From Halieaceae bacterium (GTDB lineage: Bacteria; Pseudomonadota; Gammaproteobacteria; Pseudomonadales; Halieaceae): 64,000 nucleotides of DNA. The notes under the pieces are model-generated. The model was not told the DNA's origin. It searched no databases and saw nothing but the letters and a program-made list of their open reading frames with translations. A program made the position numbers and the translations under genes. Shown here piece after piece: positions 1-64,000 of the stretch. The first letter of the stretch is position 1. Each line of letters begins with the position of its first letter. The DNA lies in contig CACNSR010000011.1 in the NCBI GenBank assembly GCA_902623175.1, forward strand, positions 1 to 64,000, in the 5' to 3' direction.

Positions 1-282
1 ATTGATTTGCGCACGCTGTCTCCGCTGGATGAAGGTTCGGTGTTGGAAAGCCTTGCCAAGACCGGGCGTATGGTGGTCGTGGATGAATCAAACCCCTACT
101 GCAGTATGGCCTCAGAGATCGCGGGGTTAGTGGTGGAGCGCGGTTTCGATACTCTAGATGCGCCGGTCAAGCGGGTGACCTCACCGCACACGCCGGTGCC
201 GGCAACGCCCTGCCTCGAGGCCAACTATGTGCCCAGCGTGGAGCGGGTCATGGCGGCGGTAGAAGAAACTTTGTCTTACTGA
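1..282 (+). CDS. 2-oxoacid/acetoin dehydrogenase E1 component beta subunit, C-terminal fragment (gene begins upstream of window)
   Basis: Open frame from base 1; transketolase C-terminal-like sequence GRMVVVDESNPYCSMASEIAGLVVERGFDTLDAPVKRVTSPHTPVP; followed by an E2 gene at 2214. Confidence 0.85.
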   Translation: MDLRTLSPLDEGSVLESLAKTGRMVVVDESNPYCSMASEIAGLVVERGFDTLDAPVKRVTSPHTPVPATPCLEANYVPSVERVMAAVEETLSY

Positions 283-307
283 CAAGAATGGAAGAAGCGA
301 CCCAGAG

Positions 308-2221
308 ATGATCACAGTAAAAGATCTGATGTGGCGACTAAGCTTGATGATGGCCGCCGCGGTGTTGATGCCGATAGCTAATGCCGCGCCCTCCAGCACG
401 AGCATACCCACTGACGGGTCGACGACAGAGGCGGCCGACGGCATGGCGCTGTATCAAGCGCACTGCGCTGCCTGCCACGACGGCCAGGTCCCGCGCGCAC
501 CGCACGTGATTACTTTTTCTACGATCGGTGCTGACACCGTATTAAATGCCATGAACAACGGTGTGATGCGCGCGCAGGCCTCGGCGTTGTCTGCGAGTGA
601 ACGCGAGGTGCTCGCAGGCTTTTTAGCCGGAGAGGCGATGGCCCCGCCAAAACCGATTCTGGCGTGTTCTGATCCGATGAGCGCGCTTGCCAAGAGCGAT
701 GCTGCAGCCATGCAGGGCTGGGGCGGTAATGCCGAAAATCACCGTCATAGCGATGGCGCTGTCGCAGGGTTGGACCGCAACAACGTGGATCAGCTCGCAC
801 TCAAATGGGTATTTGCGTATCCGGGCGCCTTGCGCGCGCGGTCACAACCCTTGGTGCATGGCGGCGTGATCTTTGTCGGGTCGCAGTCGGGTGACATTTA
901 TGCCCTCGATCTGGAATCAGGTTGCGCCCATTGGACCTACTCGGCGGGGGCCGAGGTCCGCAGCAGTCTGTCGCTTGGTGAGGTACCGGGTCGCGACGAC
1001 CCGGTGCTCTACATGGGTGATTTCAGCGCCACGGTGCATGCCATCGATGCAAGCGATGGCTCCTTGGTGTGGCGCTCGCCAGTAGGGGACCATCCAGATG
1101 CGACTATCACCGGGTCCCCCAAACTTCACGGGGGGAGCCTCTATGTCCCTATCTCGTCGTCAGAGTGGGCCACCGCAGCTGATCCAGGCTACGCCTGCTG
1201 CACCTTTCGCGGTGGCGTGGTGTCAGTGGATGCTGCGTCGGGCGAGCTAAATTGGCGCGCACATGTGATCGAAGAGCCAGCAGTGGAAACCGGTGAGACG
1301 AATCCCTTTGGTTCGGTGCGAAAAGGCCCTGCGGGTGCCCCGGTCTGGAACAGCCCGACCATCGACGCCGAGCGCGGCGTTCTCTATGTCGGCACTGGCG
1401 AGGCCTACACCTCGCCAGCAGCGGATACGAGTGATGCGGTACTGGCGTTTTCTCTGGCCACCGGCGAGCGTCAGTGGGCGAAGCAGCTGCTGGGGGGAGA
1501 TGCCTGGAATATGGCGTGTTTCATCGGCGAGGCAGCCAACTGCCCGGAGGAGGACGGCCCGGATCTGGACATCGGCGCTTCAACAGTGCTGTGGCCTGGC
1601 GGCGAGCGCGATTATTTGCTGGTGGGTCAGAAGAGTGGTGATGTTTACGCGCTGGATCCTGACAAGGGCGGTGCGATTGTCTGGCATAACAAAGTCGGTC
1701 GCGGTGGCTTCCTTGGGGGTGTCCACTGGGGCATGTCAGTGAATAGCGACTCTCTCTTTGTCCCAATCGCTGATACGACGATCACTGGGCGCTTCACCGG
1801 GCCAGTTTCTCCGGGTATACATGCGTTGGACCCGACCTCAGGTGAGGTTCGCTGGTACACGCCCAGCGTTGCTGACTGCGACGGCAAGTCGCCAATCCCC
1901 GTCTGCGATCAAGGCATGTCCGCCGCGATTTCCAGTACCGACCAATTGGTATTTGCCGGTAGCCTCGACGGCAACCTAAATGTATACGACAGCGTCTCCG
2001 GAGAGATCCTCTGGTCGTTCGATACCTTCGGTGACTTCGAATCAGTATCGGGCGATATCGCATTGGGGGGCTCTATCGAGTCTGACGGCCCCGTGCTGTA
2101 CAAGGGGCATGTGCTGATCAATTCTGGGTACCAGTTCGGTGCGCGTATGCCAGGTAATGCCCTAATGGTCTTTGCATTGCAGCCGAAAGCGGACCTTGCG
2201 CAGAGTGCTGCCAATGAGTGA
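308..2221 (+). CDS. Cytochrome c/PQQ quinoprotein, polyvinyl-alcohol-dehydrogenase-like
   Basis: N-terminal signal-like segment, haem motif CAACH, then PQQ beta-propeller repeats (VFVGSQSGDIYALDLESG, LYVGTGEAY, LVGQKSGDVYALDPDKG). Confidence 0.8.
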   Translation: MITVKDLMWRLSLMMAAAVLMPIANAAPSSTSIPTDGSTTEAADGMALYQAHCAACHDGQVPRAPHVITFSTIGADTVLNAMNNGVMRAQASALSASEREVLAGFLAGEAMAPPKPILACSDPMSALAKSDAAAMQGWGGNAENHRHSDGAVAGLDRNNVDQLALKWVFAYPGALRARSQPLVHGGVIFVGSQSGDIYALDLESGCAHWTYSAGAEVRSSLSLGEVPGRDDPVLYMGDFSATVHAIDASDGSLVWRSPVGDHPDATITGSPKLHGGSLYVPISSSEWATAADPGYACCTFRGGVVSVDAASGELNWRAHVIEEPAVETGETNPFGSVRKGPAGAPVWNSPTIDAERGVLYVGTGEAYTSPAADTSDAVLAFSLATGERQWAKQLLGGDAWNMACFIGEAANCPEEDGPDLDIGASTVLWPGGERDYLLVGQKSGDVYALDPDKGGAIVWHNKVGRGGFLGGVHWGMSVNSDSLFVPIADTTITGRFTGPVSPGIHALDPTSGEVRWYTPSVADCDGKSPIPVCDQGMSAAISSTDQLVFAGSLDGNLNVYDSVSGEILWSFDTFGDFESVSGDIALGGSIESDGPVLYKGHVLINSGYQFGARMPGNALMVFALQPKADLAQSAANE

Positions 2222-3392
2222 TGGACTGGATGCGGTAACGATTCCCAAGTGGGGGATCGAGATGACCCATGGCACGATCGTTGCCTGGCATAAGTCCGTC
2301 GGCGATGCAGTCAAGGCCGGCGAGGAAATCGTTGACATCGAAACCGACAAAATCGTGAACAGTTTTGAGGCGCGAAGTTCTGGCACCCTGGTGCGGCTGC
2401 TGGCAGAGATCGGTGACGAGCTCCCGGTGGGGCATTTGATTGGCGTTATCGCGTCTGACGCCGTGACGGAAGATGCTATCGATGCCTTTATCGCTGCACA
2501 AAGTCGCGATGAGGACGCTGCGCCCGCAGCTGAGAAAACGTCTACCCCAGCTGAACCCACAGCATCCAGCGAAACTGACGCCGCGCCCGTGCGCATTGCA
2601 CCCGCTTTACGGCGCAAGCTCGATGCCGCCGGTATCGACCCGGCGCAACTCACAGGCACCGGGCCCCAGGGTCGCATTGTGAAAGCCGACGTGGATCTTG
2701 CGGTCGAGCAAAGCGCGGCTGGCGCAGCCCCTGCCGCACCTGCGATATCGGGTGGCGAGCCGTTGCCCTCACAGCAAGCGACCGTTGCGCGCAAGCTCTC
2801 TCAAGCGCAGTCCACGCTGCCGCTATACCATGTCAGTATGGATGCGCAGGTAGATGAGATAATGGCCACATTGCCAAATGGCGCATCGGTGAACGATCTC
2901 ATTGTTGCCGCGGTTCAGCAGTCGCTTGTGTCCCATCCAGAGCTCAACCAGACCTTTGACGGTGAGCGATTGACCGCAGTTCATGGACAGCCTGTGGGTA
3001 TCGCCGTAGCAACAGATGCCAATGTGGTTCTGGCACCGGTGGTGCAAACGGCTGCGGACGCAGACCTTGAGGCACTGGCCAGGCATTCAGGTGAACTGAT
3101 TAGCCGTGCCCGCGGTGGCAAGATAATGGCGTCTGATCAGGTACCTGCCGCCATCACCGTCAGTAACCTGGGCATGTATGGTGTGACGGCATTTACCGCC
3201 ATGGTGACACCGCCACAAGTCATGGTGCTGTCAGTGGGCGCGGTGCAGCGAATACCCGTATTCAATGAGGCTGACGAAGTCGTGGCGCGATCTGTCATCA
3301 CGCTCACATTGGGGAGTGACCATCGAGTGGTAAATGGCGCTCAGGCAGCGGCGTTTCTTAAAACAGTGGTTGCCGGACTCGAGAACAATTGA
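2214..3392 (+). CDS. Dihydrolipoamide acyltransferase (E2) of a 2-oxoacid/acetoin dehydrogenase complex
   Basis: Lipoyl domain (VDIETDKIVNSFE), E3-binding domain (APALRRKLDAAGIDPAQLTGTGPQGRIVKADV), catalytic domain ending LTLGSDHRVVNGAQAAAFL; ATG overlaps upstream stop. Confidence 0.9.
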   Translation: MSDGLDAVTIPKWGIEMTHGTIVAWHKSVGDAVKAGEEIVDIETDKIVNSFEARSSGTLVRLLAEIGDELPVGHLIGVIASDAVTEDAIDAFIAAQSRDEDAAPAAEKTSTPAEPTASSETDAAPVRIAPALRRKLDAAGIDPAQLTGTGPQGRIVKADVDLAVEQSAAGAAPAAPAISGGEPLPSQQATVARKLSQAQSTLPLYHVSMDAQVDEIMATLPNGASVNDLIVAAVQQSLVSHPELNQTFDGERLTAVHGQPVGIAVATDANVVLAPVVQTAADADLEALARHSGELISRARGGKIMASDQVPAAITVSNLGMYGVTAFTAMVTPPQVMVLSVGAVQRIPVFNEADEVVARSVITLTLGSDHRVVNGAQAAAFLKTVVAGLENN

Positions 3393-3410
3393 TTTGAGAC
3401 GGTGATGCCT

Positions 3411-3854
3411 TTAAGCGTCGCCAGCGATATCCAGTTGTGCGGCGCCATCCTGTGCCGCTTTCAGTGTCATCGCGTTGAACACATAGTCGACTTCACCTTC
3501 GGCGGTGAAATAGGTGACAGCGCCCTCACCCAGAAACAGCATCTCGGTTTCCACTACGCAATGCGCATCGCTATGCTCGGCAAACACCGGTTCAAAGCCA
3601 TAGGTCCCGGCAGGGGCGATACCCACGTCGTAGATCAACTCGCCCCTCAGAATAAAAAACTGGCCGGTACCTTCGTGCCGATGCGCCTGAAATCTCGCCC
3701 CAGGATCCATGTGCACATAGAGCGCCCACTGGCCCGTTTTTTCACAGATCCGGAGCACCTTGAACTGGGTACCGCCACCCACGTCCAGCCAGGCGAGCTC
3801 GTGAATGTTGGCAAGTAGGTCGCCTGCAGGTGTTGTGATAATGGGTGCATTCAT
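3411..3854 (-). CDS. Cupin-domain protein, 2,4'-dihydroxyacetophenone/acetylacetone dioxygenase-like
   Basis: Cupin motif PGARFQAHRHEGTGQFFILRGEL; internal ATG chosen as start. Confidence 0.65.
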   Translation of the reverse strand: MNAPIITTPAGDLLANIHELAWLDVGGGTQFKVLRICEKTGQWALYVHMDPGARFQAHRHEGTGQFFILRGELIYDVGIAPAGTYGFEPVFAEHSDAHCVVETEMLFLGEGAVTYFTAEGEVDYVFNAMTLKAAQDGAAQLDIAGDA

Positions 3855-3864
3855 GAGATTTGCC

Positions 3865-5953
3865 TCAAGATTTATCGGGTAGCGTGAAGGCAATCAAGTA
3901 ATCTCCCGGGGGCGTGCCCATGGCGGCGTGCCCGCCTGCGGCGATCACCACGTACTGTTTACCGTTCTCGCTGAGCTGGTAGGTAATGGGCAGGCCATGC
4001 CCCGAAGTCGGCAGTCGGCCTTTCCAGAGTTCTTCCCCGGTATCCGTATCAAATGCTCGTAGGAAATGATCGGTGGTCGCGCCAATGAAGGTGAGGCCAC
4101 TGGCCGTGCTCACCGGGCCGCCGAGATTGGGGGATCCCCGGATGTACCAAAACGGCCAGGGCGCCATGTCCCGCGTGGTGCCCAGCGGCACCTGCCAATC
4201 CACATTGCCGGTTTGCAGATCAATGCCCGCGAGGGTCCCCCAGGGTGGAGGTGTACAGGGCACGCCGAGCGGTGAGACAAAACCGAGCCAACGCCGATTG
4301 CAGTAGGGTGTGCCCTCGGAGGGTTCGAGCAAAAACGGACCGTCTGCCACCGGTTCCGGACCTTCGCCGTCACACTGGTCCCGGGGAATCAGTTGCAACA
4401 CCGTCCCCATGTGGAGCGTGTTGACCACCAGTTTCTGGCGGCCAGGATCGATCGACGGCCCCCCCCCAGTTTTGTCCGCCGAAGGCGCTGGGCATGTGCA
4501 GCGCACCCTCCAGCGAAGCGGGGGTAAAGGGCCCTTCATAACGTAAATTGGCGAGCGTATCTTTGCAGGCCCACTTGTCCCAGGGGACCAAGCCCCAGAC
4601 AGGATCTCTCTCGCCCGGCAAATCGAATAACGAGCGAGGCTTGGTGGGTACTGGCTGGGTGGGGGACGTGTAGTCACCGGACACGGTCCCCTGTGGCATT
4701 GGTACCTCTTCGACAGGGAACAGAGGCTCGCCTGTCACCCTATCCAGCATAAAGACATATCCCTGCTTGGTGGTTTGGGCCAAGCCCTTGACCGCGCGAT
4801 CCTCGATCTCTGTTTCAAACAACGTTGGCTGGGAGGGCACGTCAAAATCCCAGATATCGTGATGTACGGTTTGGAAGTGCCACTCCACTTCTCCCGTGGC
4901 GATGGTTAGGGCTACTACTGAGCTCGAGTAGTGATCGAGGTTGCCGCGGTGTCCCCCGTAGTAGTCGGGCGAGGTATTGCCGGTGGGGACATAGACCAGA
5001 CCCAGTTCGGGGTCGACCGACAGGTAGGACCAGGAGTTGGTCGTGCCCTGTTGATAGCGCTGATCTGTGGCGCTATCTGTCGCCGACGAACTATCTCTGT
5101 CCTCGTCAGCCATGACCGCGTATGAGGGTTCAACGGCGACAACAGGCTCCCAGGCCCACAATAGTTCGCCGGTGGTTAAATCATAGGCGCGCACCACGCC
5201 ACTAGGGACTGCGGTGGTGATGTTATCTGCAACCGAGCCGCCCGTGATCAACGTATTGCCGGTAATCGCCGGCGGAGTATTCAACATGTAGAACCCGGCC
5301 TCATAGGGGCCAAGGCCTTTACTAAGGTCGAGTTCCGTCACATCCCCAAACGGGCAGGTCTGACCGGTCCCTGCATCAAGGCCTACGACCCGCGCATCCA
5401 TGAGCGGTGCAATGACCACGCGATGGCAAGGTTCCGTAGGCGGGACGCGTTTGTCAGTCCATTGGGTCACGCCGCGACAGCGTGGCATGGGAAAGCTTTC
5501 CAGATCAATGTCGGGAGAGTAGGACCAGCGCTCGGCGCCGGTTTCGGCGTGAATAGCCAGAATGCGGTTAAAAGGCGTGCAGAGATACAAATGGTCTTCG
5601 ATAAGGACAGGCGTGGCTTGCCAGGACGACTGTAGTGGCTCCTCGCCGCTTAATCCACCGATGAAGTTCTCGCCCTCTCTAAAGTCCCCCGAGCGATGCG
5701 TCCATGCAATCTCGAGATCAGTGACATTGTCTGGCGTAATTTGCGTCGCTTGACTGAAGTGCCCGCCGCCCTCGTTCGCGCCGGGCAGAGACCATCCTTG
5801 ATAAGGAGCGGTCAAAGTCAGCGGTGAGACCAGCAGTGTGGCGAGCAGCGCAAAGAGGGGCAAGATGCTCCGTGGACTGTTATGCGTCCTAGCTGGGAGA
5901 CTCGCAGGGCGATCGTACGCGATGACGCGATACACAGAGAAATTTATAGCCAC
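3865..5953 (-). pseudogene. PQQ-dependent membrane-type dehydrogenase (glucose/quinate dehydrogenase-like), interrupted by a frameshift
   Basis: ORFs 4370..5953 and 3865..4677 are the N- and C-terminal parts of one protein; removing one G from the G9 tract (minus strand, 4459-4467) joins GGQNWGG to PSIDPGRQKLVVNTLHMGTVLQLIPRDQ. Confidence 0.8.
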
Positions 5954-5958
5954 CTTGC

Positions 5959-6555
5959 TTACCTCACCACCACGGGCTCACCCGATGTTGGCGTGACATG
6001 ATGACCGTAGCCAAAGGGCAAATTGAAACCCTCGGGGAGGTCCTCGGTCATATCGAGCACCGCGGCCAGTCGGCCCACTCCGACGTAGAGCGCGCAATGC
6101 ATCAGTAGCTCCACAATTTCAGCTTCTGAAAAGAGAATTTTAAGCTGCTCAAAAAATACCTCGTCGATGGACAAATGATCACAGGCGAATCGATCCCCCA
6201 GCTCAACCGCAAGTCGCTCTCGATCGTCCAGTGACTCGGCTTCCTGCGGCTGTTCCAAACTACAGACCTCGGCCTCGGAAATATCGGCATTGGCAGCGCG
6301 GTAACGGATCGCCATGCAGCTTCGGCACTGATTGTGAAAGGCCACGCGCAGTCGCAGCAGCTCGATCAGGCGCTCAGGAAGCGTTCTTTTAGTTGTTATG
6401 GCCCCGCCAAAGCCAAGCAAACCCATTGCGAGTTCCGGTGCGTGGGCGAGCATCCTTGTTATGCCCAGCTCCAGCTCGGTCGCACTATCTGCGGCGACGA
6501 ATGTTCGGAGATCTTCACTCCACTCGGAGGTCGGTACAAAGCTGATGCGACTCAT
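5959..6555 (-). CDS. Carboxymuconolactone decarboxylase/AhpD-like family protein
   Basis: RLIELLRLRVAFHNQCRSCMAIRYRAA with CxxC-like CRSC and AhpD-like core. Confidence 0.75.
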   Translation of the reverse strand: MSRISFVPTSEWSEDLRTFVAADSATELELGITRMLAHAPELAMGLLGFGGAITTKRTLPERLIELLRLRVAFHNQCRSCMAIRYRAANADISEAEVCSLEQPQEAESLDDRERLAVELGDRFACDHLSIDEVFFEQLKILFSEAEIVELLMHCALYVGVGRLAAVLDMTEDLPEGFNLPFGYGHHVTPTSGEPVVVR

Positions 6556-6765
6556 GTGTCCCTCTTTTTATGTCATGCGCGTGCTTAGAATGGCATTTTA
6601 GAGGGGCGCTCGCGGCCTGACCACTTGTTCCGGAGGCTGGGGGGGGTCTGAAATTGATTGCGGTGTTAGCACGGTGGCGCATTCAGGTGGTTAACGTTCG
6701 CTGCGAGCCAAAAGAGGAGGGTTTTCAGCGCAATTTGCACGCGCAGAAACGGCGCTCTGGCGATG

Positions 6766-8031
6766 CTATCGCTGCGGCGACCAACCAATGTGCAGTGACA
6801 GCAAATTACGGCCAAAGAGGCTCGGTTGGTAGACTGGTTCAGGACGGTCCGGTAGCAACCAGAAGCGATCGTAGCGGCGGGTGAGTGCCTGAAACGCGCT
6901 GATGATTTCCTGACGAGCCAGTGCGGCACCTACACAGACATGTCGGCCCATGCCGAATGCGAGATGACTGCCCGCCTTTTTTCGCTGTAGATCGATTCGA
7001 TCCGGTTCTGAAAATTGCGCTTCATCGCGGTTGGCTGCGCCAAAGCGAATATTCAGCAGTTCGCCTTCCTTGAGCATGACCCCCGCAAGGTTGCCACTGT
7101 GAGCGCAGCGCCTGAACATGCCCTGCGCCGGCGACTCCAGCCGCAAAATCTCCTCTGCCAATATCGGTATCAAGGTTGGTTCGGCCAGCACGTTATTGAG
7201 TGAATCGGGGTCCTCAATGAGCAGCTTTAAACCCGAACCAATAGCCGCTGTTGTGGTTTCGTTACCGGAGGCCAAAAGATCAATGGTGATGATGGTCATC
7301 AGCTCCTGCATGGTGAAGGCCTCGCCGTCCTGATCTCGGTAAGCAATGGCCTCGCTGATCAGATCGTCCCGGGGATTTTTGCGCCGTTCTGCCACCATGT
7401 CAGCAAAGTAGGCCTGCATTTCAACCACCAGCTTTGCGCATTCGATCCTGCGCTCCCGGGTGGCCATCATGCTGAACGGCTCGACGATGGCGTCAGACCA
7501 GATCTTGAACTGACTAATGTCAGCGCGCGGCACACCCAGCAGATCCGCAATGACTATCATCGGGAGGGGATGTGCGAAGTCCTGAATAAACTCCACCTCC
7601 GAACGCCCTTCCAGCTTGTCGAGCAGTGACTCGGCGATGGCATCAATGGCGGGTGTCGCAGCACGGACTTTTTGCGCAGTGAAGAGTTTCTCCAGAAAAC
7701 CTCTGACCCGCGAATGCTGCGGCGGGTCTGATGTCGAGCAGGAGGCTAGCGGCAGCCAGCCTTTTTCCTCGTAGATATCGATGATTTCCTGAGGAATGCC
7801 GTCGTCGGGAAGGGCCATCGGGCTCACGCCGCTCAAATACTGATCCGGTGCCCTGATGATCTCGCGCGCTAATGTATAGCTGGTGACCAAGTGAAACCCG
7901 GTCGAGGGCATCCTATGCAGCGGGGCGTAATGCCGGAGGGTTTGATAGAGCCCGTAGGGGCACTGCTGGACCTCGGGATCCATCAGGTCGGGGAGCTCCA
8001 AATCCGCTACCCGCCCACCCTGATCTGACAT
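6766..8031 (-). CDS. Cytochrome P450
   Basis: I-helix LLASGNETTTAAI, ExxR (EEILRLESPAQGMFRR), haem-binding FGMGRHVCVGAALAR. Confidence 0.93.
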   Translation of the reverse strand: MSDQGGRVADLELPDLMDPEVQQCPYGLYQTLRHYAPLHRMPSTGFHLVTSYTLAREIIRAPDQYLSGVSPMALPDDGIPQEIIDIYEEKGWLPLASCSTSDPPQHSRVRGFLEKLFTAQKVRAATPAIDAIAESLLDKLEGRSEVEFIQDFAHPLPMIVIADLLGVPRADISQFKIWSDAIVEPFSMMATRERRIECAKLVVEMQAYFADMVAERRKNPRDDLISEAIAYRDQDGEAFTMQELMTIITIDLLASGNETTTAAIGSGLKLLIEDPDSLNNVLAEPTLIPILAEEILRLESPAQGMFRRCAHSGNLAGVMLKEGELLNIRFGAANRDEAQFSEPDRIDLQRKKAGSHLAFGMGRHVCVGAALARQEIISAFQALTRRYDRFWLLPDRPEPVYQPSLFGRNLLSLHIGWSPQR

Positions 8032-8040
8032 GATCTAGCG

Positions 8041-9450
8041 TTAGCTCAGCTGGTTGATCACGTCGCCAAACAGCTCTTCGTCCGAGGGGATCACCTTATC
8101 TTCCGCCAGCGGCATCGATACCCAGGTTTCGTTAATGAGATCGCGCCAGGAGATGTTGTTGTTTGTTCCATTGCCGCCCCAGGAACCGCAGCCCAAAGAA
8201 AACGTCTGCCTCATGCCGTTCCAAACATTACCGCTGTTGGAGGCTGCCTGGGGTTGGTTCACCATGACGCGGGAGGTATAGGTGTTCTCGGCCAGCTTCA
8301 TGATGTTCTCTTCGCTGCTTGAGTAGATACCGCAGCTGTGCCCCTGACCCTGATAGGCCTGAATGTTCTGCGTGAGCTCGATGGCGTGATCAATATCACG
8401 CGCGCGGTACAGCGCCATGATCACCGACAGTTTTTCACCAGAAAACGGATGCCCAGGGCCCCAGCCTTCCTCTGGCACGATGAAGAATTTCGTATCCTCT
8501 GGGATAGAAAGCCCCGCCATCTGCGCGATCTTCTCCGGTGGCTGTGCCACGATGGCAGTATTCAGATGGAGCTCTTCATCCCAAAGCGTATTGCGAAGCG
8601 CGACTTTTTCTTCTTCGTTACAAAGGTAACCGCCCTGCGCCTTCAGCTTCTCCAGCATAGCCTCATAGATGCTATCGAGCAGCACCACCGAGTTGTCCGA
8701 TGAGCAGGACGCCGCTAGATCCAGGGTTTTCGACAGGCGAATTTTCTCTGCTGCTGCGTCGAGATCAGCTGTGTCATCTACCGTAATGACGGCGTTACCC
8801 ACACCGACGCCTAGCGCGGGTGAGCCACTGGAGTAGGCTGCGTGCACCATGGCACCGCCGCCGGTAGCGAGCACCAGGTCGCACTGGCGCATTAATTCGT
8901 TAGTGGTCTCGAGGCTGGGCGTTTCGATGCCGATCACCAGATCCTCGGGTGCCCCCATTTTCTTCAGCGCGGCGCGCATCAGGTCACAGATCTTTTTGTT
9001 GGTCAGCTTGGCGCGTGGATGGGGTGCAACGATGATCGAGTTACGGCCTTTGACGGCGTGAATGCCCTTGATAACGGGGGTGGCTTCCGGGTTGGTCGAC
9101 GGCGCCAGTGCGCCGATCACGCCCAGCGGCTTTGCAAGAACGCGGATATTGCGTTCCGGATATTCCTCAATGATGCCGACTGACTTGTCATGAATGATGT
9201 CGAGAAGTGTCGCACGGGTCTTACGCTGGATCTTCAGGAATTTCCCGTCGTAGTTGCCAAGCTGGGTCTCATCAACGGTGAATTGGGCAATCTCTTCCGC
9301 CATACCTGGCCTGGCCACGGACCATACCATGGCTCGTATCAACCCATCGACTCGCTCCTGGGAGTAGTGCTCGATCTGTTTTTGCGCGGCGCGCGATCGC
9401 GCAACCAGATCCGCGATAAATGCCTTGGCGTCACCATTATCTTGCGACAT
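8041..9450 (-). CDS. Aldehyde dehydrogenase, CoA-acylating type (acetaldehyde/sulfoacetaldehyde dehydrogenase-like)
   Basis: PLGVIGALAPSTNPEATPVIKGIHAVKGRNSIIVAPHPRA, ATGGGAMVHAAYSSGSPALGVGVGN, active-site region LAASCSSDNSVV; internal start MSQDNG used. Confidence 0.85.
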   Translation of the reverse strand: MSQDNGDAKAFIADLVARSRAAQKQIEHYSQERVDGLIRAMVWSVARPGMAEEIAQFTVDETQLGNYDGKFLKIQRKTRATLLDIIHDKSVGIIEEYPERNIRVLAKPLGVIGALAPSTNPEATPVIKGIHAVKGRNSIIVAPHPRAKLTNKKICDLMRAALKKMGAPEDLVIGIETPSLETTNELMRQCDLVLATGGGAMVHAAYSSGSPALGVGVGNAVITVDDTADLDAAAEKIRLSKTLDLAASCSSDNSVVLLDSIYEAMLEKLKAQGGYLCNEEEKVALRNTLWDEELHLNTAIVAQPPEKIAQMAGLSIPEDTKFFIVPEEGWGPGHPFSGEKLSVIMALYRARDIDHAIELTQNIQAYQGQGHSCGIYSSSEENIMKLAENTYTSRVMVNQPQAASNSGNVWNGMRQTFSLGCGSWGGNGTNNNISWRDLINETWVSMPLAEDKVIPSDEELFGDVINQLS

Positions 9451-9687
9451 GACGGTCCAACCCCCAATTACCAAAAAACCGAGATCTAAGGGTAAACCGC
9501 CCGGCCGTCTCATGCCAGTAAACTCATTCCAAAAACTAAGTAATGATGCGGCTTGCAATCGATTTCACCGGTGTATCGAAACATCGGGTTGAGCCATAAT
9601 CGGTTTATACTGTGCGTCCCGCGAAGCGAGATCTCTTTGTCCCGCGACGCACAGTGTCGATAGCCTCAAGCGGTTGGAGCACCCTGA

Positions 9688-10848
9688 GTGAATTTTGAAC
9701 TGAACGATGATCAGCACGCTTACATCGCCAGCGCCAAGGCCTTCTCTGAAAAAGAGCTCGCGCCCCATGCCGCGCATTGGGATGCAGAGTCCATTTTTGC
9801 CACAGAAGCTCTGAAAGCCGCAGGCGAATTGGGCTTTATGGGCATGTACACCCCTGAGGCTGCGGGGGGGTTAGGTATGGGTCGCCTGGATGCCAGCTTG
9901 ATCGTGGAAGAGCTCGCTAAAGGGTGCACGACCACCGCTGCGTTTTTGACTATTCACAACATGGCGGCCGCCATGATCGGTAAGTACTGTCAGCAAGTGG
10001 TGGTCGATGAATGGTGTCCTGAACTGGTGATGGGCGAGAAGCTCGCCTCCTACTGCCTCACCGAGCCGGGTGCGGGTTCCGACGCCGGCAGTTTGCGCAC
10101 CAGCGCAGTGCTCGACGGCGATGCGTATGTCGTGAATGGCAGCAAAGTGTTTATCTCCGGTGCGGGCGAAACCGACGTGCTGGTGGTGATGACCCGTACC
10201 GCGGATGCGGGGCCCAAAGGAGTCACGGCGCTAATGATACCGGCGGATGCCGAGGGCATTGAGTACGGCAAAAAAGAGCACAAGATGGGCTGGAATGCCC
10301 AGCCTACGCGCATGATCACTTTCGATAATGTGCGCGTTCCCGTCTCGAATCGTTTGGGTGAGGAAGGCCAGGGTTTTGCCATTGCGATGGAAGGGCTGGA
10401 CGGTGGCCGCATTAATATCGCGACCTGTTCCGTAGGTACCGCACAGCGCGCTATTCAGGACGCGACGGTCTATGTGCAGGAGCGAAAGCAGTTTGATACC
10501 GCGATCGCAGATTTCCAGAACACCCAATTCAGGCTGGCCGACATGCTGACTGAGCTGGTGGCAGCCCGGCAAATGATTCGGCTCGCCGCCAGCAAGCTGG
10601 ACAACAAGGACCCGCAGGCAACCACGTATTGCGCCATGGCCAAGCGCTTTGCCACCGATGTCGGCTTTACGGTCTGCAATGATGCCCTGCAGCTACTGGG
10701 CGGCTATGGCTACATTAAGGAGTATCCGATGGAGCGCTACGTGCGCGACACCCGGGTGCATCAAATTCTCGAGGGAACCAATGAAATTATGCGCGTCATT
10801 ATCGGCCGAAAGTTGCTGATGGACGGCGCTCTGGAGGTCATTCAATGA
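9688..10848 (+). CDS. Acyl-CoA dehydrogenase (isobutyryl-CoA dehydrogenase-like by context)
   Basis: CLTEPGAGSDAGSLRTSA, LLGGYGYIKEYPMERYVRDTRVHQILEGTNEIMRVIIGR. Confidence 0.92.
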   Translation: MNFELNDDQHAYIASAKAFSEKELAPHAAHWDAESIFATEALKAAGELGFMGMYTPEAAGGLGMGRLDASLIVEELAKGCTTTAAFLTIHNMAAAMIGKYCQQVVVDEWCPELVMGEKLASYCLTEPGAGSDAGSLRTSAVLDGDAYVVNGSKVFISGAGETDVLVVMTRTADAGPKGVTALMIPADAEGIEYGKKEHKMGWNAQPTRMITFDNVRVPVSNRLGEEGQGFAIAMEGLDGGRINIATCSVGTAQRAIQDATVYVQERKQFDTAIADFQNTQFRLADMLTELVAARQMIRLAASKLDNKDPQATTYCAMAKRFATDVGFTVCNDALQLLGGYGYIKEYPMERYVRDTRVHQILEGTNEIMRVIIGRKLLMDGALEVIQ

Positions 10849-11633
10849 GCATCAGTCCATCTGAAAAAATCAAAGTCTCGATCGAGGGCAGTATCGCAAC
10901 GGTTGTCGTTGATAACCCGTCTGCCAACACCTGGGACCGCGAGAGCCTGCCGGCGCTCAAAGCCGTGATCGAGGCCTTAAATGCTGAACCCACCGTTTAC
11001 GCCCTTGTGCTGACTGGCGCGGGCGAGAAATTTTTCTCGGCGGGTGCTGACCTGAACCAGTTTGCCTCCGGAGACGCGAACGTGGCCCGGGGGGTGAGCG
11101 AGGCCTTTGGTGAGGCGTTCGAAACGCTGGCCGATTTCCGGGGCGTGTCGATTGCTGCCATCAACGGATTCGCGATGGGCGGTGGTCTGGAAGTGGCGCT
11201 CGCCTGTGATATCCGCATTGCCGAAGAGCAGGCGGCGCTGGCGCTACCCGAGGCGCGGGTTGGCCTGCTGCCTTGTGCCGGTGGTACCCAACGTCTGGCC
11301 CAGTTGGTGGGCGAGGGCTGGGCCAAGCGCATGATCCTCTGTGGTGAGCGCATTGGTGCGCAGCAAGCGCAAACACTGGGGCTGGTTGAGGAAGTCGTGC
11401 CAAAAGGTGAGGCACTGGAAACCGCAACGACGTTGGCGGCCAAAGTGGGTAATCAGTCACCCACTTCGGTAGCGGCCTGCAAGCGTCTGATTCATTCGGC
11501 GCGCAATATTGCGATCGCCGATGGTCTCGTTGCGGAGCGCGATGAGTTTGTCGCCTTGTTCTCGACCGAGGATCAGCAGGAAGGCACCAACGCTTTCCTC
11601 GAGAAGCGTGAGCCCGAGTGGAAAAATCAATGA
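10845..11633 (+). CDS. Enoyl-CoA hydratase
   Basis: Crotonase fold: FSAGADLNQF, AINGFAMGGGLEVALACDIRIAEEQAALALPEARVGLLPCAGGTQRL; ATGA overlap with preceding gene. Confidence 0.92.
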   Translation: MSISPSEKIKVSIEGSIATVVVDNPSANTWDRESLPALKAVIEALNAEPTVYALVLTGAGEKFFSAGADLNQFASGDANVARGVSEAFGEAFETLADFRGVSIAAINGFAMGGGLEVALACDIRIAEEQAALALPEARVGLLPCAGGTQRLAQLVGEGWAKRMILCGERIGAQQAQTLGLVEEVVPKGEALETATTLAAKVGNQSPTSVAACKRLIHSARNIAIADGLVAERDEFVALFSTEDQQEGTNAFLEKREPEWKNQ

Positions 11634-12736
11634 CCGACAGCGTGCTGGTCGCCGAGCATCCGGCAGGAGACCGGGTGATTGGGCAGCTCACCCTCAACGT
11701 TGAGAAGACGCTGAACTCCCTGACTCGCGATATGGTGGAGGTCATTACCGATCACCTTGAAGTCTGGGCTGAGGATGACAAGGTGGTCGCAGTGTTCATC
11801 GATGGCGCCGGCGAAAAAGCCTTTTGTGCCGGCGGTGATGTACAGGCGTTGCGCAACTCCTGTATCGAGACCCCCGGTGGCCCCTGCGACTACGCCGAGC
11901 ACTTCTTTGCTCGGGAGTACCGCATGAACTACCTGCTGCACACCTACACTAAGCCGCTGATTTGTTGGGGCCACGGTGTGGTCATGGGTGGAGGGCTCGG
12001 TATTCTTGCCGGGTGCCGATATCGCGTCGTCAGCGAGCGCACGCGCATCGGGATGCCGGAAATCACGATTGCACTGTTCCCGGATGTGGGCGGTAGCTGG
12101 TTCTTGAACCGCATGCCGGGGCAGGTGGGCCGCTTTCTGGCGCTGACCTCATCCCACATTAACGCCACGGACGCGCTCTACTGTGGCCTGGGCACGAAAT
12201 TTCTCGCCAATGAGCAGAAGGCCGATTTACTCGCAGACCTCACTACACAGGCGTGGTCTGGTAATACAACCGCGAATCACGAACTGGTTGGCGCTGTGCT
12301 CGCCGACGGCGTGGCCGGTATTGAACAACCCGATGCACAAATTGAGCCCCACATCGACACGATTAATGAGTGGATGGCAGGCGATGACCTCGCAGCAATT
12401 CATGCCCGCGTGATGAGCTGGCAGGGTGAGGACAATTGGCTGGGTAAGGCCCGTGATGGCTTTGCCCATGGCTCGCCGCTGGCCGCCAGCTGGATTTTTC
12501 GCCAGCTGAACCAAACCCGGGAGGCTACCCTCGAAGCGATCTTTGAGTCGGAACTGATATTGGGCTGCAACATCATGCGTCACCCCGAGTTCGCCGAGGG
12601 CGTGCGGGCACTGCTGGTAGACAAAGATCGCTCCCCTGCGTGGGCTTATCCGAATCTGGCCTCCGTGCCTGCCGACATTGTTGACTCATTCTTCACTGCG
12701 CCGGCAGAGATGCCGGAGCTCGGATTACCGGAGTAA
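11630..12736 (+). CDS. 3-hydroxyisobutyryl-CoA hydrolase (crotonase superfamily)
   Basis: FCAGGDVQALRNS, GVVMGGGLGILAGCRYRVVSERTRIGMPEITIALFPDVGGSWFLNRMPG. Confidence 0.88.
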   Translation: MTDSVLVAEHPAGDRVIGQLTLNVEKTLNSLTRDMVEVITDHLEVWAEDDKVVAVFIDGAGEKAFCAGGDVQALRNSCIETPGGPCDYAEHFFAREYRMNYLLHTYTKPLICWGHGVVMGGGLGILAGCRYRVVSERTRIGMPEITIALFPDVGGSWFLNRMPGQVGRFLALTSSHINATDALYCGLGTKFLANEQKADLLADLTTQAWSGNTTANHELVGAVLADGVAGIEQPDAQIEPHIDTINEWMAGDDLAAIHARVMSWQGEDNWLGKARDGFAHGSPLAASWIFRQLNQTREATLEAIFESELILGCNIMRHPEFAEGVRALLVDKDRSPAWAYPNLASVPADIVDSFFTAPAEMPELGLPE

Positions 12737-12739
12737 TAG

Positions 12740-13633
12740 ATGGCCACGATCGCGTTCCTGGGTTTGGGCAATATGGGCGGGCCGATGGCCAAAAATCTGC
12801 TTGCCGCGGGTCATGCGCTCACCGTCTTTGATTTGGTCGAGGCAGCTTGTGCGGCGGTGGCGGCTGAGGGCGCCTCGATTGCCGCGTCCGCGTTTGAGGC
12901 TGCAAAGGGCGCCGATGTGATCATCAGTATGTTGCCGGCAGGCAAGCATGTCGCGGGCACCTTCCTCGGCGAAGATGGCCTTTTGGCCAAGGTGTCGACT
13001 GACACACTTATTCTCGACGCCAGCACCATCGACGCGGCGACCGCGCGTCAGGTTGGCGAGGCGGCTGCCGAGCTCGGCATCGATTTTATGGACACTCCAG
13101 TATCAGGCGGTGTGGCGGCTGCCGCGGCCGGAACTCTCGCCTTCATGTGTGGCGGCAGTGCAGCGGCATTTGATCGGGCCAAGCCGATTCTTGAAGGTAT
13201 GGGTAGCGCGGAAAAAATCTTTCACGCCGGGCCTGCGGGCGCTGGCCAAGTGGCGAAGGCGGCCAACAATATGTTGCTGGCAGTGCACATGATCGGTACC
13301 TCAGAGGCGCTGGCCATGGGTGAAGCGCACGGATTGGATCCGGCGGTGCTCTCAGAGATCATGAAGGCGAGCTCCGGTAACAACTGGTCCCTACAGGTCT
13401 ATAACCCCTGGCCCGATGTGATGGAGGACGTCCCCTCCAGCAACAACTACCAGCCCGGTTTCATGGTTGACCTGATGGTTAAGGACCTGGGCTTGGCCTG
13501 TAAAGTTGCCGAGAGCTGCGGGCTCAATAATCAGATGGGCAAACAGGCCATGGCAGCCTATTCAGATCATCAGGGTGAGGGCAACGGCCCGCGGGATTTC
13601 TCCTCTATTTTGGAGTGGGTTAAGGCACAGTAA
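12740..13633 (+). CDS. mmsB: 3-hydroxyisobutyrate dehydrogenase
   Basis: IAFLGLGNMGGPMAKNLLAAGH, FMDTPVSGGVAAAAAGTLAFMCGG, GAGQVAKAANNMLLAVHMIGTSEAL. Confidence 0.92.
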   Translation: MATIAFLGLGNMGGPMAKNLLAAGHALTVFDLVEAACAAVAAEGASIAASAFEAAKGADVIISMLPAGKHVAGTFLGEDGLLAKVSTDTLILDASTIDAATARQVGEAAAELGIDFMDTPVSGGVAAAAAGTLAFMCGGSAAAFDRAKPILEGMGSAEKIFHAGPAGAGQVAKAANNMLLAVHMIGTSEALAMGEAHGLDPAVLSEIMKASSGNNWSLQVYNPWPDVMEDVPSSNNYQPGFMVDLMVKDLGLACKVAESCGLNNQMGKQAMAAYSDHQGEGNGPRDFSSILEWVKAQ

Positions 13634-13646
13634 GCTGGTTACGGCT

Positions 13647-15635
13647 TTAGTCCTGTGCGATCCAGTCGGGTCCTAGGCGGGCTTTGAGCGGCCCCAGCCA
13701 GGGCTCATAGTGCTTCCACTGTTCCAGCGCGGTCGAGAAAATCGGCTGTCGCACCTGCTCCGATGACGGCGTTCGCACATTGCGTTCTGTTTTATGGAAT
13801 TCCAGGCAGGCCTCCTCAAAGGGTAGACCGCAGAAGTCGAGCATCCGCCGCACTTGGATCTCAAGGTCAGCCACCACGTCCTCATGCTGTACGCGCAGCA
13901 CATAGCCGGGGATGACGTCGTCCCAGTGGTTCATCAGGCGCACATAGTCCAGGTAGTACTGAGCGATGTCTTCCTGGTCGTAGCTGAACATCTGCCCCTC
14001 GGCAAATAGCTGCTTGAAGCCGGAAAAGCAGCAGGACATGGGGTCCCGGCGCGCGTCAATAATTTTGGCGTTGGGTAGCATCAGCTTGATGAGCCCTATG
14101 TGGCGGAAGTTGTTGGGCATTTTGTCGATGAAGAAGGGTGCGCCCATCCGGTGTACTTGTGTTTCGCGGATGTATTCTTCTCCCAGCGTAGCAAGTTGTT
14201 CTGCAGACAGGTCCGCCAGATTAAACGGATATTTCTTATTGCCCTCTCGTTGACCCAGTCTGCGCAGTTTGCCGCTGATCGACAGCACATTGGGTAGCTC
14301 CAGCGTGCCGTCGACCATGCTGTGTGATGAGAGAATCTGCTCAAGCAGCGTCGAGCCCGCACGCGGCAGCCCGAGAATGAAGATGGGGTCGGGTGCCGTG
14401 TGGCCCGTTTCGCGCTCGAACACTTGCCGAGTGCACGCAGCAATCTGGTCGTCGCACTCCTGAGTGGTGCCCTCCGCTTTATATTGAAGCTGGGTTTTCT
14501 TGATGGCGTTGCCTTTGGCGTAGTGGTGAAAGGATTGTTGATAATCCTTTCGATCTTCAAATGCCTTACCCAGTGCAAATTGAAGATAGACGCGATCCTG
14601 ACCACCGAGATGCGGATTCTCATCAAGTGCTTGCATCGATGACAACTCTTCATCATCAAACTGATAGACCTTCAGGTTCGCCAACGAGTACCAGGCATCG
14701 CAGTAAAATGGCTGCGACTTTAGAGCGTCGCGGTAAGCGGTAATCGCATCCTCTGACCGACCCCCCGTCTTCAGTGCGTGACCCTTTGACACATTGGTTA
14801 CGGGATCATTCGGCACTCTGTCCAGAATTTTGTCGAACAGTGCCAGCGCCGACTCGTAGTCTCCCAGCTGCATACATTGAATGGCGAAGAGAGACTGCAA
14901 TTGAGGATTATCAGGCGCTTGATTAAGTAGCGCTTTGGCTTCGTCTACCGAGCGCTGAAAGCGCTGCCGTTTGCTGAGGATCTGGACATAGTCGATGCGC
15001 GCTTGCCTGTGCTCGGGATCGAACTCTACTGCGCTCTCAAGGAGGAACTCAGCGTCTTCTAAAACGCCATGGCGGGTGGCAATTTCTGCCAGTATGCGCA
15101 TCCCGTCGATATGCTGAGGATTCTGCTGCATAAACTGCCGGCACAATTGCTCGGCTTTGTGTAGCTTGCCTTCGTGAAGCAGGTCCCAGCTGGCCGAAAG
15201 AGCAGGCGGCAAGGACTCCAGCCACTGTAGTCTCTGATTGATCTGAGCCGCGCGTTCAGGTGAGCCTTTACCAATCAGGTCTCTCTGTGCCACCCAACTG
15301 GCCTTGAGACTGGGGTTGAGATGACAGGCGGTGGCGTAGGCATTGAGGGCCTCGGTAGGCATATTGGCGTCTCGATACAGGTGACCAAGTTCCTGAAAAG
15401 CTCTGCCATAGGAAGGATTGCCTTTTACCAGCTGTCTAAGCGCAGACTCCGCATTGGCGAAATCCCGCATCAGTCGAAAACAGACGCCCCGCATGTATTG
15501 ACCCATAACCGAAGACTGAGAGCTGTCGTCAAGGCTATTGAGAGTCTCAAGTGCTTTGGCAACTTCCCCTATCTGCAGCAGCCGTTGCACGGCCCCTAGC
15601 GCATCCGGATCTTCGTTGGCAGGAGAAGCAGTCAT
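13647..15635 (-). CDS. Tetratricopeptide-repeat protein with C-terminal sulfotransferase domain
   Basis: N-terminal TPR-like repeats; PAPS-binding FILGLPRAGSTLLEQILSSH. Confidence 0.88.
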   Translation of the reverse strand: MTASPANEDPDALGAVQRLLQIGEVAKALETLNSLDDSSQSSVMGQYMRGVCFRLMRDFANAESALRQLVKGNPSYGRAFQELGHLYRDANMPTEALNAYATACHLNPSLKASWVAQRDLIGKGSPERAAQINQRLQWLESLPPALSASWDLLHEGKLHKAEQLCRQFMQQNPQHIDGMRILAEIATRHGVLEDAEFLLESAVEFDPEHRQARIDYVQILSKRQRFQRSVDEAKALLNQAPDNPQLQSLFAIQCMQLGDYESALALFDKILDRVPNDPVTNVSKGHALKTGGRSEDAITAYRDALKSQPFYCDAWYSLANLKVYQFDDEELSSMQALDENPHLGGQDRVYLQFALGKAFEDRKDYQQSFHHYAKGNAIKKTQLQYKAEGTTQECDDQIAACTRQVFERETGHTAPDPIFILGLPRAGSTLLEQILSSHSMVDGTLELPNVLSISGKLRRLGQREGNKKYPFNLADLSAEQLATLGEEYIRETQVHRMGAPFFIDKMPNNFRHIGLIKLMLPNAKIIDARRDPMSCCFSGFKQLFAEGQMFSYDQEDIAQYYLDYVRLMNHWDDVIPGYVLRVQHEDVVADLEIQVRRMLDFCGLPFEEACLEFHKTERNVRTPSSEQVRQPIFSTALEQWKHYEPWLGPLKARLGPDWIAQD

Positions 15636-15670
15636 GATGTTGTTTTACGCCGCAGGAAGTTAACAGACAA

Positions 15671-15698
15671 AAAAAGTGCCCCGATGGGGGCACTTTTT
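15671..15698 (-). terminator. Rho-independent-type hairpin downstream of the TonB receptor gene (could act in both directions)
   Basis: AAAAAGTGCCCC-GATG-GGGGCACTTTTT, perfect 12-bp arms. Confidence 0.8.
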
Positions 15699-15722
15699 CA
15701 AGAGATGTCTCTAACGACTTTT

Positions 15723-18380
15723 TTAGAAGTCGAAGGAGACCCGAACACCCAGGGTGGTAGGAGGAGCCAGTGCCAAACGCTCACGGTCGTTGACGTAGTT
15801 GGCGCCCGTAACCACTTGCTCATCAGTGAGGTTGGTGACAAAGGCTTCGACCATCCACTTATCTGATGAAACGCCTGCTGTGACATTGGCCATCGTCCAG
15901 CTCGGTACTTCCATACGGTTAATGGTGATGATGTCACTGTAGGACTTGCCAGAGTGGCTGATGCTGGGCATCACGTGAGCCATCCAACCGTTACCCATGG
16001 TCCACTCGTAGCGCATCCAGACGTTGCCCTGGAACTCTGGCGCATAAGCCAGATCGAGGCCTTCCTGCACGTCAGTTGAGGGGGTCAGCACATCGGTTAT
16101 CTCTGTGTCGAGGAACGAGAAAGCCGCACCCATGGTCAGGTTGCCGGTCGGAGCCCAGGTGATATCGCCCTCTAAACCGGTGACTTCTGCATCGGCAGCG
16201 TTGTCTGAGAAGAACAGGTTCACGATGCTGGTATCAAAGATCGTGGTCTGTAGGTCGGAGATATCCAGGAAGAACACTGAGCCGTTGAAGCGCAGGGTGT
16301 TGTCCAACATGTCGAGCTTCCAGCCCAACTCTATGTTGACCAACTCATCTGACATTACCTCGAATGGCACGGTGTAGTCGTTGGCTGCTTGGTATGCGCC
16401 GCCAGGACGGTTCAGCAGGCCAGTTCTAAAGCCCTCTGACCACGTGACGTACCATAAGTGGTCATCATTTGGCCGCCATGAGAGCGTGACTTTGCCAATG
16501 ACGCCGTCATCTTCAGCGACGTCTGGCGCGTAGATGCTGTTGACGATCCGCTGGTAGTTGGAGTCATCTGCTGAAGGCAGGTTGTTTGGTGTGTAAACCG
16601 GACTAGCTTCATAAGGGAAGAAGCCTGAGTAGGTCCAGCGGATGGACTGGTCGCCGTCGTAAAGATCGTTAATGTTGGTGCCGAACTTGTTGTAGTCGGT
16701 CCCCGACATATTGTAGAAAGAACCGTTTGCGCTCCCCGCCAAGTCGACTTCGTACTCGAAGTAGCGCAGGCCGCCGGTAATCGACAAGCTATCAGTCAAA
16801 TCAAAGGTGACTTCACCGAAGACGCCCATCCGGTCATCCGTACGAAGAATATCGTTCCGAAAGATTGTGTCTCTTGGATACGGACCCGCTCCAACTTTGT
16901 AGCCGCCTTGGCCATCGTAGGGGTAGTTATAATTGGTCGGGAACCCGAAACCTGTGCCGTTGTAGCCGCCGCCCCACGCGTTGACAAATTTATTGCCGGG
17001 GTAGGAGAAGTCGACCATCTCGGTCAGCTCCATTTCACTGAAGAAACCACCTGCAGTGACACGAAAGCGCGCGTCTTGGTCTGTACTGAAGCGAATTTCA
17101 TGGCTGGTGAACTCGCTGTCTACTTTATTAGTGGTGTACAAGTTAGGTGCCTGACAGGTTCCCGAGGGGGTACCGGCGCCAGCTGGCGAGTAGGTCGTGT
17201 AGGACACATAGTAGTCGCAGATGTAGTACGGGATGTACTGGCCGATGAACAGGTAGTCAGAGTAATCGGTACGCTGATCGGTCTCGCGATCGGTAAATGC
17301 ACCGGTGTACAGGACTTCGAGAGCACCAATGCGGCCCTCAATGGTCCAATGCACGTTGGTGTACTCGTCCTCAACAAACTCCCTCTCAAACCGCTGGATC
17401 TGGTAGTCATCGCTGAGGTTGGGGTCAGTGTAGAACGTACCGTCACTCTCGATCTTCTGGGCCATTGCACCCGCGCTGATGCGCCAGTTGTCATTGATGT
17501 CCCACTGGGCTGCGATGCGACCGCCATTGTAGGTGGTGTCGTTGAAGTCATCCTCCACCAGAGCGGCGTTATTCGCTTCGAGGAAAGTGACGTTACTAAA
17601 GTCTGTGACGCCTTGTTGGAATCCTCCGCGGAAGCCGACTTCAGTCCCGTTGGAGCGGACCGCGCTACCAGACCGGAAACGCGCGCTTTCCGCTGCGGTC
17701 CGCGTGCCCGCGACATTATCGATATAGCCACCTTTCTCGTCGGTAAAGACCACACCGCGAATGGCAAAGTTATCACTCAGCGGAATATTCAACATGGCAT
17801 TGATGTTGTAGTTGGCCTCACCGTCACTCATGGTCGATGCGCCAGCCTGAACGCGACCGAAGAAGCCAGACGGATCAGGTTTGTTGGTGATCAAACGCAC
17901 CACGCCAGCCTGTGAGCTCGCACCAAACAACGTGCCCTGCGGACCCGCGAGTACCTCTACCCGGTTAATGTCAGTGATGTAGATATCGAGGTTCCGACCG
18001 GGCTGTGCCATCGGTTGCTCGTCGAGATAGAGCGCCACGTTGGGGCTGAGACCCGCTACACCCGAGGTGGTCAGGTTAGGCGTAGTCGATGCAACACCGC
18101 GAATATACATCGTGCTCTGACCAGGACCCGCGCCACCGGCCGATACATTGGGCAGCTCAATCAGGTAGTCGGAGAAGTTAGAGACGCCACGCTGGTTCAG
18201 CGACTCTTCTGTGAGCGCCGATACCGCTACGGGTACGTCCTGCAAGCTGGCTTCCTGTTTGGTCGCTGTGACCACCACTTCTTCCAGCTGTGCGTGAACC
18301 GGGCTAGACACCAATGGCAAGAGCGCTACGCTGAGTGCGGCTGCCAAAGGCGTGCGTTGAAAACGATGGGGATGAGACAT
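15723..18380 (-). CDS. TonB-dependent receptor
   Basis: Signal peptide, TonB box-like LEEVVVTATKQEASLQDVPVAVSAL, plug NRVEVLAGPQGTLFGASSQAGVVRLITNKP, terminal aromatic F (VRVSFDF). Confidence 0.95.
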   Translation of the reverse strand: MSHPHRFQRTPLAAALSVALLPLVSSPVHAQLEEVVVTATKQEASLQDVPVAVSALTEESLNQRGVSNFSDYLIELPNVSAGGAGPGQSTMYIRGVASTTPNLTTSGVAGLSPNVALYLDEQPMAQPGRNLDIYITDINRVEVLAGPQGTLFGASSQAGVVRLITNKPDPSGFFGRVQAGASTMSDGEANYNINAMLNIPLSDNFAIRGVVFTDEKGGYIDNVAGTRTAAESARFRSGSAVRSNGTEVGFRGGFQQGVTDFSNVTFLEANNAALVEDDFNDTTYNGGRIAAQWDINDNWRISAGAMAQKIESDGTFYTDPNLSDDYQIQRFEREFVEDEYTNVHWTIEGRIGALEVLYTGAFTDRETDQRTDYSDYLFIGQYIPYYICDYYVSYTTYSPAGAGTPSGTCQAPNLYTTNKVDSEFTSHEIRFSTDQDARFRVTAGGFFSEMELTEMVDFSYPGNKFVNAWGGGYNGTGFGFPTNYNYPYDGQGGYKVGAGPYPRDTIFRNDILRTDDRMGVFGEVTFDLTDSLSITGGLRYFEYEVDLAGSANGSFYNMSGTDYNKFGTNINDLYDGDQSIRWTYSGFFPYEASPVYTPNNLPSADDSNYQRIVNSIYAPDVAEDDGVIGKVTLSWRPNDDHLWYVTWSEGFRTGLLNRPGGAYQAANDYTVPFEVMSDELVNIELGWKLDMLDNTLRFNGSVFFLDISDLQTTIFDTSIVNLFFSDNAADAEVTGLEGDITWAPTGNLTMGAAFSFLDTEITDVLTPSTDVQEGLDLAYAPEFQGNVWMRYEWTMGNGWMAHVMPSISHSGKSYSDIITINRMEVPSWTMANVTAGVSSDKWMVEAFVTNLTDEQVVTGANYVNDRERLALAPPTTLGVRVSFDF

Positions 18381-18558
18381 ACTGGCTCCCTTTTTTCTCA
18401 TGGCTTGGAAAGATGATTATTGTTCGAAAACTACGACAGCGTAGGCTACCCGTTATAAGCGGTGCCTGCAAACGGAAAACTTGTTTCAAACAAGGCTTTC
18501 TGAAGCCTTTTGGCAAGCTTCGGGTACACTCTGACCACGCCTGATTTATGAGCTTGTT

Positions 18559-20526
18559 ATGACCCAGCGCACTTCCCCCCGCTTCACCATCGATAAAGCG
18601 GTGTTCTTCCCCGCACTGATTCTGCTCTTTGGTGCCATCCTGATGGTGCTGACGATCCCCGAGAAAGGGAGCAACCCGTTTGCCGGGCTGCAAGCGCTGA
18701 TTGTGGATACCGCAAGCTGGTTTTATGTCTTGATCGTGACGCTAATTGCTGTGATCGTCATTTATCTTGCGCTATCTCGCTACGGCGACATCAAGCTAGG
18801 ACCCGATCATGCGGAGCCGGCCTACAGCTATATTTCCTGGTTCGCGATGTTGTTTTCGGCGGGTATCGGTATCGGTATGATGTTTTACGGTATCGCCGAG
18901 CCCGTCATGCATTTCTTGGCGCCGCCGAACGGACCTGGGGGCACGCCGGCTGCCGCCACCGAGGCGATCCAGATCAGCTACTTTCATTGGGGTTTCAATG
19001 CGTGGGCGATCTACGCCATCGTCGCACTGATTCTCGCTTACTTCGCTTACCGGCATGAACTGCCCCTGACGCTGCGCTCCGCCTTCTATCCACTTATTGG
19101 CGAGCGGATCCACGGACCAATGGGTGCGTCCGTGGATGTCTTCGCGGTGATCTGCACGACCTGCGGCATCTCGGTCAGTCTCGGTCTGGGGGTGCTGCAG
19201 ATCAATACCGGTTTCAATTATCTGTTCGGTTTGCCGATCGATGTCTGGGTACAGGTCGGGCTTATTTTTGCCACGATGGCGCTGGCCACGATCTCGGTGG
19301 TCCTCGGGCTGGATACCGGTATCAAACGCCTGTCTGAGATCAATATCGTGCTGGCGATGCTGCTTCTGGTGCTCATATTACTCACGGGACCAACCGCCCT
19401 CCTGATGGCGGGCACGCTCCAAAATTTTGGTGCCTACGTCGCGAGCCTCGTTCCCCGCACACTCGATATGTATGTCTACGAACCCACTGACTGGTTCGGT
19501 GGGTGGACCATTTTCTATTGGGGCTGGTGGATCAGCTGGGCGCCCTTTGTCGGTGTCTTCGTCGCGCGCATCTCCCGCGGGCGAACAATTCGAGAGTTCC
19601 TCATTGGTGTGACGCTGGTACCCACCTTGTTCATCTGTTTGTGGATGGGGGTGTTGGGTGGCAGCGCCTTGGAGCTCATCACCAACCAGGGGTTTGAGGA
19701 GTTGGGCACCGGGGTGCAGGAGAATCCAGCGGTGGGTTTATTCCGCTTTCTCGAGTACCTGCCCGCGACCGAGATGCTGAGCGTCATCTCTTTGATAATG
19801 ATTGTGATCTTCTTTGTCACCTCTGCGGATAGCGGCGCCATGGTGCTCAACATGTTGAGTGCCAAAGGAGTGGATAACACCCCCGCCCTGCAGCGTACTT
19901 TGTGGACGATGGTCATTGCGTTGGCCGCGTCACTCCTGCTCCTTGGCGGTGGGTTGCAGGCGCTGCAGACCGCGACGATTGCCAGTGCGCTGCCGTTTGC
20001 GATTGCCATGCTCGGTGCGTTCTGGGGCTTTGGTCGCGCCATCGTGGCCGACGGCGCCAAGCGCCAGGCACACTCTATTCATGCGCCACCCGAGATGGCG
20101 GCTGAAGGCTGGCGTGATCGCCTGCGATTGCTGCTGGATTATCCCGATGACCGGACCGTTCAAACCTTTCAGCGCAACACCGTGCACGCTGCGATGCAGT
20201 CGTTTGCCAGTGAATTGGCACAACGTGGCGTGGGGGCGAGAGTCGTGGCGGAAGATGATGCTCTCTCTGTACGCCTAGAGGTCTCTCATGGCGAGGAGGT
20301 TGACTTCAGCTATGAGGTGCGAGCAAGTCGTCACTCGCTACCCGATGCCTCGATCGGTGTGGCCGAGAGCAGTGCTCAAGCTGAGAGCTTCTTTCGCGCC
20401 GAGGTACACCTCGCGGAGGGCGGCCAGGACTATGACGTGATGGGCTGGTCTCAGGAGCAGGTCATTGTCGATATCCTCAACCAGTATGAGGATCACTTGC
20501 ACTTCCTACACACGCTGCGGGAGTAG
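18559..20526 (+). CDS. BCCT family (betaine/choline/carnitine) transporter
   Basis: SWFAMLFSAGIGIGMMFYGIAEPVMHF; GWWISWAPFVGVFVARISRGRTIREFL. Confidence 0.93.
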   Translation: MTQRTSPRFTIDKAVFFPALILLFGAILMVLTIPEKGSNPFAGLQALIVDTASWFYVLIVTLIAVIVIYLALSRYGDIKLGPDHAEPAYSYISWFAMLFSAGIGIGMMFYGIAEPVMHFLAPPNGPGGTPAAATEAIQISYFHWGFNAWAIYAIVALILAYFAYRHELPLTLRSAFYPLIGERIHGPMGASVDVFAVICTTCGISVSLGLGVLQINTGFNYLFGLPIDVWVQVGLIFATMALATISVVLGLDTGIKRLSEINIVLAMLLLVLILLTGPTALLMAGTLQNFGAYVASLVPRTLDMYVYEPTDWFGGWTIFYWGWWISWAPFVGVFVARISRGRTIREFLIGVTLVPTLFICLWMGVLGGSALELITNQGFEELGTGVQENPAVGLFRFLEYLPATEMLSVISLIMIVIFFVTSADSGAMVLNMLSAKGVDNTPALQRTLWTMVIALAASLLLLGGGLQALQTATIASALPFAIAMLGAFWGFGRAIVADGAKRQAHSIHAPPEMAAEGWRDRLRLLLDYPDDRTVQTFQRNTVHAAMQSFASELAQRGVGARVVAEDDALSVRLEVSHGEEVDFSYEVRASRHSLPDASIGVAESSAQAESFFRAEVHLAEGGQDYDVMGWSQEQVIVDILNQYEDHLHFLHTLRE

Positions 20527-20546
20527 ATCAGCGCCCGAATGGCGGT

Positions 20547-21383
20547 TTATTTAACTATCGTGACAGGGTGAATCGGCGCTTTGTTCCGATCGGGGTTAAT
20601 CTTTAGCATGTGAGGGATCATGGCATTGAGCGCGGCCTGCCGGTTCTCCGGAGCGGGGTGTGTACTAAGAAACTCCGCGGGCCGCTCGTCGTTAAGGTCT
20701 CCCATTTTTTGCCAAAGTGTGACCGCGGCTTCAGGGTCATAGCCCGCCTTGGTCGCCAAAACCATACCCATCACGTCGGCTTCGTTCTCGGCATCGCGAC
20801 TGTTGGGGAGTGTGAGGGCCACGTTGGCAAGCACCGAGGCCCCAGCCATCGCCACGCGACTGTTGTCTGAGGCTGCACCAATGACTGCCATCCCTGTAGC
20901 TGTGGCCATTGCCCGCGACATCCGCTCTGCGGTGTGGTTCGCCAGCGCATGCGAAATTTCGTGGCCCATGATTTGCGCAAATTCATCATCGGTGAGCTGG
21001 AGCTTGTCGAACAGTCCCGTGTAGACCGCCATGCGACCCCCCGCCATGCACCAGGCGTTAACGGTCTCCGCGTCATCGACAATAGCAACACTCCATTTCC
21101 AGTCTGCGCTGGTTGAGAAGTCGGCGACGGCAATAGATACCAATCGCCCAGTGATCCGAGCGACCCTCGCAACCCTTAGCGGATCGCCGACCAGTTTGTC
21201 CTCGTCGTCCAACTGCCGGACGGTATCCATGTAAGCCGCCTCTGACTCGATAATTGCGGCATCGGGAGAGATGATGATGAATTGAGTGCGCCCGGTCGGG
21301 CTCACCGCACAGCTGCATAGGAGCATTGAAACTGCAAAAAGGGCCCAGTATTTGGTGCGCATAATAATTTTGTCGCGGCACAT
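20547..21383 (-). CDS. M48 family metalloprotease lipoprotein
   Basis: Lipobox-like LLCSCAVS; zinc motif HEISHALANH; internal ATG MRTKYW at 21359 is an alternative start. Confidence 0.88.
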   Translation of the reverse strand: MCRDKIIMRTKYWALFAVSMLLCSCAVSPTGRTQFIIISPDAAIIESEAAYMDTVRQLDDEDKLVGDPLRVARVARITGRLVSIAVADFSTSADWKWSVAIVDDAETVNAWCMAGGRMAVYTGLFDKLQLTDDEFAQIMGHEISHALANHTAERMSRAMATATGMAVIGAASDNSRVAMAGASVLANVALTLPNSRDAENEADVMGMVLATKAGYDPEAAVTLWQKMGDLNDERPAEFLSTHPAPENRQAALNAMIPHMLKINPDRNKAPIHPVTIVK

Positions 21384-21505
21384 TAGTCAGCTCTTTCTGA
21401 TCCCACTGTCATAGTCAGCCAGCTTAGCGAAAGCCGTGTTCAATTTCTGGGTATTTATCACGCTGCAGCGCTTCATGCCAGCGGCATCTCACGTCGCGGC
21501 GGATT

Positions 21506-22516
21506 TTATCCTGGCTCCGACTCGGCGCCTGCGGTCACACGCAGCAAGCCGCGATACACGCCCTGCGCATTTGATTCGCCGGTTATCACGCGATACACAT
21601 CCTCACTGATCGGTAAACTGATGCCTTTTTCCCGAGCCAGCTCAATAACCGTTGGGGCGCTTTTTACGCCCTCGGCCACCATGTGCATGCTGTCGATGAT
21701 GTCCTCGATCGAACGCCCTTTTGCCAGCTCTATGCCGACATGGCGATTCCGGCTCTGCGGGCTGGTGCAGGTTGCGATCATGTCGCCCATGCCCGCCAGT
21801 CCCGCAAAGGTCTCGGCCTTACCGCCGAGCGCCTCACCGAGCCTGCTCATCTCGGCCAGACCGCGGGTAATTAGCGCCGCGCGGGTGTTGTCACCCGCGC
21901 CCAGTCCGTCGCCCATGCCCACCGCAATAGCAATAATATTTTTCAACACCCCCCCCAGCTCGCACCCGATGACGTCCTGATTGGTGTATACGCGGAACAG
22001 ACCATTGTTCAGAGTGGGCTGTAACGCGAGGGCAGCGTCGTGCGCCTCGAGTGCCAGCACACTGGCTGCCGCCTGGCCTAGGACAATCTCGCGGGCGAGG
22101 TTGGGTCCGGTCAGGACCCCGGGAATGCTATTAGGCGCCACGTCACGGATGATCTCGGTCATGCGCATCCGGCTGCCCTTCTCCAACCCCTTACTCAAAC
22201 TAATCACGGGAATGCCTCGCGGCATATCGGGAAGGGCGCTCACCAGCGCCTCGCGGAAGTGGCTACTGGGCACGGCAATCAATACGGCGTCAGCGTTCTT
22301 AACCGCCACGTTCAGCGCAGCCGTAGCGGTGAGCTTGGGGTTTAGCGTGGCGTCCGCCAGATAGCGTGTGTTGGTGTGGTGTTGGTTGATTTGATCGACG
22401 ATCTGCGCGTCACGTGCCCAAAGCATGGCCTCGCATTGGCGGCTGATCACCGAGGCGGTGGTGGTGCCCCAGGAGCCCCCACCGAGGACGGCGATCTTAG
22501 AGCGTTTCACGGGCAA
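21506..22516 (-). CDS. gpsA: NAD(P)H-dependent glycerol-3-phosphate dehydrogenase
   Basis: KIAVLGGGSWGTTTASVI, SLSKGLE, GPNLAREI, GVLKNIIAIAVGMGDGLGAGDNTRAALITRGLAEM. Confidence 0.95.
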   Translation of the reverse strand: MPVKRSKIAVLGGGSWGTTTASVISRQCEAMLWARDAQIVDQINQHHTNTRYLADATLNPKLTATAALNVAVKNADAVLIAVPSSHFREALVSALPDMPRGIPVISLSKGLEKGSRMRMTEIIRDVAPNSIPGVLTGPNLAREIVLGQAAASVLALEAHDAALALQPTLNNGLFRVYTNQDVIGCELGGVLKNIIAIAVGMGDGLGAGDNTRAALITRGLAEMSRLGEALGGKAETFAGLAGMGDMIATCTSPQSRNRHVGIELAKGRSIEDIIDSMHMVAEGVKSAPTVIELAREKGISLPISEDVYRVITGESNAQGVYRGLLRVTAGAESEPG

Positions 22517-24854
22517 CGTCCCTCAGGGTGCTGGCGCCGCGGTCGGCAATACTCAGTGCGCGAATCACCTCAAGGCGACGAATCAGCTGGTTCAGCGCCT
22601 CCGCCTGACGAGATCGGCCGTCGGCATCGTTGAGCAGCCCGCGGCTCACGAGCATTTTCCACGCATTTGCAAAAAGCAGTTTTCCAATCGAGGCCTCGCT
22701 GCTGATCCGGCGTTGCAAGTATGCCTGCTTGCCGTAGCTCATGCACCGCTCGATGAAAGCGTCCTCCTCCATCGGCTCTTCGCCTGAATGGCGTATCAGA
22801 ATATCGGTGCCAATGCTGTAGGCCTCGGCAAAAACGGTGAGCGCCACGTGCCCCAGTTTGGGTGAGAGCCGATTCATGATAAGTCGCGCATTGTCGGGGC
22901 TCTCGCTCAACAAGGCCTGCCAGTCGGGCTCGTCACGACGTAGCTCGCCGTCGATCTGTTGCTCGAATAATTGGGTGTCAGGGTAGAAGAACTCGAATTT
23001 AAAGAGATCCCGTAGCTCTTGTACCTCGGACCAGAACTGCGAAAGTGATTCGCTGCTATCACGTTGCTCGCTGACAGCTAATAGTGCCAGCTCTGCGACC
23101 GCGCGCGTGAGAAAGAAATGCACAATGGTATTGCGGTAGAAGCTGGCAATGGGCGCCTGGCCGTCAGCGATGCCGTAGACTGTCTCCGGCCCGCCGCCGA
23201 ATCGCGTGATGATGCCCTCTTCCATCATGTTCGCCAGCAGACTGCCGATCTCCTTCGCATAATTGAGGTTGAAGTCGGGAGACAGCCTAACGCCTCGGGC
23301 AGTAGCCCACTCGGTCATGATCGAGACCTCGTTGACGATTTCAGGCTCGGTTAAGGCCCGAGGAAAGGCGCCTAACAGCGCAGTGGAGACGACTGCTGGG
23401 AAAGTTGCGGGTGTAATGCGGTTGGCCTCCACAGCCACCTGAAAGGCGATCTTCGAGATCGCTAACTGGTCCTCGGGATCAGGTGCTGCGTCAAGGCGGA
23501 CAGGCTCGCCGAAGTCCACATGAATTCGGCCCATGGGGCGGGCGAGACTTTTCAGGTAGCGCACCATCCAGCCCACAGATTCTGGAGCCTTGGGTGCGCC
23601 CGACTGCTCGCGGGCGTACTCTTCCGCATCTCTCACCAGGTCATAGGAAACCGACACGGGGATAATGTGAATGTCACGTGAGCCCGCGTGGTGTGCGCCC
23701 TCCAGTACGTATTTGAGTAGCCCGTATTTGGGTGGCATCAACTTGCCGAGCCTCGAGCGCGTGCCCTCAAATGACCAGGTCATCGGGAAGCGCTTTTCCA
23801 TCAAATAGCCGATGTACTGCTTGAGGCTGAGTTTGTAGACCTCGTTGTCCTGAAAACTGCGACGAATGAAGATGCCGCCCGCCCGGCGTAGGAAGAAGCC
23901 CAGGATCGGGATATTCAGATTGGCGCCCCCGAAGAAATGCGGCATCGGGAAGTCATTGTCGAACAGGATTTTCGGCACCACGAATCCGTCGATGTAGGTT
24001 TTGTGGGTCCACAACAGGGCCGAGGGATAGTGGCGCACAATGTGTCTGATCCGTTCGAGGTCATTCGGGTCGTAGTGCAGCGTTTTCTCGTAGCCCAACC
24101 CCAGACCGATACCACACAGCTTGGCCCACACATCGAGCCAGAAGCGGGTGGGGATCGAAATCATCTCCCGCAGATATTCGCTGGCTTCCGTCCTCACCGC
24201 CTTGGTCGATTGTTCCGTCTCATTGGCGATGTCCAGCAGACCCGCCCGGAAGGCACGGTTGTTGCGAATACTCTGGTGAACATAGCGAGGCACTTTGTAG
24301 CGACCGCCAATTAACTGACGCTCCGCAATATCAATGACTACCGCGGCCTGCCTCGCGACAAACACCGCGAAGTCCTCAGGCTTATCGGCGTCCAATAATC
24401 CTGTTTTGGCCTGAAACCGTTCGGCGAGGTCGCGATTCGCCCCTGGTTCGCCAAGGGTGAGATGGACGCGCTCGGGGTTCAGTCTGGCGACACGATTAGC
24501 CAGCCAGCCAGGGGGTCTGCGCTCTCCGCCACGGAGAGCGTCGCGTAATCGAGGCCCGGTGCTGGCGCCTCTCTCAGCTTGTAACCACGATACCCTGAGC
24601 GGTGCCACTATGGCGCCCGGATGTTGCTGAAGCGTCTCTGATAGCTTCTCCACATTCAGCGTTTTGCGGTCGTCTCGCAAATCCAGCAACACGACCGTGT
24701 GGTTGGAAGCTTGGTTGTCGTGCGCGGCGATCCACTGCTCGAGTACCTGTCGCTCAAACCGCCGCGTCGTGTCTAGCAGAAAAATAACGTGCTGGGCGGA
24801 GGGTGGCCAGGGATTGTGGGCAAGCTGAACCTGCAGCGCGGTGGCCAGACTCAC
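22497..24854 (-). CDS. plsB: Glycerol-3-phosphate 1-O-acyltransferase
   Basis: Acyltransferase motifs LLWTHKTYIDGFVVP, GGIFIRRSFQDNEVYK, FPMTWSFEGTRSRLGKLMPPKYGLLKYV. Confidence 0.92.
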   Translation of the reverse strand: MSLATALQVQLAHNPWPPSAQHVIFLLDTTRRFERQVLEQWIAAHDNQASNHTVVLLDLRDDRKTLNVEKLSETLQQHPGAIVAPLRVSWLQAERGASTGPRLRDALRGGERRPPGWLANRVARLNPERVHLTLGEPGANRDLAERFQAKTGLLDADKPEDFAVFVARQAAVVIDIAERQLIGGRYKVPRYVHQSIRNNRAFRAGLLDIANETEQSTKAVRTEASEYLREMISIPTRFWLDVWAKLCGIGLGLGYEKTLHYDPNDLERIRHIVRHYPSALLWTHKTYIDGFVVPKILFDNDFPMPHFFGGANLNIPILGFFLRRAGGIFIRRSFQDNEVYKLSLKQYIGYLMEKRFPMTWSFEGTRSRLGKLMPPKYGLLKYVLEGAHHAGSRDIHIIPVSVSYDLVRDAEEYAREQSGAPKAPESVGWMVRYLKSLARPMGRIHVDFGEPVRLDAAPDPEDQLAISKIAFQVAVEANRITPATFPAVVSTALLGAFPRALTEPEIVNEVSIMTEWATARGVRLSPDFNLNYAKEIGSLLANMMEEGIITRFGGGPETVYGIADGQAPIASFYRNTIVHFFLTRAVAELALLAVSEQRDSSESLSQFWSEVQELRDLFKFEFFYPDTQLFEQQIDGELRRDEPDWQALLSESPDNARLIMNRLSPKLGHVALTVFAEAYSIGTDILIRHSGEEPMEEDAFIERCMSYGKQAYLQRRISSEASIGKLLFANAWKMLVSRGLLNDADGRSRQAEALNQLIRRLEVIRALSIADRGASTLRDVARETL

Positions 24855-26510
24855 TCAGTGCCTCGTGGCCGGAGCCTCTGGGTCGAAGCCGTTCTTTGAG
24901 CCGGCTGACCGCGCTCCGTTGCGGCTGACACCGCGTTTGCCGCGACGTGCTGACGGCACACTGTCTTGTTCGCTCGGCTCGATTGCGGCCTTTTTGAGCC
25001 TGGGTTTACTCCGTCGGCCGCGCACCTCGGGCTTCAGGTCATCAGGCGTATAGCGTCGCGCGTTGGCGGTCTCTTCTGCGGAGAGCTCTGGCTGGCCCAG
25101 CGTTCGCAGAAAGGCATTTCGCACTTCGGCTACGTGGTCATCGATGTTTGCAACAGACCAATTGGTGGTCTGAATGGCCGGCAGGATGTCGATGTGCACG
25201 GTACCGCTGCGGAAGATTTTGTCCCCCTTGGGAGAGATATCTCCAGAGTTGTGAATGACGACCGGCACAATGGGCACACCTGACTGAATCGCCACGTGGA
25301 AGCCGCCCTTTTTAAAGGCTCCCAGTTTCCGCGTTGGGGCACGGGTGCCCTCTGGCGCGATGACGAGGCTTTTCTTTTCCTCTTGCATCGCCTTTACCAG
25401 CGGCTTCATGGTCTCGATCGCCGCCCGTCGGTCGCTGCGATCAATAAATACGACACCTGCTGCGCCCATCAAGGGGCCGACGACAGGAAGATTTTTTAGC
25501 TCCCGTTTACCGACGCCTACAATGTCCCGGCGGATTAAGCTGGCCATGATCAGCATGTCAGCATTGCTTTGGTGGTTGAACATAAAGATCGCCGGACGCT
25601 GTTTCCAGAGGTGTTCGCGGCCGCGCACATCGAGATCTAATCCGATGAGCGCGCTAGCGGTCTCGGCGAACAGGGAAATCGAAAAGTTGAGAGAGTCCCG
25701 CCGTGAGCCACTCAAGGCATAGAGCGGCAAGCCCATCATGAAGCTCCCCACGAGCGATCCGGTTGCGGCGAGTGAGCGCGCGACCTGACTGCCTGTGGCG
25801 TTACCGCGGCTGCTGAAGTCAGCCATCGGCCAACCGGCTTCGCGGGCGGTCTTCTTCAGTTCGCGACTGCCGTTTAACACTACCGGGCGCCCTGCTGTTT
25901 CCAACAATTCAATATCGTCGATGCTATCGCTATAGAAGAAACAATTTTCCAGATCGCCACCTTGTTGCGCTAGGAACCGTTCAGCGGCATGCACCTTGCC
26001 GATGCCAAAACAGGTGGGCTGCACGACACCACCCGTGAACTGCCCGTCCTCGACTACGAGATCCGTCGCATAGACATGCTCGATGCCGAGGTCTTTCGCC
26101 GCGGGCAGCACCTGATACGGTGTGGCTGAGCTGATGATTGAGATGCTGTGACCGGCCGCGCGGTGCGCCTCGATGAGTTGTCGAGCCTCGGGGTAAATCA
26201 GTTTGGCAATCGCTCTGCGAAACAGTCGCTCGCTGTTGGCCACGTAATCCGTCTCTGAGCGCCCTGCAAGATATTGGGCGTGGACCGCCATCAGTGCCGA
26301 GAAGCCCAAGGATCCAATGCCAAAGCGGGTGGTCGCTTGAGTCAACTGCACCAAGTCTGCTGGTGAGATCTCGCCTCGGGCGATTTGATCTTTAAGAAAC
26401 GCAGTCGCGGAGTAGCCCGAGATGATGGTCCCGTCAAAATCAAAAACCGCGCAGGTTTTAGGGCCTTGCTCGGCATCAGCAATGTTGTGGAGCAGACTGG
26501 AAAATGACAC
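24855..26510 (-). CDS. HAD-IB phosphatase / 1-acylglycerol-3-phosphate acyltransferase (PlsC) fusion protein
   Basis: N-terminal FDFDGTIISGYSATAFL and FFYSDSIDDIELL; C-terminal MFNHQSNADMLI, APEGTRAPTRKLGAFKKGGFHVA. Confidence 0.92.
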   Translation of the reverse strand: MSFSSLLHNIADAEQGPKTCAVFDFDGTIISGYSATAFLKDQIARGEISPADLVQLTQATTRFGIGSLGFSALMAVHAQYLAGRSETDYVANSERLFRRAIAKLIYPEARQLIEAHRAAGHSISIISSATPYQVLPAAKDLGIEHVYATDLVVEDGQFTGGVVQPTCFGIGKVHAAERFLAQQGGDLENCFFYSDSIDDIELLETAGRPVVLNGSRELKKTAREAGWPMADFSSRGNATGSQVARSLAATGSLVGSFMMGLPLYALSGSRRDSLNFSISLFAETASALIGLDLDVRGREHLWKQRPAIFMFNHQSNADMLIMASLIRRDIVGVGKRELKNLPVVGPLMGAAGVVFIDRSDRRAAIETMKPLVKAMQEEKKSLVIAPEGTRAPTRKLGAFKKGGFHVAIQSGVPIVPVVIHNSGDISPKGDKIFRSGTVHIDILPAIQTTNWSVANIDDHVAEVRNAFLRTLGQPELSAEETANARRYTPDDLKPEVRGRRSKPRLKKAAIEPSEQDSVPSARRGKRGVSRNGARSAGSKNGFDPEAPATRH

Positions 26511-26646
26511 GACAGACTCGACTTCGCGTATGCTGGCTATCAGACAGTATTAGCACCTTACACGCCTGTCTGTGAGAGCTCCAAACGTAAAAAACCCACA
26601 AGCTTTAATGCTTTAACGTGATGAAGAAAACGGGGCTTTGATCACG

Positions 26647-27981
26647 ATGGATTACGGGTTCATGACGTTGCTACCCACCTTGCTGGTGCTGGGTCTGGCG
26701 ATCTGGAGTCGTCGCACGCTTGAATCGGTGCTTGCAGGGGCTTTATTTGCCTTTTTCATAATTGACGGGCGCGGCTTTCTTGATGCCATGGCGGAGGCAA
26801 CGCTGGCAACACTGATGACCGAGGATGTGGCCTGGGTCATGCTGGTCTGCGGGTTATACGGTGGTTTTATCGGGTTATTGGTTAAAGGCGGGGGGTCCTA
26901 TGCTTTTGGCCGGGCGGTGATGAGGCGCATAGAGACCAAGCGTGGCGGCCTGCTCGCCACCTGGGGTCTTGGCTTGGTGATTTTTCTGGACGACTACCTG
27001 AACTCATTAACAGTGGGTGCAACCATGAAAGCGGTGACTGATCGCTTCCGCACTTCGCGCGCCATGCTTGCTTACGTCGTGGATTCCACCGCAGCACCTC
27101 TGTGTTTGCTGGTTCCTTTATCCAGCTGGGGCGCCTATTTCGCCAGCCTGCTGGAGCAAAACGGTGTGGCTTCTGAGGGTCAGGGCCTCTCGGTGTTCAT
27201 CGATACCATTCCCTATATCTTCTACCCCATGGTTGCTTTGTTGATCGTCCCGCTGGTGGCGCTGGGGATTATGCCCCTGATCGGGGCGATGCGCCGCGCG
27301 GAGGCGCATGCCGAGACCACGGGTGAACTCGGTATTTTTGAAGACGATGCGCTGGCAGTGGAGGAGCGCGCGCGCGGCGGTATGAGCGTGTTCCTCTTCC
27401 CCATCATTGCGATGGTTTTCTTCACGGTGTTTCCGAGCATCGATTTACTGCGGGGTATCATTGCGGGAATTTTGGCGACCTTTGTCCACTATGCACTGGT
27501 GCGCGTCATGCCTGTGGGTGAGTTGTTCGATACCTGTATCGACGGCATCAAGTCTATGGTACCGGTGCTGGCGATGCTGCTGACGCTATTTGTGTTTGTG
27601 GAGGCCAACGATCGTCTCGGTCTCACGCCCTACGTCATCGATGCAGTGTCACCTTTCATGACCGCGCAGCTGTTACCGGTTGTGGTATTTGTAACCGTGT
27701 CGCTGCTCTCGTTCACCACGGGATCCAACTGGGGTGTAATTGCTATTACCATGCCCATTGCTTTCCCATTGGCGCAGGCCTTCGAGGTCAGTATTCCGCT
27801 AGTGATGGGGGCATTGTTCTCCGCTAGTGGCTTTGGCTCCCATGCCTGTTTCTACTCGGATTCGACGGTGCTCTCGGCACAGGGAGCGGGTTGCCGAACT
27901 CATGAGCACGCGATCACCCAACTTCCCTATGCGTTGTTGGGTGCGGCGGTCGCGGCTATCCTTTTTATTGTGATGGCGTGA
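26647..27981 (+). CDS. NhaC-family Na+/H+ antiporter
   Basis: Multiple hydrophobic segments; GLGLVIFLDDYLNSLTVGATMKAVTDRF; TTGSNWGVIAITMPIAFPLA. Confidence 0.88.
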   Translation: MDYGFMTLLPTLLVLGLAIWSRRTLESVLAGALFAFFIIDGRGFLDAMAEATLATLMTEDVAWVMLVCGLYGGFIGLLVKGGGSYAFGRAVMRRIETKRGGLLATWGLGLVIFLDDYLNSLTVGATMKAVTDRFRTSRAMLAYVVDSTAAPLCLLVPLSSWGAYFASLLEQNGVASEGQGLSVFIDTIPYIFYPMVALLIVPLVALGIMPLIGAMRRAEAHAETTGELGIFEDDALAVEERARGGMSVFLFPIIAMVFFTVFPSIDLLRGIIAGILATFVHYALVRVMPVGELFDTCIDGIKSMVPVLAMLLTLFVFVEANDRLGLTPYVIDAVSPFMTAQLLPVVVFVTVSLLSFTTGSNWGVIAITMPIAFPLAQAFEVSIPLVMGALFSASGFGSHACFYSDSTVLSAQGAGCRTHEHAITQLPYALLGAAVAAILFIVMA

Positions 27982-28075
27982 GTGCTTTGTTGCAGATTTT
28001 GGCACACCCAGCGTTGTATTGGAGCTGTCTCTGGTCGCTTTGTACTGCTACCGAAGGTTGAGAGAAGAAACGATA

Positions 28076-28822
28076 ATGAAACGCTTAAGATCGCTGTGGC
28101 TTCGCAATCAGGTTAAACCCCTTGTGGCGTGGCGCGCCATGCGCGAGTTGCTCAAAAACCCTGACGACACCACGCAGGTGTTCCACATCATTGAAGCGCT
28201 CAAGGGCGACAGCCTGGGTGCCGCCGTGGGGCGCTTGAGGTCAAGTGATCGCGGCCGCGCTCTCCTGCAAAAAAAGCCCGATATTGTCAGCAAGCTCAAT
28301 GACCGCGAGTGGCTTTTAAGCCTACCCACAAACAGCATCGGACGTGCCTATTATGAATTTGTCCACGCCGAGGATCTCTCAGCCGACGGATTGATTGCTT
28401 CCAGTCACACGTCCGCGCGAGAAGACATTTATCGCATGCTATCTGACGATGAAGTCTGGCTGGCCGACCGACTGCGAGACATTCACGACCTGCAGCATGT
28501 TATGACGGGCTACGGGCGGGATCCGGTAGGCGAGCTGAGCCTGCTTTCCTTTATGAAGACCCAAACCCCTAACCGAGGCATCAGCTTTATCGTGTGGATC
28601 GCCAAGTGGAAGTATCTTCGCGAGGTGCCGCAGTTTGATGTGCGACCGCTGATTTGGGAAGGTGCCCAGATCGCCCAGCAGGCGATCTGGATGGCTGAGA
28701 TCGAATGGGAGGAGCGGCTTGCTGAACCAATCGACGCGGTGCGAGCGGAGCTCGGGTTCCAGCCACCTCATCAATATCAGCGCCTTCGGGAGCAAGCGCC
28801 CCAACTACTCTTTGCGGCGTGA
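28076..28822 (+). CDS. Coq4 family protein (ubiquinone biosynthesis-related)
   Basis: Characteristic RLRDIHDLQHVMTGYGRDPVGELSLLSF motif; internal ATG MKRLRS used. Confidence 0.85.
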   Translation: MKRLRSLWLRNQVKPLVAWRAMRELLKNPDDTTQVFHIIEALKGDSLGAAVGRLRSSDRGRALLQKKPDIVSKLNDREWLLSLPTNSIGRAYYEFVHAEDLSADGLIASSHTSAREDIYRMLSDDEVWLADRLRDIHDLQHVMTGYGRDPVGELSLLSFMKTQTPNRGISFIVWIAKWKYLREVPQFDVRPLIWEGAQIAQQAIWMAEIEWEERLAEPIDAVRAELGFQPPHQYQRLREQAPQLLFAA

Positions 28823-28875
28823 AGCCATAAGTAGTTCTGCTAACCTACGCTAAGTCTTGTGAGCAGGCGGTAGCC

Positions 28876-29991
28876 ATGAACTTCGAGTTTTCTGACGAGC
28901 AGCAATTGCTGAGAGAGCAGGCGCGTGGGTTTTTGACCGACCATTGCCCCACCTCCGCGGTGAGGGCGGTGCTGGATGGTGACCAAGACTGGGACGCTGC
29001 GCTGTGGCAGAAGATTGCCGAAATGGGATGGACAGCCACGGTGATCCCCGAAGCCTACGGTGGTCTGGGCCTGAGTTATTACGAGCTAGCTATTATTGCT
29101 GAGGAAATGGGCCGAAGCGCGGCACCCCTGCCCTTCAGCAGCTCTGTCTATCTGGCCAGCGAGGCGATTCAGCGCTTCGGCACTGAGGCACAAAAATCAG
29201 CGTGGCTGCCCAGACTAGCCAGCGGTGAGTGTGTCGCGACCGTTGCCATGGCGGAGCGTGCGGGTCGTCTGGCGCTTGACCAGCTTGAAACCCGACGCAG
29301 CGGGTCGCAGCTGTCAGGCACGAAAGTCCCTGTTGCTGACGCCTCGGTAGCGGAGGCGGCGGTAGTGCTGGCCCGATCCGATGCCGGGCTTGAGGCTTGC
29401 CTGGTGCCGCTCCAGCAGGCTGGTGTCTCGGTGGAGCCGGTGCTGACATTTGATACCAGCCGCGGGCACAGCACCGTGACCTTCGACGGCGCCGAGGCCG
29501 AGATATTGGGGGAAACCACTCTCAATCCCCAGGACTGGGAGAGTTTGCTCGATGGCGCCGCAGTCTTACTCGCCTGGGAGCAGCTGGGTCTGGCGGAGAC
29601 GGCGTTGACTCAGGCCCGGGACTACGCCCTGCAACGGTTCGCCTTTGGCCGCGCTATCGGCTCTTATCAGGCGATTAAGCACAAGCTGGCCAATATGTAC
29701 GTGAAGAACACGCTTGCCCGCAGCAACGCCTACTATGGCGTTTGGGCTTTGTCCGAGGAGAGTGAAGAGTTGCCGCTGGCAGCTGCTACCGCGCGTGTCG
29801 CGGCGATACAGGCCTCGACCTTCGCGGCGGAAGAGAATATCCAGACCCATGGCGGAATGGGTTTCACCTGGGAATTTGATTGCCACTTTTATCTGCGCCG
29901 GGCGAAGCTATTGAGCCTGGCGATTGGGAGTGAGGCAGTGTGGCAAGACCGAGTGGTGTCGGCATTGGCTGCACAAAGCGCAGCGGTTTGA
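28876..29991 (+). CDS. Acyl-CoA dehydrogenase
   Basis: FEFSDEQQLLREQARGFL; ARDYALQRFAFGRAIGSYQAIKHKLANMYV; IQTHGGMGFTWEFDCHFYLRRAK. Confidence 0.92.
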   Translation: MNFEFSDEQQLLREQARGFLTDHCPTSAVRAVLDGDQDWDAALWQKIAEMGWTATVIPEAYGGLGLSYYELAIIAEEMGRSAAPLPFSSSVYLASEAIQRFGTEAQKSAWLPRLASGECVATVAMAERAGRLALDQLETRRSGSQLSGTKVPVADASVAEAAVVLARSDAGLEACLVPLQQAGVSVEPVLTFDTSRGHSTVTFDGAEAEILGETTLNPQDWESLLDGAAVLLAWEQLGLAETALTQARDYALQRFAFGRAIGSYQAIKHKLANMYVKNTLARSNAYYGVWALSEESEELPLAAATARVAAIQASTFAAEENIQTHGGMGFTWEFDCHFYLRRAKLLSLAIGSEAVWQDRVVSALAAQSAAV

Positions 29992-30003
29992 GGGAGAGAG
30001 CAG

Positions 30004-31209
30004 ATGGACTTTAACGATACCCCTGAAGAAGCGCGCTTCCGCGAAGAAGCCTCCGCCTGGCTTGCCGAGAATGCGCCAACCGGTGACGCCTTTCGTGCGC
30101 TGTCCCCGCTGGAGCAGGCCAAGGTCTGGCAAAAAAGAAAATACGATGCCGGTTGGGCCTGTATCGGCTGGGCGCCAGAATTCGGCGGCCGCGGCGCCTC
30201 CGCAATCGAAGAGGTAATTTGGAATCAGGAGGAAAGCCAGTACGATCTGCCGGCCAACTTCTTCCTGATCGGCCAGGGCATGATTGGACCAACGCTAATG
30301 GCCTGGGCTAGTGATCAGGACAAAGCCCGCTTGCTGCCGCCGCTGGCCAGCGGCGAGGAAGTCTGGTGTCAGCTGTTCTCGGAACCTGCTGGAGGCTCGG
30401 ACCTCGCCGCGTTGAGAACCCGCGCTGAGCGGGATGGGGACGACTGGGTGATTAATGGGCAAAAGATTTGGACTTCAGGTGCCCATTACTCCGATTACGG
30501 CGTGATCGTGGTGCGCACTGACCCCACTTTGCCGAAGCACAAAGGGCTCAGCTATTTTTATGTCGACATGAAGGCGCCGGGCGTTGAGATCAAGCCAATC
30601 AAGCAACTGACGGGAGATTCGGACTTTAACGAGGTGTATTTCACCGACGTCAGGGTTTCGGATAGTCAACGCTTAGGTGAGGTTGGTCAAGGCTGGCAGG
30701 TGTCGCTCACCACGCTTATGAATGAGCGCGCCGCGATTGGCGGTAGTTTTGGTCAGATGGATGTGTCGCTGGCCATGTCCGTGGCAGCGGAGGTCGAGAT
30801 TGATCGTCGACCGGCGCTGGAGGACGCGGCGGTTCGTGCCCGGATTGCAGACTGGTATGTGCAGGAAGCCGGGCTGAAGTACACCGGCTACCGATCGCTC
30901 ACGGCGCTGTCGCGGGGAGCCTTGCCAGGACCGGAGAACTCCATTGGCAAGCTCGTTGGTGCGCCTAAAATGCAGGCGATGTCGTCATACCTGATGGATC
31001 TTTTGGATGCTAGTGGCGCTATTACAGATGAGGCGCTGGCGGCCAAAGCGGGCATTATCCAGCGGGCTTATATGGGGGCGCCGGGTCTGCGCATTGCCGG
31101 GGGCACGGATGAAATTATGGCGAATATTATTGCCGAGCGGGTACTGGGTTTACCTCAGGAGCCTCGGCTTGATAAGGGCATTCCGTTTAACGAGGTGCCG
31201 ACCGGGTAG
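30004..31209 (+). CDS. Acyl-CoA dehydrogenase
   Basis: LFSEPAGGSDLAALRTRAERDGDDWVINGQKIWTSGAH; GGTDEIMANIIAERVLGLP. Confidence 0.93.
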   Translation: MDFNDTPEEARFREEASAWLAENAPTGDAFRALSPLEQAKVWQKRKYDAGWACIGWAPEFGGRGASAIEEVIWNQEESQYDLPANFFLIGQGMIGPTLMAWASDQDKARLLPPLASGEEVWCQLFSEPAGGSDLAALRTRAERDGDDWVINGQKIWTSGAHYSDYGVIVVRTDPTLPKHKGLSYFYVDMKAPGVEIKPIKQLTGDSDFNEVYFTDVRVSDSQRLGEVGQGWQVSLTTLMNERAAIGGSFGQMDVSLAMSVAAEVEIDRRPALEDAAVRARIADWYVQEAGLKYTGYRSLTALSRGALPGPENSIGKLVGAPKMQAMSSYLMDLLDASGAITDEALAAKAGIIQRAYMGAPGLRIAGGTDEIMANIIAERVLGLPQEPRLDKGIPFNEVPTG

Positions 31210-31255
31210 CCAGTACCGGTTGAGTAAGCTCGCAGGAGGCGCGCACACTCCGCCT

Positions 31256-31396
31256 ATGACGGAGGAGACGACCACCCAGTTGCCCAGGTTGTCAGCGGAA
31301 CATGGCGTGCCGGCTGAAGACGGCGAGGCATTTAGCGTAGCAGAGGTCGACCAGCCCTCCGCATCCCGCATGCTGACGGCAGCACTCATACTGTAA
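31256..31396 (+). CDS. Possible small protein (46 aa) or gene remnant
   Basis: ATG-initiated MTEETTTQLPRLSAEHGVPAEDGEAFSVAEVDQPSASRMLTAALIL; weak ORF evidence only. Confidence 0.2.
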   Translation: MTEETTTQLPRLSAEHGVPAEDGEAFSVAEVDQPSASRMLTAALIL

Positions 31397-31442
31397 ATTC
31401 GGGTCGCAACAAGGTGGTGACGGTCTGACGAGTGCCCAGTAG

Positions 31443-31901
31443 TCAGTCGCCCAGATCCAGACTGAATTTTAGAAATATCTCATCGAGTTCGTAGCCCAGA
31501 TCCCTGTAGAGTGCTTGCCCCGGATGGTTATCCCGCGCGGTCTCCAGGTCCAGCCGCGCCGCACCTTGCGCTTTGGCCCACTCACTTGCTGCGTTCATTA
31601 AGGCGCGCGCTATGCCCTGTCTTCGCGCGGACGGGGCTACGAACAGGTCATACAGCACGAAGTAGTCAACAAGGTCGACCGAGCAGAGCGCGGGATACAG
31701 CTGTGTGAACCCAATCAGTTGATAGCCATCATCTGCGGTGAAGATCGTTGAGCGCCCCCGCTCAAAATTTTCCGCAATCCAATTTTTCGCGGCGCTCAGA
31801 TCCGGCGGACATTCATAGAATTGTCGATACTGATCAAAAAGGTCGGCGAGCTGATCAATATCATTGCTCTCTGCAGGGCGAAAGGTAACGGTGGCGTTCA
31901 T
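31443..31901 (-). CDS. GNAT family N-acetyltransferase
   Basis: YDLFVAPSARRQGIARALMNAASEWAKAQGAARLDLETARDNHPGQALYRDLGY. Confidence 0.92.
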   Translation of the reverse strand: MNATVTFRPAESNDIDQLADLFDQYRQFYECPPDLSAAKNWIAENFERGRSTIFTADDGYQLIGFTQLYPALCSVDLVDYFVLYDLFVAPSARRQGIARALMNAASEWAKAQGAARLDLETARDNHPGQALYRDLGYELDEIFLKFSLDLGD

Positions 31902-32138
31902 AGCGATGTCCCTCATGATCCAATGACATCAATCTACCGGCTATACGCGGATTTGCAAAAACCGCGGTTCGGCGCGGTACAAACAATGCTTCCCACAGAA
32001 CCGATAATCCAAATGGAGCTGGATTAGCAAAAAGTGACAGGCGCCACTCATTGTCATATTTTGCAGCAAACTGAGGCGATTCTAGTCGCGCAAACCCGTC
32101 AGCGTGTTGGTTCGCCTAATCTGTTTGGCTAACGTCCA

Positions 32139-33017
32139 ATGCATTATAGAGTGGAGAGTATCGAGGCCGCGATGGTCAGTAACGAACAGGAAGCCCAACA
32201 GGTTGTGATTCGCCATATTGGCGGGTTCGCCTGGCCTACCTTGCTCTTACTGGTGAGTAGCGGAGCGATATATTTGGCTGCCGTGGCACACTTGCTGACG
32301 GAACCCACGTTTTCCTGGCGGGCGCTGGCGGGCATTGCGTTTTGCACCTACGCTATCTATACCCCGCTGCACGAAGCGGTTCACGGTGCGGTCACCGGGA
32401 TGAGCCTCGAGCGTCGTTGGATCAATGAGTGGACCGGTTACTTTGCCGCCCACTTTTTAGGTATCTCGTTCACGGCTCATCGTCGCTCCCACCTGAAGCA
32501 CCATCGCTCGACCAACCACCCGAGCGAAGACCCGGATATGGTGCTCTCAGCAGGTAATGCCAACCAACTCGTGCTCGCCTGGCTAAAAGGTGTTCCGAAA
32601 GAATGGTTATTCGCGTTTTCGTTCGAGCATTTCAACGACGCTGAGAAGATCACGGTAAGGCGTGAGTTCATCGCCATCATCCTGACGCGCCTGGTGTTGC
32701 TGAGTTTCTGTGCTGACCTCGGTACCACCTTGCTCACGCTACTGGTCGGACAGTTAATCGGTAACGCAGTGCTGGTCACTCTCTTCGCTTGGTCAGTGCA
32801 TCACCCACACACCGAGCAGGAGCGAATGCACACCACCACGGTCTATCGGGCGCGAACAGGGCTCGATACGGTGATGACGTTGTTCTGGGGCTATCAGAAT
32901 TATCACGCGATCCATCATCTCTACCCCAAGGTTCCTTTTTTCCGCTACCGCCGGGTATACAAGGCTCTGGAACCTTATCTGGTAGGTAGCGGTGTACCGG
33001 TCAAGCAGCTCGTATGA
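32139..33017 (+). CDS. Fatty-acid-desaturase / carotenoid hydroxylase-like membrane di-iron protein
   Basis: Histidine boxes HEAVHG, HLKHH, HAIHH with hydrophobic segments; start may be internal MVSNEQ (32172). Confidence 0.82.
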   Translation: MHYRVESIEAAMVSNEQEAQQVVIRHIGGFAWPTLLLLVSSGAIYLAAVAHLLTEPTFSWRALAGIAFCTYAIYTPLHEAVHGAVTGMSLERRWINEWTGYFAAHFLGISFTAHRRSHLKHHRSTNHPSEDPDMVLSAGNANQLVLAWLKGVPKEWLFAFSFEHFNDAEKITVRREFIAIILTRLVLLSFCADLGTTLLTLLVGQLIGNAVLVTLFAWSVHHPHTEQERMHTTTVYRARTGLDTVMTLFWGYQNYHAIHHLYPKVPFFRYRRVYKALEPYLVGSGVPVKQLV

Positions 33018-33253
33018 TCGCCGCCGGGGTGACGTCCGTCATCCCGACATCCCATTCAGTTTTCGCCTAATCTCATCTGGGACTGCTCCCCCATAGAGCT
33101 CGAGGGGCGCGGCGCCGAGAGGCAGTCGCGGGGGGCTACGCTATATGAGCTGGAGAGTGACTGGGCATCAGCTATGCTCGTTAATATGGCCAAGGTCAGG
33201 CAGTACGAGCATTGTTCCACCATGAACTGCCGCGTGGTCTACGCTGCCCAAAG

Positions 33254-33664
33254 CTAAGCGGTCGGCTCGCCGTCAGTGTCGGCCGCTGGCCTAGCGTGCA
33301 GCGCCCACATTGTTTGCTCCAACAAGTGTTCAAACACGCTGAAATCCCCCTCGCATCCTCGCAGTGCTTCGCGACCAATCACGATCTCAATCGCGCCGTT
33401 GCGGTCCACCGCAACACAGGGCAGTTGGCCCCCGACCTGAGCTTCAACGTGACTGGGCAGCTCATCGCGATGCAGCCAGTTGAGAGAGGCCGCAACGCCT
33501 TTGCGCCTGCGCCAGTCTGATCGACCTAGTGGGTTCCAGCCGTGGGACAGATCACACAGCGCGCACCCGGTGATACCCAAGCACTTGTCGAAAAGATAGC
33601 GGACCTCAGCCATGAGGGAGCCGTCTGCGTCATAAATTGCATATAAAGTCGGTTCTGATGCCAC
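33254..33664 (-). CDS. Conserved-looking hypothetical protein with CALC motif, GTG start
   Basis: VASEPTLYAIYDADGSLMAEVRYLFDKCLGITGCALCDLSHGWNPLGRSDWRRRK; upstream part of the track ORF is antisense to the metalloprotease and was excluded. Confidence 0.6.
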   Translation of the reverse strand: MASEPTLYAIYDADGSLMAEVRYLFDKCLGITGCALCDLSHGWNPLGRSDWRRRKGVAASLNWLHRDELPSHVEAQVGGQLPCVAVDRNGAIEIVIGREALRGCEGDFSVFEHLLEQTMWALHARPAADTDGEPTA

Positions 33665-33736
33665 GGTGCTTCCCTTCAACCCGCCACTCGTAGATGTTAT
33701 ACCGGTTTTAGTCAAAGCGGATGAGAGTTGGGAGAA

Positions 33737-36103
33737 ATGGACTTGTTTCTTCGTGGTCGTAGTGCTGTGCGCCGGCACTGTTTCAGCCTTCTCCTGGCGA
33801 TTTGCGCTGCAATCTGCCTGCCTGTGAACTCCGCAGGCGACGCCTTGACCTTGCGGCTCATGCAGCAGGATGAGCTCCCACAAATGGTGACCTCCCTCAA
33901 ACAACTCAGTACCCGCGCCGGTGATATTCTCTCGCTAAGCTCTGAGACTGGTGAGGACTTTGCGTTCCGCTTGGAAACGTCTCGGCGGACCAATCACGGT
34001 AACAAGGTGATTCGAGGTGTAAACGAGGCTGGTGGCCGCCTGACAATGATCGTAACGTCAGACGGCCAGCTTCAGGGGTATCTTCGCGAGGGCAGCAGAA
34101 CTTATCGGCTGGTGCAGGAAGGCGGAAACATCGTTTGGCACTTCGCCGATCCTTATCTGGCTCGCCCCGCTGACCGTGGCGGTGTGAGGTTGGAGCGATT
34201 CGATAAAACTGGACCCGCTAGTGAGTTGGATCGCAATCTCAAGCGCATGGAACGCAGAGCTTTAAAGAATCTCTCTGACGAAACGATCCATTACCCAATA
34301 TTTGGTTCAGGCACGGCGACGCTGGACCTGCTCTTCTACCACGAGGCCGGCATGGAAAACCCGGAGGTGGTCGTGGACCTAGTGACAGAAATCACCAATC
34401 AGGCAATGGTGGACAGCCAGATTGCTCTGCGCGCAAATGCCGTGGCCGTGAAATCTCTTGAGATTGATCCCGCAACATTACAGGAGGATGTGCTCTTTCA
34501 GATGTATTATCAGGAGGCACCGTTCACCGATATCGAGAGTGACCGCGCCTTTTACGGCGCTGATCTGGTGGTGGCGCTTCGTGAGAACATTCCCGAGGAT
34601 GACGATGCTTGCGGGATCGCCCCCGTCGGCGTTGTCGATGGTTTGCCATACCGATATGACTACATAACGGCCGTACAGTGGTTGCCAATTGAAGCCCCAT
34701 CTCAATTTTATTGCCCTGATACCACTGCAGCTCACGAGATTGGCCATTTATTGGGCTCTTCCCATGAGCGCCGCATTGCGGAGGAAGGTGAGACCCAGGC
34801 CTATCCCTTCAGTTTCGGTCATTATCGCGAAGGGATTTTCCACACGATCATGAGCTACGGCTTTGAGCCCGAGATCGCGGTGTTTTCCAACCCAAACCTC
34901 GACAGCTGCGGTGGGCAGGCCTGTGGAGTGGCATCAGGTGACCCCGAATCCGCGGACAACGCGCGCGGGTTTACGCAAGCCCGCTTCATGTTGGCGGGGT
35001 ACGAAAGCGAATCTTTGGCATCTGAGCTGGTGAATGTTTTCCCAATGATCACCCAGTCCTGCGAACGAAGTGACGGAAGCGAAGGCTTCCAAAAAGGGCC
35101 TGCTATCGATAATCAGTCGCCACATACTATCGATGTGCGTGCTGAGTCGGTATTGAATGCGGCGGGGGAGATGCTCAGCTGGACCTATGAACCTGGAGAG
35201 CTGTCTCTAGCGGCTGGACAATACTTGCCAGCAATATGTCGCGCCTTGGAAGAAGGCAGTCCCTTCGGTAGCGACTATGTAGAATCGTGGTTTACTTACT
35301 ATGACCCGACTTCTGACAAACTGATCGAATCGCTCCACCTGCTGTGGGACGACGATTATAGCGGCGCTTATGCCGAGGTAAGAGTAGCTTCGTCGGCTGA
35401 AGGCGCCGCCGAAGGGCATACTAATCGTGTTGTGAAAACGGGAGAGTCCCTGACTGTGAATTTCATACCAGCCAGTGGCTTTGCGCTTTCCAGCGTTGAC
35501 AGCTCCTGCGGCGGCAGCATACAGGGCAGCACCTTCACGGTGAATCAGGTGGCCAGCGACTGTTTGATAGAGCCGGTTTTTGAGGCGTCGGTAACGCCGA
35601 TTGATACGCTGCGAGTGTCTCTGGAAGAGCCGGTAAGGGGTGATACCTACTCAGGCATTGGCAACTTGAGAGGTTGGGCTGTCGCGACAGTGGGCGTCGA
35701 CCGCGTCGAAATTTGGATTGACGGAGCCTACGCCTTCGATGCGCCGTATGGTGGTGAGCGCGGAGATGTGGGAGATGTGTTCCCAGATATTAACGATTCG
35801 GTAAATTCTGGTTTTTCTACCGCTTGGAACTACAACCTAATGGACCTGGGGGAGCACACAATCACAGCGAGAGGCTATAACACTCAAGGCCAATACGCTG
35901 AGAGTAGCAAAACTTTTCGTGTGACCCGCTTTCACAAACCCTTCTTGAGTGCAGATGATGAGGTCGATCTGTCTGGTGCTCAGTGCTCGGTCTCTGACAG
36001 CCAGATTTCATTGGGTGATGTGGTAATGGATGATCAGGTCTACGACATCTTGCTGGATTGGCGCACCGCGGCTCAGGATTTCCAGGTTATTGAGATTCGC
36101 TAA
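33737..36103 (+). CDS. Secreted zinc metalloprotease (metzincin/reprolysin-like) with C-terminal Ig-like module
   Basis: Signal-like N-terminus; zinc motif HEIGHLLGSSH; C-terminal GDTYSGIGNLRGWAVATVGVDRVEIWIDGAYAFDAPYGGERGDVGDVFPDINDSVNSGFSTAWNYNLM. Confidence 0.85.
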   Translation: MDLFLRGRSAVRRHCFSLLLAICAAICLPVNSAGDALTLRLMQQDELPQMVTSLKQLSTRAGDILSLSSETGEDFAFRLETSRRTNHGNKVIRGVNEAGGRLTMIVTSDGQLQGYLREGSRTYRLVQEGGNIVWHFADPYLARPADRGGVRLERFDKTGPASELDRNLKRMERRALKNLSDETIHYPIFGSGTATLDLLFYHEAGMENPEVVVDLVTEITNQAMVDSQIALRANAVAVKSLEIDPATLQEDVLFQMYYQEAPFTDIESDRAFYGADLVVALRENIPEDDDACGIAPVGVVDGLPYRYDYITAVQWLPIEAPSQFYCPDTTAAHEIGHLLGSSHERRIAEEGETQAYPFSFGHYREGIFHTIMSYGFEPEIAVFSNPNLDSCGGQACGVASGDPESADNARGFTQARFMLAGYESESLASELVNVFPMITQSCERSDGSEGFQKGPAIDNQSPHTIDVRAESVLNAAGEMLSWTYEPGELSLAAGQYLPAICRALEEGSPFGSDYVESWFTYYDPTSDKLIESLHLLWDDDYSGAYAEVRVASSAEGAAEGHTNRVVKTGESLTVNFIPASGFALSSVDSSCGGSIQGSTFTVNQVASDCLIEPVFEASVTPIDTLRVSLEEPVRGDTYSGIGNLRGWAVATVGVDRVEIWIDGAYAFDAPYGGERGDVGDVFPDINDSVNSGFSTAWNYNLMDLGEHTITARGYNTQGQYAESSKTFRVTRFHKPFLSADDEVDLSGAQCSVSDSQISLGDVVMDDQVYDILLDWRTAAQDFQVIEIR

Positions 36104-36366
36104 GTTTTTCTGCAAGGGGTCGCAAATGTGTGATTCGAATTTGAGAGTGGAGTGGCAAGCATTCGGCCTGAAAGCGCCTTGATTTATACCAATATAGATT
36201 TCTACCAATTAGGCCTGTTCAACCCGAGTTTTTGGGGTTATTTTTACAAAGACTCTGTTAATCTTTGTCCAGACTTAAAAAAAACAGGCCTACCAATGGG
36301 TTTTAGCCGTTTGGCGGGTCCTGAAATTTTCACAACGAACATAAATTAATATTAATGAGGGAACCC

Positions 36367-38823
36367 ATGAGAACGATTCGTAAAGCCTCACTCCTGGCTG
36401 TAGCCGTATCTATGGCCATATCAGGTCAGGTCAATGCGCAGCGATCAACCACCACCGAAATTGAGGAGGTTTTGGTAACTGCGCAAAAGCGCGAAGAGAA
36501 TATGCAAGATGTGGCTATATCAATGTCTGCCATGGACGCCAATGCGATCGAAAAGTCTTTTGCGCGAACGATTGATGAGATTACCGGCATGTCCCCCAAT
36601 TTGATCATTAATCCAATTTTGGGTAACGGAACTATCGGAGTGTCTATCCGGGGAATGCAGCATGCAGAGGTGGAAAAAAGCTTCGACCCAGCAGTTGCAA
36701 TCTATCAGGACGGCATATATTTGTCCTCAACTACGGGCGCGCTTAGGAATATGTGGGACGCGGAGCGCATTGAAGTCTTACGGGGCCCTCAGGGTACTCT
36801 TTTCGGCCGAAATACCATAGGCGGGTTAGTTCATGTTATCCGCTCGAAGCCGACAGGCGAGTGGGGTGGTAAATTGGTAGGAACTTTCGCGCAAGACAAT
36901 CAGACTGACCTCAAGGGCCTTATTAACCTGCCAGAGATGGGTGGCTTGTCGGTAAAGCTGTCTGCTGCCAGCATCCAGGGAGGGGAATATTTTTACAACC
37001 CAATAAGAGATGAAGACGAGGGTGATAATGATTTGACAATGATGACGGTCGATGCGTTGTTCGCCCCGACTGATAATTTTGACATCCGCGTTATATACGA
37101 TTACATAGACGACGAAACGCCCACTAGGCCGTTGGCTGCGCTGACCGCACCTGGCGAGGCTTTTTACGGCCTTGCCTGTATCAATCCAGCTACTGGCGCT
37201 GATTCTGGAGAGTGCTTGGGTGCAGGCAGGTCAGATCAAGATTTGTATCGCAGCTACACAACTTATGATCAATACGCAGAACTGAGGACTGACTCCATAA
37301 CCATTCATGCTAATTGGCAGTTTGCAGACAACCACAAACTGGCTTTTGTATTTGGCGACAGAGACACAGACGAACAGGCTCTAAACGAGTTTGACGGCAC
37401 ATCTACCGATGTTTTTTGGACTGATCGACCTACGCTAGAAAATCAAACTAGCTATGAGTTAAGACTTGAGTCTGACTGGAGCGACAGCTTGCGCTCCACC
37501 TTTGGCGTATTTATGTGGGAGAGTGATTATACACTGCAGCAAAATACAGGAATCCTTAACAACATAAATCCAACTCCAGTTACCAACTACTCGGCGTCGC
37601 CACTGTATAGTCAAGAAGTAGAGTCGACCGCTGTTTTTGGTCAGGTCGATTGGGATGTGACTGATCGCCTAATGGTGAGTGTGGGAGGCCGCTGGATTGA
37701 TGAGGATAAGGAAGCTTGTATGACGGTGACAGGCTATCCTATTAACCCACTGCAAACATTGCTAGGGCTACCTCCCGGGTCTGTCGCCTATACCGATATT
37801 TCTGGACGCGATAAGACCTTAGACCCATATCCATATTTATTGGGTGGCAATGTGCAAGGCGCCGCTTGGGGCGCCAACTGCCCTTCATGGGCAGCTTCGG
37901 TTTACGACGATTCCTTTGATGGAACGGCCTCATGGGATGAGTTTACGCCTCGAATCGCAGCGCAGTATTCGTTCGACTCTGGTATGGCTTATGTCACTTA
38001 TTCCGAAGGTTTCCGCTCAGGTGGTTTCAACGGACGCGCAACTGCGCCCAGCAATACGGGCCCTTATGATCCCGAGTCGGTAGAAAGTTGGGAGGCAGGT
38101 GCGAAGTTTACGATGTTTGAAAATCGCTTCCAAATAAACGTGGCGGCGTTCTCCATTGAGTACAAAGACAAGCAAGAAGATATTGTAAAGCCAGGAACTG
38201 ACGGGCAGGCCACGTTAACCGTAGTCCAAAACGCGTCCACTGCGACCATGGAAGGGTTAGAGATGGACTTTAGCTGGGTTATTGCCGACGGTCTGTCCTT
38301 GAGGGGAAATGTCGGATTGCTTGATGCGTCATTTGACGATTTTCTGACCTCTAGTGCGACAGGCATGGTCGATTTGAGTGGGATCGCTATCCGACGAGCG
38401 CCCGATATGACTGCCGGGCTAGGGTTGTTGTTCGAACGGGAGATGGCTGAGGGCCACTTTTTGGTGGCAACCCTTAATTATACTTGGAAGGACGATTACT
38501 ATATCTCCGCAAGCACCAACGGCGGAGATAAGACCATTCCAGTATCTGAAGGAGGGGCTGGTTACGCAGATAATCCGTCGTTAGTAGAAGCATTCGGTTT
38601 GCTTGACGCCTCTATCAACTGGGAAACCGAGAATTGGACGATTTCTCTCTTTGGTAAAAACCTTACAGATGAGACTTATCTCATGTCCTTTCTTGATGTA
38701 GGTGGGAATAATGTCGCCACCTCGGCTACTGACCCTACACCAAGATACGCGCCCGGAGCATGGTCATTTGGTACTGCAAACAGACCGCGATACTTCGGTG
38801 TGGAGGTTCAGCTGAAGTTCTGA
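36367..38823 (+). CDS. TonB-dependent receptor
   Basis: EIEEVLVTAQKREENMQDVAISMSAM; ERIEVLRGPQGTLFGRNTIGGLVHVIRSKP; C-terminal GVEVQLKF. Confidence 0.95.
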   Translation: MRTIRKASLLAVAVSMAISGQVNAQRSTTTEIEEVLVTAQKREENMQDVAISMSAMDANAIEKSFARTIDEITGMSPNLIINPILGNGTIGVSIRGMQHAEVEKSFDPAVAIYQDGIYLSSTTGALRNMWDAERIEVLRGPQGTLFGRNTIGGLVHVIRSKPTGEWGGKLVGTFAQDNQTDLKGLINLPEMGGLSVKLSAASIQGGEYFYNPIRDEDEGDNDLTMMTVDALFAPTDNFDIRVIYDYIDDETPTRPLAALTAPGEAFYGLACINPATGADSGECLGAGRSDQDLYRSYTTYDQYAELRTDSITIHANWQFADNHKLAFVFGDRDTDEQALNEFDGTSTDVFWTDRPTLENQTSYELRLESDWSDSLRSTFGVFMWESDYTLQQNTGILNNINPTPVTNYSASPLYSQEVESTAVFGQVDWDVTDRLMVSVGGRWIDEDKEACMTVTGYPINPLQTLLGLPPGSVAYTDISGRDKTLDPYPYLLGGNVQGAAWGANCPSWAASVYDDSFDGTASWDEFTPRIAAQYSFDSGMAYVTYSEGFRSGGFNGRATAPSNTGPYDPESVESWEAGAKFTMFENRFQINVAAFSIEYKDKQEDIVKPGTDGQATLTVVQNASTATMEGLEMDFSWVIADGLSLRGNVGLLDASFDDFLTSSATGMVDLSGIAIRRAPDMTAGLGLLFEREMAEGHFLVATLNYTWKDDYYISASTNGGDKTIPVSEGGAGYADNPSLVEAFGLLDASINWETENWTISLFGKNLTDETYLMSFLDVGGNNVATSATDPTPRYAPGAWSFGTANRPRYFGVEVQLKF

Positions 38824-38839
38824 TTCGGGCTTGAATCTA

Positions 38840-38865
38840 AAAGGGCGCCTTTTGGCGCCCTTTTT
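38840..38865 (+). terminator. Rho-independent terminator after TonB receptor
   Basis: AAAGGGCGCC-TTTT-GGCGCCCTTTTT. Confidence 0.88.
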
Positions 38866-38961
38866 CTTCTACAAGGCTATCGATGTGGCGCTTCGGGTTT
38901 CTCCAGCCTGTCGACTAGCAGCGGTCCTGTACGGATATTTTAATAGCACTGAGATGCTGTC

Positions 38962-40950
38962 TTACAGCGCTGTGGCAATGTCGTAACCTTCGCGCGTCGC
39001 GTTCATCAGCGACCGGGGTGCCTTGCAATCCCCTATAGGAATGACCTCCAGTCCTCTGGCGACAAGGGGTTCGCGCAAGCAGTCGTTGGGCACCCGGCTA
39101 CTGGCGTGGATTACTGCAGTCACCGAATCTATAGTCGCTAGCGCGCCGTTGTAAACATTCCGCAAGGCGAACTGGCCCTCTTCCAATTGCGTGACGCCCT
39201 CTGGCTCAACATGGCAGATCAGCTCCACGTGCCTTTCAAACAAGCGCTTCAAAATACCTTGTCGATTGATCAAAGAGACATCGTTAGCGAAACGTTCACG
39301 CGAGGTGACCAGCGTAATCTGGTCGAAGCATTTCGCCATTCGCAGTGCGGTGGCGTAGGTCATTTCAGTGTGATCCTGGTCTACGATGACCGCACGGCCG
39401 GGCGCTTGCCCCATACCCTGTGTCAGCTGCTTGGCCATGTCACGCAGGCTGGGAATGAGGCCTTGGGTAAACCACTCTTCAGGCAGCCACTCGGGTCGAG
39501 CAGACCGAGAGCCGGTTGCCAGCAACACCACGTCGGGGTCACAGGACACGACGTCGTCAATGGTTGCCTGCCGGCCCAGTTCAAATTTCACGCCCAGCTG
39601 TTGCGCCCTAAGGTACTGGTAGTCATACACGCTAGATAGATTTTCTCCGCCGGGCATCTGGGCATGGAGGCGCGTTTTCCCCCCAAATGCTTCGTGGTCG
39701 CCAAGCACGGTGACCTTTTGGCCGTGAGCCGCTGCTGTGTGGGCTGCTTCCAGTGCCGCGACCCCGGTGCCGATGATCACCACATGCCGGCGCGACGTGA
39801 CAGGGGGTGGCGCAACGAGGTGCTCGTCCGGCTCGCCCACTTTTGGGTTGTTATCGCAGGCTAATGCGCCGGCTTCGATGATGCTCCGCCAGCAACTGTT
39901 GCACGATACGCAGTAGCGGATATCTTCAATCTTGCCCTTAGTGGCCTTGTTCGGAAACGCGGCGTCGGTGATCAAGGGTCGCCCGAGAAAAACAACATCA
40001 CTCGTGCCGTTTGTTAGGGCGGTTTCGCATTCGACCGGGTCCGTGAGGTAACCAATTGCGCCTGTCGCGATGCCCGGGTGTTCAGACCTCAGCGCTTTTA
40101 TGTGCTTTAGGTATGGGTGCCGGGGTCCATGGGCATCGGGCAAGTGCAGATGTAGCGATCGCGCATGCGCACCCCAGACCCACGTCCAAAGATCAAAATC
40201 TTCGGCTTGCTCAGCCAGCAGCGTATTGATTGCCGACGCCATCTCAAGGTCTATGCCCCCCGCCACACCGTCGTCACCGGGAAGCTTCAGCGCGATGATG
40301 AAAGGGCGCCCACACTCGGCTCTTATCGCCGAGACTAGCTCGGTGAGAAATCGCGTCCGGTTCTTCAGGTCACCGCCATACTCATCAGTTCGCCGGTTCG
40401 ACCAGGGAGATAAGAATTGATGGAACAGGTGCCCATGCCCTGCTGAAATCTCAACCCCCGAAAAGCCGGCCCGCTGCAGTCTTCGCGCGCCCTGAGCCCA
40501 ATGTTCAATCATTTCCCTGATGTCACCCAGGGATAACACCGCCGGCACCGTCCAGCTCAGGTCATCCGGCAGTGGAGACGCCCCCACTGCCTCGCTGTTG
40601 CGCCCGACTGCGTGTCGGCCGCGCCCCGAGTCCTGAATTTGCCCTAACACATGCGCGCCTGACTCATTGATGGTCGCAGCAACCCGCTGCAACTGATCAA
40701 ACCCCTCATCGTCCCAGCAGCGCAGTCGAGAGGGCAGTCTGCTGAAGCGCGTCATGGAAATAGGTTCGGTCACGATGGCGGCGGCACCGCCCGCCGCGCG
40801 GGCACGGTAGTAGTTGAGCAACCTCTCGGTCGGCGCGCCGTCTGCCACGTACTGAGTGACGATGGCTGCGTGGATGATCCGGTTTCTCAGTGTTACGCCA
40901 CCGATATCAATCGGGCTGCACAGAGTTGGGAAGAAGGCATTCGCCATCAT
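38962..40950 (-). CDS. NADH:flavin oxidoreductase of the 2,4-dienoyl-CoA reductase / trimethylamine dehydrogenase family
   Basis: OYE-like barrel (RNRIIHAAIVTQY, GFSGVEISAGHGHLFHQFLSPWSNRRTDEYGG), Fe-S cysteines CVSCNSCWRSIIEAGALAC, Rossmann VVIIGTGVAALEAAHTAAAHG. Confidence 0.9.
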   Translation of the reverse strand: MMANAFFPTLCSPIDIGGVTLRNRIIHAAIVTQYVADGAPTERLLNYYRARAAGGAAAIVTEPISMTRFSRLPSRLRCWDDEGFDQLQRVAATINESGAHVLGQIQDSGRGRHAVGRNSEAVGASPLPDDLSWTVPAVLSLGDIREMIEHWAQGARRLQRAGFSGVEISAGHGHLFHQFLSPWSNRRTDEYGGDLKNRTRFLTELVSAIRAECGRPFIIALKLPGDDGVAGGIDLEMASAINTLLAEQAEDFDLWTWVWGAHARSLHLHLPDAHGPRHPYLKHIKALRSEHPGIATGAIGYLTDPVECETALTNGTSDVVFLGRPLITDAAFPNKATKGKIEDIRYCVSCNSCWRSIIEAGALACDNNPKVGEPDEHLVAPPPVTSRRHVVIIGTGVAALEAAHTAAAHGQKVTVLGDHEAFGGKTRLHAQMPGGENLSSVYDYQYLRAQQLGVKFELGRQATIDDVVSCDPDVVLLATGSRSARPEWLPEEWFTQGLIPSLRDMAKQLTQGMGQAPGRAVIVDQDHTEMTYATALRMAKCFDQITLVTSRERFANDVSLINRQGILKRLFERHVELICHVEPEGVTQLEEGQFALRNVYNGALATIDSVTAVIHASSRVPNDCLREPLVARGLEVIPIGDCKAPRSLMNATREGYDIATAL

Positions 40951-41128
40951 GAGTTTGGTCGATCTCTCCGCATATCGTTGAGGCTGACATCATGCCAAAG
41001 GGGCCGTCAACAGCGAGCCGGTGCGATCAATTGTCCCATGAATCGCTTGAGCGCAAATTGCCAGCATCGACGCCATGTCTTTTGTATGCTCTTCAGCACA
41101 CCCTGATTAATGACGTGAGGACCAAATC

Positions 41129-41440
41129 ATGACCACCATCGTAGTGCTGTTCAATTTGTTGCCAGAAGCGGATCCTGACGCTTATGAGAGCTGGGCCAGG
41201 AACGTGGATATGCCAAATGTCCGTCGGTTGCCGGGGTGTACCAATTTCCGGGTGCTCAAAGTGGTTGGTCTCCTGGGGTCGGATGCCGCTGCCCCTTATG
41301 CTTACAGTGAGTTGATTGAGGTTGACGATATGTCTGCCTTTGGCGAGGCCGTCGGCACAGAGGCCATGCAAGAGGTGGCTGAGCAGTTTCAGCAGTTTGC
41401 CGACAACCCCATTTTTATGGTGTCCGAGTCTCTGGATTAA
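41129..41440 (+). CDS. Small dimeric alpha/beta-barrel-type protein (EthD/REDY-like by appearance)
   Basis: 103 aa MTTIVVLFNLLPEADPDAYESWARNVDMPNVRRLPGCTNFRVLKV. Confidence 0.5.
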   Translation: MTTIVVLFNLLPEADPDAYESWARNVDMPNVRRLPGCTNFRVLKVVGLLGSDAAAPYAYSELIEVDDMSAFGEAVGTEAMQEVAEQFQQFADNPIFMVSESLD

Positions 41441-42279
41441 TCAGAACAGCGGGGTCTAGTATAAAGGTAGATCTGGCGGCCCAAGTTCTGCAGGTTGACA
41501 AACTGGTGCTTGTCTTTGATGTCGACAAGATATTCAGAGATGGAGCCGCATATGGCTATACGTGCGCGGCGTCGCAATCTCCCCAGCACACTGTCCAACA
41601 GTGATCCCCCGACATTGTCGAAGTAAAGATCGATTCTCTGCGGAAAGGCGTCATCCAGTGCAACATCGACGTTGTCGGTTTTGTAGTCGATGACCTTGTC
41701 GTAGCCCATCTCCGCTGTCAGCCGCCGGCACTTCTCAGGCCCTCCAGCAATGCCCACGACGCTTTGGGCGCCCAGTGCTTTCGCGATCTCCGCGACATGA
41801 CTGCCAACGCCGCCCGCTGCACCCGACACAAGAATGCGATCTGCTGCCTTAACCAGTCCGATTTCCCGCACCCCAATGAGCGCTGTGATGCCCGAGAGTG
41901 AGACGGCACCAATACCATGGGATAACGGCAGGTCGGTTGGGAGCAAAAAGGGAGCGGGTCGATAGGACGTATCGATGAGCGCGTACTCCTGCCAGCCCAC
42001 GCGCGCTTGCACAATCGCCCCTACGGGGAGGCCGTCGCAATCGCTCTCAATCACCTGCGCGACGCCTCGCCCTGGCATCACTGACCCCAGCGCCAGCGGT
42101 GACTCAAAGTCAGTTTCATTGCGCATGTAGCGCAACATGACCGGTGCTACGCCAAGGTAGAGTGTTTTAACAACGGCCTTGTCAGGCTCAAGCGCCGGGA
42201 TGGGAACTTCGGTCAAATCAAAGTGAGAGGCATCGGGTATGCTTTCGGGGCGAGCCGCTAAGCGCCACTGTTTTTGCAT
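41437..42279 (-). CDS. Medium-chain (MDR) NADP-dependent oxidoreductase, apparently C-terminally truncated
   Basis: AADRILVSGAAGGVGSHVAEIAKALGAQSVVGIAGGPEKCRRL; DLYFDNVGGSLLDSVLGRLRRRARIAICGSISEY; ends soon after NLQNL. Confidence 0.82.
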   Translation of the reverse strand: MQKQWRLAARPESIPDASHFDLTEVPIPALEPDKAVVKTLYLGVAPVMLRYMRNETDFESPLALGSVMPGRGVAQVIESDCDGLPVGAIVQARVGWQEYALIDTSYRPAPFLLPTDLPLSHGIGAVSLSGITALIGVREIGLVKAADRILVSGAAGGVGSHVAEIAKALGAQSVVGIAGGPEKCRRLTAEMGYDKVIDYKTDNVDVALDDAFPQRIDLYFDNVGGSLLDSVLGRLRRRARIAICGSISEYLVDIKDKHQFVNLQNLGRQIYLYTRPRCSD

Positions 42280-42358
42280 TAATCGCGCTCTGCCTCAGGA
42301 AAGCCCGCGCTCGATTCTGCCCAGCGCGGCTGGCATGAGTGCACGAAAGCCCGGAATT

Positions 42359-42865
42359 TCAATTCAGCCCCGAGGGCGCGGGCCATGTGACATCAGGTGT
42401 TGCCTGGTCAATGTCCGCCGCGATTTTCCACTGACCATCGTGCTTTTTATAGACTAGCAGTGACCGCCCGGCGTCTTTGTAAATGTCACCGGTCTCTTTA
42501 TCGATTGCCTTCAGCCAATACTTGCTAATGATGTAGGCGATATCCCCGTGGGTTTCTCTGAGCTCATAATCCAGCTCAAAAATAGACTCTGCTTTGCCAA
42601 TCCGGGTTGAAAAGTAATCCCTGATGGCATCGATGCCGAATAGTGCTGGCTGCCCGTGCAATGCCACCACGGCGTCATCCATGTAGAGCGTCATCAGGCC
42701 TTCAAGGTTTTCCTGCTGGTAATATTTCGCCCACTTCCCCCCCTCGGCTGCTATTTCTGTCTCGAAGTCGGCGCTCGCGCTGGGCGCTAATGTTGTGCTG
42801 AGTAGAATCGAGAGGAGCCACCCGATGGGAGCCAGCCTGCCCCGTTCGAGGCGCCAAGCCGTCAC
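42359..42865 (-). CDS. SnoaL/DUF4440-like (NTF2 fold) protein with signal peptide
   Basis: EIAAEGGKWAKYYQQENLEGLMTLYMDDAVVALHGQPALFGIDAIRDYF. Confidence 0.72.
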   Translation of the reverse strand: MTAWRLERGRLAPIGWLLSILLSTTLAPSASADFETEIAAEGGKWAKYYQQENLEGLMTLYMDDAVVALHGQPALFGIDAIRDYFSTRIGKAESIFELDYELRETHGDIAYIISKYWLKAIDKETGDIYKDAGRSLLVYKKHDGQWKIAADIDQATPDVTWPAPSGLN

Positions 42866-43509
42866 TTGAAGACTCCGAGTGCGGCGGCAATCAACGCGAA
42901 TGCGTAAATCGCCAGTACTGCAATGTAGACAGGGGAGAGCGCCCGGGAATAGGCCGCGTTCATGTCAGGGTCCTCAGGCGACGTTGCGAGCCCAATAAAC
43001 AGATCGACGGCCGGTTTGAACAGCAGATCCAGCAGCACGCCTGCGCAAAAGATCGCGCCCACAGCAAGCACCTTCAGCGCCAGCCAGTCCGGTATCTCGC
43101 CCCGCAGCAACAGCATCATGCCGGCTCCACTGACAGCTAATGCCAACACCAGGTTGAGGAGCCAGTTAATCTTTGCGGACTGCTCCTGAGTCCTAGAATC
43201 GGCGGACAAAAAGCCGCGCCAGAGAATCGCCAGCCAAACGGCGGCAAATGCCCACATTACCAATAGGTACTGTGGCGGCATATCCAGCCAGCCACTAGCT
43301 ACCGCCAACTGGCAACCTGAGGGAATGATTAGAGTGAGAGCAGAGCGCGGTAAACGGTCCAGCACCATGCCGAGTTGCAGAACGGTTTGTCTGGTTTCCA
43401 TGCTGAGCGTCGCACGTTCCGACCACTTGGCCGCAATGAAAACGCCAACGTCGGTGCCCACCCAAAAAACCAGCAGCAAGATATGCAGATACAGCCAAAA
43501 AGCATCCAT
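42862..43509 (-). CDS. Integral membrane protein (DUF2269/CopD-like appearance)
   Basis: MDAFWLYLHILLLVFWVGTDVGVFIAAKWSERATLSMETRQTVLQ; multiple hydrophobic segments; similar to 49577..50227. Confidence 0.7.
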   Translation of the reverse strand: MDAFWLYLHILLLVFWVGTDVGVFIAAKWSERATLSMETRQTVLQLGMVLDRLPRSALTLIIPSGCQLAVASGWLDMPPQYLLVMWAFAAVWLAILWRGFLSADSRTQEQSAKINWLLNLVLALAVSGAGMMLLLRGEIPDWLALKVLAVGAIFCAGVLLDLLFKPAVDLFIGLATSPEDPDMNAAYSRALSPVYIAVLAIYAFALIAAALGVFK

Positions 43510-43523
43510 GATCAATCCTCTTT

Positions 43524-43805
43524 TTATTGTTCTGTGATGTTTGCCCCGGATTCCAGCACGTCTTTGATCAGCTGGAATCGGTCCTGCCCCCACTCTGCAT
43601 CCTGAGCCTGACTGGGTTCAAAGGCTTCGAGTGCCTCTTGAGTAATTGCCCCAGACTCAATCAATAGTGATTCCAGCGTTTTGACCCGCTCACTCAAAAC
43701 CGAATGTTCGGTCATCAGACGCACGATGATGGCCAATAAGCGATCTATCTCCGGGTCCGAGAAGAAGGCCGGGCGGCCCGCTTTGACGGATTTTTTATCG
43801 CTCAT
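43524..43805 (-). CDS. Hypothetical small protein, coiled-coil-like
   Basis: 93 aa; ATG overlaps by 1 nt the stop of the upstream methyltransferase gene. Confidence 0.55.
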   Translation of the reverse strand: MSDKKSVKAGRPAFFSDPEIDRLLAIIVRLMTEHSVLSERVKTLESLLIESGAITQEALEAFEPSQAQDAEWGQDRFQLIKDVLESGANITEQ

Positions 43806-44980
43806 CAGCTATCGCCGTTTTTTTGAGCGCCAAAGGCGTACCAAGTGATGGTGTCAGAGAGGCGGCCCGTATCAGCATCAAATGACGCACCCGCGCCCGA
43901 CGCCTTGGCAAACTCAGCCTCGCTGACATAGGTAAATCGCGGCATCGTCGCCTGAAAGAAATCCTGCTCTGCGAAGCCTGCGTCAGTGCACAGACCCGGA
44001 TAACTGAGGTCACGGAAATCTTTGTAAAAAGGTTCGTTGTTATAAAAACAGTCCCAGTCGAGATAAAATGCGTCGTAGGCGCCCAATGCGTCATTTGGCG
44101 GAAGCTCCATATTAATGAGCACGCCTCCCGGCTTCAGGACGCGATGCGCCTCGTTGAAGAAGGCCCTGATCAGTTCAGTTGGCAGTTCATGCAGGAACAT
44201 TGAAGAAAACACCACATCCACGCTGCTGTCGCTATACGGCAGGGCATCACAAAGCGCTTGCTTGAACTGAATAGGGATACCCATCGCTTCTGCACGGGCA
44301 TGGCCATACTGTAAACAGGGGGACGCTGCGTCTAGGCCGTGCACTTCTGCCTCCGGGAAGGTTTGTTTCCACGGCAGCGTGTTGTGTCCGATTGTGCACC
44401 CGACATCAACAATCAGCTCGGGACTCAAATCCCGCCATTTCAAGCGTGTGAAGTTGGCCATGGAGTGTCCGATGTCATCGAGGTTCTTCCCCATGACGCC
44501 AAATGAAAAAACGTCCAACCCATTGTCATAGACAACACCGGCTTCGGCACCCTGACTGTGGCCGCCCTGATAATTACCCGGCATAAGGTGCACATCCATC
44601 GTGTCGATGTAAGCAGGCAGAGCGACGTTTTCGTTTAGCGCCAGAGAGCCACCGTGGGTGGCTGAGGTTGCGATGTTGATGTCATTGACGGAGTCGGGGT
44701 CTGATTCGATCGCGCGCAACACAGACTGCCATACCAGTTCCTGAGTGGCGCAACGCAGGCTGGAGTACCACTTAAATAAACCTCGCCCCTTGAGAAATTG
44801 ATGAACCGCCTCGCCAGAGGTATGGCTCTCGCCCTTGTCGGTACTGGCTTGCTCGTAGTCTGCCTGCATTTGCGCGGCGAGATCGGTGAGCACCCAGGCC
44901 CGCATGGAGGAGGTGAAGCGCTCTCGTGCTCGCTGATTAAGATCTTTATTTAGTGCCAAGGCATGTTGCAGTCCCGCCAT
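43805..44980 (-). CDS. Class I SAM-dependent methyltransferase
   Basis: LIVDVGCTIGHNTLPWKQTFPEAEVHGLDAA; DALPYSDSSVDVVFSSMFLHELP; EAHRVLKPGGVLINMELPP. Confidence 0.88.
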   Translation of the reverse strand: MAGLQHALALNKDLNQRARERFTSSMRAWVLTDLAAQMQADYEQASTDKGESHTSGEAVHQFLKGRGLFKWYSSLRCATQELVWQSVLRAIESDPDSVNDINIATSATHGGSLALNENVALPAYIDTMDVHLMPGNYQGGHSQGAEAGVVYDNGLDVFSFGVMGKNLDDIGHSMANFTRLKWRDLSPELIVDVGCTIGHNTLPWKQTFPEAEVHGLDAASPCLQYGHARAEAMGIPIQFKQALCDALPYSDSSVDVVFSSMFLHELPTELIRAFFNEAHRVLKPGGVLINMELPPNDALGAYDAFYLDWDCFYNNEPFYKDFRDLSYPGLCTDAGFAEQDFFQATMPRFTYVSEAEFAKASGAGASFDADTGRLSDTITWYAFGAQKNGDS

Positions 44981-45139
44981 GATTCAGGCTCCCTCTGTAT
45001 ACCGCATCGCGCGGTAAGGCCGCGTTGGCCATTTAAAAGCCAACTTGATTCGCCAATAGTGATAATGATATACGGATATAGCAATTCCTTCGCAATTACT
45101 TCAAGCGTGATAACAACAAACACCCAGGGAAGTCATTTT

Positions 45140-47296
45140 ATGAAAAACTATATTCAGCGCTCGGGTCTACCGATGCTCGTTTTAGCGGCAATTACAACTG
45201 TGCTACCCAATGTGGCATCTGCTCAACTTGAGGAGGTGCTTGTTACCGCGGAGCGGAGGGAGGCATCCGTTCAGGATGTCCCGCTTGCCGTCAGCGCCTA
45301 CAGCGAAGAAATGATAGAGCGGCTGCAGATTGACGATACGCTGGATCTCATAAACGTGGTGCCCAACCTGTTTGGTGGCAACAATACAGGCTTGGGAACC
45401 GCCAACATGTACTACCTGCGTGCGCAGGGTAACGACGAATCGATCTCTACATTTGACCCACCAGTCGGCACCTACGTTGACGACGTGTACATCACGAGGC
45501 AGAACGTCAACAACGTTGCTTTATTTGATGTTGAGCGGATTGAGGTGCTGCGCGGTCCGCAAGGTACGCTTTACGGGCGCAATACCACGGGCGGTGCGAT
45601 CAGCGTGGTTATGAAAAAGCCGTCTGACACCATGCAGGGTTATGTTGAAGTTGGTGCGGGTAATTGGGGCAAGACCATGGTGCGTGGCAGCATTGATTTG
45701 CCGCTGAGCGACAATGTCCTGACCAAATTCTCCGCCTACTATGTCGACACTGACGGTTACCTTGAGAACCGCACCGATGGCAAAGACTACAACGAGGCAG
45801 ATCTCACAGGTATCCGCGCAGCATTGCGTTGGCTGATTTCGGACTCAATGACCTGGGATATCGCAGTGGATGGTGGAAAGTCAGAAGTGGCCAATATCCA
45901 TGGTTTTTTGGATGGCGATGACCGTTACTCGCTCTCCGTTCTGGGCAGTGGGCTGCCAATGGGCGGCGGCATGTCTGACTACGGTAACGAGGTCGACACG
46001 CTGAATATCACCTCTAATCTCACGTGGGACGCCATGGGCGGCACGGCCAATCTGATTTTTGGTGCGCGCTCGATCGAGCAAGACTTTCTACTGAACTTCC
46101 CTTTCTCGCTCGATTTCTTCCCAGACTTTTTCATCATTGATAATCAGGGCGAGCACGATATGTATTCGGCCGAGTTGAAATGGTCCGGGGACATTATGGA
46201 CGGCCGGGCTTTCTTGCAGACGGGTGTGTATTACATGGACGAGGATAACGAAGTTGATTTCGTCGATTATTTAGACCTTGGGGCGGTTGGTGTTCCTGTT
46301 CCACCGTCCACTGTTTTCACAACTTTGGCCGATCGTGTGCTGAGCAATACCACGGAGAGTTTCGCGGTTTATGCTCAGGCGGATATTAAAGTTGGGGAAA
46401 AGGGCACATTGACATTGGGTGCTCGCTATACCGATGAAGAAAAGACGGTAGATTTTCAAGGTACAGTAAATTCTTCGGAAATGATTGGTCTCGGTATTCC
46501 TCTGTCGCAAAGTGAGCAAGAGGTCACACCACGGATAGCCTATGCGCATAAGTTCAGCGACAACTTGATGATGTATGGTTCAGCAACCAGAGGCTTTAAG
46601 TCAGGAGGTTGGAATGCCAGAGCCTCAAGTTCTGCTGGTTTACAACCTTTTGCGCCGGAGACGATCTGGTCCTACGAGTTGGGTATGCGTGGGGATTGGA
46701 TGGATGGCCGGTTGCGTACGAATGTCACCGCATTCTACTCGGATCTTGAAGATCTGCAGACAACCGCCGCAACGCCTGATGGCCAGTTTTTGACGACCAA
46801 TGCGGGAGCTCTAGAGGTGCCCGGCATTGAGGCCGAAATCACGGCCTTACCTGCGGATAATTGGCAGATTTTCGCGGCGCTGGGTTGGCAGAATCCGAAG
46901 TACAAAGATCTGCCCGGCGGTTGCATAACGCCCAATGCTAACCTTGCTGCTTACGATGTTGATTGTAATGTAGCGGAGCCCAAAAGAAGCCCACACCAGA
47001 CCTATACAGTTGGCACCTCTATTGATTTCTCTCTTGGAGGCCTCACTCTTACACCCAACGTGATGGTGCGTTATCTCGGGGCACAGTACCCGGCAACTCG
47101 GAATCAGGGTTATAACGAGTCCGTTACTTTAATAAATGCTGGCGTGAAGCTCTCGATGGATGGGTCGCCTTGGGAACTAAATCTAGAATGCAAGAACTGC
47201 GGTGACAAAACTTATACTCAGTCGTTCTTGTTTACTCGTTACTACAATATTCCCATGACCTATCTGGCAACGCTAAAGTATAGCTTCGGCGGTTAA
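45140..47296 (+). CDS. TonB-dependent receptor
   Basis: Signal peptide; LEEVLVTAERREASVQDVPLAVSAY; ERIEVLRGPQGTLYGRNTTGGAISVVMKKP; internal ATG at 45140 used. Confidence 0.95.
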   Translation: MKNYIQRSGLPMLVLAAITTVLPNVASAQLEEVLVTAERREASVQDVPLAVSAYSEEMIERLQIDDTLDLINVVPNLFGGNNTGLGTANMYYLRAQGNDESISTFDPPVGTYVDDVYITRQNVNNVALFDVERIEVLRGPQGTLYGRNTTGGAISVVMKKPSDTMQGYVEVGAGNWGKTMVRGSIDLPLSDNVLTKFSAYYVDTDGYLENRTDGKDYNEADLTGIRAALRWLISDSMTWDIAVDGGKSEVANIHGFLDGDDRYSLSVLGSGLPMGGGMSDYGNEVDTLNITSNLTWDAMGGTANLIFGARSIEQDFLLNFPFSLDFFPDFFIIDNQGEHDMYSAELKWSGDIMDGRAFLQTGVYYMDEDNEVDFVDYLDLGAVGVPVPPSTVFTTLADRVLSNTTESFAVYAQADIKVGEKGTLTLGARYTDEEKTVDFQGTVNSSEMIGLGIPLSQSEQEVTPRIAYAHKFSDNLMMYGSATRGFKSGGWNARASSSAGLQPFAPETIWSYELGMRGDWMDGRLRTNVTAFYSDLEDLQTTAATPDGQFLTTNAGALEVPGIEAEITALPADNWQIFAALGWQNPKYKDLPGGCITPNANLAAYDVDCNVAEPKRSPHQTYTVGTSIDFSLGGLTLTPNVMVRYLGAQYPATRNQGYNESVTLINAGVKLSMDGSPWELNLECKNCGDKTYTQSFLFTRYYNIPMTYLATLKYSFGG

Positions 47297-47340
47297 TTTT
47301 CTTTCGCACCGGTCTTAGTCTATTGGCCATTAAAACAATG

Positions 47341-47374
47341 CCCCGCCGGGCCTCTCTCGAGCGGGGTTTTTTTT
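47341..47374 (+). terminator. Rho-independent terminator after TonB receptor
   Basis: CCCCGC...GCGGGG followed by eight T. Confidence 0.75.
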
Positions 47375-47485
47375 GCTATTCGGAAGCTACAACTTGGCGC
47401 TGATGTCTTTGCGGGCAGCGTGAATTTGACCGTGGCATACCCCGGTCGAACCATGATGCGCTAGAGCAATAACCGAGGCGCTGAT

Positions 47486-48298
47486 TTAATGCACTTCCTC
47501 TCCACCACTCACATTGATGGCCTCACCGGTGATGAAACTTGCGTCATCGGAAGCTAAAAAGGCGCATAGTGCTGCCGTATCTTCGGCTTGGCCGATCCTT
47601 TGCAGCGGGATACGATTAGCCATCTCCGCTAGATAGTCCTCCTCTGTCATACCTTTGAAGGCAGAAAAGTAGGCGTTTTGGGCGCTACCCAGGCCCGTTG
47701 TCACATGGTTGGGGCATACTGCATTCACTGTAATGCCCGCGGCACCGTAGTCGATAGCGGCCGTCCGGGTCAGACCGATGACCCCGTGCTTAGCGGCGCA
47801 ATAGGGAGCCATATGTGGAAATCCTGTTTTCGCCGCCTGGCTGGCAATATTTATAATCCTACCCCCGTTTCCGGCGGCCTCCATGTGCGCGGCGGCGGCT
47901 TGAGTGCAGTAAAAGACGCCACTCAATGTGACATCAATCACCAGATTCCATTCATCCGGTGAGATTTCTCGCGTGTCCTTCATGACAAAGCCGATACCGG
48001 CGTTGTTGATCAACACATCCACTCTGCCAAAGTGTTCCATCACTGCATTGAAAAGTTGTTTGACCGACCGGGCTGAGCGGACATCGCAGGCGTGGCTGAG
48101 GACGTCGGCGCCTCGGGAGCGCAAACTTTCGACGACGGCGTCCATTTCGTCGGGTTTGGCAAGGTGACTCGATCCGGAGCCATCCACATCGGTGACAATG
48201 AGCCGGTAACCATCTTCACCCAAGCGACGGAGAATGGCTTCCCCCAAACCGCCGGGTCGCCCGGACCCTGTGCATACAGCGACTTTTCCTTCTGCCAT
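47486..48298 (-). CDS. Short-chain dehydrogenase/reductase (SDR)
   Basis: VAVCTGSGRPGGLGEAI; DVLINNAGIGFV; YCAAKHGVIGLTRTAAIDYGAAGITVNAVCPNHV. Confidence 0.93.
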   Translation of the reverse strand: MAEGKVAVCTGSGRPGGLGEAILRRLGEDGYRLIVTDVDGSGSSHLAKPDEMDAVVESLRSRGADVLSHACDVRSARSVKQLFNAVMEHFGRVDVLINNAGIGFVMKDTREISPDEWNLVIDVTLSGVFYCTQAAAAHMEAAGNGGRIINIASQAAKTGFPHMAPYCAAKHGVIGLTRTAAIDYGAAGITVNAVCPNHVTTGLGSAQNAYFSAFKGMTEEDYLAEMANRIPLQRIGQAEDTAALCAFLASDDASFITGEAINVSGGEEVH

Positions 48299-48392
48299 TA
48301 GCTTTTCTCCTAAGCATTTCTCATCCAGTTTGGCGACTCAGTGGCGGGGTATTGACATTGTCGAATCAATGAAGCCGATTGCGTCTCGGCAA

Positions 48393-49580
48393 TCAGCCAC
48401 GGCGATGCGCCAGCCACCAGCAGAGCACAAAACCGATGCCTGCTCCACCAAAACACACCATGATCAGCGCGGGCTCGGTCTCATAGAGTGTGGCTCCCAA
48501 CCATGAGAAGAAGCCGGCCATGCTCATCCCTACGGAGCTTGAGAGCCCCGCCGCGCTGCCGCTCCAGCGAGGCACAGCGTTTACTGCGCCGAACATCGTC
48601 GCGGGTGTGAGTATTCCTGATAGCAGCATGGAGCTAAAGAGTGGCACTAACACAGCGGCCAGTGTCAGTCCCTGCCAGGCGATCAGCCCTGGCGCGCTGA
48701 GGGACACCAACAACATGCCCAGTACTGCCCGATGCTGCCATCTAGGGATGCCCAGTGATGACAGATGGCTCAGCAGGAAAGAGCCGGACACATACACCAT
48801 CGCAGAACTGGCCCAAACCAGGCTGAAGCCTTGCATCGACAGTCCGAATTGCTCATGAAACAGTACGCTACCCGTGGCCAGCAAGGTGAAGACCATGCCC
48901 TGTAAAAATCCAAAGGCGCCGGCGTGACCCCAGAACCGCATAGAGCGAAGCAATGACAGGTAGCCCTTCAGAGACGCCGTCTGGCCATCATCTTGGCCGA
49001 CAGGTTCATCATGGGGAATTGATTTGACACACAGGAGCAGAATGCCCGCTCCCAATAGAGCCAACACGACGAACACGGATGCCATGCCCAGTAGCGACGC
49101 TAGATAGCCCCCAACAACAGGGGCGATCACTGGCGTGAATCCCATCGCTGCGGTCAATAATGCGAAGGCTTTCAGTGCCTCGTCAGGGGGTAGGTGATCA
49201 CGGATGAGGCCTCGTGCGACGACCGTGCCGACGCCGACGCCAACGGCCTGCATAAAGCGGAGAAAGATCATTGCGCCCAGCGTGTCGGCAAAAATCAGCA
49301 GGATGCTGGCGCCCACGAAAACGGCAAATCCGCCCAACAGCAAGAGTCGCCGGCCGATGCGGTCGGTGATCAATCCAAACAGTGGTTGGCTCACTGCCAG
49401 GCCAATGACGTAAATCGAGAACACGTATTGCAGGTCGCTGACGCTGCGATCGAGAGAAATGCTCAGCATGGGTACCAGGGGCACCATAATGGAGATGCCA
49501 AAGGGTGAGAGGCTGCTGATGGCGGCCAGCAGCCAACGCGAGACGTTCAAAGTGGATGGACTCAAGTGGGCGTCGATCAA
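48393..49580 (-). CDS. MFS transporter (Bcr/CflA-like)
   Basis: QPLFGLITDRIGRRLLLLGGFAVFVGAS; RFMQAVGVGVGTVVARGLIRD; 12-TM-like hydrophobicity. Confidence 0.88.
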   Translation of the reverse strand: MIDAHLSPSTLNVSRWLLAAISSLSPFGISIMVPLVPMLSISLDRSVSDLQYVFSIYVIGLAVSQPLFGLITDRIGRRLLLLGGFAVFVGASILLIFADTLGAMIFLRFMQAVGVGVGTVVARGLIRDHLPPDEALKAFALLTAAMGFTPVIAPVVGGYLASLLGMASVFVVLALLGAGILLLCVKSIPHDEPVGQDDGQTASLKGYLSLLRSMRFWGHAGAFGFLQGMVFTLLATGSVLFHEQFGLSMQGFSLVWASSAMVYVSGSFLLSHLSSLGIPRWQHRAVLGMLLVSLSAPGLIAWQGLTLAAVLVPLFSSMLLSGILTPATMFGAVNAVPRWSGSAAGLSSSVGMSMAGFFSWLGATLYETEPALIMVCFGGAGIGFVLCWWLAHRRG

Positions 49581-50227
49581 AAGGTAATCACGTGAAGCCC
49601 GAGCGCGGCGTTTACGAACAATCCGATCCAGATCACCCAGACATAGCGCCGGACCACACCCATATGGGTGATCATAGCGGCATTGCCGGCATCACTGGGC
49701 CCCTCGCTCACCATACTCGCATAGGCGATGGCAAAAGGCTTGAGCGCAAAGCGAACGGCGATACCGCAGGCCACCAGCACGGCGAACACGGCAATCTTGA
49801 GCGCAATCCACCCGGGCATACCGAGACTCAGTCCGTATGCGCCGCCTCCCAGCAGACCGAGAACCACGGCAAATCTCAGCCGCAGGTCCCAATGCGCAAG
49901 AGAGGGCAGCCGGCGACCCATTGGGCTGTGAATGGCGGCGACCAGCCCCACCCAAATCGCTACCAGCAGCCAACCTCCGAGCGCGATTTCGCTTGGCAGC
50001 AACGTCGGCCAGCGTAACGCCGCAAGGTGACAGCCCGAGCCGAGAATAATCGGCATCGCGATACGCGGCCCCATGTCGCACTCCATCAGGATCTTGAAGG
50101 CGGTCTGACGGGACTCGACGCCGAGGTCGCTGCGCAGTACGTGTCTGCTGGAAAGAAATGTGCCGAGATCGCCCCCCAGCCAATACACCAGAGCCAGTAC
50201 ATGGACATAAAGTAGAAGGGTGTACAT
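49577..50227 (-). CDS. Integral membrane protein, paralog of 42862..43509
   Basis: MYTLLLYVHVLALVYWLGGDLGTFLSSRHVLRSDLGVESRQTAFK; 4-nt overlap with downstream MFS gene. Confidence 0.72.
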   Translation of the reverse strand: MYTLLLYVHVLALVYWLGGDLGTFLSSRHVLRSDLGVESRQTAFKILMECDMGPRIAMPIILGSGCHLAALRWPTLLPSEIALGGWLLVAIWVGLVAAIHSPMGRRLPSLAHWDLRLRFAVVLGLLGGGAYGLSLGMPGWIALKIAVFAVLVACGIAVRFALKPFAIAYASMVSEGPSDAGNAAMITHMGVVRRYVWVIWIGLFVNAALGLHVITF

Positions 50228-50344
50228 GGGTGTGCTCCTCAGCGTGTTGGGACTTGCCGCGACCTTGTCTGGGTCTTAGTCGGCTGCCGCAAATAACCAA
50301 TCTGTTTGCCTTGACACGAAGTTGGCCCAGCGGGCATTTACCGA

Positions 50345-51187
50345 CTACGCCAGCCCTGCAGGGCAAAGCCACTCTATGCGCTCACCGTCGGGTGTCTCTA
50401 TATCGAAACAGTGGAGATCGGGTGTCACTGAGGGTCGCATCTCACCCATGCCACTTGGGGGCGGGCACTCACGACGCAGTGAGAGCGAATGCCATCCGCA
50501 GAGCAGGGCGCTGCCTGAGTCCTGTGGACGCAATACCCATTGGTCCAGTTCAAACAGTTGTCCGGGGCCCAGCGCGATTGGCGCGATGTCGTGGCGGTGC
50601 TCCTCATCCAAACCATTGGAGCGCGACAGAATCGAGACCCGCGCCGGCATGGGTGATGGAGCATCGCACTGCAGGAGCTCTGCATAGAAGGCGATCGATT
50701 GTTGGATATCCGTAACGGCATTGATCATCACGAAGCACTGATTCACTTGGCGCGTCGGAGTTGGCAGCGCGAAGCCCGGTACCTCACCGGATACCTCGGT
50801 GAAGTAAATTAGTTCGCCTGCTGAGCCAGCCACCTGCATCGCGCGAATTTGGTCAGAAAATGACAGTGCAGCCGGCGGGTTCAGCACCGTGAAGGCGGCG
50901 GGCAGTTGCTCGACCAGCATATCCAAGTCCTTTACAAGCACTTCCATCGCGGACCAGCCGGGCGCCGCAAAGGGCGCGGGCACTTCACCCTCCCATTCCA
51001 CCATGGTGAGTGTTTGATATGGATCTTCCGACATCATAATGCTGTGGTGAGGTAGGCCCTTCAGCTTGGGGTCGGACAGTGCAGTCGTTGCAGCAACGCT
51101 CTCGCGTGCGTCCTTATACCCCAGCGCGTGGTAGGCCGCCACAGCCTCTGCCAGCGACGGCACGCGCAAGGTCATATTCTCGATCAT
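50345..51187 (-). CDS. Two-domain VOC (glyoxalase/extradiol dioxygenase) superfamily protein
   Basis: MIENMTLRVPSLAEAVAAYHALGY...PGWSAMEVLVKD...QCFVMINAVTDIQQSIAFYAELLQ. Confidence 0.7.
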   Translation of the reverse strand: MIENMTLRVPSLAEAVAAYHALGYKDARESVAATTALSDPKLKGLPHHSIMMSEDPYQTLTMVEWEGEVPAPFAAPGWSAMEVLVKDLDMLVEQLPAAFTVLNPPAALSFSDQIRAMQVAGSAGELIYFTEVSGEVPGFALPTPTRQVNQCFVMINAVTDIQQSIAFYAELLQCDAPSPMPARVSILSRSNGLDEEHRHDIAPIALGPGQLFELDQWVLRPQDSGSALLCGWHSLSLRRECPPPSGMGEMRPSVTPDLHCFDIETPDGERIEWLCPAGLA

Positions 51188-51212
51188 CGCGGGTCCTCGC
51201 CAATCAACGCGT

Positions 51213-51941
51213 TCACGGTGTGTCCTCAATGGTGAGCGCTGTCAGCTCGTAGTGAGTCTGCATATAGCCTTCGGCTCTTGCTCTGAGAAGCAGATAATCA
51301 TCGTCAGCGGTGCACCATACCTCGTAGGGCGGGTGCTCCTCGGGCAGGTTACCCGCGGTGCCGGTCACCTGAAAGTGCCGGGCCTGAAATTGTCCCGCCG
51401 CCACCTCGATAGTCTCTTCACCAAGATAGACCAGATCGAAATTTGTCACGAAAAAGAAGGGTCCGGTGGCGCCGCGATGGTCGGGCGAGGTCAGGAACAC
51501 GTTCTTCAATGAGTGAATTCCAGAGCCTTGTTCCAGCGGATAAAGCCGCATGAGCAGCGCATCGCCGATGATGGGGTGGCTCTGCAGCCAGCCCACCTGA
51601 CCCTCGGTCTCAAGCTCTTGACTGATCCGCCCATCGCGCGCGTTGAAGGTTTCACACTCGGCGTAACCCTTGGCAAAGCGCATCCAGCCCGAGCCTTCGA
51701 ACTGTCCGCCAACCGATAGCCGCACCGAGCAGTCAATCGGGCTGGAGTCGGCATGCCGCAGCGCGAGGCAGACGTCTCGCGTCACCTTGGGGGCGTCGTC
51801 AATCTCACAGTGAGCGAGCAGTACATCCGTGCCGTCTGGCTGGCAGCTGAGCGAGAAAACCTCGCGTCCTCTCACCTCACCCATCCGTTCCGGTTTGCGG
51901 CTGGTGTACTCGATTGCTCCTCGGATAAGCTTGTGTCCCAT
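51213..51941 (-). CDS. Hypothetical protein (DUF3108-like appearance)
   Basis: Intact 242-aa ORF; EVWCTADDDYLLLRARAEGYMQTHYELTALTIE. Confidence 0.6.
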   Translation of the reverse strand: MGHKLIRGAIEYTSRKPERMGEVRGREVFSLSCQPDGTDVLLAHCEIDDAPKVTRDVCLALRHADSSPIDCSVRLSVGGQFEGSGWMRFAKGYAECETFNARDGRISQELETEGQVGWLQSHPIIGDALLMRLYPLEQGSGIHSLKNVFLTSPDHRGATGPFFFVTNFDLVYLGEETIEVAAGQFQARHFQVTGTAGNLPEEHPPYEVWCTADDDYLLLRARAEGYMQTHYELTALTIEDTP

Positions 51942-51999
51942 GAATCCCCCTTTGGGATCTGATGGCCTGATCTGAGGCTTCAGATCTGCCTATGTATTA

Positions 52000-52019
52000 A
52001 TGATATGTTTTTATATCAT
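52000..52019. promoter_or_regulatory. Candidate operator between 51213..51941 (-) and 52053..52718 (+)
   Basis: Inverted repeat ATGATAT-GTTTTT-ATATCAT. Confidence 0.4.
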
Positions 52020-52052
52020 GTCGATTCGCGCTCCAGCAAAACAGGAATAACA

Positions 52053-52718
52053 ATGGAAACCAGTGACCTCACCGCGCGCCAGATTTACCAGCAGATCAAG
52101 GACAACCCCAGCCGTGCGCGCTTCGGGTTTGGCAAGAAAGCCATCCTCGTCAACGTGGATCCACAAAAGGCTTATACCCGCACAGACCTGTTCAAAACCG
52201 CCTACGAGACCGATCCCAGGCAGCTGGACTACGTCAATCAGTTGGCGACTGCGTTTCGGGCGCTGGATTGGCCGGTAGTCTGGACTTATGTGGCGTTCAT
52301 GGAATCGGGCGAGGATTGCGGCATCTGGGGTACCCGTACCGATACCCCAGACTCTCTGCAGAACATCAAGTTCGGGTCCGAGCGTGCCGAGTTTGATGAT
52401 CGCCTTGAGATCAATCAGGAGAAGGACGTTATCTATTGCAAAAAGATGCCCTCGGCTTTTTTCGAGACCGCACTACAGTCACTTTGCGTGTGGCACCAGG
52501 TAGACACCCTGATCATTACCGGTGGTTCCACCAGCGGCTGCATCCGCGCCACGGCAGTAGATTCCTTGTCGCGGGGGTACCGAACGATCGTCCCCGAGGA
52601 GTGTGTTGCGGATAAACACGAGAGCTACCATTTTGCGAACCTCACCGACTTGGCCATTAAATATGCAGATGTACTGGGTGTGAGTGAGGTGCTCGACTGG
52701 CTTTCTCAGCAGGGCTGA
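52053..52718 (+). CDS. Isochorismatase-like cysteine hydrolase (N-carbamoylsarcosine amidase/maleamate amidase-like)
   Basis: Asp-Lys-Cys pattern: KAILVNVDPQKAYT, DVIYCKKMPSAFFET, DTLIITGGSTSGCIRATAVDSLSRGYRTIVPEECV. Confidence 0.88.
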   Translation: METSDLTARQIYQQIKDNPSRARFGFGKKAILVNVDPQKAYTRTDLFKTAYETDPRQLDYVNQLATAFRALDWPVVWTYVAFMESGEDCGIWGTRTDTPDSLQNIKFGSERAEFDDRLEINQEKDVIYCKKMPSAFFETALQSLCVWHQVDTLIITGGSTSGCIRATAVDSLSRGYRTIVPEECVADKHESYHFANLTDLAIKYADVLGVSEVLDWLSQQG

Positions 52719-52720
52719 AT

Positions 52721-53644
52721 ATGAGTGGTAGCGCACAAAACGCCGAGCTCGATCTTTACGATTACAGCGCTTACGAGGGTCGGCCAAAAATAGAATGGCC
52801 CAGTGGGGCGCGCCTTGCGTTTTGGGTGGCCCCCAATATCGAGTTCTACGAACTTGATGCCCCGGTCAATCCGCATCGCAAGCCCTGGCCGCATCCTTAC
52901 CCCCCGGTGCCCGGTTACAGCATCCGTGACTATGGCAACCGGGTCGGTCACCAGCGTCAGATGGCGGTGCTTGATAAATACGATGTGCGCGGCTCGATCA
53001 GTTTGTCCGCTGCGCTTTGTGAACACCACCCCGAAATTATCTCACTGTGTGCAGAGCGTGACTGGGAGTTTTTCAGCCACGGTATCTACAACACCCGCTA
53101 CACCTATGGCCTCACGGAGGACCAGGAGCGCGAGATGATTGAGGATGCCATGGCAACGATCGAGCGCGCGGTCGGTCAGCGGCCCGCAGGCTATTTGGCG
53201 CCGGCGTTGTCGCACTCCAACCATACCATTGATCTCTTTGCCGAGGCGGGCGGGCGTTACACCTGCGATCTGTTCCACGATGATCAGCCTACTTGGGTGA
53301 AGACCCGCAGCGGCAAGCCGTTTGTGTCGATACCGTATTCGCTGGAACTCAATGACACCATTGCCTACGTGGTGCAGAAGATGGAGCCGAGACGTTACGG
53401 CGAGATTATTCGCCGCGCTTTTGATCAGCTCTATGCAGAGGGCGCGGAGAGCGGCACGGTCATGTGTATCCCGACCCACAACTATCAGGTCAGTTGCCCG
53501 CATCGACTGCGCGCCTTTGAAGAGGCGCTCGAATACATCACCGGCCATTCCGATGTGTGGGTCACCACCGGCAGGGAGATCGCCGAGTATTCACTCTCCT
53601 ATCTTCAGGAGCAGATTGGCGGCGGTGCGGAGTCGGCGAAATGA
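52721..53644 (+). CDS. Polysaccharide deacetylase-fold hydrolase, PuuE allantoinase-like
   Basis: GYSIRDYGNRVGHQRQMAVLDKYDVRGSISLSAALCEHHPEIISLCAERDWEFFSHGIYN. Confidence 0.82.
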   Translation: MSGSAQNAELDLYDYSAYEGRPKIEWPSGARLAFWVAPNIEFYELDAPVNPHRKPWPHPYPPVPGYSIRDYGNRVGHQRQMAVLDKYDVRGSISLSAALCEHHPEIISLCAERDWEFFSHGIYNTRYTYGLTEDQEREMIEDAMATIERAVGQRPAGYLAPALSHSNHTIDLFAEAGGRYTCDLFHDDQPTWVKTRSGKPFVSIPYSLELNDTIAYVVQKMEPRRYGEIIRRAFDQLYAEGAESGTVMCIPTHNYQVSCPHRLRAFEEALEYITGHSDVWVTTGREIAEYSLSYLQEQIGGGAESAK

Positions 53645-54558
53645 GCGACGAGCTGCTCGATTACCCGCGACGCCATTACGGCATGGACCACGAACGCTAT
53701 GAGTGGTCGATGCTGCAGGACCGCAAGCCGGTCATCTGGCCGGACGGCAAGCCGCTGGCGCTGTGGATCAATATCTCGGTGCAACACTTTCCGCTTTCAG
53801 GTGATAAGCCCGCAGTTCCGCCGCCGGGCGCACTGACCATGCCTTATCCCGATCTCCGCCACTACACGCTGAGGGATTACGGCAATCGGGTGGGCATTTA
53901 TCGCCTGCTCAAGCTCATGGCCGAGTACGAGGCGAATCCGTCCTTGGCAGTTTCGGGGGCCCTAGCAGAGCGCTATCCGCAGCTGTTGAAACGCCTCGAC
54001 CAAACGCCTTATGAATGGCTGGGCCACGGGTGGAACATGCTCTGCATGCACGCCGGTGAAGTGGACGTGGATACCGAGGCCGGATGGATCGCTGACTCGC
54101 GCCAGGCGCTTGAGCAATTTACCGATCGGCCCATTAAAGGGTGGCTGAGCCCTGGCCGGCTCCAGACAGCCAATACCCCCGAGCTATTAGTGAAAACCGG
54201 CTTCACTTATCAGTGCGACTGGGTGAACGATGAACTGCCCTATACCTTCAAAACCACTGAGGGTGACATGATCTGCCTACCGTCTTGTCTCGAGCTCGAC
54301 GACGTTTTTGTGCTGAGCCAAAACTTGCACAGCGAGGACAGCTTCGCCCAGCAAGTGATTGACGCCGCTGATCTGTTGATCAAGGAAGGCCGCGAGCAGG
54401 GGGGGCGTTTACTGGCCCTGAATCTTCACCCTTGGCTGGTAGGCCAGCCACACCGCATTCGCACGGTGCGGGAGATGCTTGAGGCACTGTTGGTAGCGCG
54501 CGGCGCGGCGATATGGCATGCGTCGCCCAGCCGTATTATCGAAGCCGCGCAGGCGTAA
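53641..54558 (+). CDS. Polysaccharide deacetylase-fold hydrolase, PuuE allantoinase-like (second tandem copy)
   Basis: HYTLRDYGNRVGIYRLLKLMAEYEANPSLAVSGALAERYPQLLKRL...WLGHGWN; ATGA overlap with preceding gene. Confidence 0.82.
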   Translation: MSDELLDYPRRHYGMDHERYEWSMLQDRKPVIWPDGKPLALWINISVQHFPLSGDKPAVPPPGALTMPYPDLRHYTLRDYGNRVGIYRLLKLMAEYEANPSLAVSGALAERYPQLLKRLDQTPYEWLGHGWNMLCMHAGEVDVDTEAGWIADSRQALEQFTDRPIKGWLSPGRLQTANTPELLVKTGFTYQCDWVNDELPYTFKTTEGDMICLPSCLELDDVFVLSQNLHSEDSFAQQVIDAADLLIKEGREQGGRLLALNLHPWLVGQPHRIRTVREMLEALLVARGAAIWHASPSRIIEAAQA

Positions 54559-54837
54559 TCGTTATGTCTCCTTGGTCGTACTTAAAAAGGCGACAGAAAC
54601 AACGGTAACCCAATAGAAATGAGCGAGGCGCTGGCCGAATGTGAGGTTTTGCTCCAGCTGATTCTGCGCTTGCTGATTCGGTCCGTGCGCCAGCACTCGG
54701 AACGGCGTGATGCTCGACAGTGGAGCGGACTTCATCATTGGAGATGCGCTTTACGCCGTTACCGCGTTTGCCGGGCGTGACCAGCCTCCGATCACAAAAC
54801 CGTGGTAACTTCGGCACACTCTAACGGGGGCTCCACT

Positions 54838-55344
54838 ATGGCAGATAGTATGACATCGAACGAACTGAAAAAAATTATGCCACTACTGGCGCGCCATGAG
54901 GGCGTTTGGGAAGGTACGTATCGCTTTTATAACTTACAGGGCGAACAGATTGACGAGCACGCTTCACGTTTAATTTGCCGCTTCCCAGAGGCGGGTCACC
55001 CTTATCATCAAACCAACCACTATCGCTGGGCCAACGGCAAGCGAGAGGAGCGCGATTTCCCCGCCATGGTCGAAAATGGCCGCCTTAAATGGGACAATGA
55101 ATTCATTAATGGTTGGGCTTGTGACGTGGCCTTGGACGATTTCAATCGCACAACAATGCTGAACTGGACCCGCACCGGCGAGCCAGATCTCTATTTGTAT
55201 GAAATGATCCAACTCTCAGATGACGGCATCTCGCGGGCTCGGGTTTGGCAATGGTTCAAAGCCGATCGCTTATTCCAGCGCACGCTCGTCGACGAGACGT
55301 TCGTGACCAAAGACTGGCAAGCCTATGAAGGCCAAGAATTCTAA
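54838..55344 (+). CDS. Hypothetical protein (DUF3598-like appearance)
   Basis: MTSNELKKIMPLLARHEGVWEGTYRFYNLQGEQIDEHASRLICRFPE; RBS-like GGGGG upstream. Confidence 0.65.
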   Translation: MADSMTSNELKKIMPLLARHEGVWEGTYRFYNLQGEQIDEHASRLICRFPEAGHPYHQTNHYRWANGKREERDFPAMVENGRLKWDNEFINGWACDVALDDFNRTTMLNWTRTGEPDLYLYEMIQLSDDGISRARVWQWFKADRLFQRTLVDETFVTKDWQAYEGQEF

Positions 55345-55605
55345 ACAAAACAGGCCGGGCCATTCCCCCCTGCTCAGTTTCTCCCAAGATAAGTTAATCA
55401 TTGGTCGTTGCACTCTGCCGCGGTGCTCGAGCCTTCGGCAATAGCTCAATAACGCGTAGCCAGCGGAGCATAGCTAGTGCGGTTATGCCAATCAGTTTCG
55501 CCCCCACAAAATACAAAATGATCGGCGTTGCAGGGGCCCCCTAGCGCGTTAAAACGCTACAAAAGCTGAACACTCAAGGCCGTCTAGTATGTAATACGCC
55601 TATTT

Positions 55606-55615
55606 TGATATATCA
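55606..55615. promoter_or_regulatory. Candidate operator upstream of GntR regulator
   Basis: Perfect palindrome TGATATATCA; half-site shared with the element at 52000-52019. Confidence 0.4.
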
Positions 55616-55655
55616 TTAGGCTTTAGTGGTCGTTGCACCGCTCAGGAACGGGGAC

Positions 55656-56426
55656 ATGAACGACATTTTCAGCTCGCACTTGATTGGCCAAGTATCCAAG
55701 TCCTCGCCGACGCCGCTCTATCACCAGCTCTATTCCCTACTGAAGGCAAGAATCCTTGACGGCACTCTGGCGCTGGGCCTGCGGCTACCTCCTGAGGAGC
55801 AGTTGGCAAACCTGTTCAAGGTGTCGCGTATCACGGCCAAGCGCGCGATGGATGATTTAGCCAGCGAGGAGTTGGTCGAGAGACGGCGTGGTCGCGGCAC
55901 CCACGTAATTTATCAGTACTCTCCGAAGCCCGTTCAAGCACCGCTGACAGGTATGCTGCAGGAAATCGAAAGTATGGCGCGTAACTCTTCGGCGCAGATT
56001 CTCGATTACGGTATGCGCGTGCCGCCCTGGGCGATCCGTGAGGACCTGCGACTCGCCGACGGCGAGACGGCCTTGCACCTGTTGCGGGTCCGCGAGCGGG
56101 ACGGCATGAAGTTTGGACACTACAACAGCTGGACTGCAGGAGTCGATATCCCCGCAGACCCAGCGATTTTCGAAAATACCCCGCGACTGAGTTATTTCCG
56201 GCAACAGGGTCTTGAAGTCAGCCATGTGACCCAAACCCTGTCGGCTGTCTCTGCCGATGCGCCGGTGGCGGATGCCTTGGGTGTGGCTGAGGGAAGTCCG
56301 CTACTGAGTCTGACCAGACGCTCGTATCAAAAGACGGGCGCGGGTGACGAACAAATTCTGGATTTTCTAGAGGTGCTGTATAACCCCGCTCATTTCCAGT
56401 ACTCCATGGATCTCACACTAAACTGA
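55656..56426 (+). CDS. GntR family transcriptional regulator (HutC/UTRA-type)
   Basis: PLYHQLYSLLKARILDGTLALGLRLPPEEQLANLFKVSRITAKRAMDDLASEELVERRRGRGTHV plus UTRA-like C-terminal domain. Confidence 0.93.
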   Translation: MNDIFSSHLIGQVSKSSPTPLYHQLYSLLKARILDGTLALGLRLPPEEQLANLFKVSRITAKRAMDDLASEELVERRRGRGTHVIYQYSPKPVQAPLTGMLQEIESMARNSSAQILDYGMRVPPWAIREDLRLADGETALHLLRVRERDGMKFGHYNSWTAGVDIPADPAIFENTPRLSYFRQQGLEVSHVTQTLSAVSADAPVADALGVAEGSPLLSLTRRSYQKTGAGDEQILDFLEVLYNPAHFQYSMDLTLN

Positions 56427-56430
56427 GCGC

Positions 56431-57480
56431 TCAGATCAGCCCGGCTTTTTTAAGGCCTTCGATCACCGCTGATTGCTGCCCCATAAAGTGCGACCGGTCT
56501 GGCACCGTAATAGCGCCATCTGCATTGACCAAGTTGTCTTCGGGATAAAAATGCTGCTGATCGTACGTTGAGCGGAACAGCGACAGGCGCTGTCGGGCCA
56601 GCAGGTTGGTCATGGCGGGTTTACTGCGGGCTTCACGCAATCGTTCGATATCGATGAGCGCATGGCCCACCATCGACTCGCCGGTATACGCCTCGGTCAT
56701 CACCTGCCCTTTAAAGTCGACGATCTGCGAGTGACCCTGAGTCGAGTTCTGCGGCACGGGTGAGTTGTGGATCGCCGACGTATTGCTGGAGACCACGTAA
56801 CACATGTTCTCGTAGGCCCGCGCGCACTTGGCGACGTTCTTTGGTGTAGGGAGGGGGCTACCGACTTCACTCGAGGAGTGCAGGATCACCTCTGCGCCAC
56901 GCGTTGCCAATGCGCGCGCTACTTCCGGATACAGGATCTCCTCTGAGGCGACGCAGGCCAGTCTGCCAAGCGGTGTATCGGCGACGGGGAAGAGCCCTTC
57001 GTCTCCATATACGTCGCAATATTGCGACAGCACGTCGTGGGGCGTTGGTGCAAACATCGAGATCAAGCGGCGATAGCGGAGGATGACCGCACCTTCATCA
57101 CTGATGATAAAGCTGGTTTGGAAGTAGAGATCGGGAAAATGCGGATCGAGCTCGTAAGCGTTGCCTGAAAGATATATACCTCGGCTGCGGGCGATCTCGC
57201 CCATGCGCGCATACTCGGCGCCATCCATCGCGATGCAGGCTTTGGTCCGCCACTCGGGAATCGATTCCCCCATGGGAAAGCTGGTCAAGAAATATTCCGG
57301 CAGTACCACCAGGCGCAGGGTGTCTCCACTGAATGTGCCGATGAAACCCTTACTTCCCGCAATCAACTGGTCGACACGATCCAACGTGCTCGACATTGCC
57401 TGCTCGACTGCCGCCCGATCAGTGAGACCGTTCACAGCATGGCAGTCCATCTGTAGCGCAAGTGCGGAATAGGGTGTCAT
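56431..57480 (-). CDS. Carbon-nitrogen hydrolase (nitrilase superfamily) protein with non-canonical catalytic residues
   Basis: VVLPEYF, VILRYRRLISMFAPTPHDVLSQY, GRLACVASEEILYPEVARALATRGAEVILHSSSE. Confidence 0.82.
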   Translation of the reverse strand: MTPYSALALQMDCHAVNGLTDRAAVEQAMSSTLDRVDQLIAGSKGFIGTFSGDTLRLVVLPEYFLTSFPMGESIPEWRTKACIAMDGAEYARMGEIARSRGIYLSGNAYELDPHFPDLYFQTSFIISDEGAVILRYRRLISMFAPTPHDVLSQYCDVYGDEGLFPVADTPLGRLACVASEEILYPEVARALATRGAEVILHSSSEVGSPLPTPKNVAKCARAYENMCYVVSSNTSAIHNSPVPQNSTQGHSQIVDFKGQVMTEAYTGESMVGHALIDIERLREARSKPAMTNLLARQRLSLFRSTYDQQHFYPEDNLVNADGAITVPDRSHFMGQQSAVIEGLKKAGLI

Positions 57481-57486
57481 GGTGGA

Positions 57487-57792
57487 TTACTCCAGCGGCG
57501 TCTGCTTCAGGCCGTCTACTAGCATGACGCGGAATTCGCCGGTACCGGCTCGCAAAGGCTTTGCCGCCTCGTAGGCATCGCTGTACCAAAACGCTTTCGC
57601 CTGATCCGCCGAAGGCCAACGGTGCATCACCAATCTTGTCGCACCCCAGTCGCCCTCAAGCGGCGTCTGCTCGCCGCCAAGGACTAGATACTCGCCGCCG
57701 AATTCAGCCACGATGTCGGGAACCACTTTTGCGTAGGCACCAAACTTTTCCGGGTCGTCGAGGACGGCTTCAACGATGATATAGGCGGTCAT
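57487..57792 (-). CDS. DUF1330 domain protein
   Basis: YIIVEAVLDDPEKFGAYAKVVPDIVAEFGGEYLVLGGEQTPLEGDWGATRLVMHRWPSADQAKAFWYSDAYEAAKPLR. Confidence 0.85.
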   Translation of the reverse strand: MTAYIIVEAVLDDPEKFGAYAKVVPDIVAEFGGEYLVLGGEQTPLEGDWGATRLVMHRWPSADQAKAFWYSDAYEAAKPLRAGTGEFRVMLVDGLKQTPLE

Positions 57793-57889
57793 GGGCGCAC
57801 CTTGCCAATTCGGGCTCAGCCATTATTGTTATGCAAAGCAATATAGCACGGGCAGGCAGGTCCCTGATGAGAGGGCCTGACGTCCGTAA

Positions 57890-59455
57890 TCAGGACAAGC
57901 CGAGCGCGCCGGGATTCATGATGCCATCGGGGTCGAGAGCGGCCTTGATGCCGTTGACCAGGTCCAGTGCCGGCGCCTTAAGTGTGCTGTGATAGTGGTA
58001 GGCCTTGCCCAATTGCATGTGGCTTGCGCCTTCCGCGGACAATACGTCAACCACTTCGCTCTTGACCTTATACACCGCATCCCAGGCATCGGGGACAGCA
58101 TCAAACTGATTGAGTCGGGCAAGGTGGTCAGGCTCAAGGCTATGCTTGTGTAGCGCATTCAGCTCGTCGGGCCAGAAGAAAACCGGCTCGAGTACGGTGA
58201 TCTGCTCACTGACCACGGCAATCAAATAGCCTGTCTCAATGTTGAACTGCACCAGTGTGTCGCGGTTGCGTTCATACACCGCCTCTACCTCGGCCAGTAC
58301 CGCCTCACCGCGCGAGTGGGGTACCAGACCATGTACCGGTAGCCAGCGCTCACCCTCTGCGCCCACCATATTGTTGACCGGGCCGAAGGGGTTGGCCGCG
58401 AGTATCCGTGGGATGCTGTCGGCTAGTTCTTTGCCGCCTTCTGCTGAACAAATCTCACGAATTCGCTTTACCTGATGGTCGGCTTCCGCTTCTGTTCGGC
58501 CTTCGCTGATCGTGAACATAGCCCATTCAACGTCGTCCATGAAGCGTCGGCCGGAGAGTGCGATCTTGGCGCCCTGTTTGATCTTGTTCACGATGCCGGA
58601 TTCGTTTTGCAGCACACCCGTCAGTTGCTGGGCATCGGCCGCCAGGCTGGCACGCTTCATGCGCTGATGCTGCAGGTAGGGGTCGAATCCAAAGCACTCG
58701 GTGGTCAGGGACTCGCGAGAGATCTGGGCCATGGCCCGGAGCATGGGACCCGACTCCTCGAAGGCGAAGCTGGTATACCCTTTGGCGCCGGCGAGCGGCA
58801 CCAGTGGCAGCGTGGCGCGCACCTTGATACCGAGGGCACCGCAGTCTCCGAGGAACACGCCCGTCAGGTCAGGACCAAAGTGTCGCGTGAAAGGTGCTGC
58901 GCGCTGTTGAGCCGCCGAACCCGTCTCCAGCAGATCGCCTTTGCCAGTGACAACACTGACCGAGAGGACGTTGTCAGCGGCGGTGCCGCTCTGACCGCTG
59001 CCCCAAAAAATGCTGTTCTGGGAGAGGCCACCCCCAACCGTCGCGTAGCGTCCGGACAGCGTGCCCCAATAGGCGGTGCGCACACCGAGTGGCGCGAGGT
59101 GCTCATACAGCTTTTGCCAGCTGCACCCGGCCTCGACCGTTACATAACGATCTTCCAGATTGACCTCGACAATGGCGTCCATGCTGGCCATATCGATCAA
59201 CACGCTATCGGGCGCGCTGGCGATGTAACCGCTGGTATAGCTCATACCGCCCCCGCGGGTGACAATTGGCGTGCCGCGCTCCAGGCAGGCCCGCACCAGC
59301 GCCTGCACTTCATCGATGTTGCGCGGCCGCACAACCGCACAGATAGGCGGTCCTACAGTGAAGACATCCTGAGAGTACAGCGTTATCTGCTCGGGATCCG
59401 TGGTGATGATCTCGGCAGGTAGTAATTGGGTGATGGTGGATACCACTGCGTTCAT
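57890..59455 (-). CDS. FAD-binding oxidoreductase (VAO/FAD-linked oxidase family)
   Basis: AVVRPRNIDEVQALVRACLERGTPIVTRGGGMSYTSGYIASAPDSVLIDMASMD; terminal ALDPDGIMNPGAL. Confidence 0.88.
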   Translation of the reverse strand: MNAVVSTITQLLPAEIITTDPEQITLYSQDVFTVGPPICAVVRPRNIDEVQALVRACLERGTPIVTRGGGMSYTSGYIASAPDSVLIDMASMDAIVEVNLEDRYVTVEAGCSWQKLYEHLAPLGVRTAYWGTLSGRYATVGGGLSQNSIFWGSGQSGTAADNVLSVSVVTGKGDLLETGSAAQQRAAPFTRHFGPDLTGVFLGDCGALGIKVRATLPLVPLAGAKGYTSFAFEESGPMLRAMAQISRESLTTECFGFDPYLQHQRMKRASLAADAQQLTGVLQNESGIVNKIKQGAKIALSGRRFMDDVEWAMFTISEGRTEAEADHQVKRIREICSAEGGKELADSIPRILAANPFGPVNNMVGAEGERWLPVHGLVPHSRGEAVLAEVEAVYERNRDTLVQFNIETGYLIAVVSEQITVLEPVFFWPDELNALHKHSLEPDHLARLNQFDAVPDAWDAVYKVKSEVVDVLSAEGASHMQLGKAYHYHSTLKAPALDLVNGIKAALDPDGIMNPGALGLS

Positions 59456-60865
59456 TCAGCGCCTCCTGCCCCATATCAGTAATACACTATGAGCCGCAAA
59501 GGGTAACAGACGTTCGATGATGTCGCCCGGCGCATTAGGCAGCAGTGACAGCGCCACCGTGAGACCAAAACCTATCCAGATACCCGTGACGCGAACGCTG
59601 TCCGGGATCTGCCAGCCCAGCAGACGAGCAAACAGCGTGGGCCCTAGCGCTGCCCCTAGCGCGCTCCACGCAAACAACACCCGAGAGAAGATAGGTGCTG
59701 GCAGAAAGAGCGCTACCAATACGGCAAGTAGCACGACAATGAACACTGCCCATCGCCCTCGACGTAATACCCGTGCGCTACCTTGCAGTGCCTCATCGGT
59801 GAGGTCGTGGGACAGTGTGCTGGCGCACACTAGGAGCTGGCTGTCGGCGGTGGACATGATCGCCGAGAGCACTGCGGCGAGCAGAAGACCTGCGAGAACC
59901 GGGGGCAGCACCTGTTCTGACAGGGCAAAAAAGACCTGTTCATTGTTGTTCAGTGAATCGAAGATGCCACGCCCCACCAGTCCCGTCAGGACCATCCCCG
60001 AGAAGACAACGAGATACCAAATGAGGGTGATGCGTGCTGCGGTGCGCCGCGCACGATGATCCTTGAGCGCCATAAAGCGTACCATCAGGTGCGGTTGCCC
60101 AAATGTACCGAGACTGATGGCCAAGGACCCAATGGCAAATCCGATAGCCGACAAGGTCGCCGCATCGGTTCCCCCATTGTTTTGGTTGCCAAGTTCGATG
60201 AGCTCAATAAGGGAGGCAAACCCTCCCGTCGAGATCACGGTTCCCATTGGTAGCGTGATGGCTGCCAGGCACATAACGACACCTTGTAGGGTGTCGGTCA
60301 GACTGACCGCCCAATAGCCGCCCAGCCAGGTGTAAATCAGAATGACCAGTGCGCCGCCTACAATCGCCAGCGTATCGCTGACGGCAAATACTTTGGTGAC
60401 GGTGAGCCCGGCGCCTTGGAACTGCGCGGCGACGTAAAAAACAAAGGCAATCAGAATAACGACGGCCGCGGATCGCACGAGGGCGTTGCTGCGGGGGTTA
60501 TCGTTCGGCTCGCTGAGATAGTCTATGAAAGTAGTCAGCTGCCGCTGATGACTGGCTTCCAGTAGCCTCGGCGCGATCCACCACCAGGCCACGACCATTC
60601 CAGACAGGCTTCCCAAAGCGACCCAAATAACGGATGGACCCATAGCAAAGGCAGCGCCGCTCACCCCCAGTAAGGTCCACGCTGAGGAGGCACTGGCGCT
60701 GTAGGAAATGCCGGTGATCCAGGGACCCACCTCGCGGGCACCCAGAAAAAAATCGCTGCTGGAGCGAGTGCGTCGCGACGCCCAGAGGCCTACTCCCAGT
60801 AGCAGACATTGGTAAGCCAAGACGGCACTCAATACGATGGTGCTGACGTCGTCGGTCGTATTCAC
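59456..60865 (-). CDS. Sodium:solute symporter family transporter
   Basis: SSDFFLGAREVGPWITGISYSASASSAWTLLGVSGAAFAMG; ADSQLLVCASTLSHDL; GTG start chosen. Confidence 0.88.
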   Translation of the reverse strand: MNTTDDVSTIVLSAVLAYQCLLLGVGLWASRRTRSSSDFFLGAREVGPWITGISYSASASSAWTLLGVSGAAFAMGPSVIWVALGSLSGMVVAWWWIAPRLLEASHQRQLTTFIDYLSEPNDNPRSNALVRSAAVVILIAFVFYVAAQFQGAGLTVTKVFAVSDTLAIVGGALVILIYTWLGGYWAVSLTDTLQGVVMCLAAITLPMGTVISTGGFASLIELIELGNQNNGGTDAATLSAIGFAIGSLAISLGTFGQPHLMVRFMALKDHRARRTAARITLIWYLVVFSGMVLTGLVGRGIFDSLNNNEQVFFALSEQVLPPVLAGLLLAAVLSAIMSTADSQLLVCASTLSHDLTDEALQGSARVLRRGRWAVFIVVLLAVLVALFLPAPIFSRVLFAWSALGAALGPTLFARLLGWQIPDSVRVTGIWIGFGLTVALSLLPNAPGDIIERLLPFAAHSVLLIWGRRR

Positions 60866-60930
60866 GATAGCGCGCCTCCCCTCCACTTGGCGGTATGATG
60901 CCACTCAGTCAGAGATAAAAGGGGGCTCCG

Positions 60931-61866
60931 TTGAGAGAGATTGGCTTCTCCCACGTGGTAATCACTACCTCGAACGCCCCACAGCTGGGCGGGTTTTTTG
61001 CCGCCCTGGGGTGGCACTTGCACAGCACCGCGCTCTTCGCCGATGCGGCTGACTTTTGGGGCGCAGACATGACCCAAGTGGCCGAGCGCTGGGTCGCGCC
61101 CAGTGGGGCATGTGAGGTTGTATTGCTCCCCGTTACGAACACAACTGCGGTGCTTCGCCCTCTGGATTGCGCGGTGACCACTCCCGGTGGGCTGTTTGAT
61201 ATCAACATGCGCACCTGGGACAGCGACTGGGCGCGCGAGTTTTTGCACACCCATGGTTGGCGTGAGCTGGTTCCGGCAGTGGCTTGGCAGTTCGGCGAGG
61301 TGCAGACGAGCGAGGCCCTCTACATTCAGGATGACGGCATCGTGATGGCCGTGATGCAGCGCCTGAGCCCACCCCTTGAAGGTATCGAGTTTGACCGTAT
61401 GAGCGATGTCTTTAACTCCACACAGATGGTGAGCAATGTCGAGACGACGCTCGCTTTTCTCAAAGTCTTGGGATTCGAGCGGTTCATTGACCATGCGGGC
61501 CCACTGCCCGGGGAGGGCCCCCGGGTATTGCAGCTTGAGCAGCACCCCGCTGACACCGCCGGCATCCACCTGAGCATCGCCCACCCGGAGGCAGCGATGT
61601 CAGGTTCGATCGAACTAATTGATGTGCCGGAACACCCCCTACCTTGCCTTCCGGTGCCCAGCACGGGCGGCCGCGGCCTGCGCGCACTCGCCATCCCCTG
61701 TCATGATGTGTCGGAGACCTATGCCGCAGTTAACGATAGCGAGTGGTCGGCACAGGTCTGTCAGCCACTGGCAAAGCGCAACCTGCCGGGACTGCTCAGC
61801 GGTGAGTGCTTCGCCGTGACCGGGCCCGATGGCGGGCGACTCGACCTTTATCAATTAGCACAGTGA
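60931..61866 (+). CDS. Two-domain VOC superfamily protein (TTG start)
   Basis: GFSHVVITTSNAPQLGGFFAALGWHLHSTALF; second module QMVSNVETTLAFLKVLGFERF. Confidence 0.72.
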   Translation: MREIGFSHVVITTSNAPQLGGFFAALGWHLHSTALFADAADFWGADMTQVAERWVAPSGACEVVLLPVTNTTAVLRPLDCAVTTPGGLFDINMRTWDSDWAREFLHTHGWRELVPAVAWQFGEVQTSEALYIQDDGIVMAVMQRLSPPLEGIEFDRMSDVFNSTQMVSNVETTLAFLKVLGFERFIDHAGPLPGEGPRVLQLEQHPADTAGIHLSIAHPEAAMSGSIELIDVPEHPLPCLPVPSTGGRGLRALAIPCHDVSETYAAVNDSEWSAQVCQPLAKRNLPGLLSGECFAVTGPDGGRLDLYQLAQ

Positions 61867-61876
61867 GCATAACCTT

Positions 61877-62776
61877 ATGTTGAAGTCGATCTTGATGGTC
61901 TGGGTGTTGGCACAGAATCTTGCGCTGACTCAGGAAGCCTATGAGGACTATCTGGGTTATCGATCTGTCAATGAGGGTGTGATGTCTGCCGAACTGGCAG
62001 CCGCGATCGGTCGACCTGAGCTCGCGGAGAGACGCTTTGTGACTATGATGCCGCGCTCGGGCCCACAGGTAGGTCTGCGTCTCGTCGAAGGAGATGTTTC
62101 CGGATATGCGCCAATGCAGCGAGTAGGGTGGAGCGCCATTGAGCTGCTGGTGCAAGACCCCAAACTACTCGAGACCGAGCTCGACGGTTCTGCGTTTAGA
62201 CATTTGAAGGGCCCCGATTTTTTGACGGAGCAAAAAAACATTCTTGCGATGCAGGTGACCGGCCCCAATCGGGAGCTGTTTTATCTCACGCACATGATTG
62301 ATCCCTCGAAGTCCTTTTTAAGGCCTCAGCCCAGCCAGGAACCTGTAGGTCACACCTTTATCATGGTCACGGGCAGCCTGGATCTGGAGGCCAGTCTAGG
62401 GTTTTGGCGACGGCACTTTGATAACAGTGTCGTCGGTCCTATTCCTTATCGCATTGGCGTGCTGTCTGATGCCTACGATCTGCCCGAGGACACGTTGCAC
62501 TCTCTGGCGGTGGTGTCTATGTCGGATGGCTATGGCATTGAAATCGATCAATACCCTGACCAGGCGACCGCCGTGCCTGCTCCCGAGGGTGAGCGGGGGG
62601 GTGTGATATTGGTCAGCTTGAGTGTCGACCCCGAGGGTCTTAAAGCGCCTCTGCCGTGGCGGCTGCCTTATATCGATACCGCCGGAGCGGTCGAGGGTGG
62701 GGTGATTACCTTGCCATCTGGTGCGCCCATAGAGATCTCACTGACTACCGCGATGTTGCCAGCGCCTACTCATTAG
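61877..62776 (+). CDS. Two-domain VOC superfamily protein, related to 50345..51187
   Basis: YEDYLGYRSVNEGVMSAELAAAIGRPELAERRFVTMMPRSG...VGWSAIELLVQD...HTFIMVTGSLDLEASLGFWRRHF. Confidence 0.7.
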   Translation: MLKSILMVWVLAQNLALTQEAYEDYLGYRSVNEGVMSAELAAAIGRPELAERRFVTMMPRSGPQVGLRLVEGDVSGYAPMQRVGWSAIELLVQDPKLLETELDGSAFRHLKGPDFLTEQKNILAMQVTGPNRELFYLTHMIDPSKSFLRPQPSQEPVGHTFIMVTGSLDLEASLGFWRRHFDNSVVGPIPYRIGVLSDAYDLPEDTLHSLAVVSMSDGYGIEIDQYPDQATAVPAPEGERGGVILVSLSVDPEGLKAPLPWRLPYIDTAGAVEGGVITLPSGAPIEISLTTAMLPAPTH

Positions 62777-62861
62777 ACTTATTGTTATACTTATATATCT
62801 TTTACAGGGTCTTGCCCCGATTCAGGCGCAGTGAGGCCCACGAGGGGTTAACGGGTTCGCT

Positions 62862-64000
62862 GTGGGCACCACTCTCTTTGACAAGCTGTGGCAAGAACAT
62901 GAGGTGACGACGCTGTCGGAGCGTCAATCCCTGCTTTATATCGATCGTATTTTTCTACACGAGCGAACCGGCAGCGTTGCCTTGAACGGCTTGCTTGAGA
63001 GACAGCGCTCGGTGCGCAGACGCGAGCATGCGTTCTGCACGATGGACCACATTGTCGATACCTTGCCGGGGCGTGGCGACGATACGCTGATGCCCAGTGG
63101 CCGGGATTTCATCGTCGCAACCCGACACGCGGCTCAGGAAACCGGTATTCAACTGTTTGACATCGCCGATGCTGATCAGGGCATCGTGCATGTGATCTCG
63201 CCCGAGCTTGGCATCGCACTGCCCGGGTTGTCACTCATCTGCCCGGACAGCCACACCTGTACTTTGGGCGGGCTCGGTGCGCTCGCCTGGGGCGTGGGTT
63301 CGACCGAGGCCGAGCATGCGCTGGCGACCAGTACACTGCGCGTCACCCGACCTCAGACGATGCGCGTCAGCTTCGCAGGGCTGCTCGGTGAGGGCGTCTC
63401 CGCAAAGGATCTTATTCTTTTCACTATCCGTGAGCTGTCAGCCTCCGGGGGTGCGGGTTATGCCATCGAGTTCGCCGGGCCCGCTATCGATGCTCTGCCG
63501 GTCGAAGCCCGGCTCACGCTCTGCAATATGACCACTGAGCTCTCTGCCTTTACCGGGCTGATCGCGGCCGATCGAAAAGTGCTCGACTATTGTGTGGGCC
63601 GCCGCTACGCGCCGCAGGGTGAGCTTTGGGATCAGGCCGCCCAACACTGGCAGTCGTTGCGCAGTGATGAGGGTGCAGTGTTTAATCAGGAACACAGCTT
63701 CGAGATTGGGTCACTCAAACCCCAGCTCAGTTGGGGCACCAGTCCACAACACTGTGTCGACTGGGATGACGCAATCCCCCACGCCAGTGACGCCCCCGAC
63801 GCGTTGGCGTCGGCGGCCTGGCAGCGTGCGCAAGATTATATGGGAGTGACTTCCGGCAGTCAGTTGTCCGATTACGCCCTCGACGCGGCGTTTATTGGAT
63901 CGTGCACCAATAGTCGATTGTCTGACTTGCAGCTGGCGGCCGCCTATCTGGAGCGCACCGGCCACAAGGTTGCAAAAGGGGTCAAGGCGCTCTGCGTGCC
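62862..64000 (+). CDS. Aconitase-superfamily large subunit (3-isopropylmalate dehydratase LeuC-like), GTG start, runs off window end
   Basis: Own translation: VGTTLFDKLWQEHEVTTLSERQSLLYIDRIFLHERTGSVALNGLLERQRSVRRREHAFCTMDHIVDT...CPDSHTCTLGGLGALAWGVGSTEAEHAL...FIGSCTNSRLSDLQLAA; no ORF in the supplied track on this frame. Confidence 0.9.
   Translation, partial: MGTTLFDKLWQEHEVTTLSERQSLLYIDRIFLHERTGSVALNGLLERQRSVRRREHAFCTMDHIVDTLPGRGDDTLMPSGRDFIVATRHAAQETGIQLFDIADADQGIVHVISPELGIALPGLSLICPDSHTCTLGGLGALAWGVGSTEAEHALATSTLRVTRPQTMRVSFAGLLGEGVSAKDLILFTIRELSASGGAGYAIEFAGPAIDALPVEARLTLCNMTTELSAFTGLIAADRKVLDYCVGRRYAPQGELWDQAAQHWQSLRSDEGAVFNQEHSFEIGSLKPQLSWGTSPQHCVDWDDAIPHASDAPDALASAAWQRAQDYMGVTSGSQLSDYALDAAFIGSCTNSRLSDLQLAAAYLERTGHKVAKGVKALCV

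Follow-up and report, generated by a model that had tools for sequence, protein, structure and literature searches.

The genes from position 45,140 to the end of the window (the whole analysed stretch of 64,000 nucleotides) and on the contig beyond it probably encode, at a rough probability of 0.58, the lower part of a degradation pathway for alkyl-substituted five-membered cyclic imides, most likely maleimides derived from tetrapyrroles. The most likely candidate substrates are methyl-ethyl-maleimide, methyl-vinyl-maleimide and hematinic acid from oxidative chlorophyll or heme breakdown; chlorophyll is known to yield both maleimides and hematinic acid (PMC7318184). What is observed directly is the gene content, the intactness of the catalytic motifs of ISO, HMGL and CAIB, the conserved synteny, and the co-occurrence and proximity with red chlorophyll catabolite reductase (RCCR) homologs.

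The source genome is a Luminiphilus MAG (Halieaceae), 85% complete. The window stops within LeuC and the contig continues to 75,230, adding the LeuC end, LeuD, a CaiB CoA-transferase, an HMG-CoA-lyase homolog, MDR, ALDH and ABM; the original prediction had anticipated a small hydratase subunit and further enzymes past position 64,000, and LeuD and the other five genes are found there. Every gene that it listed is confirmed at its coordinates, most by Pfam. The beta-barrel protein at 51213-51941 (minus strand) and the DUF3598-like ORF at 54838-55344 were missing from that list. The locus is composed of several divergent transcription units, not a single operon, with the following features.

45140-47296, plus: TonB-dependent receptor, candidate for outer-membrane uptake of a putative substrate (PF00593, 1.7e-36; PF07715, 2.9e-16), syntenic in the genus
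47486-48298, minus: SDR oxidoreductase (PF13561, 4e-58)
48393-49580, minus: MFS transporter (PF07690, 1.9e-38)
49577-50227, minus: MEM, small membrane protein with motif H-x5-YWLGG-x2-G (alignment; no Pfam match)
50345-51190, minus: VOC1, VOC-fold protein (AF2 pLDDT 91; Foldseek glyoxalase I, E 2e-10)
51213-51941, minus: DUFa, beta-barrel-like, DUF3108/DUF1849-like (AF2 pLDDT 91.5; Foldseek 6ntr DUF1849, E 8e-7)
52053-52718, plus: ISO, isochorismatase-family amidohydrolase, predicted half-amidase of maleamate type (PF00857, 1.7e-27)
52721-53644, plus: PUUE1, PuuE/cyclic-imide-hydrolase-like, predicted imide ring opening (PF01522, 1.3e-8)
53641-54558, plus: PUUE2, second PuuE-like hydrolase, adjoining PUUE1 (PF01522, 2.9e-6; alignment)
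54571-54708, minus: fragment left of a second gene of the MEM type (tblastn, 65% identity across 46 aa, 2.8e-18)
54838-55344, plus: DUF3598-like ORF (PF12204, 0.0024, under the cut-off)
55656-56426, plus: GntR/UTRA (HutC-type) regulator (PF00392, 7.7e-19; PF07702, 1.1e-17)
56431-57480, minus: NIT, nitrilase-fold protein with Ser/Arg where Cys/Lys are expected (PF00795, 3.2e-29; 14-sequence alignment)
57487-57792, minus: DUF1330 protein (PF07045, 3.9e-26)
57890-59455, minus: FAD-linked oxidase, GlcD/VAO type, FAD_binding_4 (PF01565, 2.8e-33)
59456-60904, minus: SSS, sodium:solute symporter (PF00474, 1.7e-64)
60931-61866, plus: VOCa, VOC1-like (alignment with VOC1 and VOCb)
61877-62776, plus: VOCb, VOC1-like (alignment with VOC1 and VOCa)
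62862-64268 (window end 64000), plus: LEUC, LeuC-type large subunit, predicted substituted-maleate hydratase (PF00330, 3.8e-105)
On the contig beyond the window:
64265-64897: LEUD
64894-66108, minus: CAIB (PF02515, 2e-107)
66176-67183: MDR
67214-68158: HMGL, HMG-CoA-lyase homolog (PDB 6nds, 3e-69)
68151-69605: ALDH
69617-69904: ABM

The Asp-Lys-Cys catalytic triad of ISO (D36, K130 and C163) is intact, being confirmed in the window and invariant in 12 aligned sequences. The nearest PDB relatives of ISO are 4l07/4l08, the former a maleamate amidase, with N-carbamoylsarcosine amidohydrolase almost equally near (profile matches of 3.6e-41 for 4l07 and 5.5e-38, respectively). The polysaccharide-deacetylase (NodB) fold related to PuuE is supported for PUUE1 and PUUE2 by PF01522, and PUUE1 has a profile match of 5.6e-39 to the PuuE allantoinase 3cl6. 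The cyclic imide hydrolases HxnM of Aspergillus and CIH of P. putida belong to this PuuE-like family (PMC9304392). The second His of the HxxxH metal site of HpPgdA is absent from PUUE1 (SHGIYNT) and PUUE2 (GHGWNM) as it is from PuuE, and the sequences of both proteins are closer to the PuuE allantoinase than to the metal-dependent imide hydrolases. On the allantoinase PuuE equivalog TIGR03212 the pair scores 124 and 92 bits, below the curated cut-off of 424.6 bits. The occurrence of PuuE allantoinase and N-carbamoylsarcosine amidohydrolase among the nearest solved relatives would suit a hydantoin or ureide pathway, with PuuE opening a hydantoin and the isochorismatase-family enzyme removing a carbamoyl group as in creatinine and purine breakdown. 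Such a pathway is improbable, as it offers no place for LeuCD and malate-type lyases, and allantoicase, present in 82 of the 392 genomes sampled from the order, occurs in 2 of the 24 with a PUUE1 ortholog where 5.0 are expected. An allantoin/purine route was rejected on this lack of co-occurrence and on the low TIGR03212 scores.

Both LeuCD subunits are present with their Fe-S cysteine motifs (SCTNSR and CSMC) kept. LEUC carries the class signature CSMCFFAGGE/CPDSHT where canonical LeuC has CSMCLAMN/CGDSHT. A role in leucine biosynthesis as 3-isopropylmalate isomerase was rejected, LEUC being of a separate class and a canonical LeuC paralog being located at G000:C2:158767 (G000 is the window's genome). 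CAIB is a family III CoA-transferase (CaiB/BaiF) resembling succinate-HMG CoA-transferase, and its active-site motif is intact (DITGG, catalytic Asp region). HMGL resembles HMG-CoA lyase and retains the family motifs GPRDGLQ, HLHNTRG and GGCPFAPGASGN. In Halomonas and Marinobacter a methylisocitrate/2,3-dimethylmalate-lyase-type enzyme takes the place of CaiB and HMGL, and the JE1 and TomTYG65 plasmids carry both cleavage routes, each adjoining its own LeuCD. The LeuC class follows the type of cleavage enzyme: the six loci with HMGL/CAIB orthologs all have LeuC class T1, and with class T2 these orthologs are found in 0/20 and an ICL-type enzyme in 16/20. A tomatine/steroid route, prompted by the TomTYG65 plasmid, was rejected, the tomatine paper containing no mention of these genes.

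In the proposed pathway, of which each reaction, the order of the steps and the substrate are predicted, the TonB receptor, MFS transporter and SSS would take up the fragment and a PuuE-type hydrolase would open the cyclic imide to a half-amide, which the isochorismatase-family enzyme would convert to a substituted maleate and ammonia. LeuCD would then hydrate the substituted maleate to a substituted malate, and the CaiB enzyme would convert this to its CoA thioester, from which the HMG-CoA-lyase homolog would release a 2-oxo acid together with an acyl-CoA, giving 2-oxoglutarate and propionyl-CoA, or pyruvate and glutaryl-CoA, in the case of hematinic acid. The GntR protein may regulate the locus, and the SDR, FAD oxidase, VOC, MDR and ALDH proteins may act on side chains or larger fragments. 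The original prediction had matched the combination to no pathway, whereas it can now be assigned a particular predicted pathway with tetrapyrrole-derived maleimides as the likely class of substrate. Its intuition of a cyclic-imide and dimethylmaleate core is borne out, as the pairing of cyclic-imide or amide hydrolases with a dimethylmaleate-type hydratase agrees with the findings; the make-up of its gene set and the part given to the nitrilase-fold protein call for correction, and the locus does not encode nicotinate-type pyridine catabolism itself.

Nicotinate catabolism (aerobic maleamate amidase; anaerobic dimethylmaleate hydratase and 2,3-dimethylmalate lyase) shares with the locus an isochorismatase-type amidase, a LeuCD-type hydratase acting on a substituted maleate and a malate-type lyase, but pyridine ring chemistry is absent here and Halieaceae cleave through CaiB and HMG-CoA-lyase homologs. 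In a pathway of this type ISO would hydrolyse maleamate once the ring has been cleaved and the PuuE proteins would serve for deformylation or imide hydrolysis, in keeping with the resemblance of ISO to 4l07 and with the action of HxnM, a PuuE-fold enzyme, in fungal nicotinate breakdown (PMC9304392). It is very improbable, since a CaiB/HMGL or lyase step would be superfluous for plain maleate and the locus annotations include neither a pyridine hydroxylase nor a 2,5-dihydroxypyridine dioxygenase; this route was rejected for the locus itself, where enzymes that hydroxylate or open a pyridine ring were not seen. Another close known system is cyclic-imide catabolism by imidase and half-amidase (P. 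putida CIH, Aspergillus HxnM), which leads from imide through half-amide to dicarboxylate with a ring opener of the PuuE/polysaccharide-deacetylase fold (PMC9304392). The locus differs in having a tandem PUUE1/PUUE2 pair lacking the second metal His of HpPgdA, and in the LeuCD hydration and carbon-carbon cleavage that would come after. Cleavage of the CoA thioester of a substituted dicarboxylate to an oxo acid and an acyl-CoA is likewise a feature of the itaconate/citramalate CoA route, which consists of a CoA-transferase, a hydratase and citramalyl-CoA lyase; here the lyase is of the HMGL type and the LeuCD hydratase would act before CoA activation.

The ISO-PUUE1-PUUE2 triad is syntenic with LeuCD, CaiB and the HMG-lyase in relatives, and with LeuCD and the methylisocitrate-lyase-type enzyme in Halomonas and Marinobacter. 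The triad, LeuCD and a lyase recur with rearranged gene order in gamma-, beta- and alphaproteobacteria, Halomonas versions of the core being accompanied by a TRAP transporter and soil bacteria having plasmid copies. Ortholog co-occurrence was tested for three pairs and gives Fisher P values of 6e-16, 1e-18 and 2e-18, and the association is far above chance across species and genera. The original prediction had named missing co-conservation of the gene set as a ground for its refutation, and this did not come true: strong co-conservation, seen as synteny across genera and co-occurrence at P below 1e-15, holds for a core of isochorismatase, PuuE1, PuuE2, LeuCD and lyase, to which GntR (49 of 92 loci), CaiB, VOC1 and DUFa are often attached; the TonB, SDR, MFS, SSS and nitrilase-fold genes are lineage-specific. 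That the locus merely juxtaposes functionally unrelated catabolic genes, as its divergent transcription units and the variation of accessory genes between genera might suggest, is highly improbable and largely refuted already by this co-conservation across proteobacterial classes.

RCCR homologs (PF06405) are present in 11 of the 392 genomes, spanning five families, and all 11 carry a PUUE1 ortholog (P = 3.4e-15), with RCCR placed within 50 kb of PUUE1 in 8 of them (chance about 1e-9; controls 0/14). Tetrapyrrole-derived maleimides had been put forward as substrate before this association was found. Thirteen of the 24 PUUE1-positive genomes are without RCCR. The RCCR islands of relatives also contain Rieske oxygenases and chlorophyllase-like hydrolases, and in genome G076 a stretch of about 70 kb holds the window's gene set together with RCCR, a Rieske gene and a neighbouring alpha/beta hydrolase. 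Searches of the window's 85% complete genome gave neither an RCCR homolog nor a Rieske ortholog; the tetrapyrrole link is thus by association through relatives, and the Luminiphilus locus is the lower part of the proposed pathway alone. These RCCR proteins are identified by Pfam within the bilin-reductase superfamily, and another bilin could be their substrate. The same imide-to-malate chemistry might instead serve a non-tetrapyrrole cyclic imide (an alkylsuccinimide, citraconimide or a secondary metabolite), the core being widespread in bacteria with no RCCR seen at the locus, such as the Halomonas TRAP versions and soil plasmids. This is rather unlikely given that 11/11 RCCR-positive genomes have the core, mostly nearby, and that a cleavage step following hydration implies that the malate is substituted, a better match for dialkylmaleimides than for plain maleimide or succinimide.

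Extending the tetrapyrrole-maleimide reading, it is conceivable, at somewhat short of even odds, that heterotrophic marine bacteria mineralise chlorophyll into central metabolism, with Luminiphilus keeping the lower half and scavenging fragments made by light, oxidants and other organisms. A chlorophyllase-like hydrolase, Rieske oxygenase and RCCR-type reductases would open and reduce the macrocycle to monopyrrole imides, which would pass to PuuE-type imidases, the half-amidase, the alkylmaleate hydratase and either CaiB plus HMG-lyase or the methylisocitrate-lyase-type enzyme. The islands of relatives resemble plant PAO/phyllobilin breakdown (chlorophyllase, Rieske pheophorbide a oxygenase, RCCR), but plants store the products as phyllobilins, the bacterial Rieske protein is VanA-like and does not have the domain type of plant PaO, and Luminiphilus is without the upper part. 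Bilin-reductase superfamily members of non-photosynthetic bacteria also occur in the pre-PcyA clusters of heterotrophs (PMC10151467); those encode bilin-binding globins, V4R and Fe-S proteins, whereas here RCCR homologs accompany imide, maleate and malate enzymes.

Among the accessory proteins, VOC1, VOCa and VOCb have no Pfam match and are mutually alignable, and the AF2 model of VOC1 (pLDDT 91) matches glyoxalase I/VOC structures with E about 1e-10, so the VOC label given earlier to all three stands. In their alignment the customary metal ligands cannot readily be made out, and a VOC ring-cleavage dioxygenase is therefore not claimed although the fold is confirmed. In the nitrilase-fold protein (56431-57480) the superfamily Glu-Lys-Cys triad, positioned from motif spacing, retains Glu and has Arg and Ser replacing Lys and Cys in 14/14 aligned sequences; it is therefore best not treated as an ordinary amidase. 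MEM relatives adjoin RCCR genes at loci L171 and L174. The second MEM-type gene is intact at the same place in relatives, the window keeping fragments at 54571-54708 and 55439-55501, and relatives do not conserve the DUF3598-like ORF at its position. DUFa accompanies the core as a conserved gene in both Halieaceae and sphingomonads.

Each year chlorophyll is produced and destroyed on the order of some 10^12 kg (PMC7318184). A literature search, mainly of openly accessible journals, found no account of bacterial genes carrying chlorophyll pyrrole rings to central metabolism, and nothing was found on pJE1, on the gene combination or on genes for chlorophyll catabolism in bacteria. For the substrate class there is now a definite prediction that can be put to the test. 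If it holds, the enzymes would be named, marker genes would become available for pigment turnover in seawater metagenomes, and the RCCR homologs of heterotrophic bacteria would be tied to a catabolic role.

All of the genes listed in the original prediction are found in the window, which covers bases 1-64000 of contig C11 in a source MAG of 2.39 Mb. The three proteins labeled VOC have no Pfam match yet are mutually related by alignment, and the first, modeled by AF2 at pLDDT 91, matches glyoxalase-type structures. The small hydratase subunit sought past position 64000 is present as LeuD on the contig extension, and the sequence up to the contig end at 75,230 also encodes a CaiB CoA-transferase (CAIB), an MDR protein, an HMG-CoA-lyase homolog (HMGL), an ALDH, and an ABM protein. 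The central part of the locus is arranged as follows.

50345-51190, minus strand: VOC protein (VOC1)
51213-51941, minus strand: beta-barrel-like protein (DUFa)
52053-52718: isochorismatase-family amidohydrolase (ISO)
52721-53644: PuuE-like hydrolase (PUUE1)
53641-54558: PuuE-like hydrolase (PUUE2)
54571-54708, minus strand: membrane-protein gene fragment
54838-55344: DUF3598-like ORF
55439-55501, minus strand: membrane-protein gene fragment
56431-57480, minus strand: nitrilase-fold protein (NIT)

The two fragments are remnants of a gene that is complete in relatives, where it is placed between PUUE2 and GntR, and the DUF3598-like ORF takes its place in the window genome. Elsewhere in the window of this marine Halieaceae genome, a reprolysin-like (M12B-type) metallopeptidase with a Big_7 domain is encoded at 33728-36103.

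The expected co-conservation of the gene set is borne out by synteny, the entire block being syntenic in same-genus genomes and reduced in other genera of the family to ISO-PUUE1-PUUE2-GntR, HMGL, CAIB, LEUD-LEUC (the hydratase subunits), VOC1, and DUFa. In the genome scan, the nearest PUUE1 relatives among the matches listed carry Luminiphilus or Halieaceae names. Among 147 relatives, PUUE1, HMGL, and LEUC each have orthologs in an almost identical set of genomes (Fisher P from 6e-16 to 1e-18, phylogeny ignored), and most of the exceptions are apparently due to fragmented contigs or to frameshifts in MAG sequences. Simple hitch-hiking of neighboring genes is argued against by the retention of synteny with rearranged gene order and by genome G089, where HMGL and LEUC lie ~300 kb away from PUUE1. 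One same-genus genome (L046, G053:C1:1888000-1907999) has an additional ISO-PUUE pair that is divergent, at 35% and 33% identity, and is accompanied by an SDR.

Hydrolases of the PUUE1/PUUE2 fold, HxnM and P. putida CIH, open cyclic imides (PMC9304392), and relatives of ISO are hydrolases of half-amides or carbamoyl groups. From family knowledge, LeuCD-type hydration that leads on to either a malate-type lyase or a CoA-transferase and HMG-lyase makes most sense with a substituted maleate/malate, and together these assignments lead to an alkyl-substituted maleimide as the substrate predicted from sequence. The original reading, a cyclic imide with a dimethylmaleate-like hydratase, is right in kind and is sharpened to a predicted stepwise pathway and a substrate class. 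The catalytic residues Asp-36, Lys-130, and Cys-163 of ISO are invariant in the alignment, the HMGL and CAIB motifs are intact, and PUUE1 and PUUE2 are PuuE-like, without the second metal histidine of HpPgdA. In NIT and its orthologs (L063-L124, L038), all 14 of 14 aligned sequences have serine (SEEILYPE) and arginine at the expected positions of the cysteine nucleophile and the lysine, located by motif spacing, and keep the glutamate. This family is either non-catalytic or enzymatically unusual.

The Fe-S motifs of LEUC are intact, with CSMCFFAGGE/CPDSHT in place of the canonical CSMCLAMN/CGDSHT seen in the same genome's own LeuC. HMGL/CAIB orthologs were found alongside no class other than this one (T1), in 6 of its 14 loci, most of the remainder being incomplete; the canonical-like class (T2) has them in 0/20 loci and a methylisocitrate-lyase-type (ICL-type) enzyme alongside in 16/20. 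The LeuC proteins of loci L063-L142 and L058-L060 fall into two or three motif classes (CSMCFFAGGE, CSMCVGMN, CGACAGYG) that follow the downstream cleavage enzyme, as would be anticipated for a hydratase and a cleavage enzyme catalyzing successive steps. The motif class could be used in annotation for substrate prediction.

When genomes were scanned with the PUUE1 alignment, 80 loci were kept from a longer list, including some from Halomonas, Marinobacter, Alteromonas, Microbulbifer, and Rhodocyclaceae. To complete the triad (ISO, PUUE1, and PUUE2), 74 of these loci have a recognizable PUUE2 and 62 an ISO of ≥55% identity, many of the loci being incomplete. A LeuC homolog is present in 29 of the 47 loci that span 20 kb or more, and HMGL or an ICL-type lyase is likewise present in 29. 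Halomonas and Marinobacter share a unit in which TRAP transporter-LeuD-LeuC-GntR faces lyase-ISO-PUUE1-PUUE2-FAD oxidoreductase, the lyase being closest to methylisocitrate lyase and petal death protein, with 2,3-dimethylmalate lyase more distant. Burkholderia plantarii has the lyase variant, Acidiphilium has the HMGL/CaiB variant, and plasmids of Sphingomonas JE1 and Sphingobium TomTYG65 have both side by side. Opposite the triad in L094, L118, L137, and L140 (Microbulbifer, Alteromonas) are a HapK homolog (REDY-like, prodigiosin cluster), an SDR, an HpcH aldolase, and a third PuuE-like protein. Hydantoinase A/B (oxoprolinase-type) pairs close to the triad in L072, L082, L117, and L059 possibly serve ATP-dependent lactam opening. 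Records titled Bifidobacterium breve and Saprospiraceae (L096, L133) hold a proteobacterial-type triad at 73-77% identity and are probably mis-binned contigs.

Hematinic acid, methyl-ethyl-maleimide, and methyl-vinyl-maleimide are known breakdown products of chlorophyll and heme (PMC7318184), and tetrapyrroles are the obvious natural source of such maleimides, an idea set down before any tetrapyrrole gene was looked for. In Pseudohalioglobus and Halioglobus, genes beside the triad encode a homolog of red chlorophyll catabolite reductase (RCCR; PF06405, 1.8e-15) and a hydrolase resembling chlorophyllase (PF07224, 3.7e-13), along with a Rieske oxygenase of the VanA type, and Microbulbifer loci also contain an RCCR homolog. 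PF06405 is above cut-off in 11/392 genomes of the order and 0/14 controls, and PUUE1 orthologs occur in 24/392; all 11 RCCR-positive genomes are among these 24 (P = 3.4e-15) and span five families (family-level P = 5e-4, with the number of families put at roughly 47). In 8 of the 11 the closest RCCR gene is 6-49 kb from PUUE1 on the same contig (chance ~1e-9 under a uniform-position model). Allantoicase, the rival marker, has no such association with PUUE1, occurring in 2/24 PUUE1-positive genomes versus 5.0 expected.

Genome G076 combines, inside ~70 kb, RCCR, Rieske, and an adjacent alpha/beta hydrolase with orthologs of ISO, PUUE1/2, GntR, NIT, DUF1330, FAD oxidase, the sodium:solute symporter (SSS), LEUC, CAIB, HMGL, MDR, and ALDH. 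The family of this hydrolase (d3) reaches the Pfam chlorophyllase model below cut-off only, and hydrolases passing it are in L130 and L171. A further protein of the RCCR islands, d7, weakly matches two models, that of bilin reductase and that of RCCR, in each case below cut-off. The islands of G325, G184, G076, and G313 (L171, L172, L174, and L184) are large, contain several RCCR-type reductases, and further hold an Amdase-family protein, FAD monooxygenases, a two-domain CN-hydrolase-like protein, and lipocalin-like or DUF1838-type proteins.

RCCR is absent from 13 of the 24 PUUE1-positive genomes, so that certain lineages may use the pathway on different imides. Since RCCR has no match in the window's genome or sampled genus relatives, and no Rieske ortholog was found in the window's genome, the claim for Luminiphilus is confined to a predicted lower pathway, argued from orthology, for fragments made elsewhere. 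The putative link of the locus to chlorophyll breakdown enzymes is an unexpected addition to the original interpretation.
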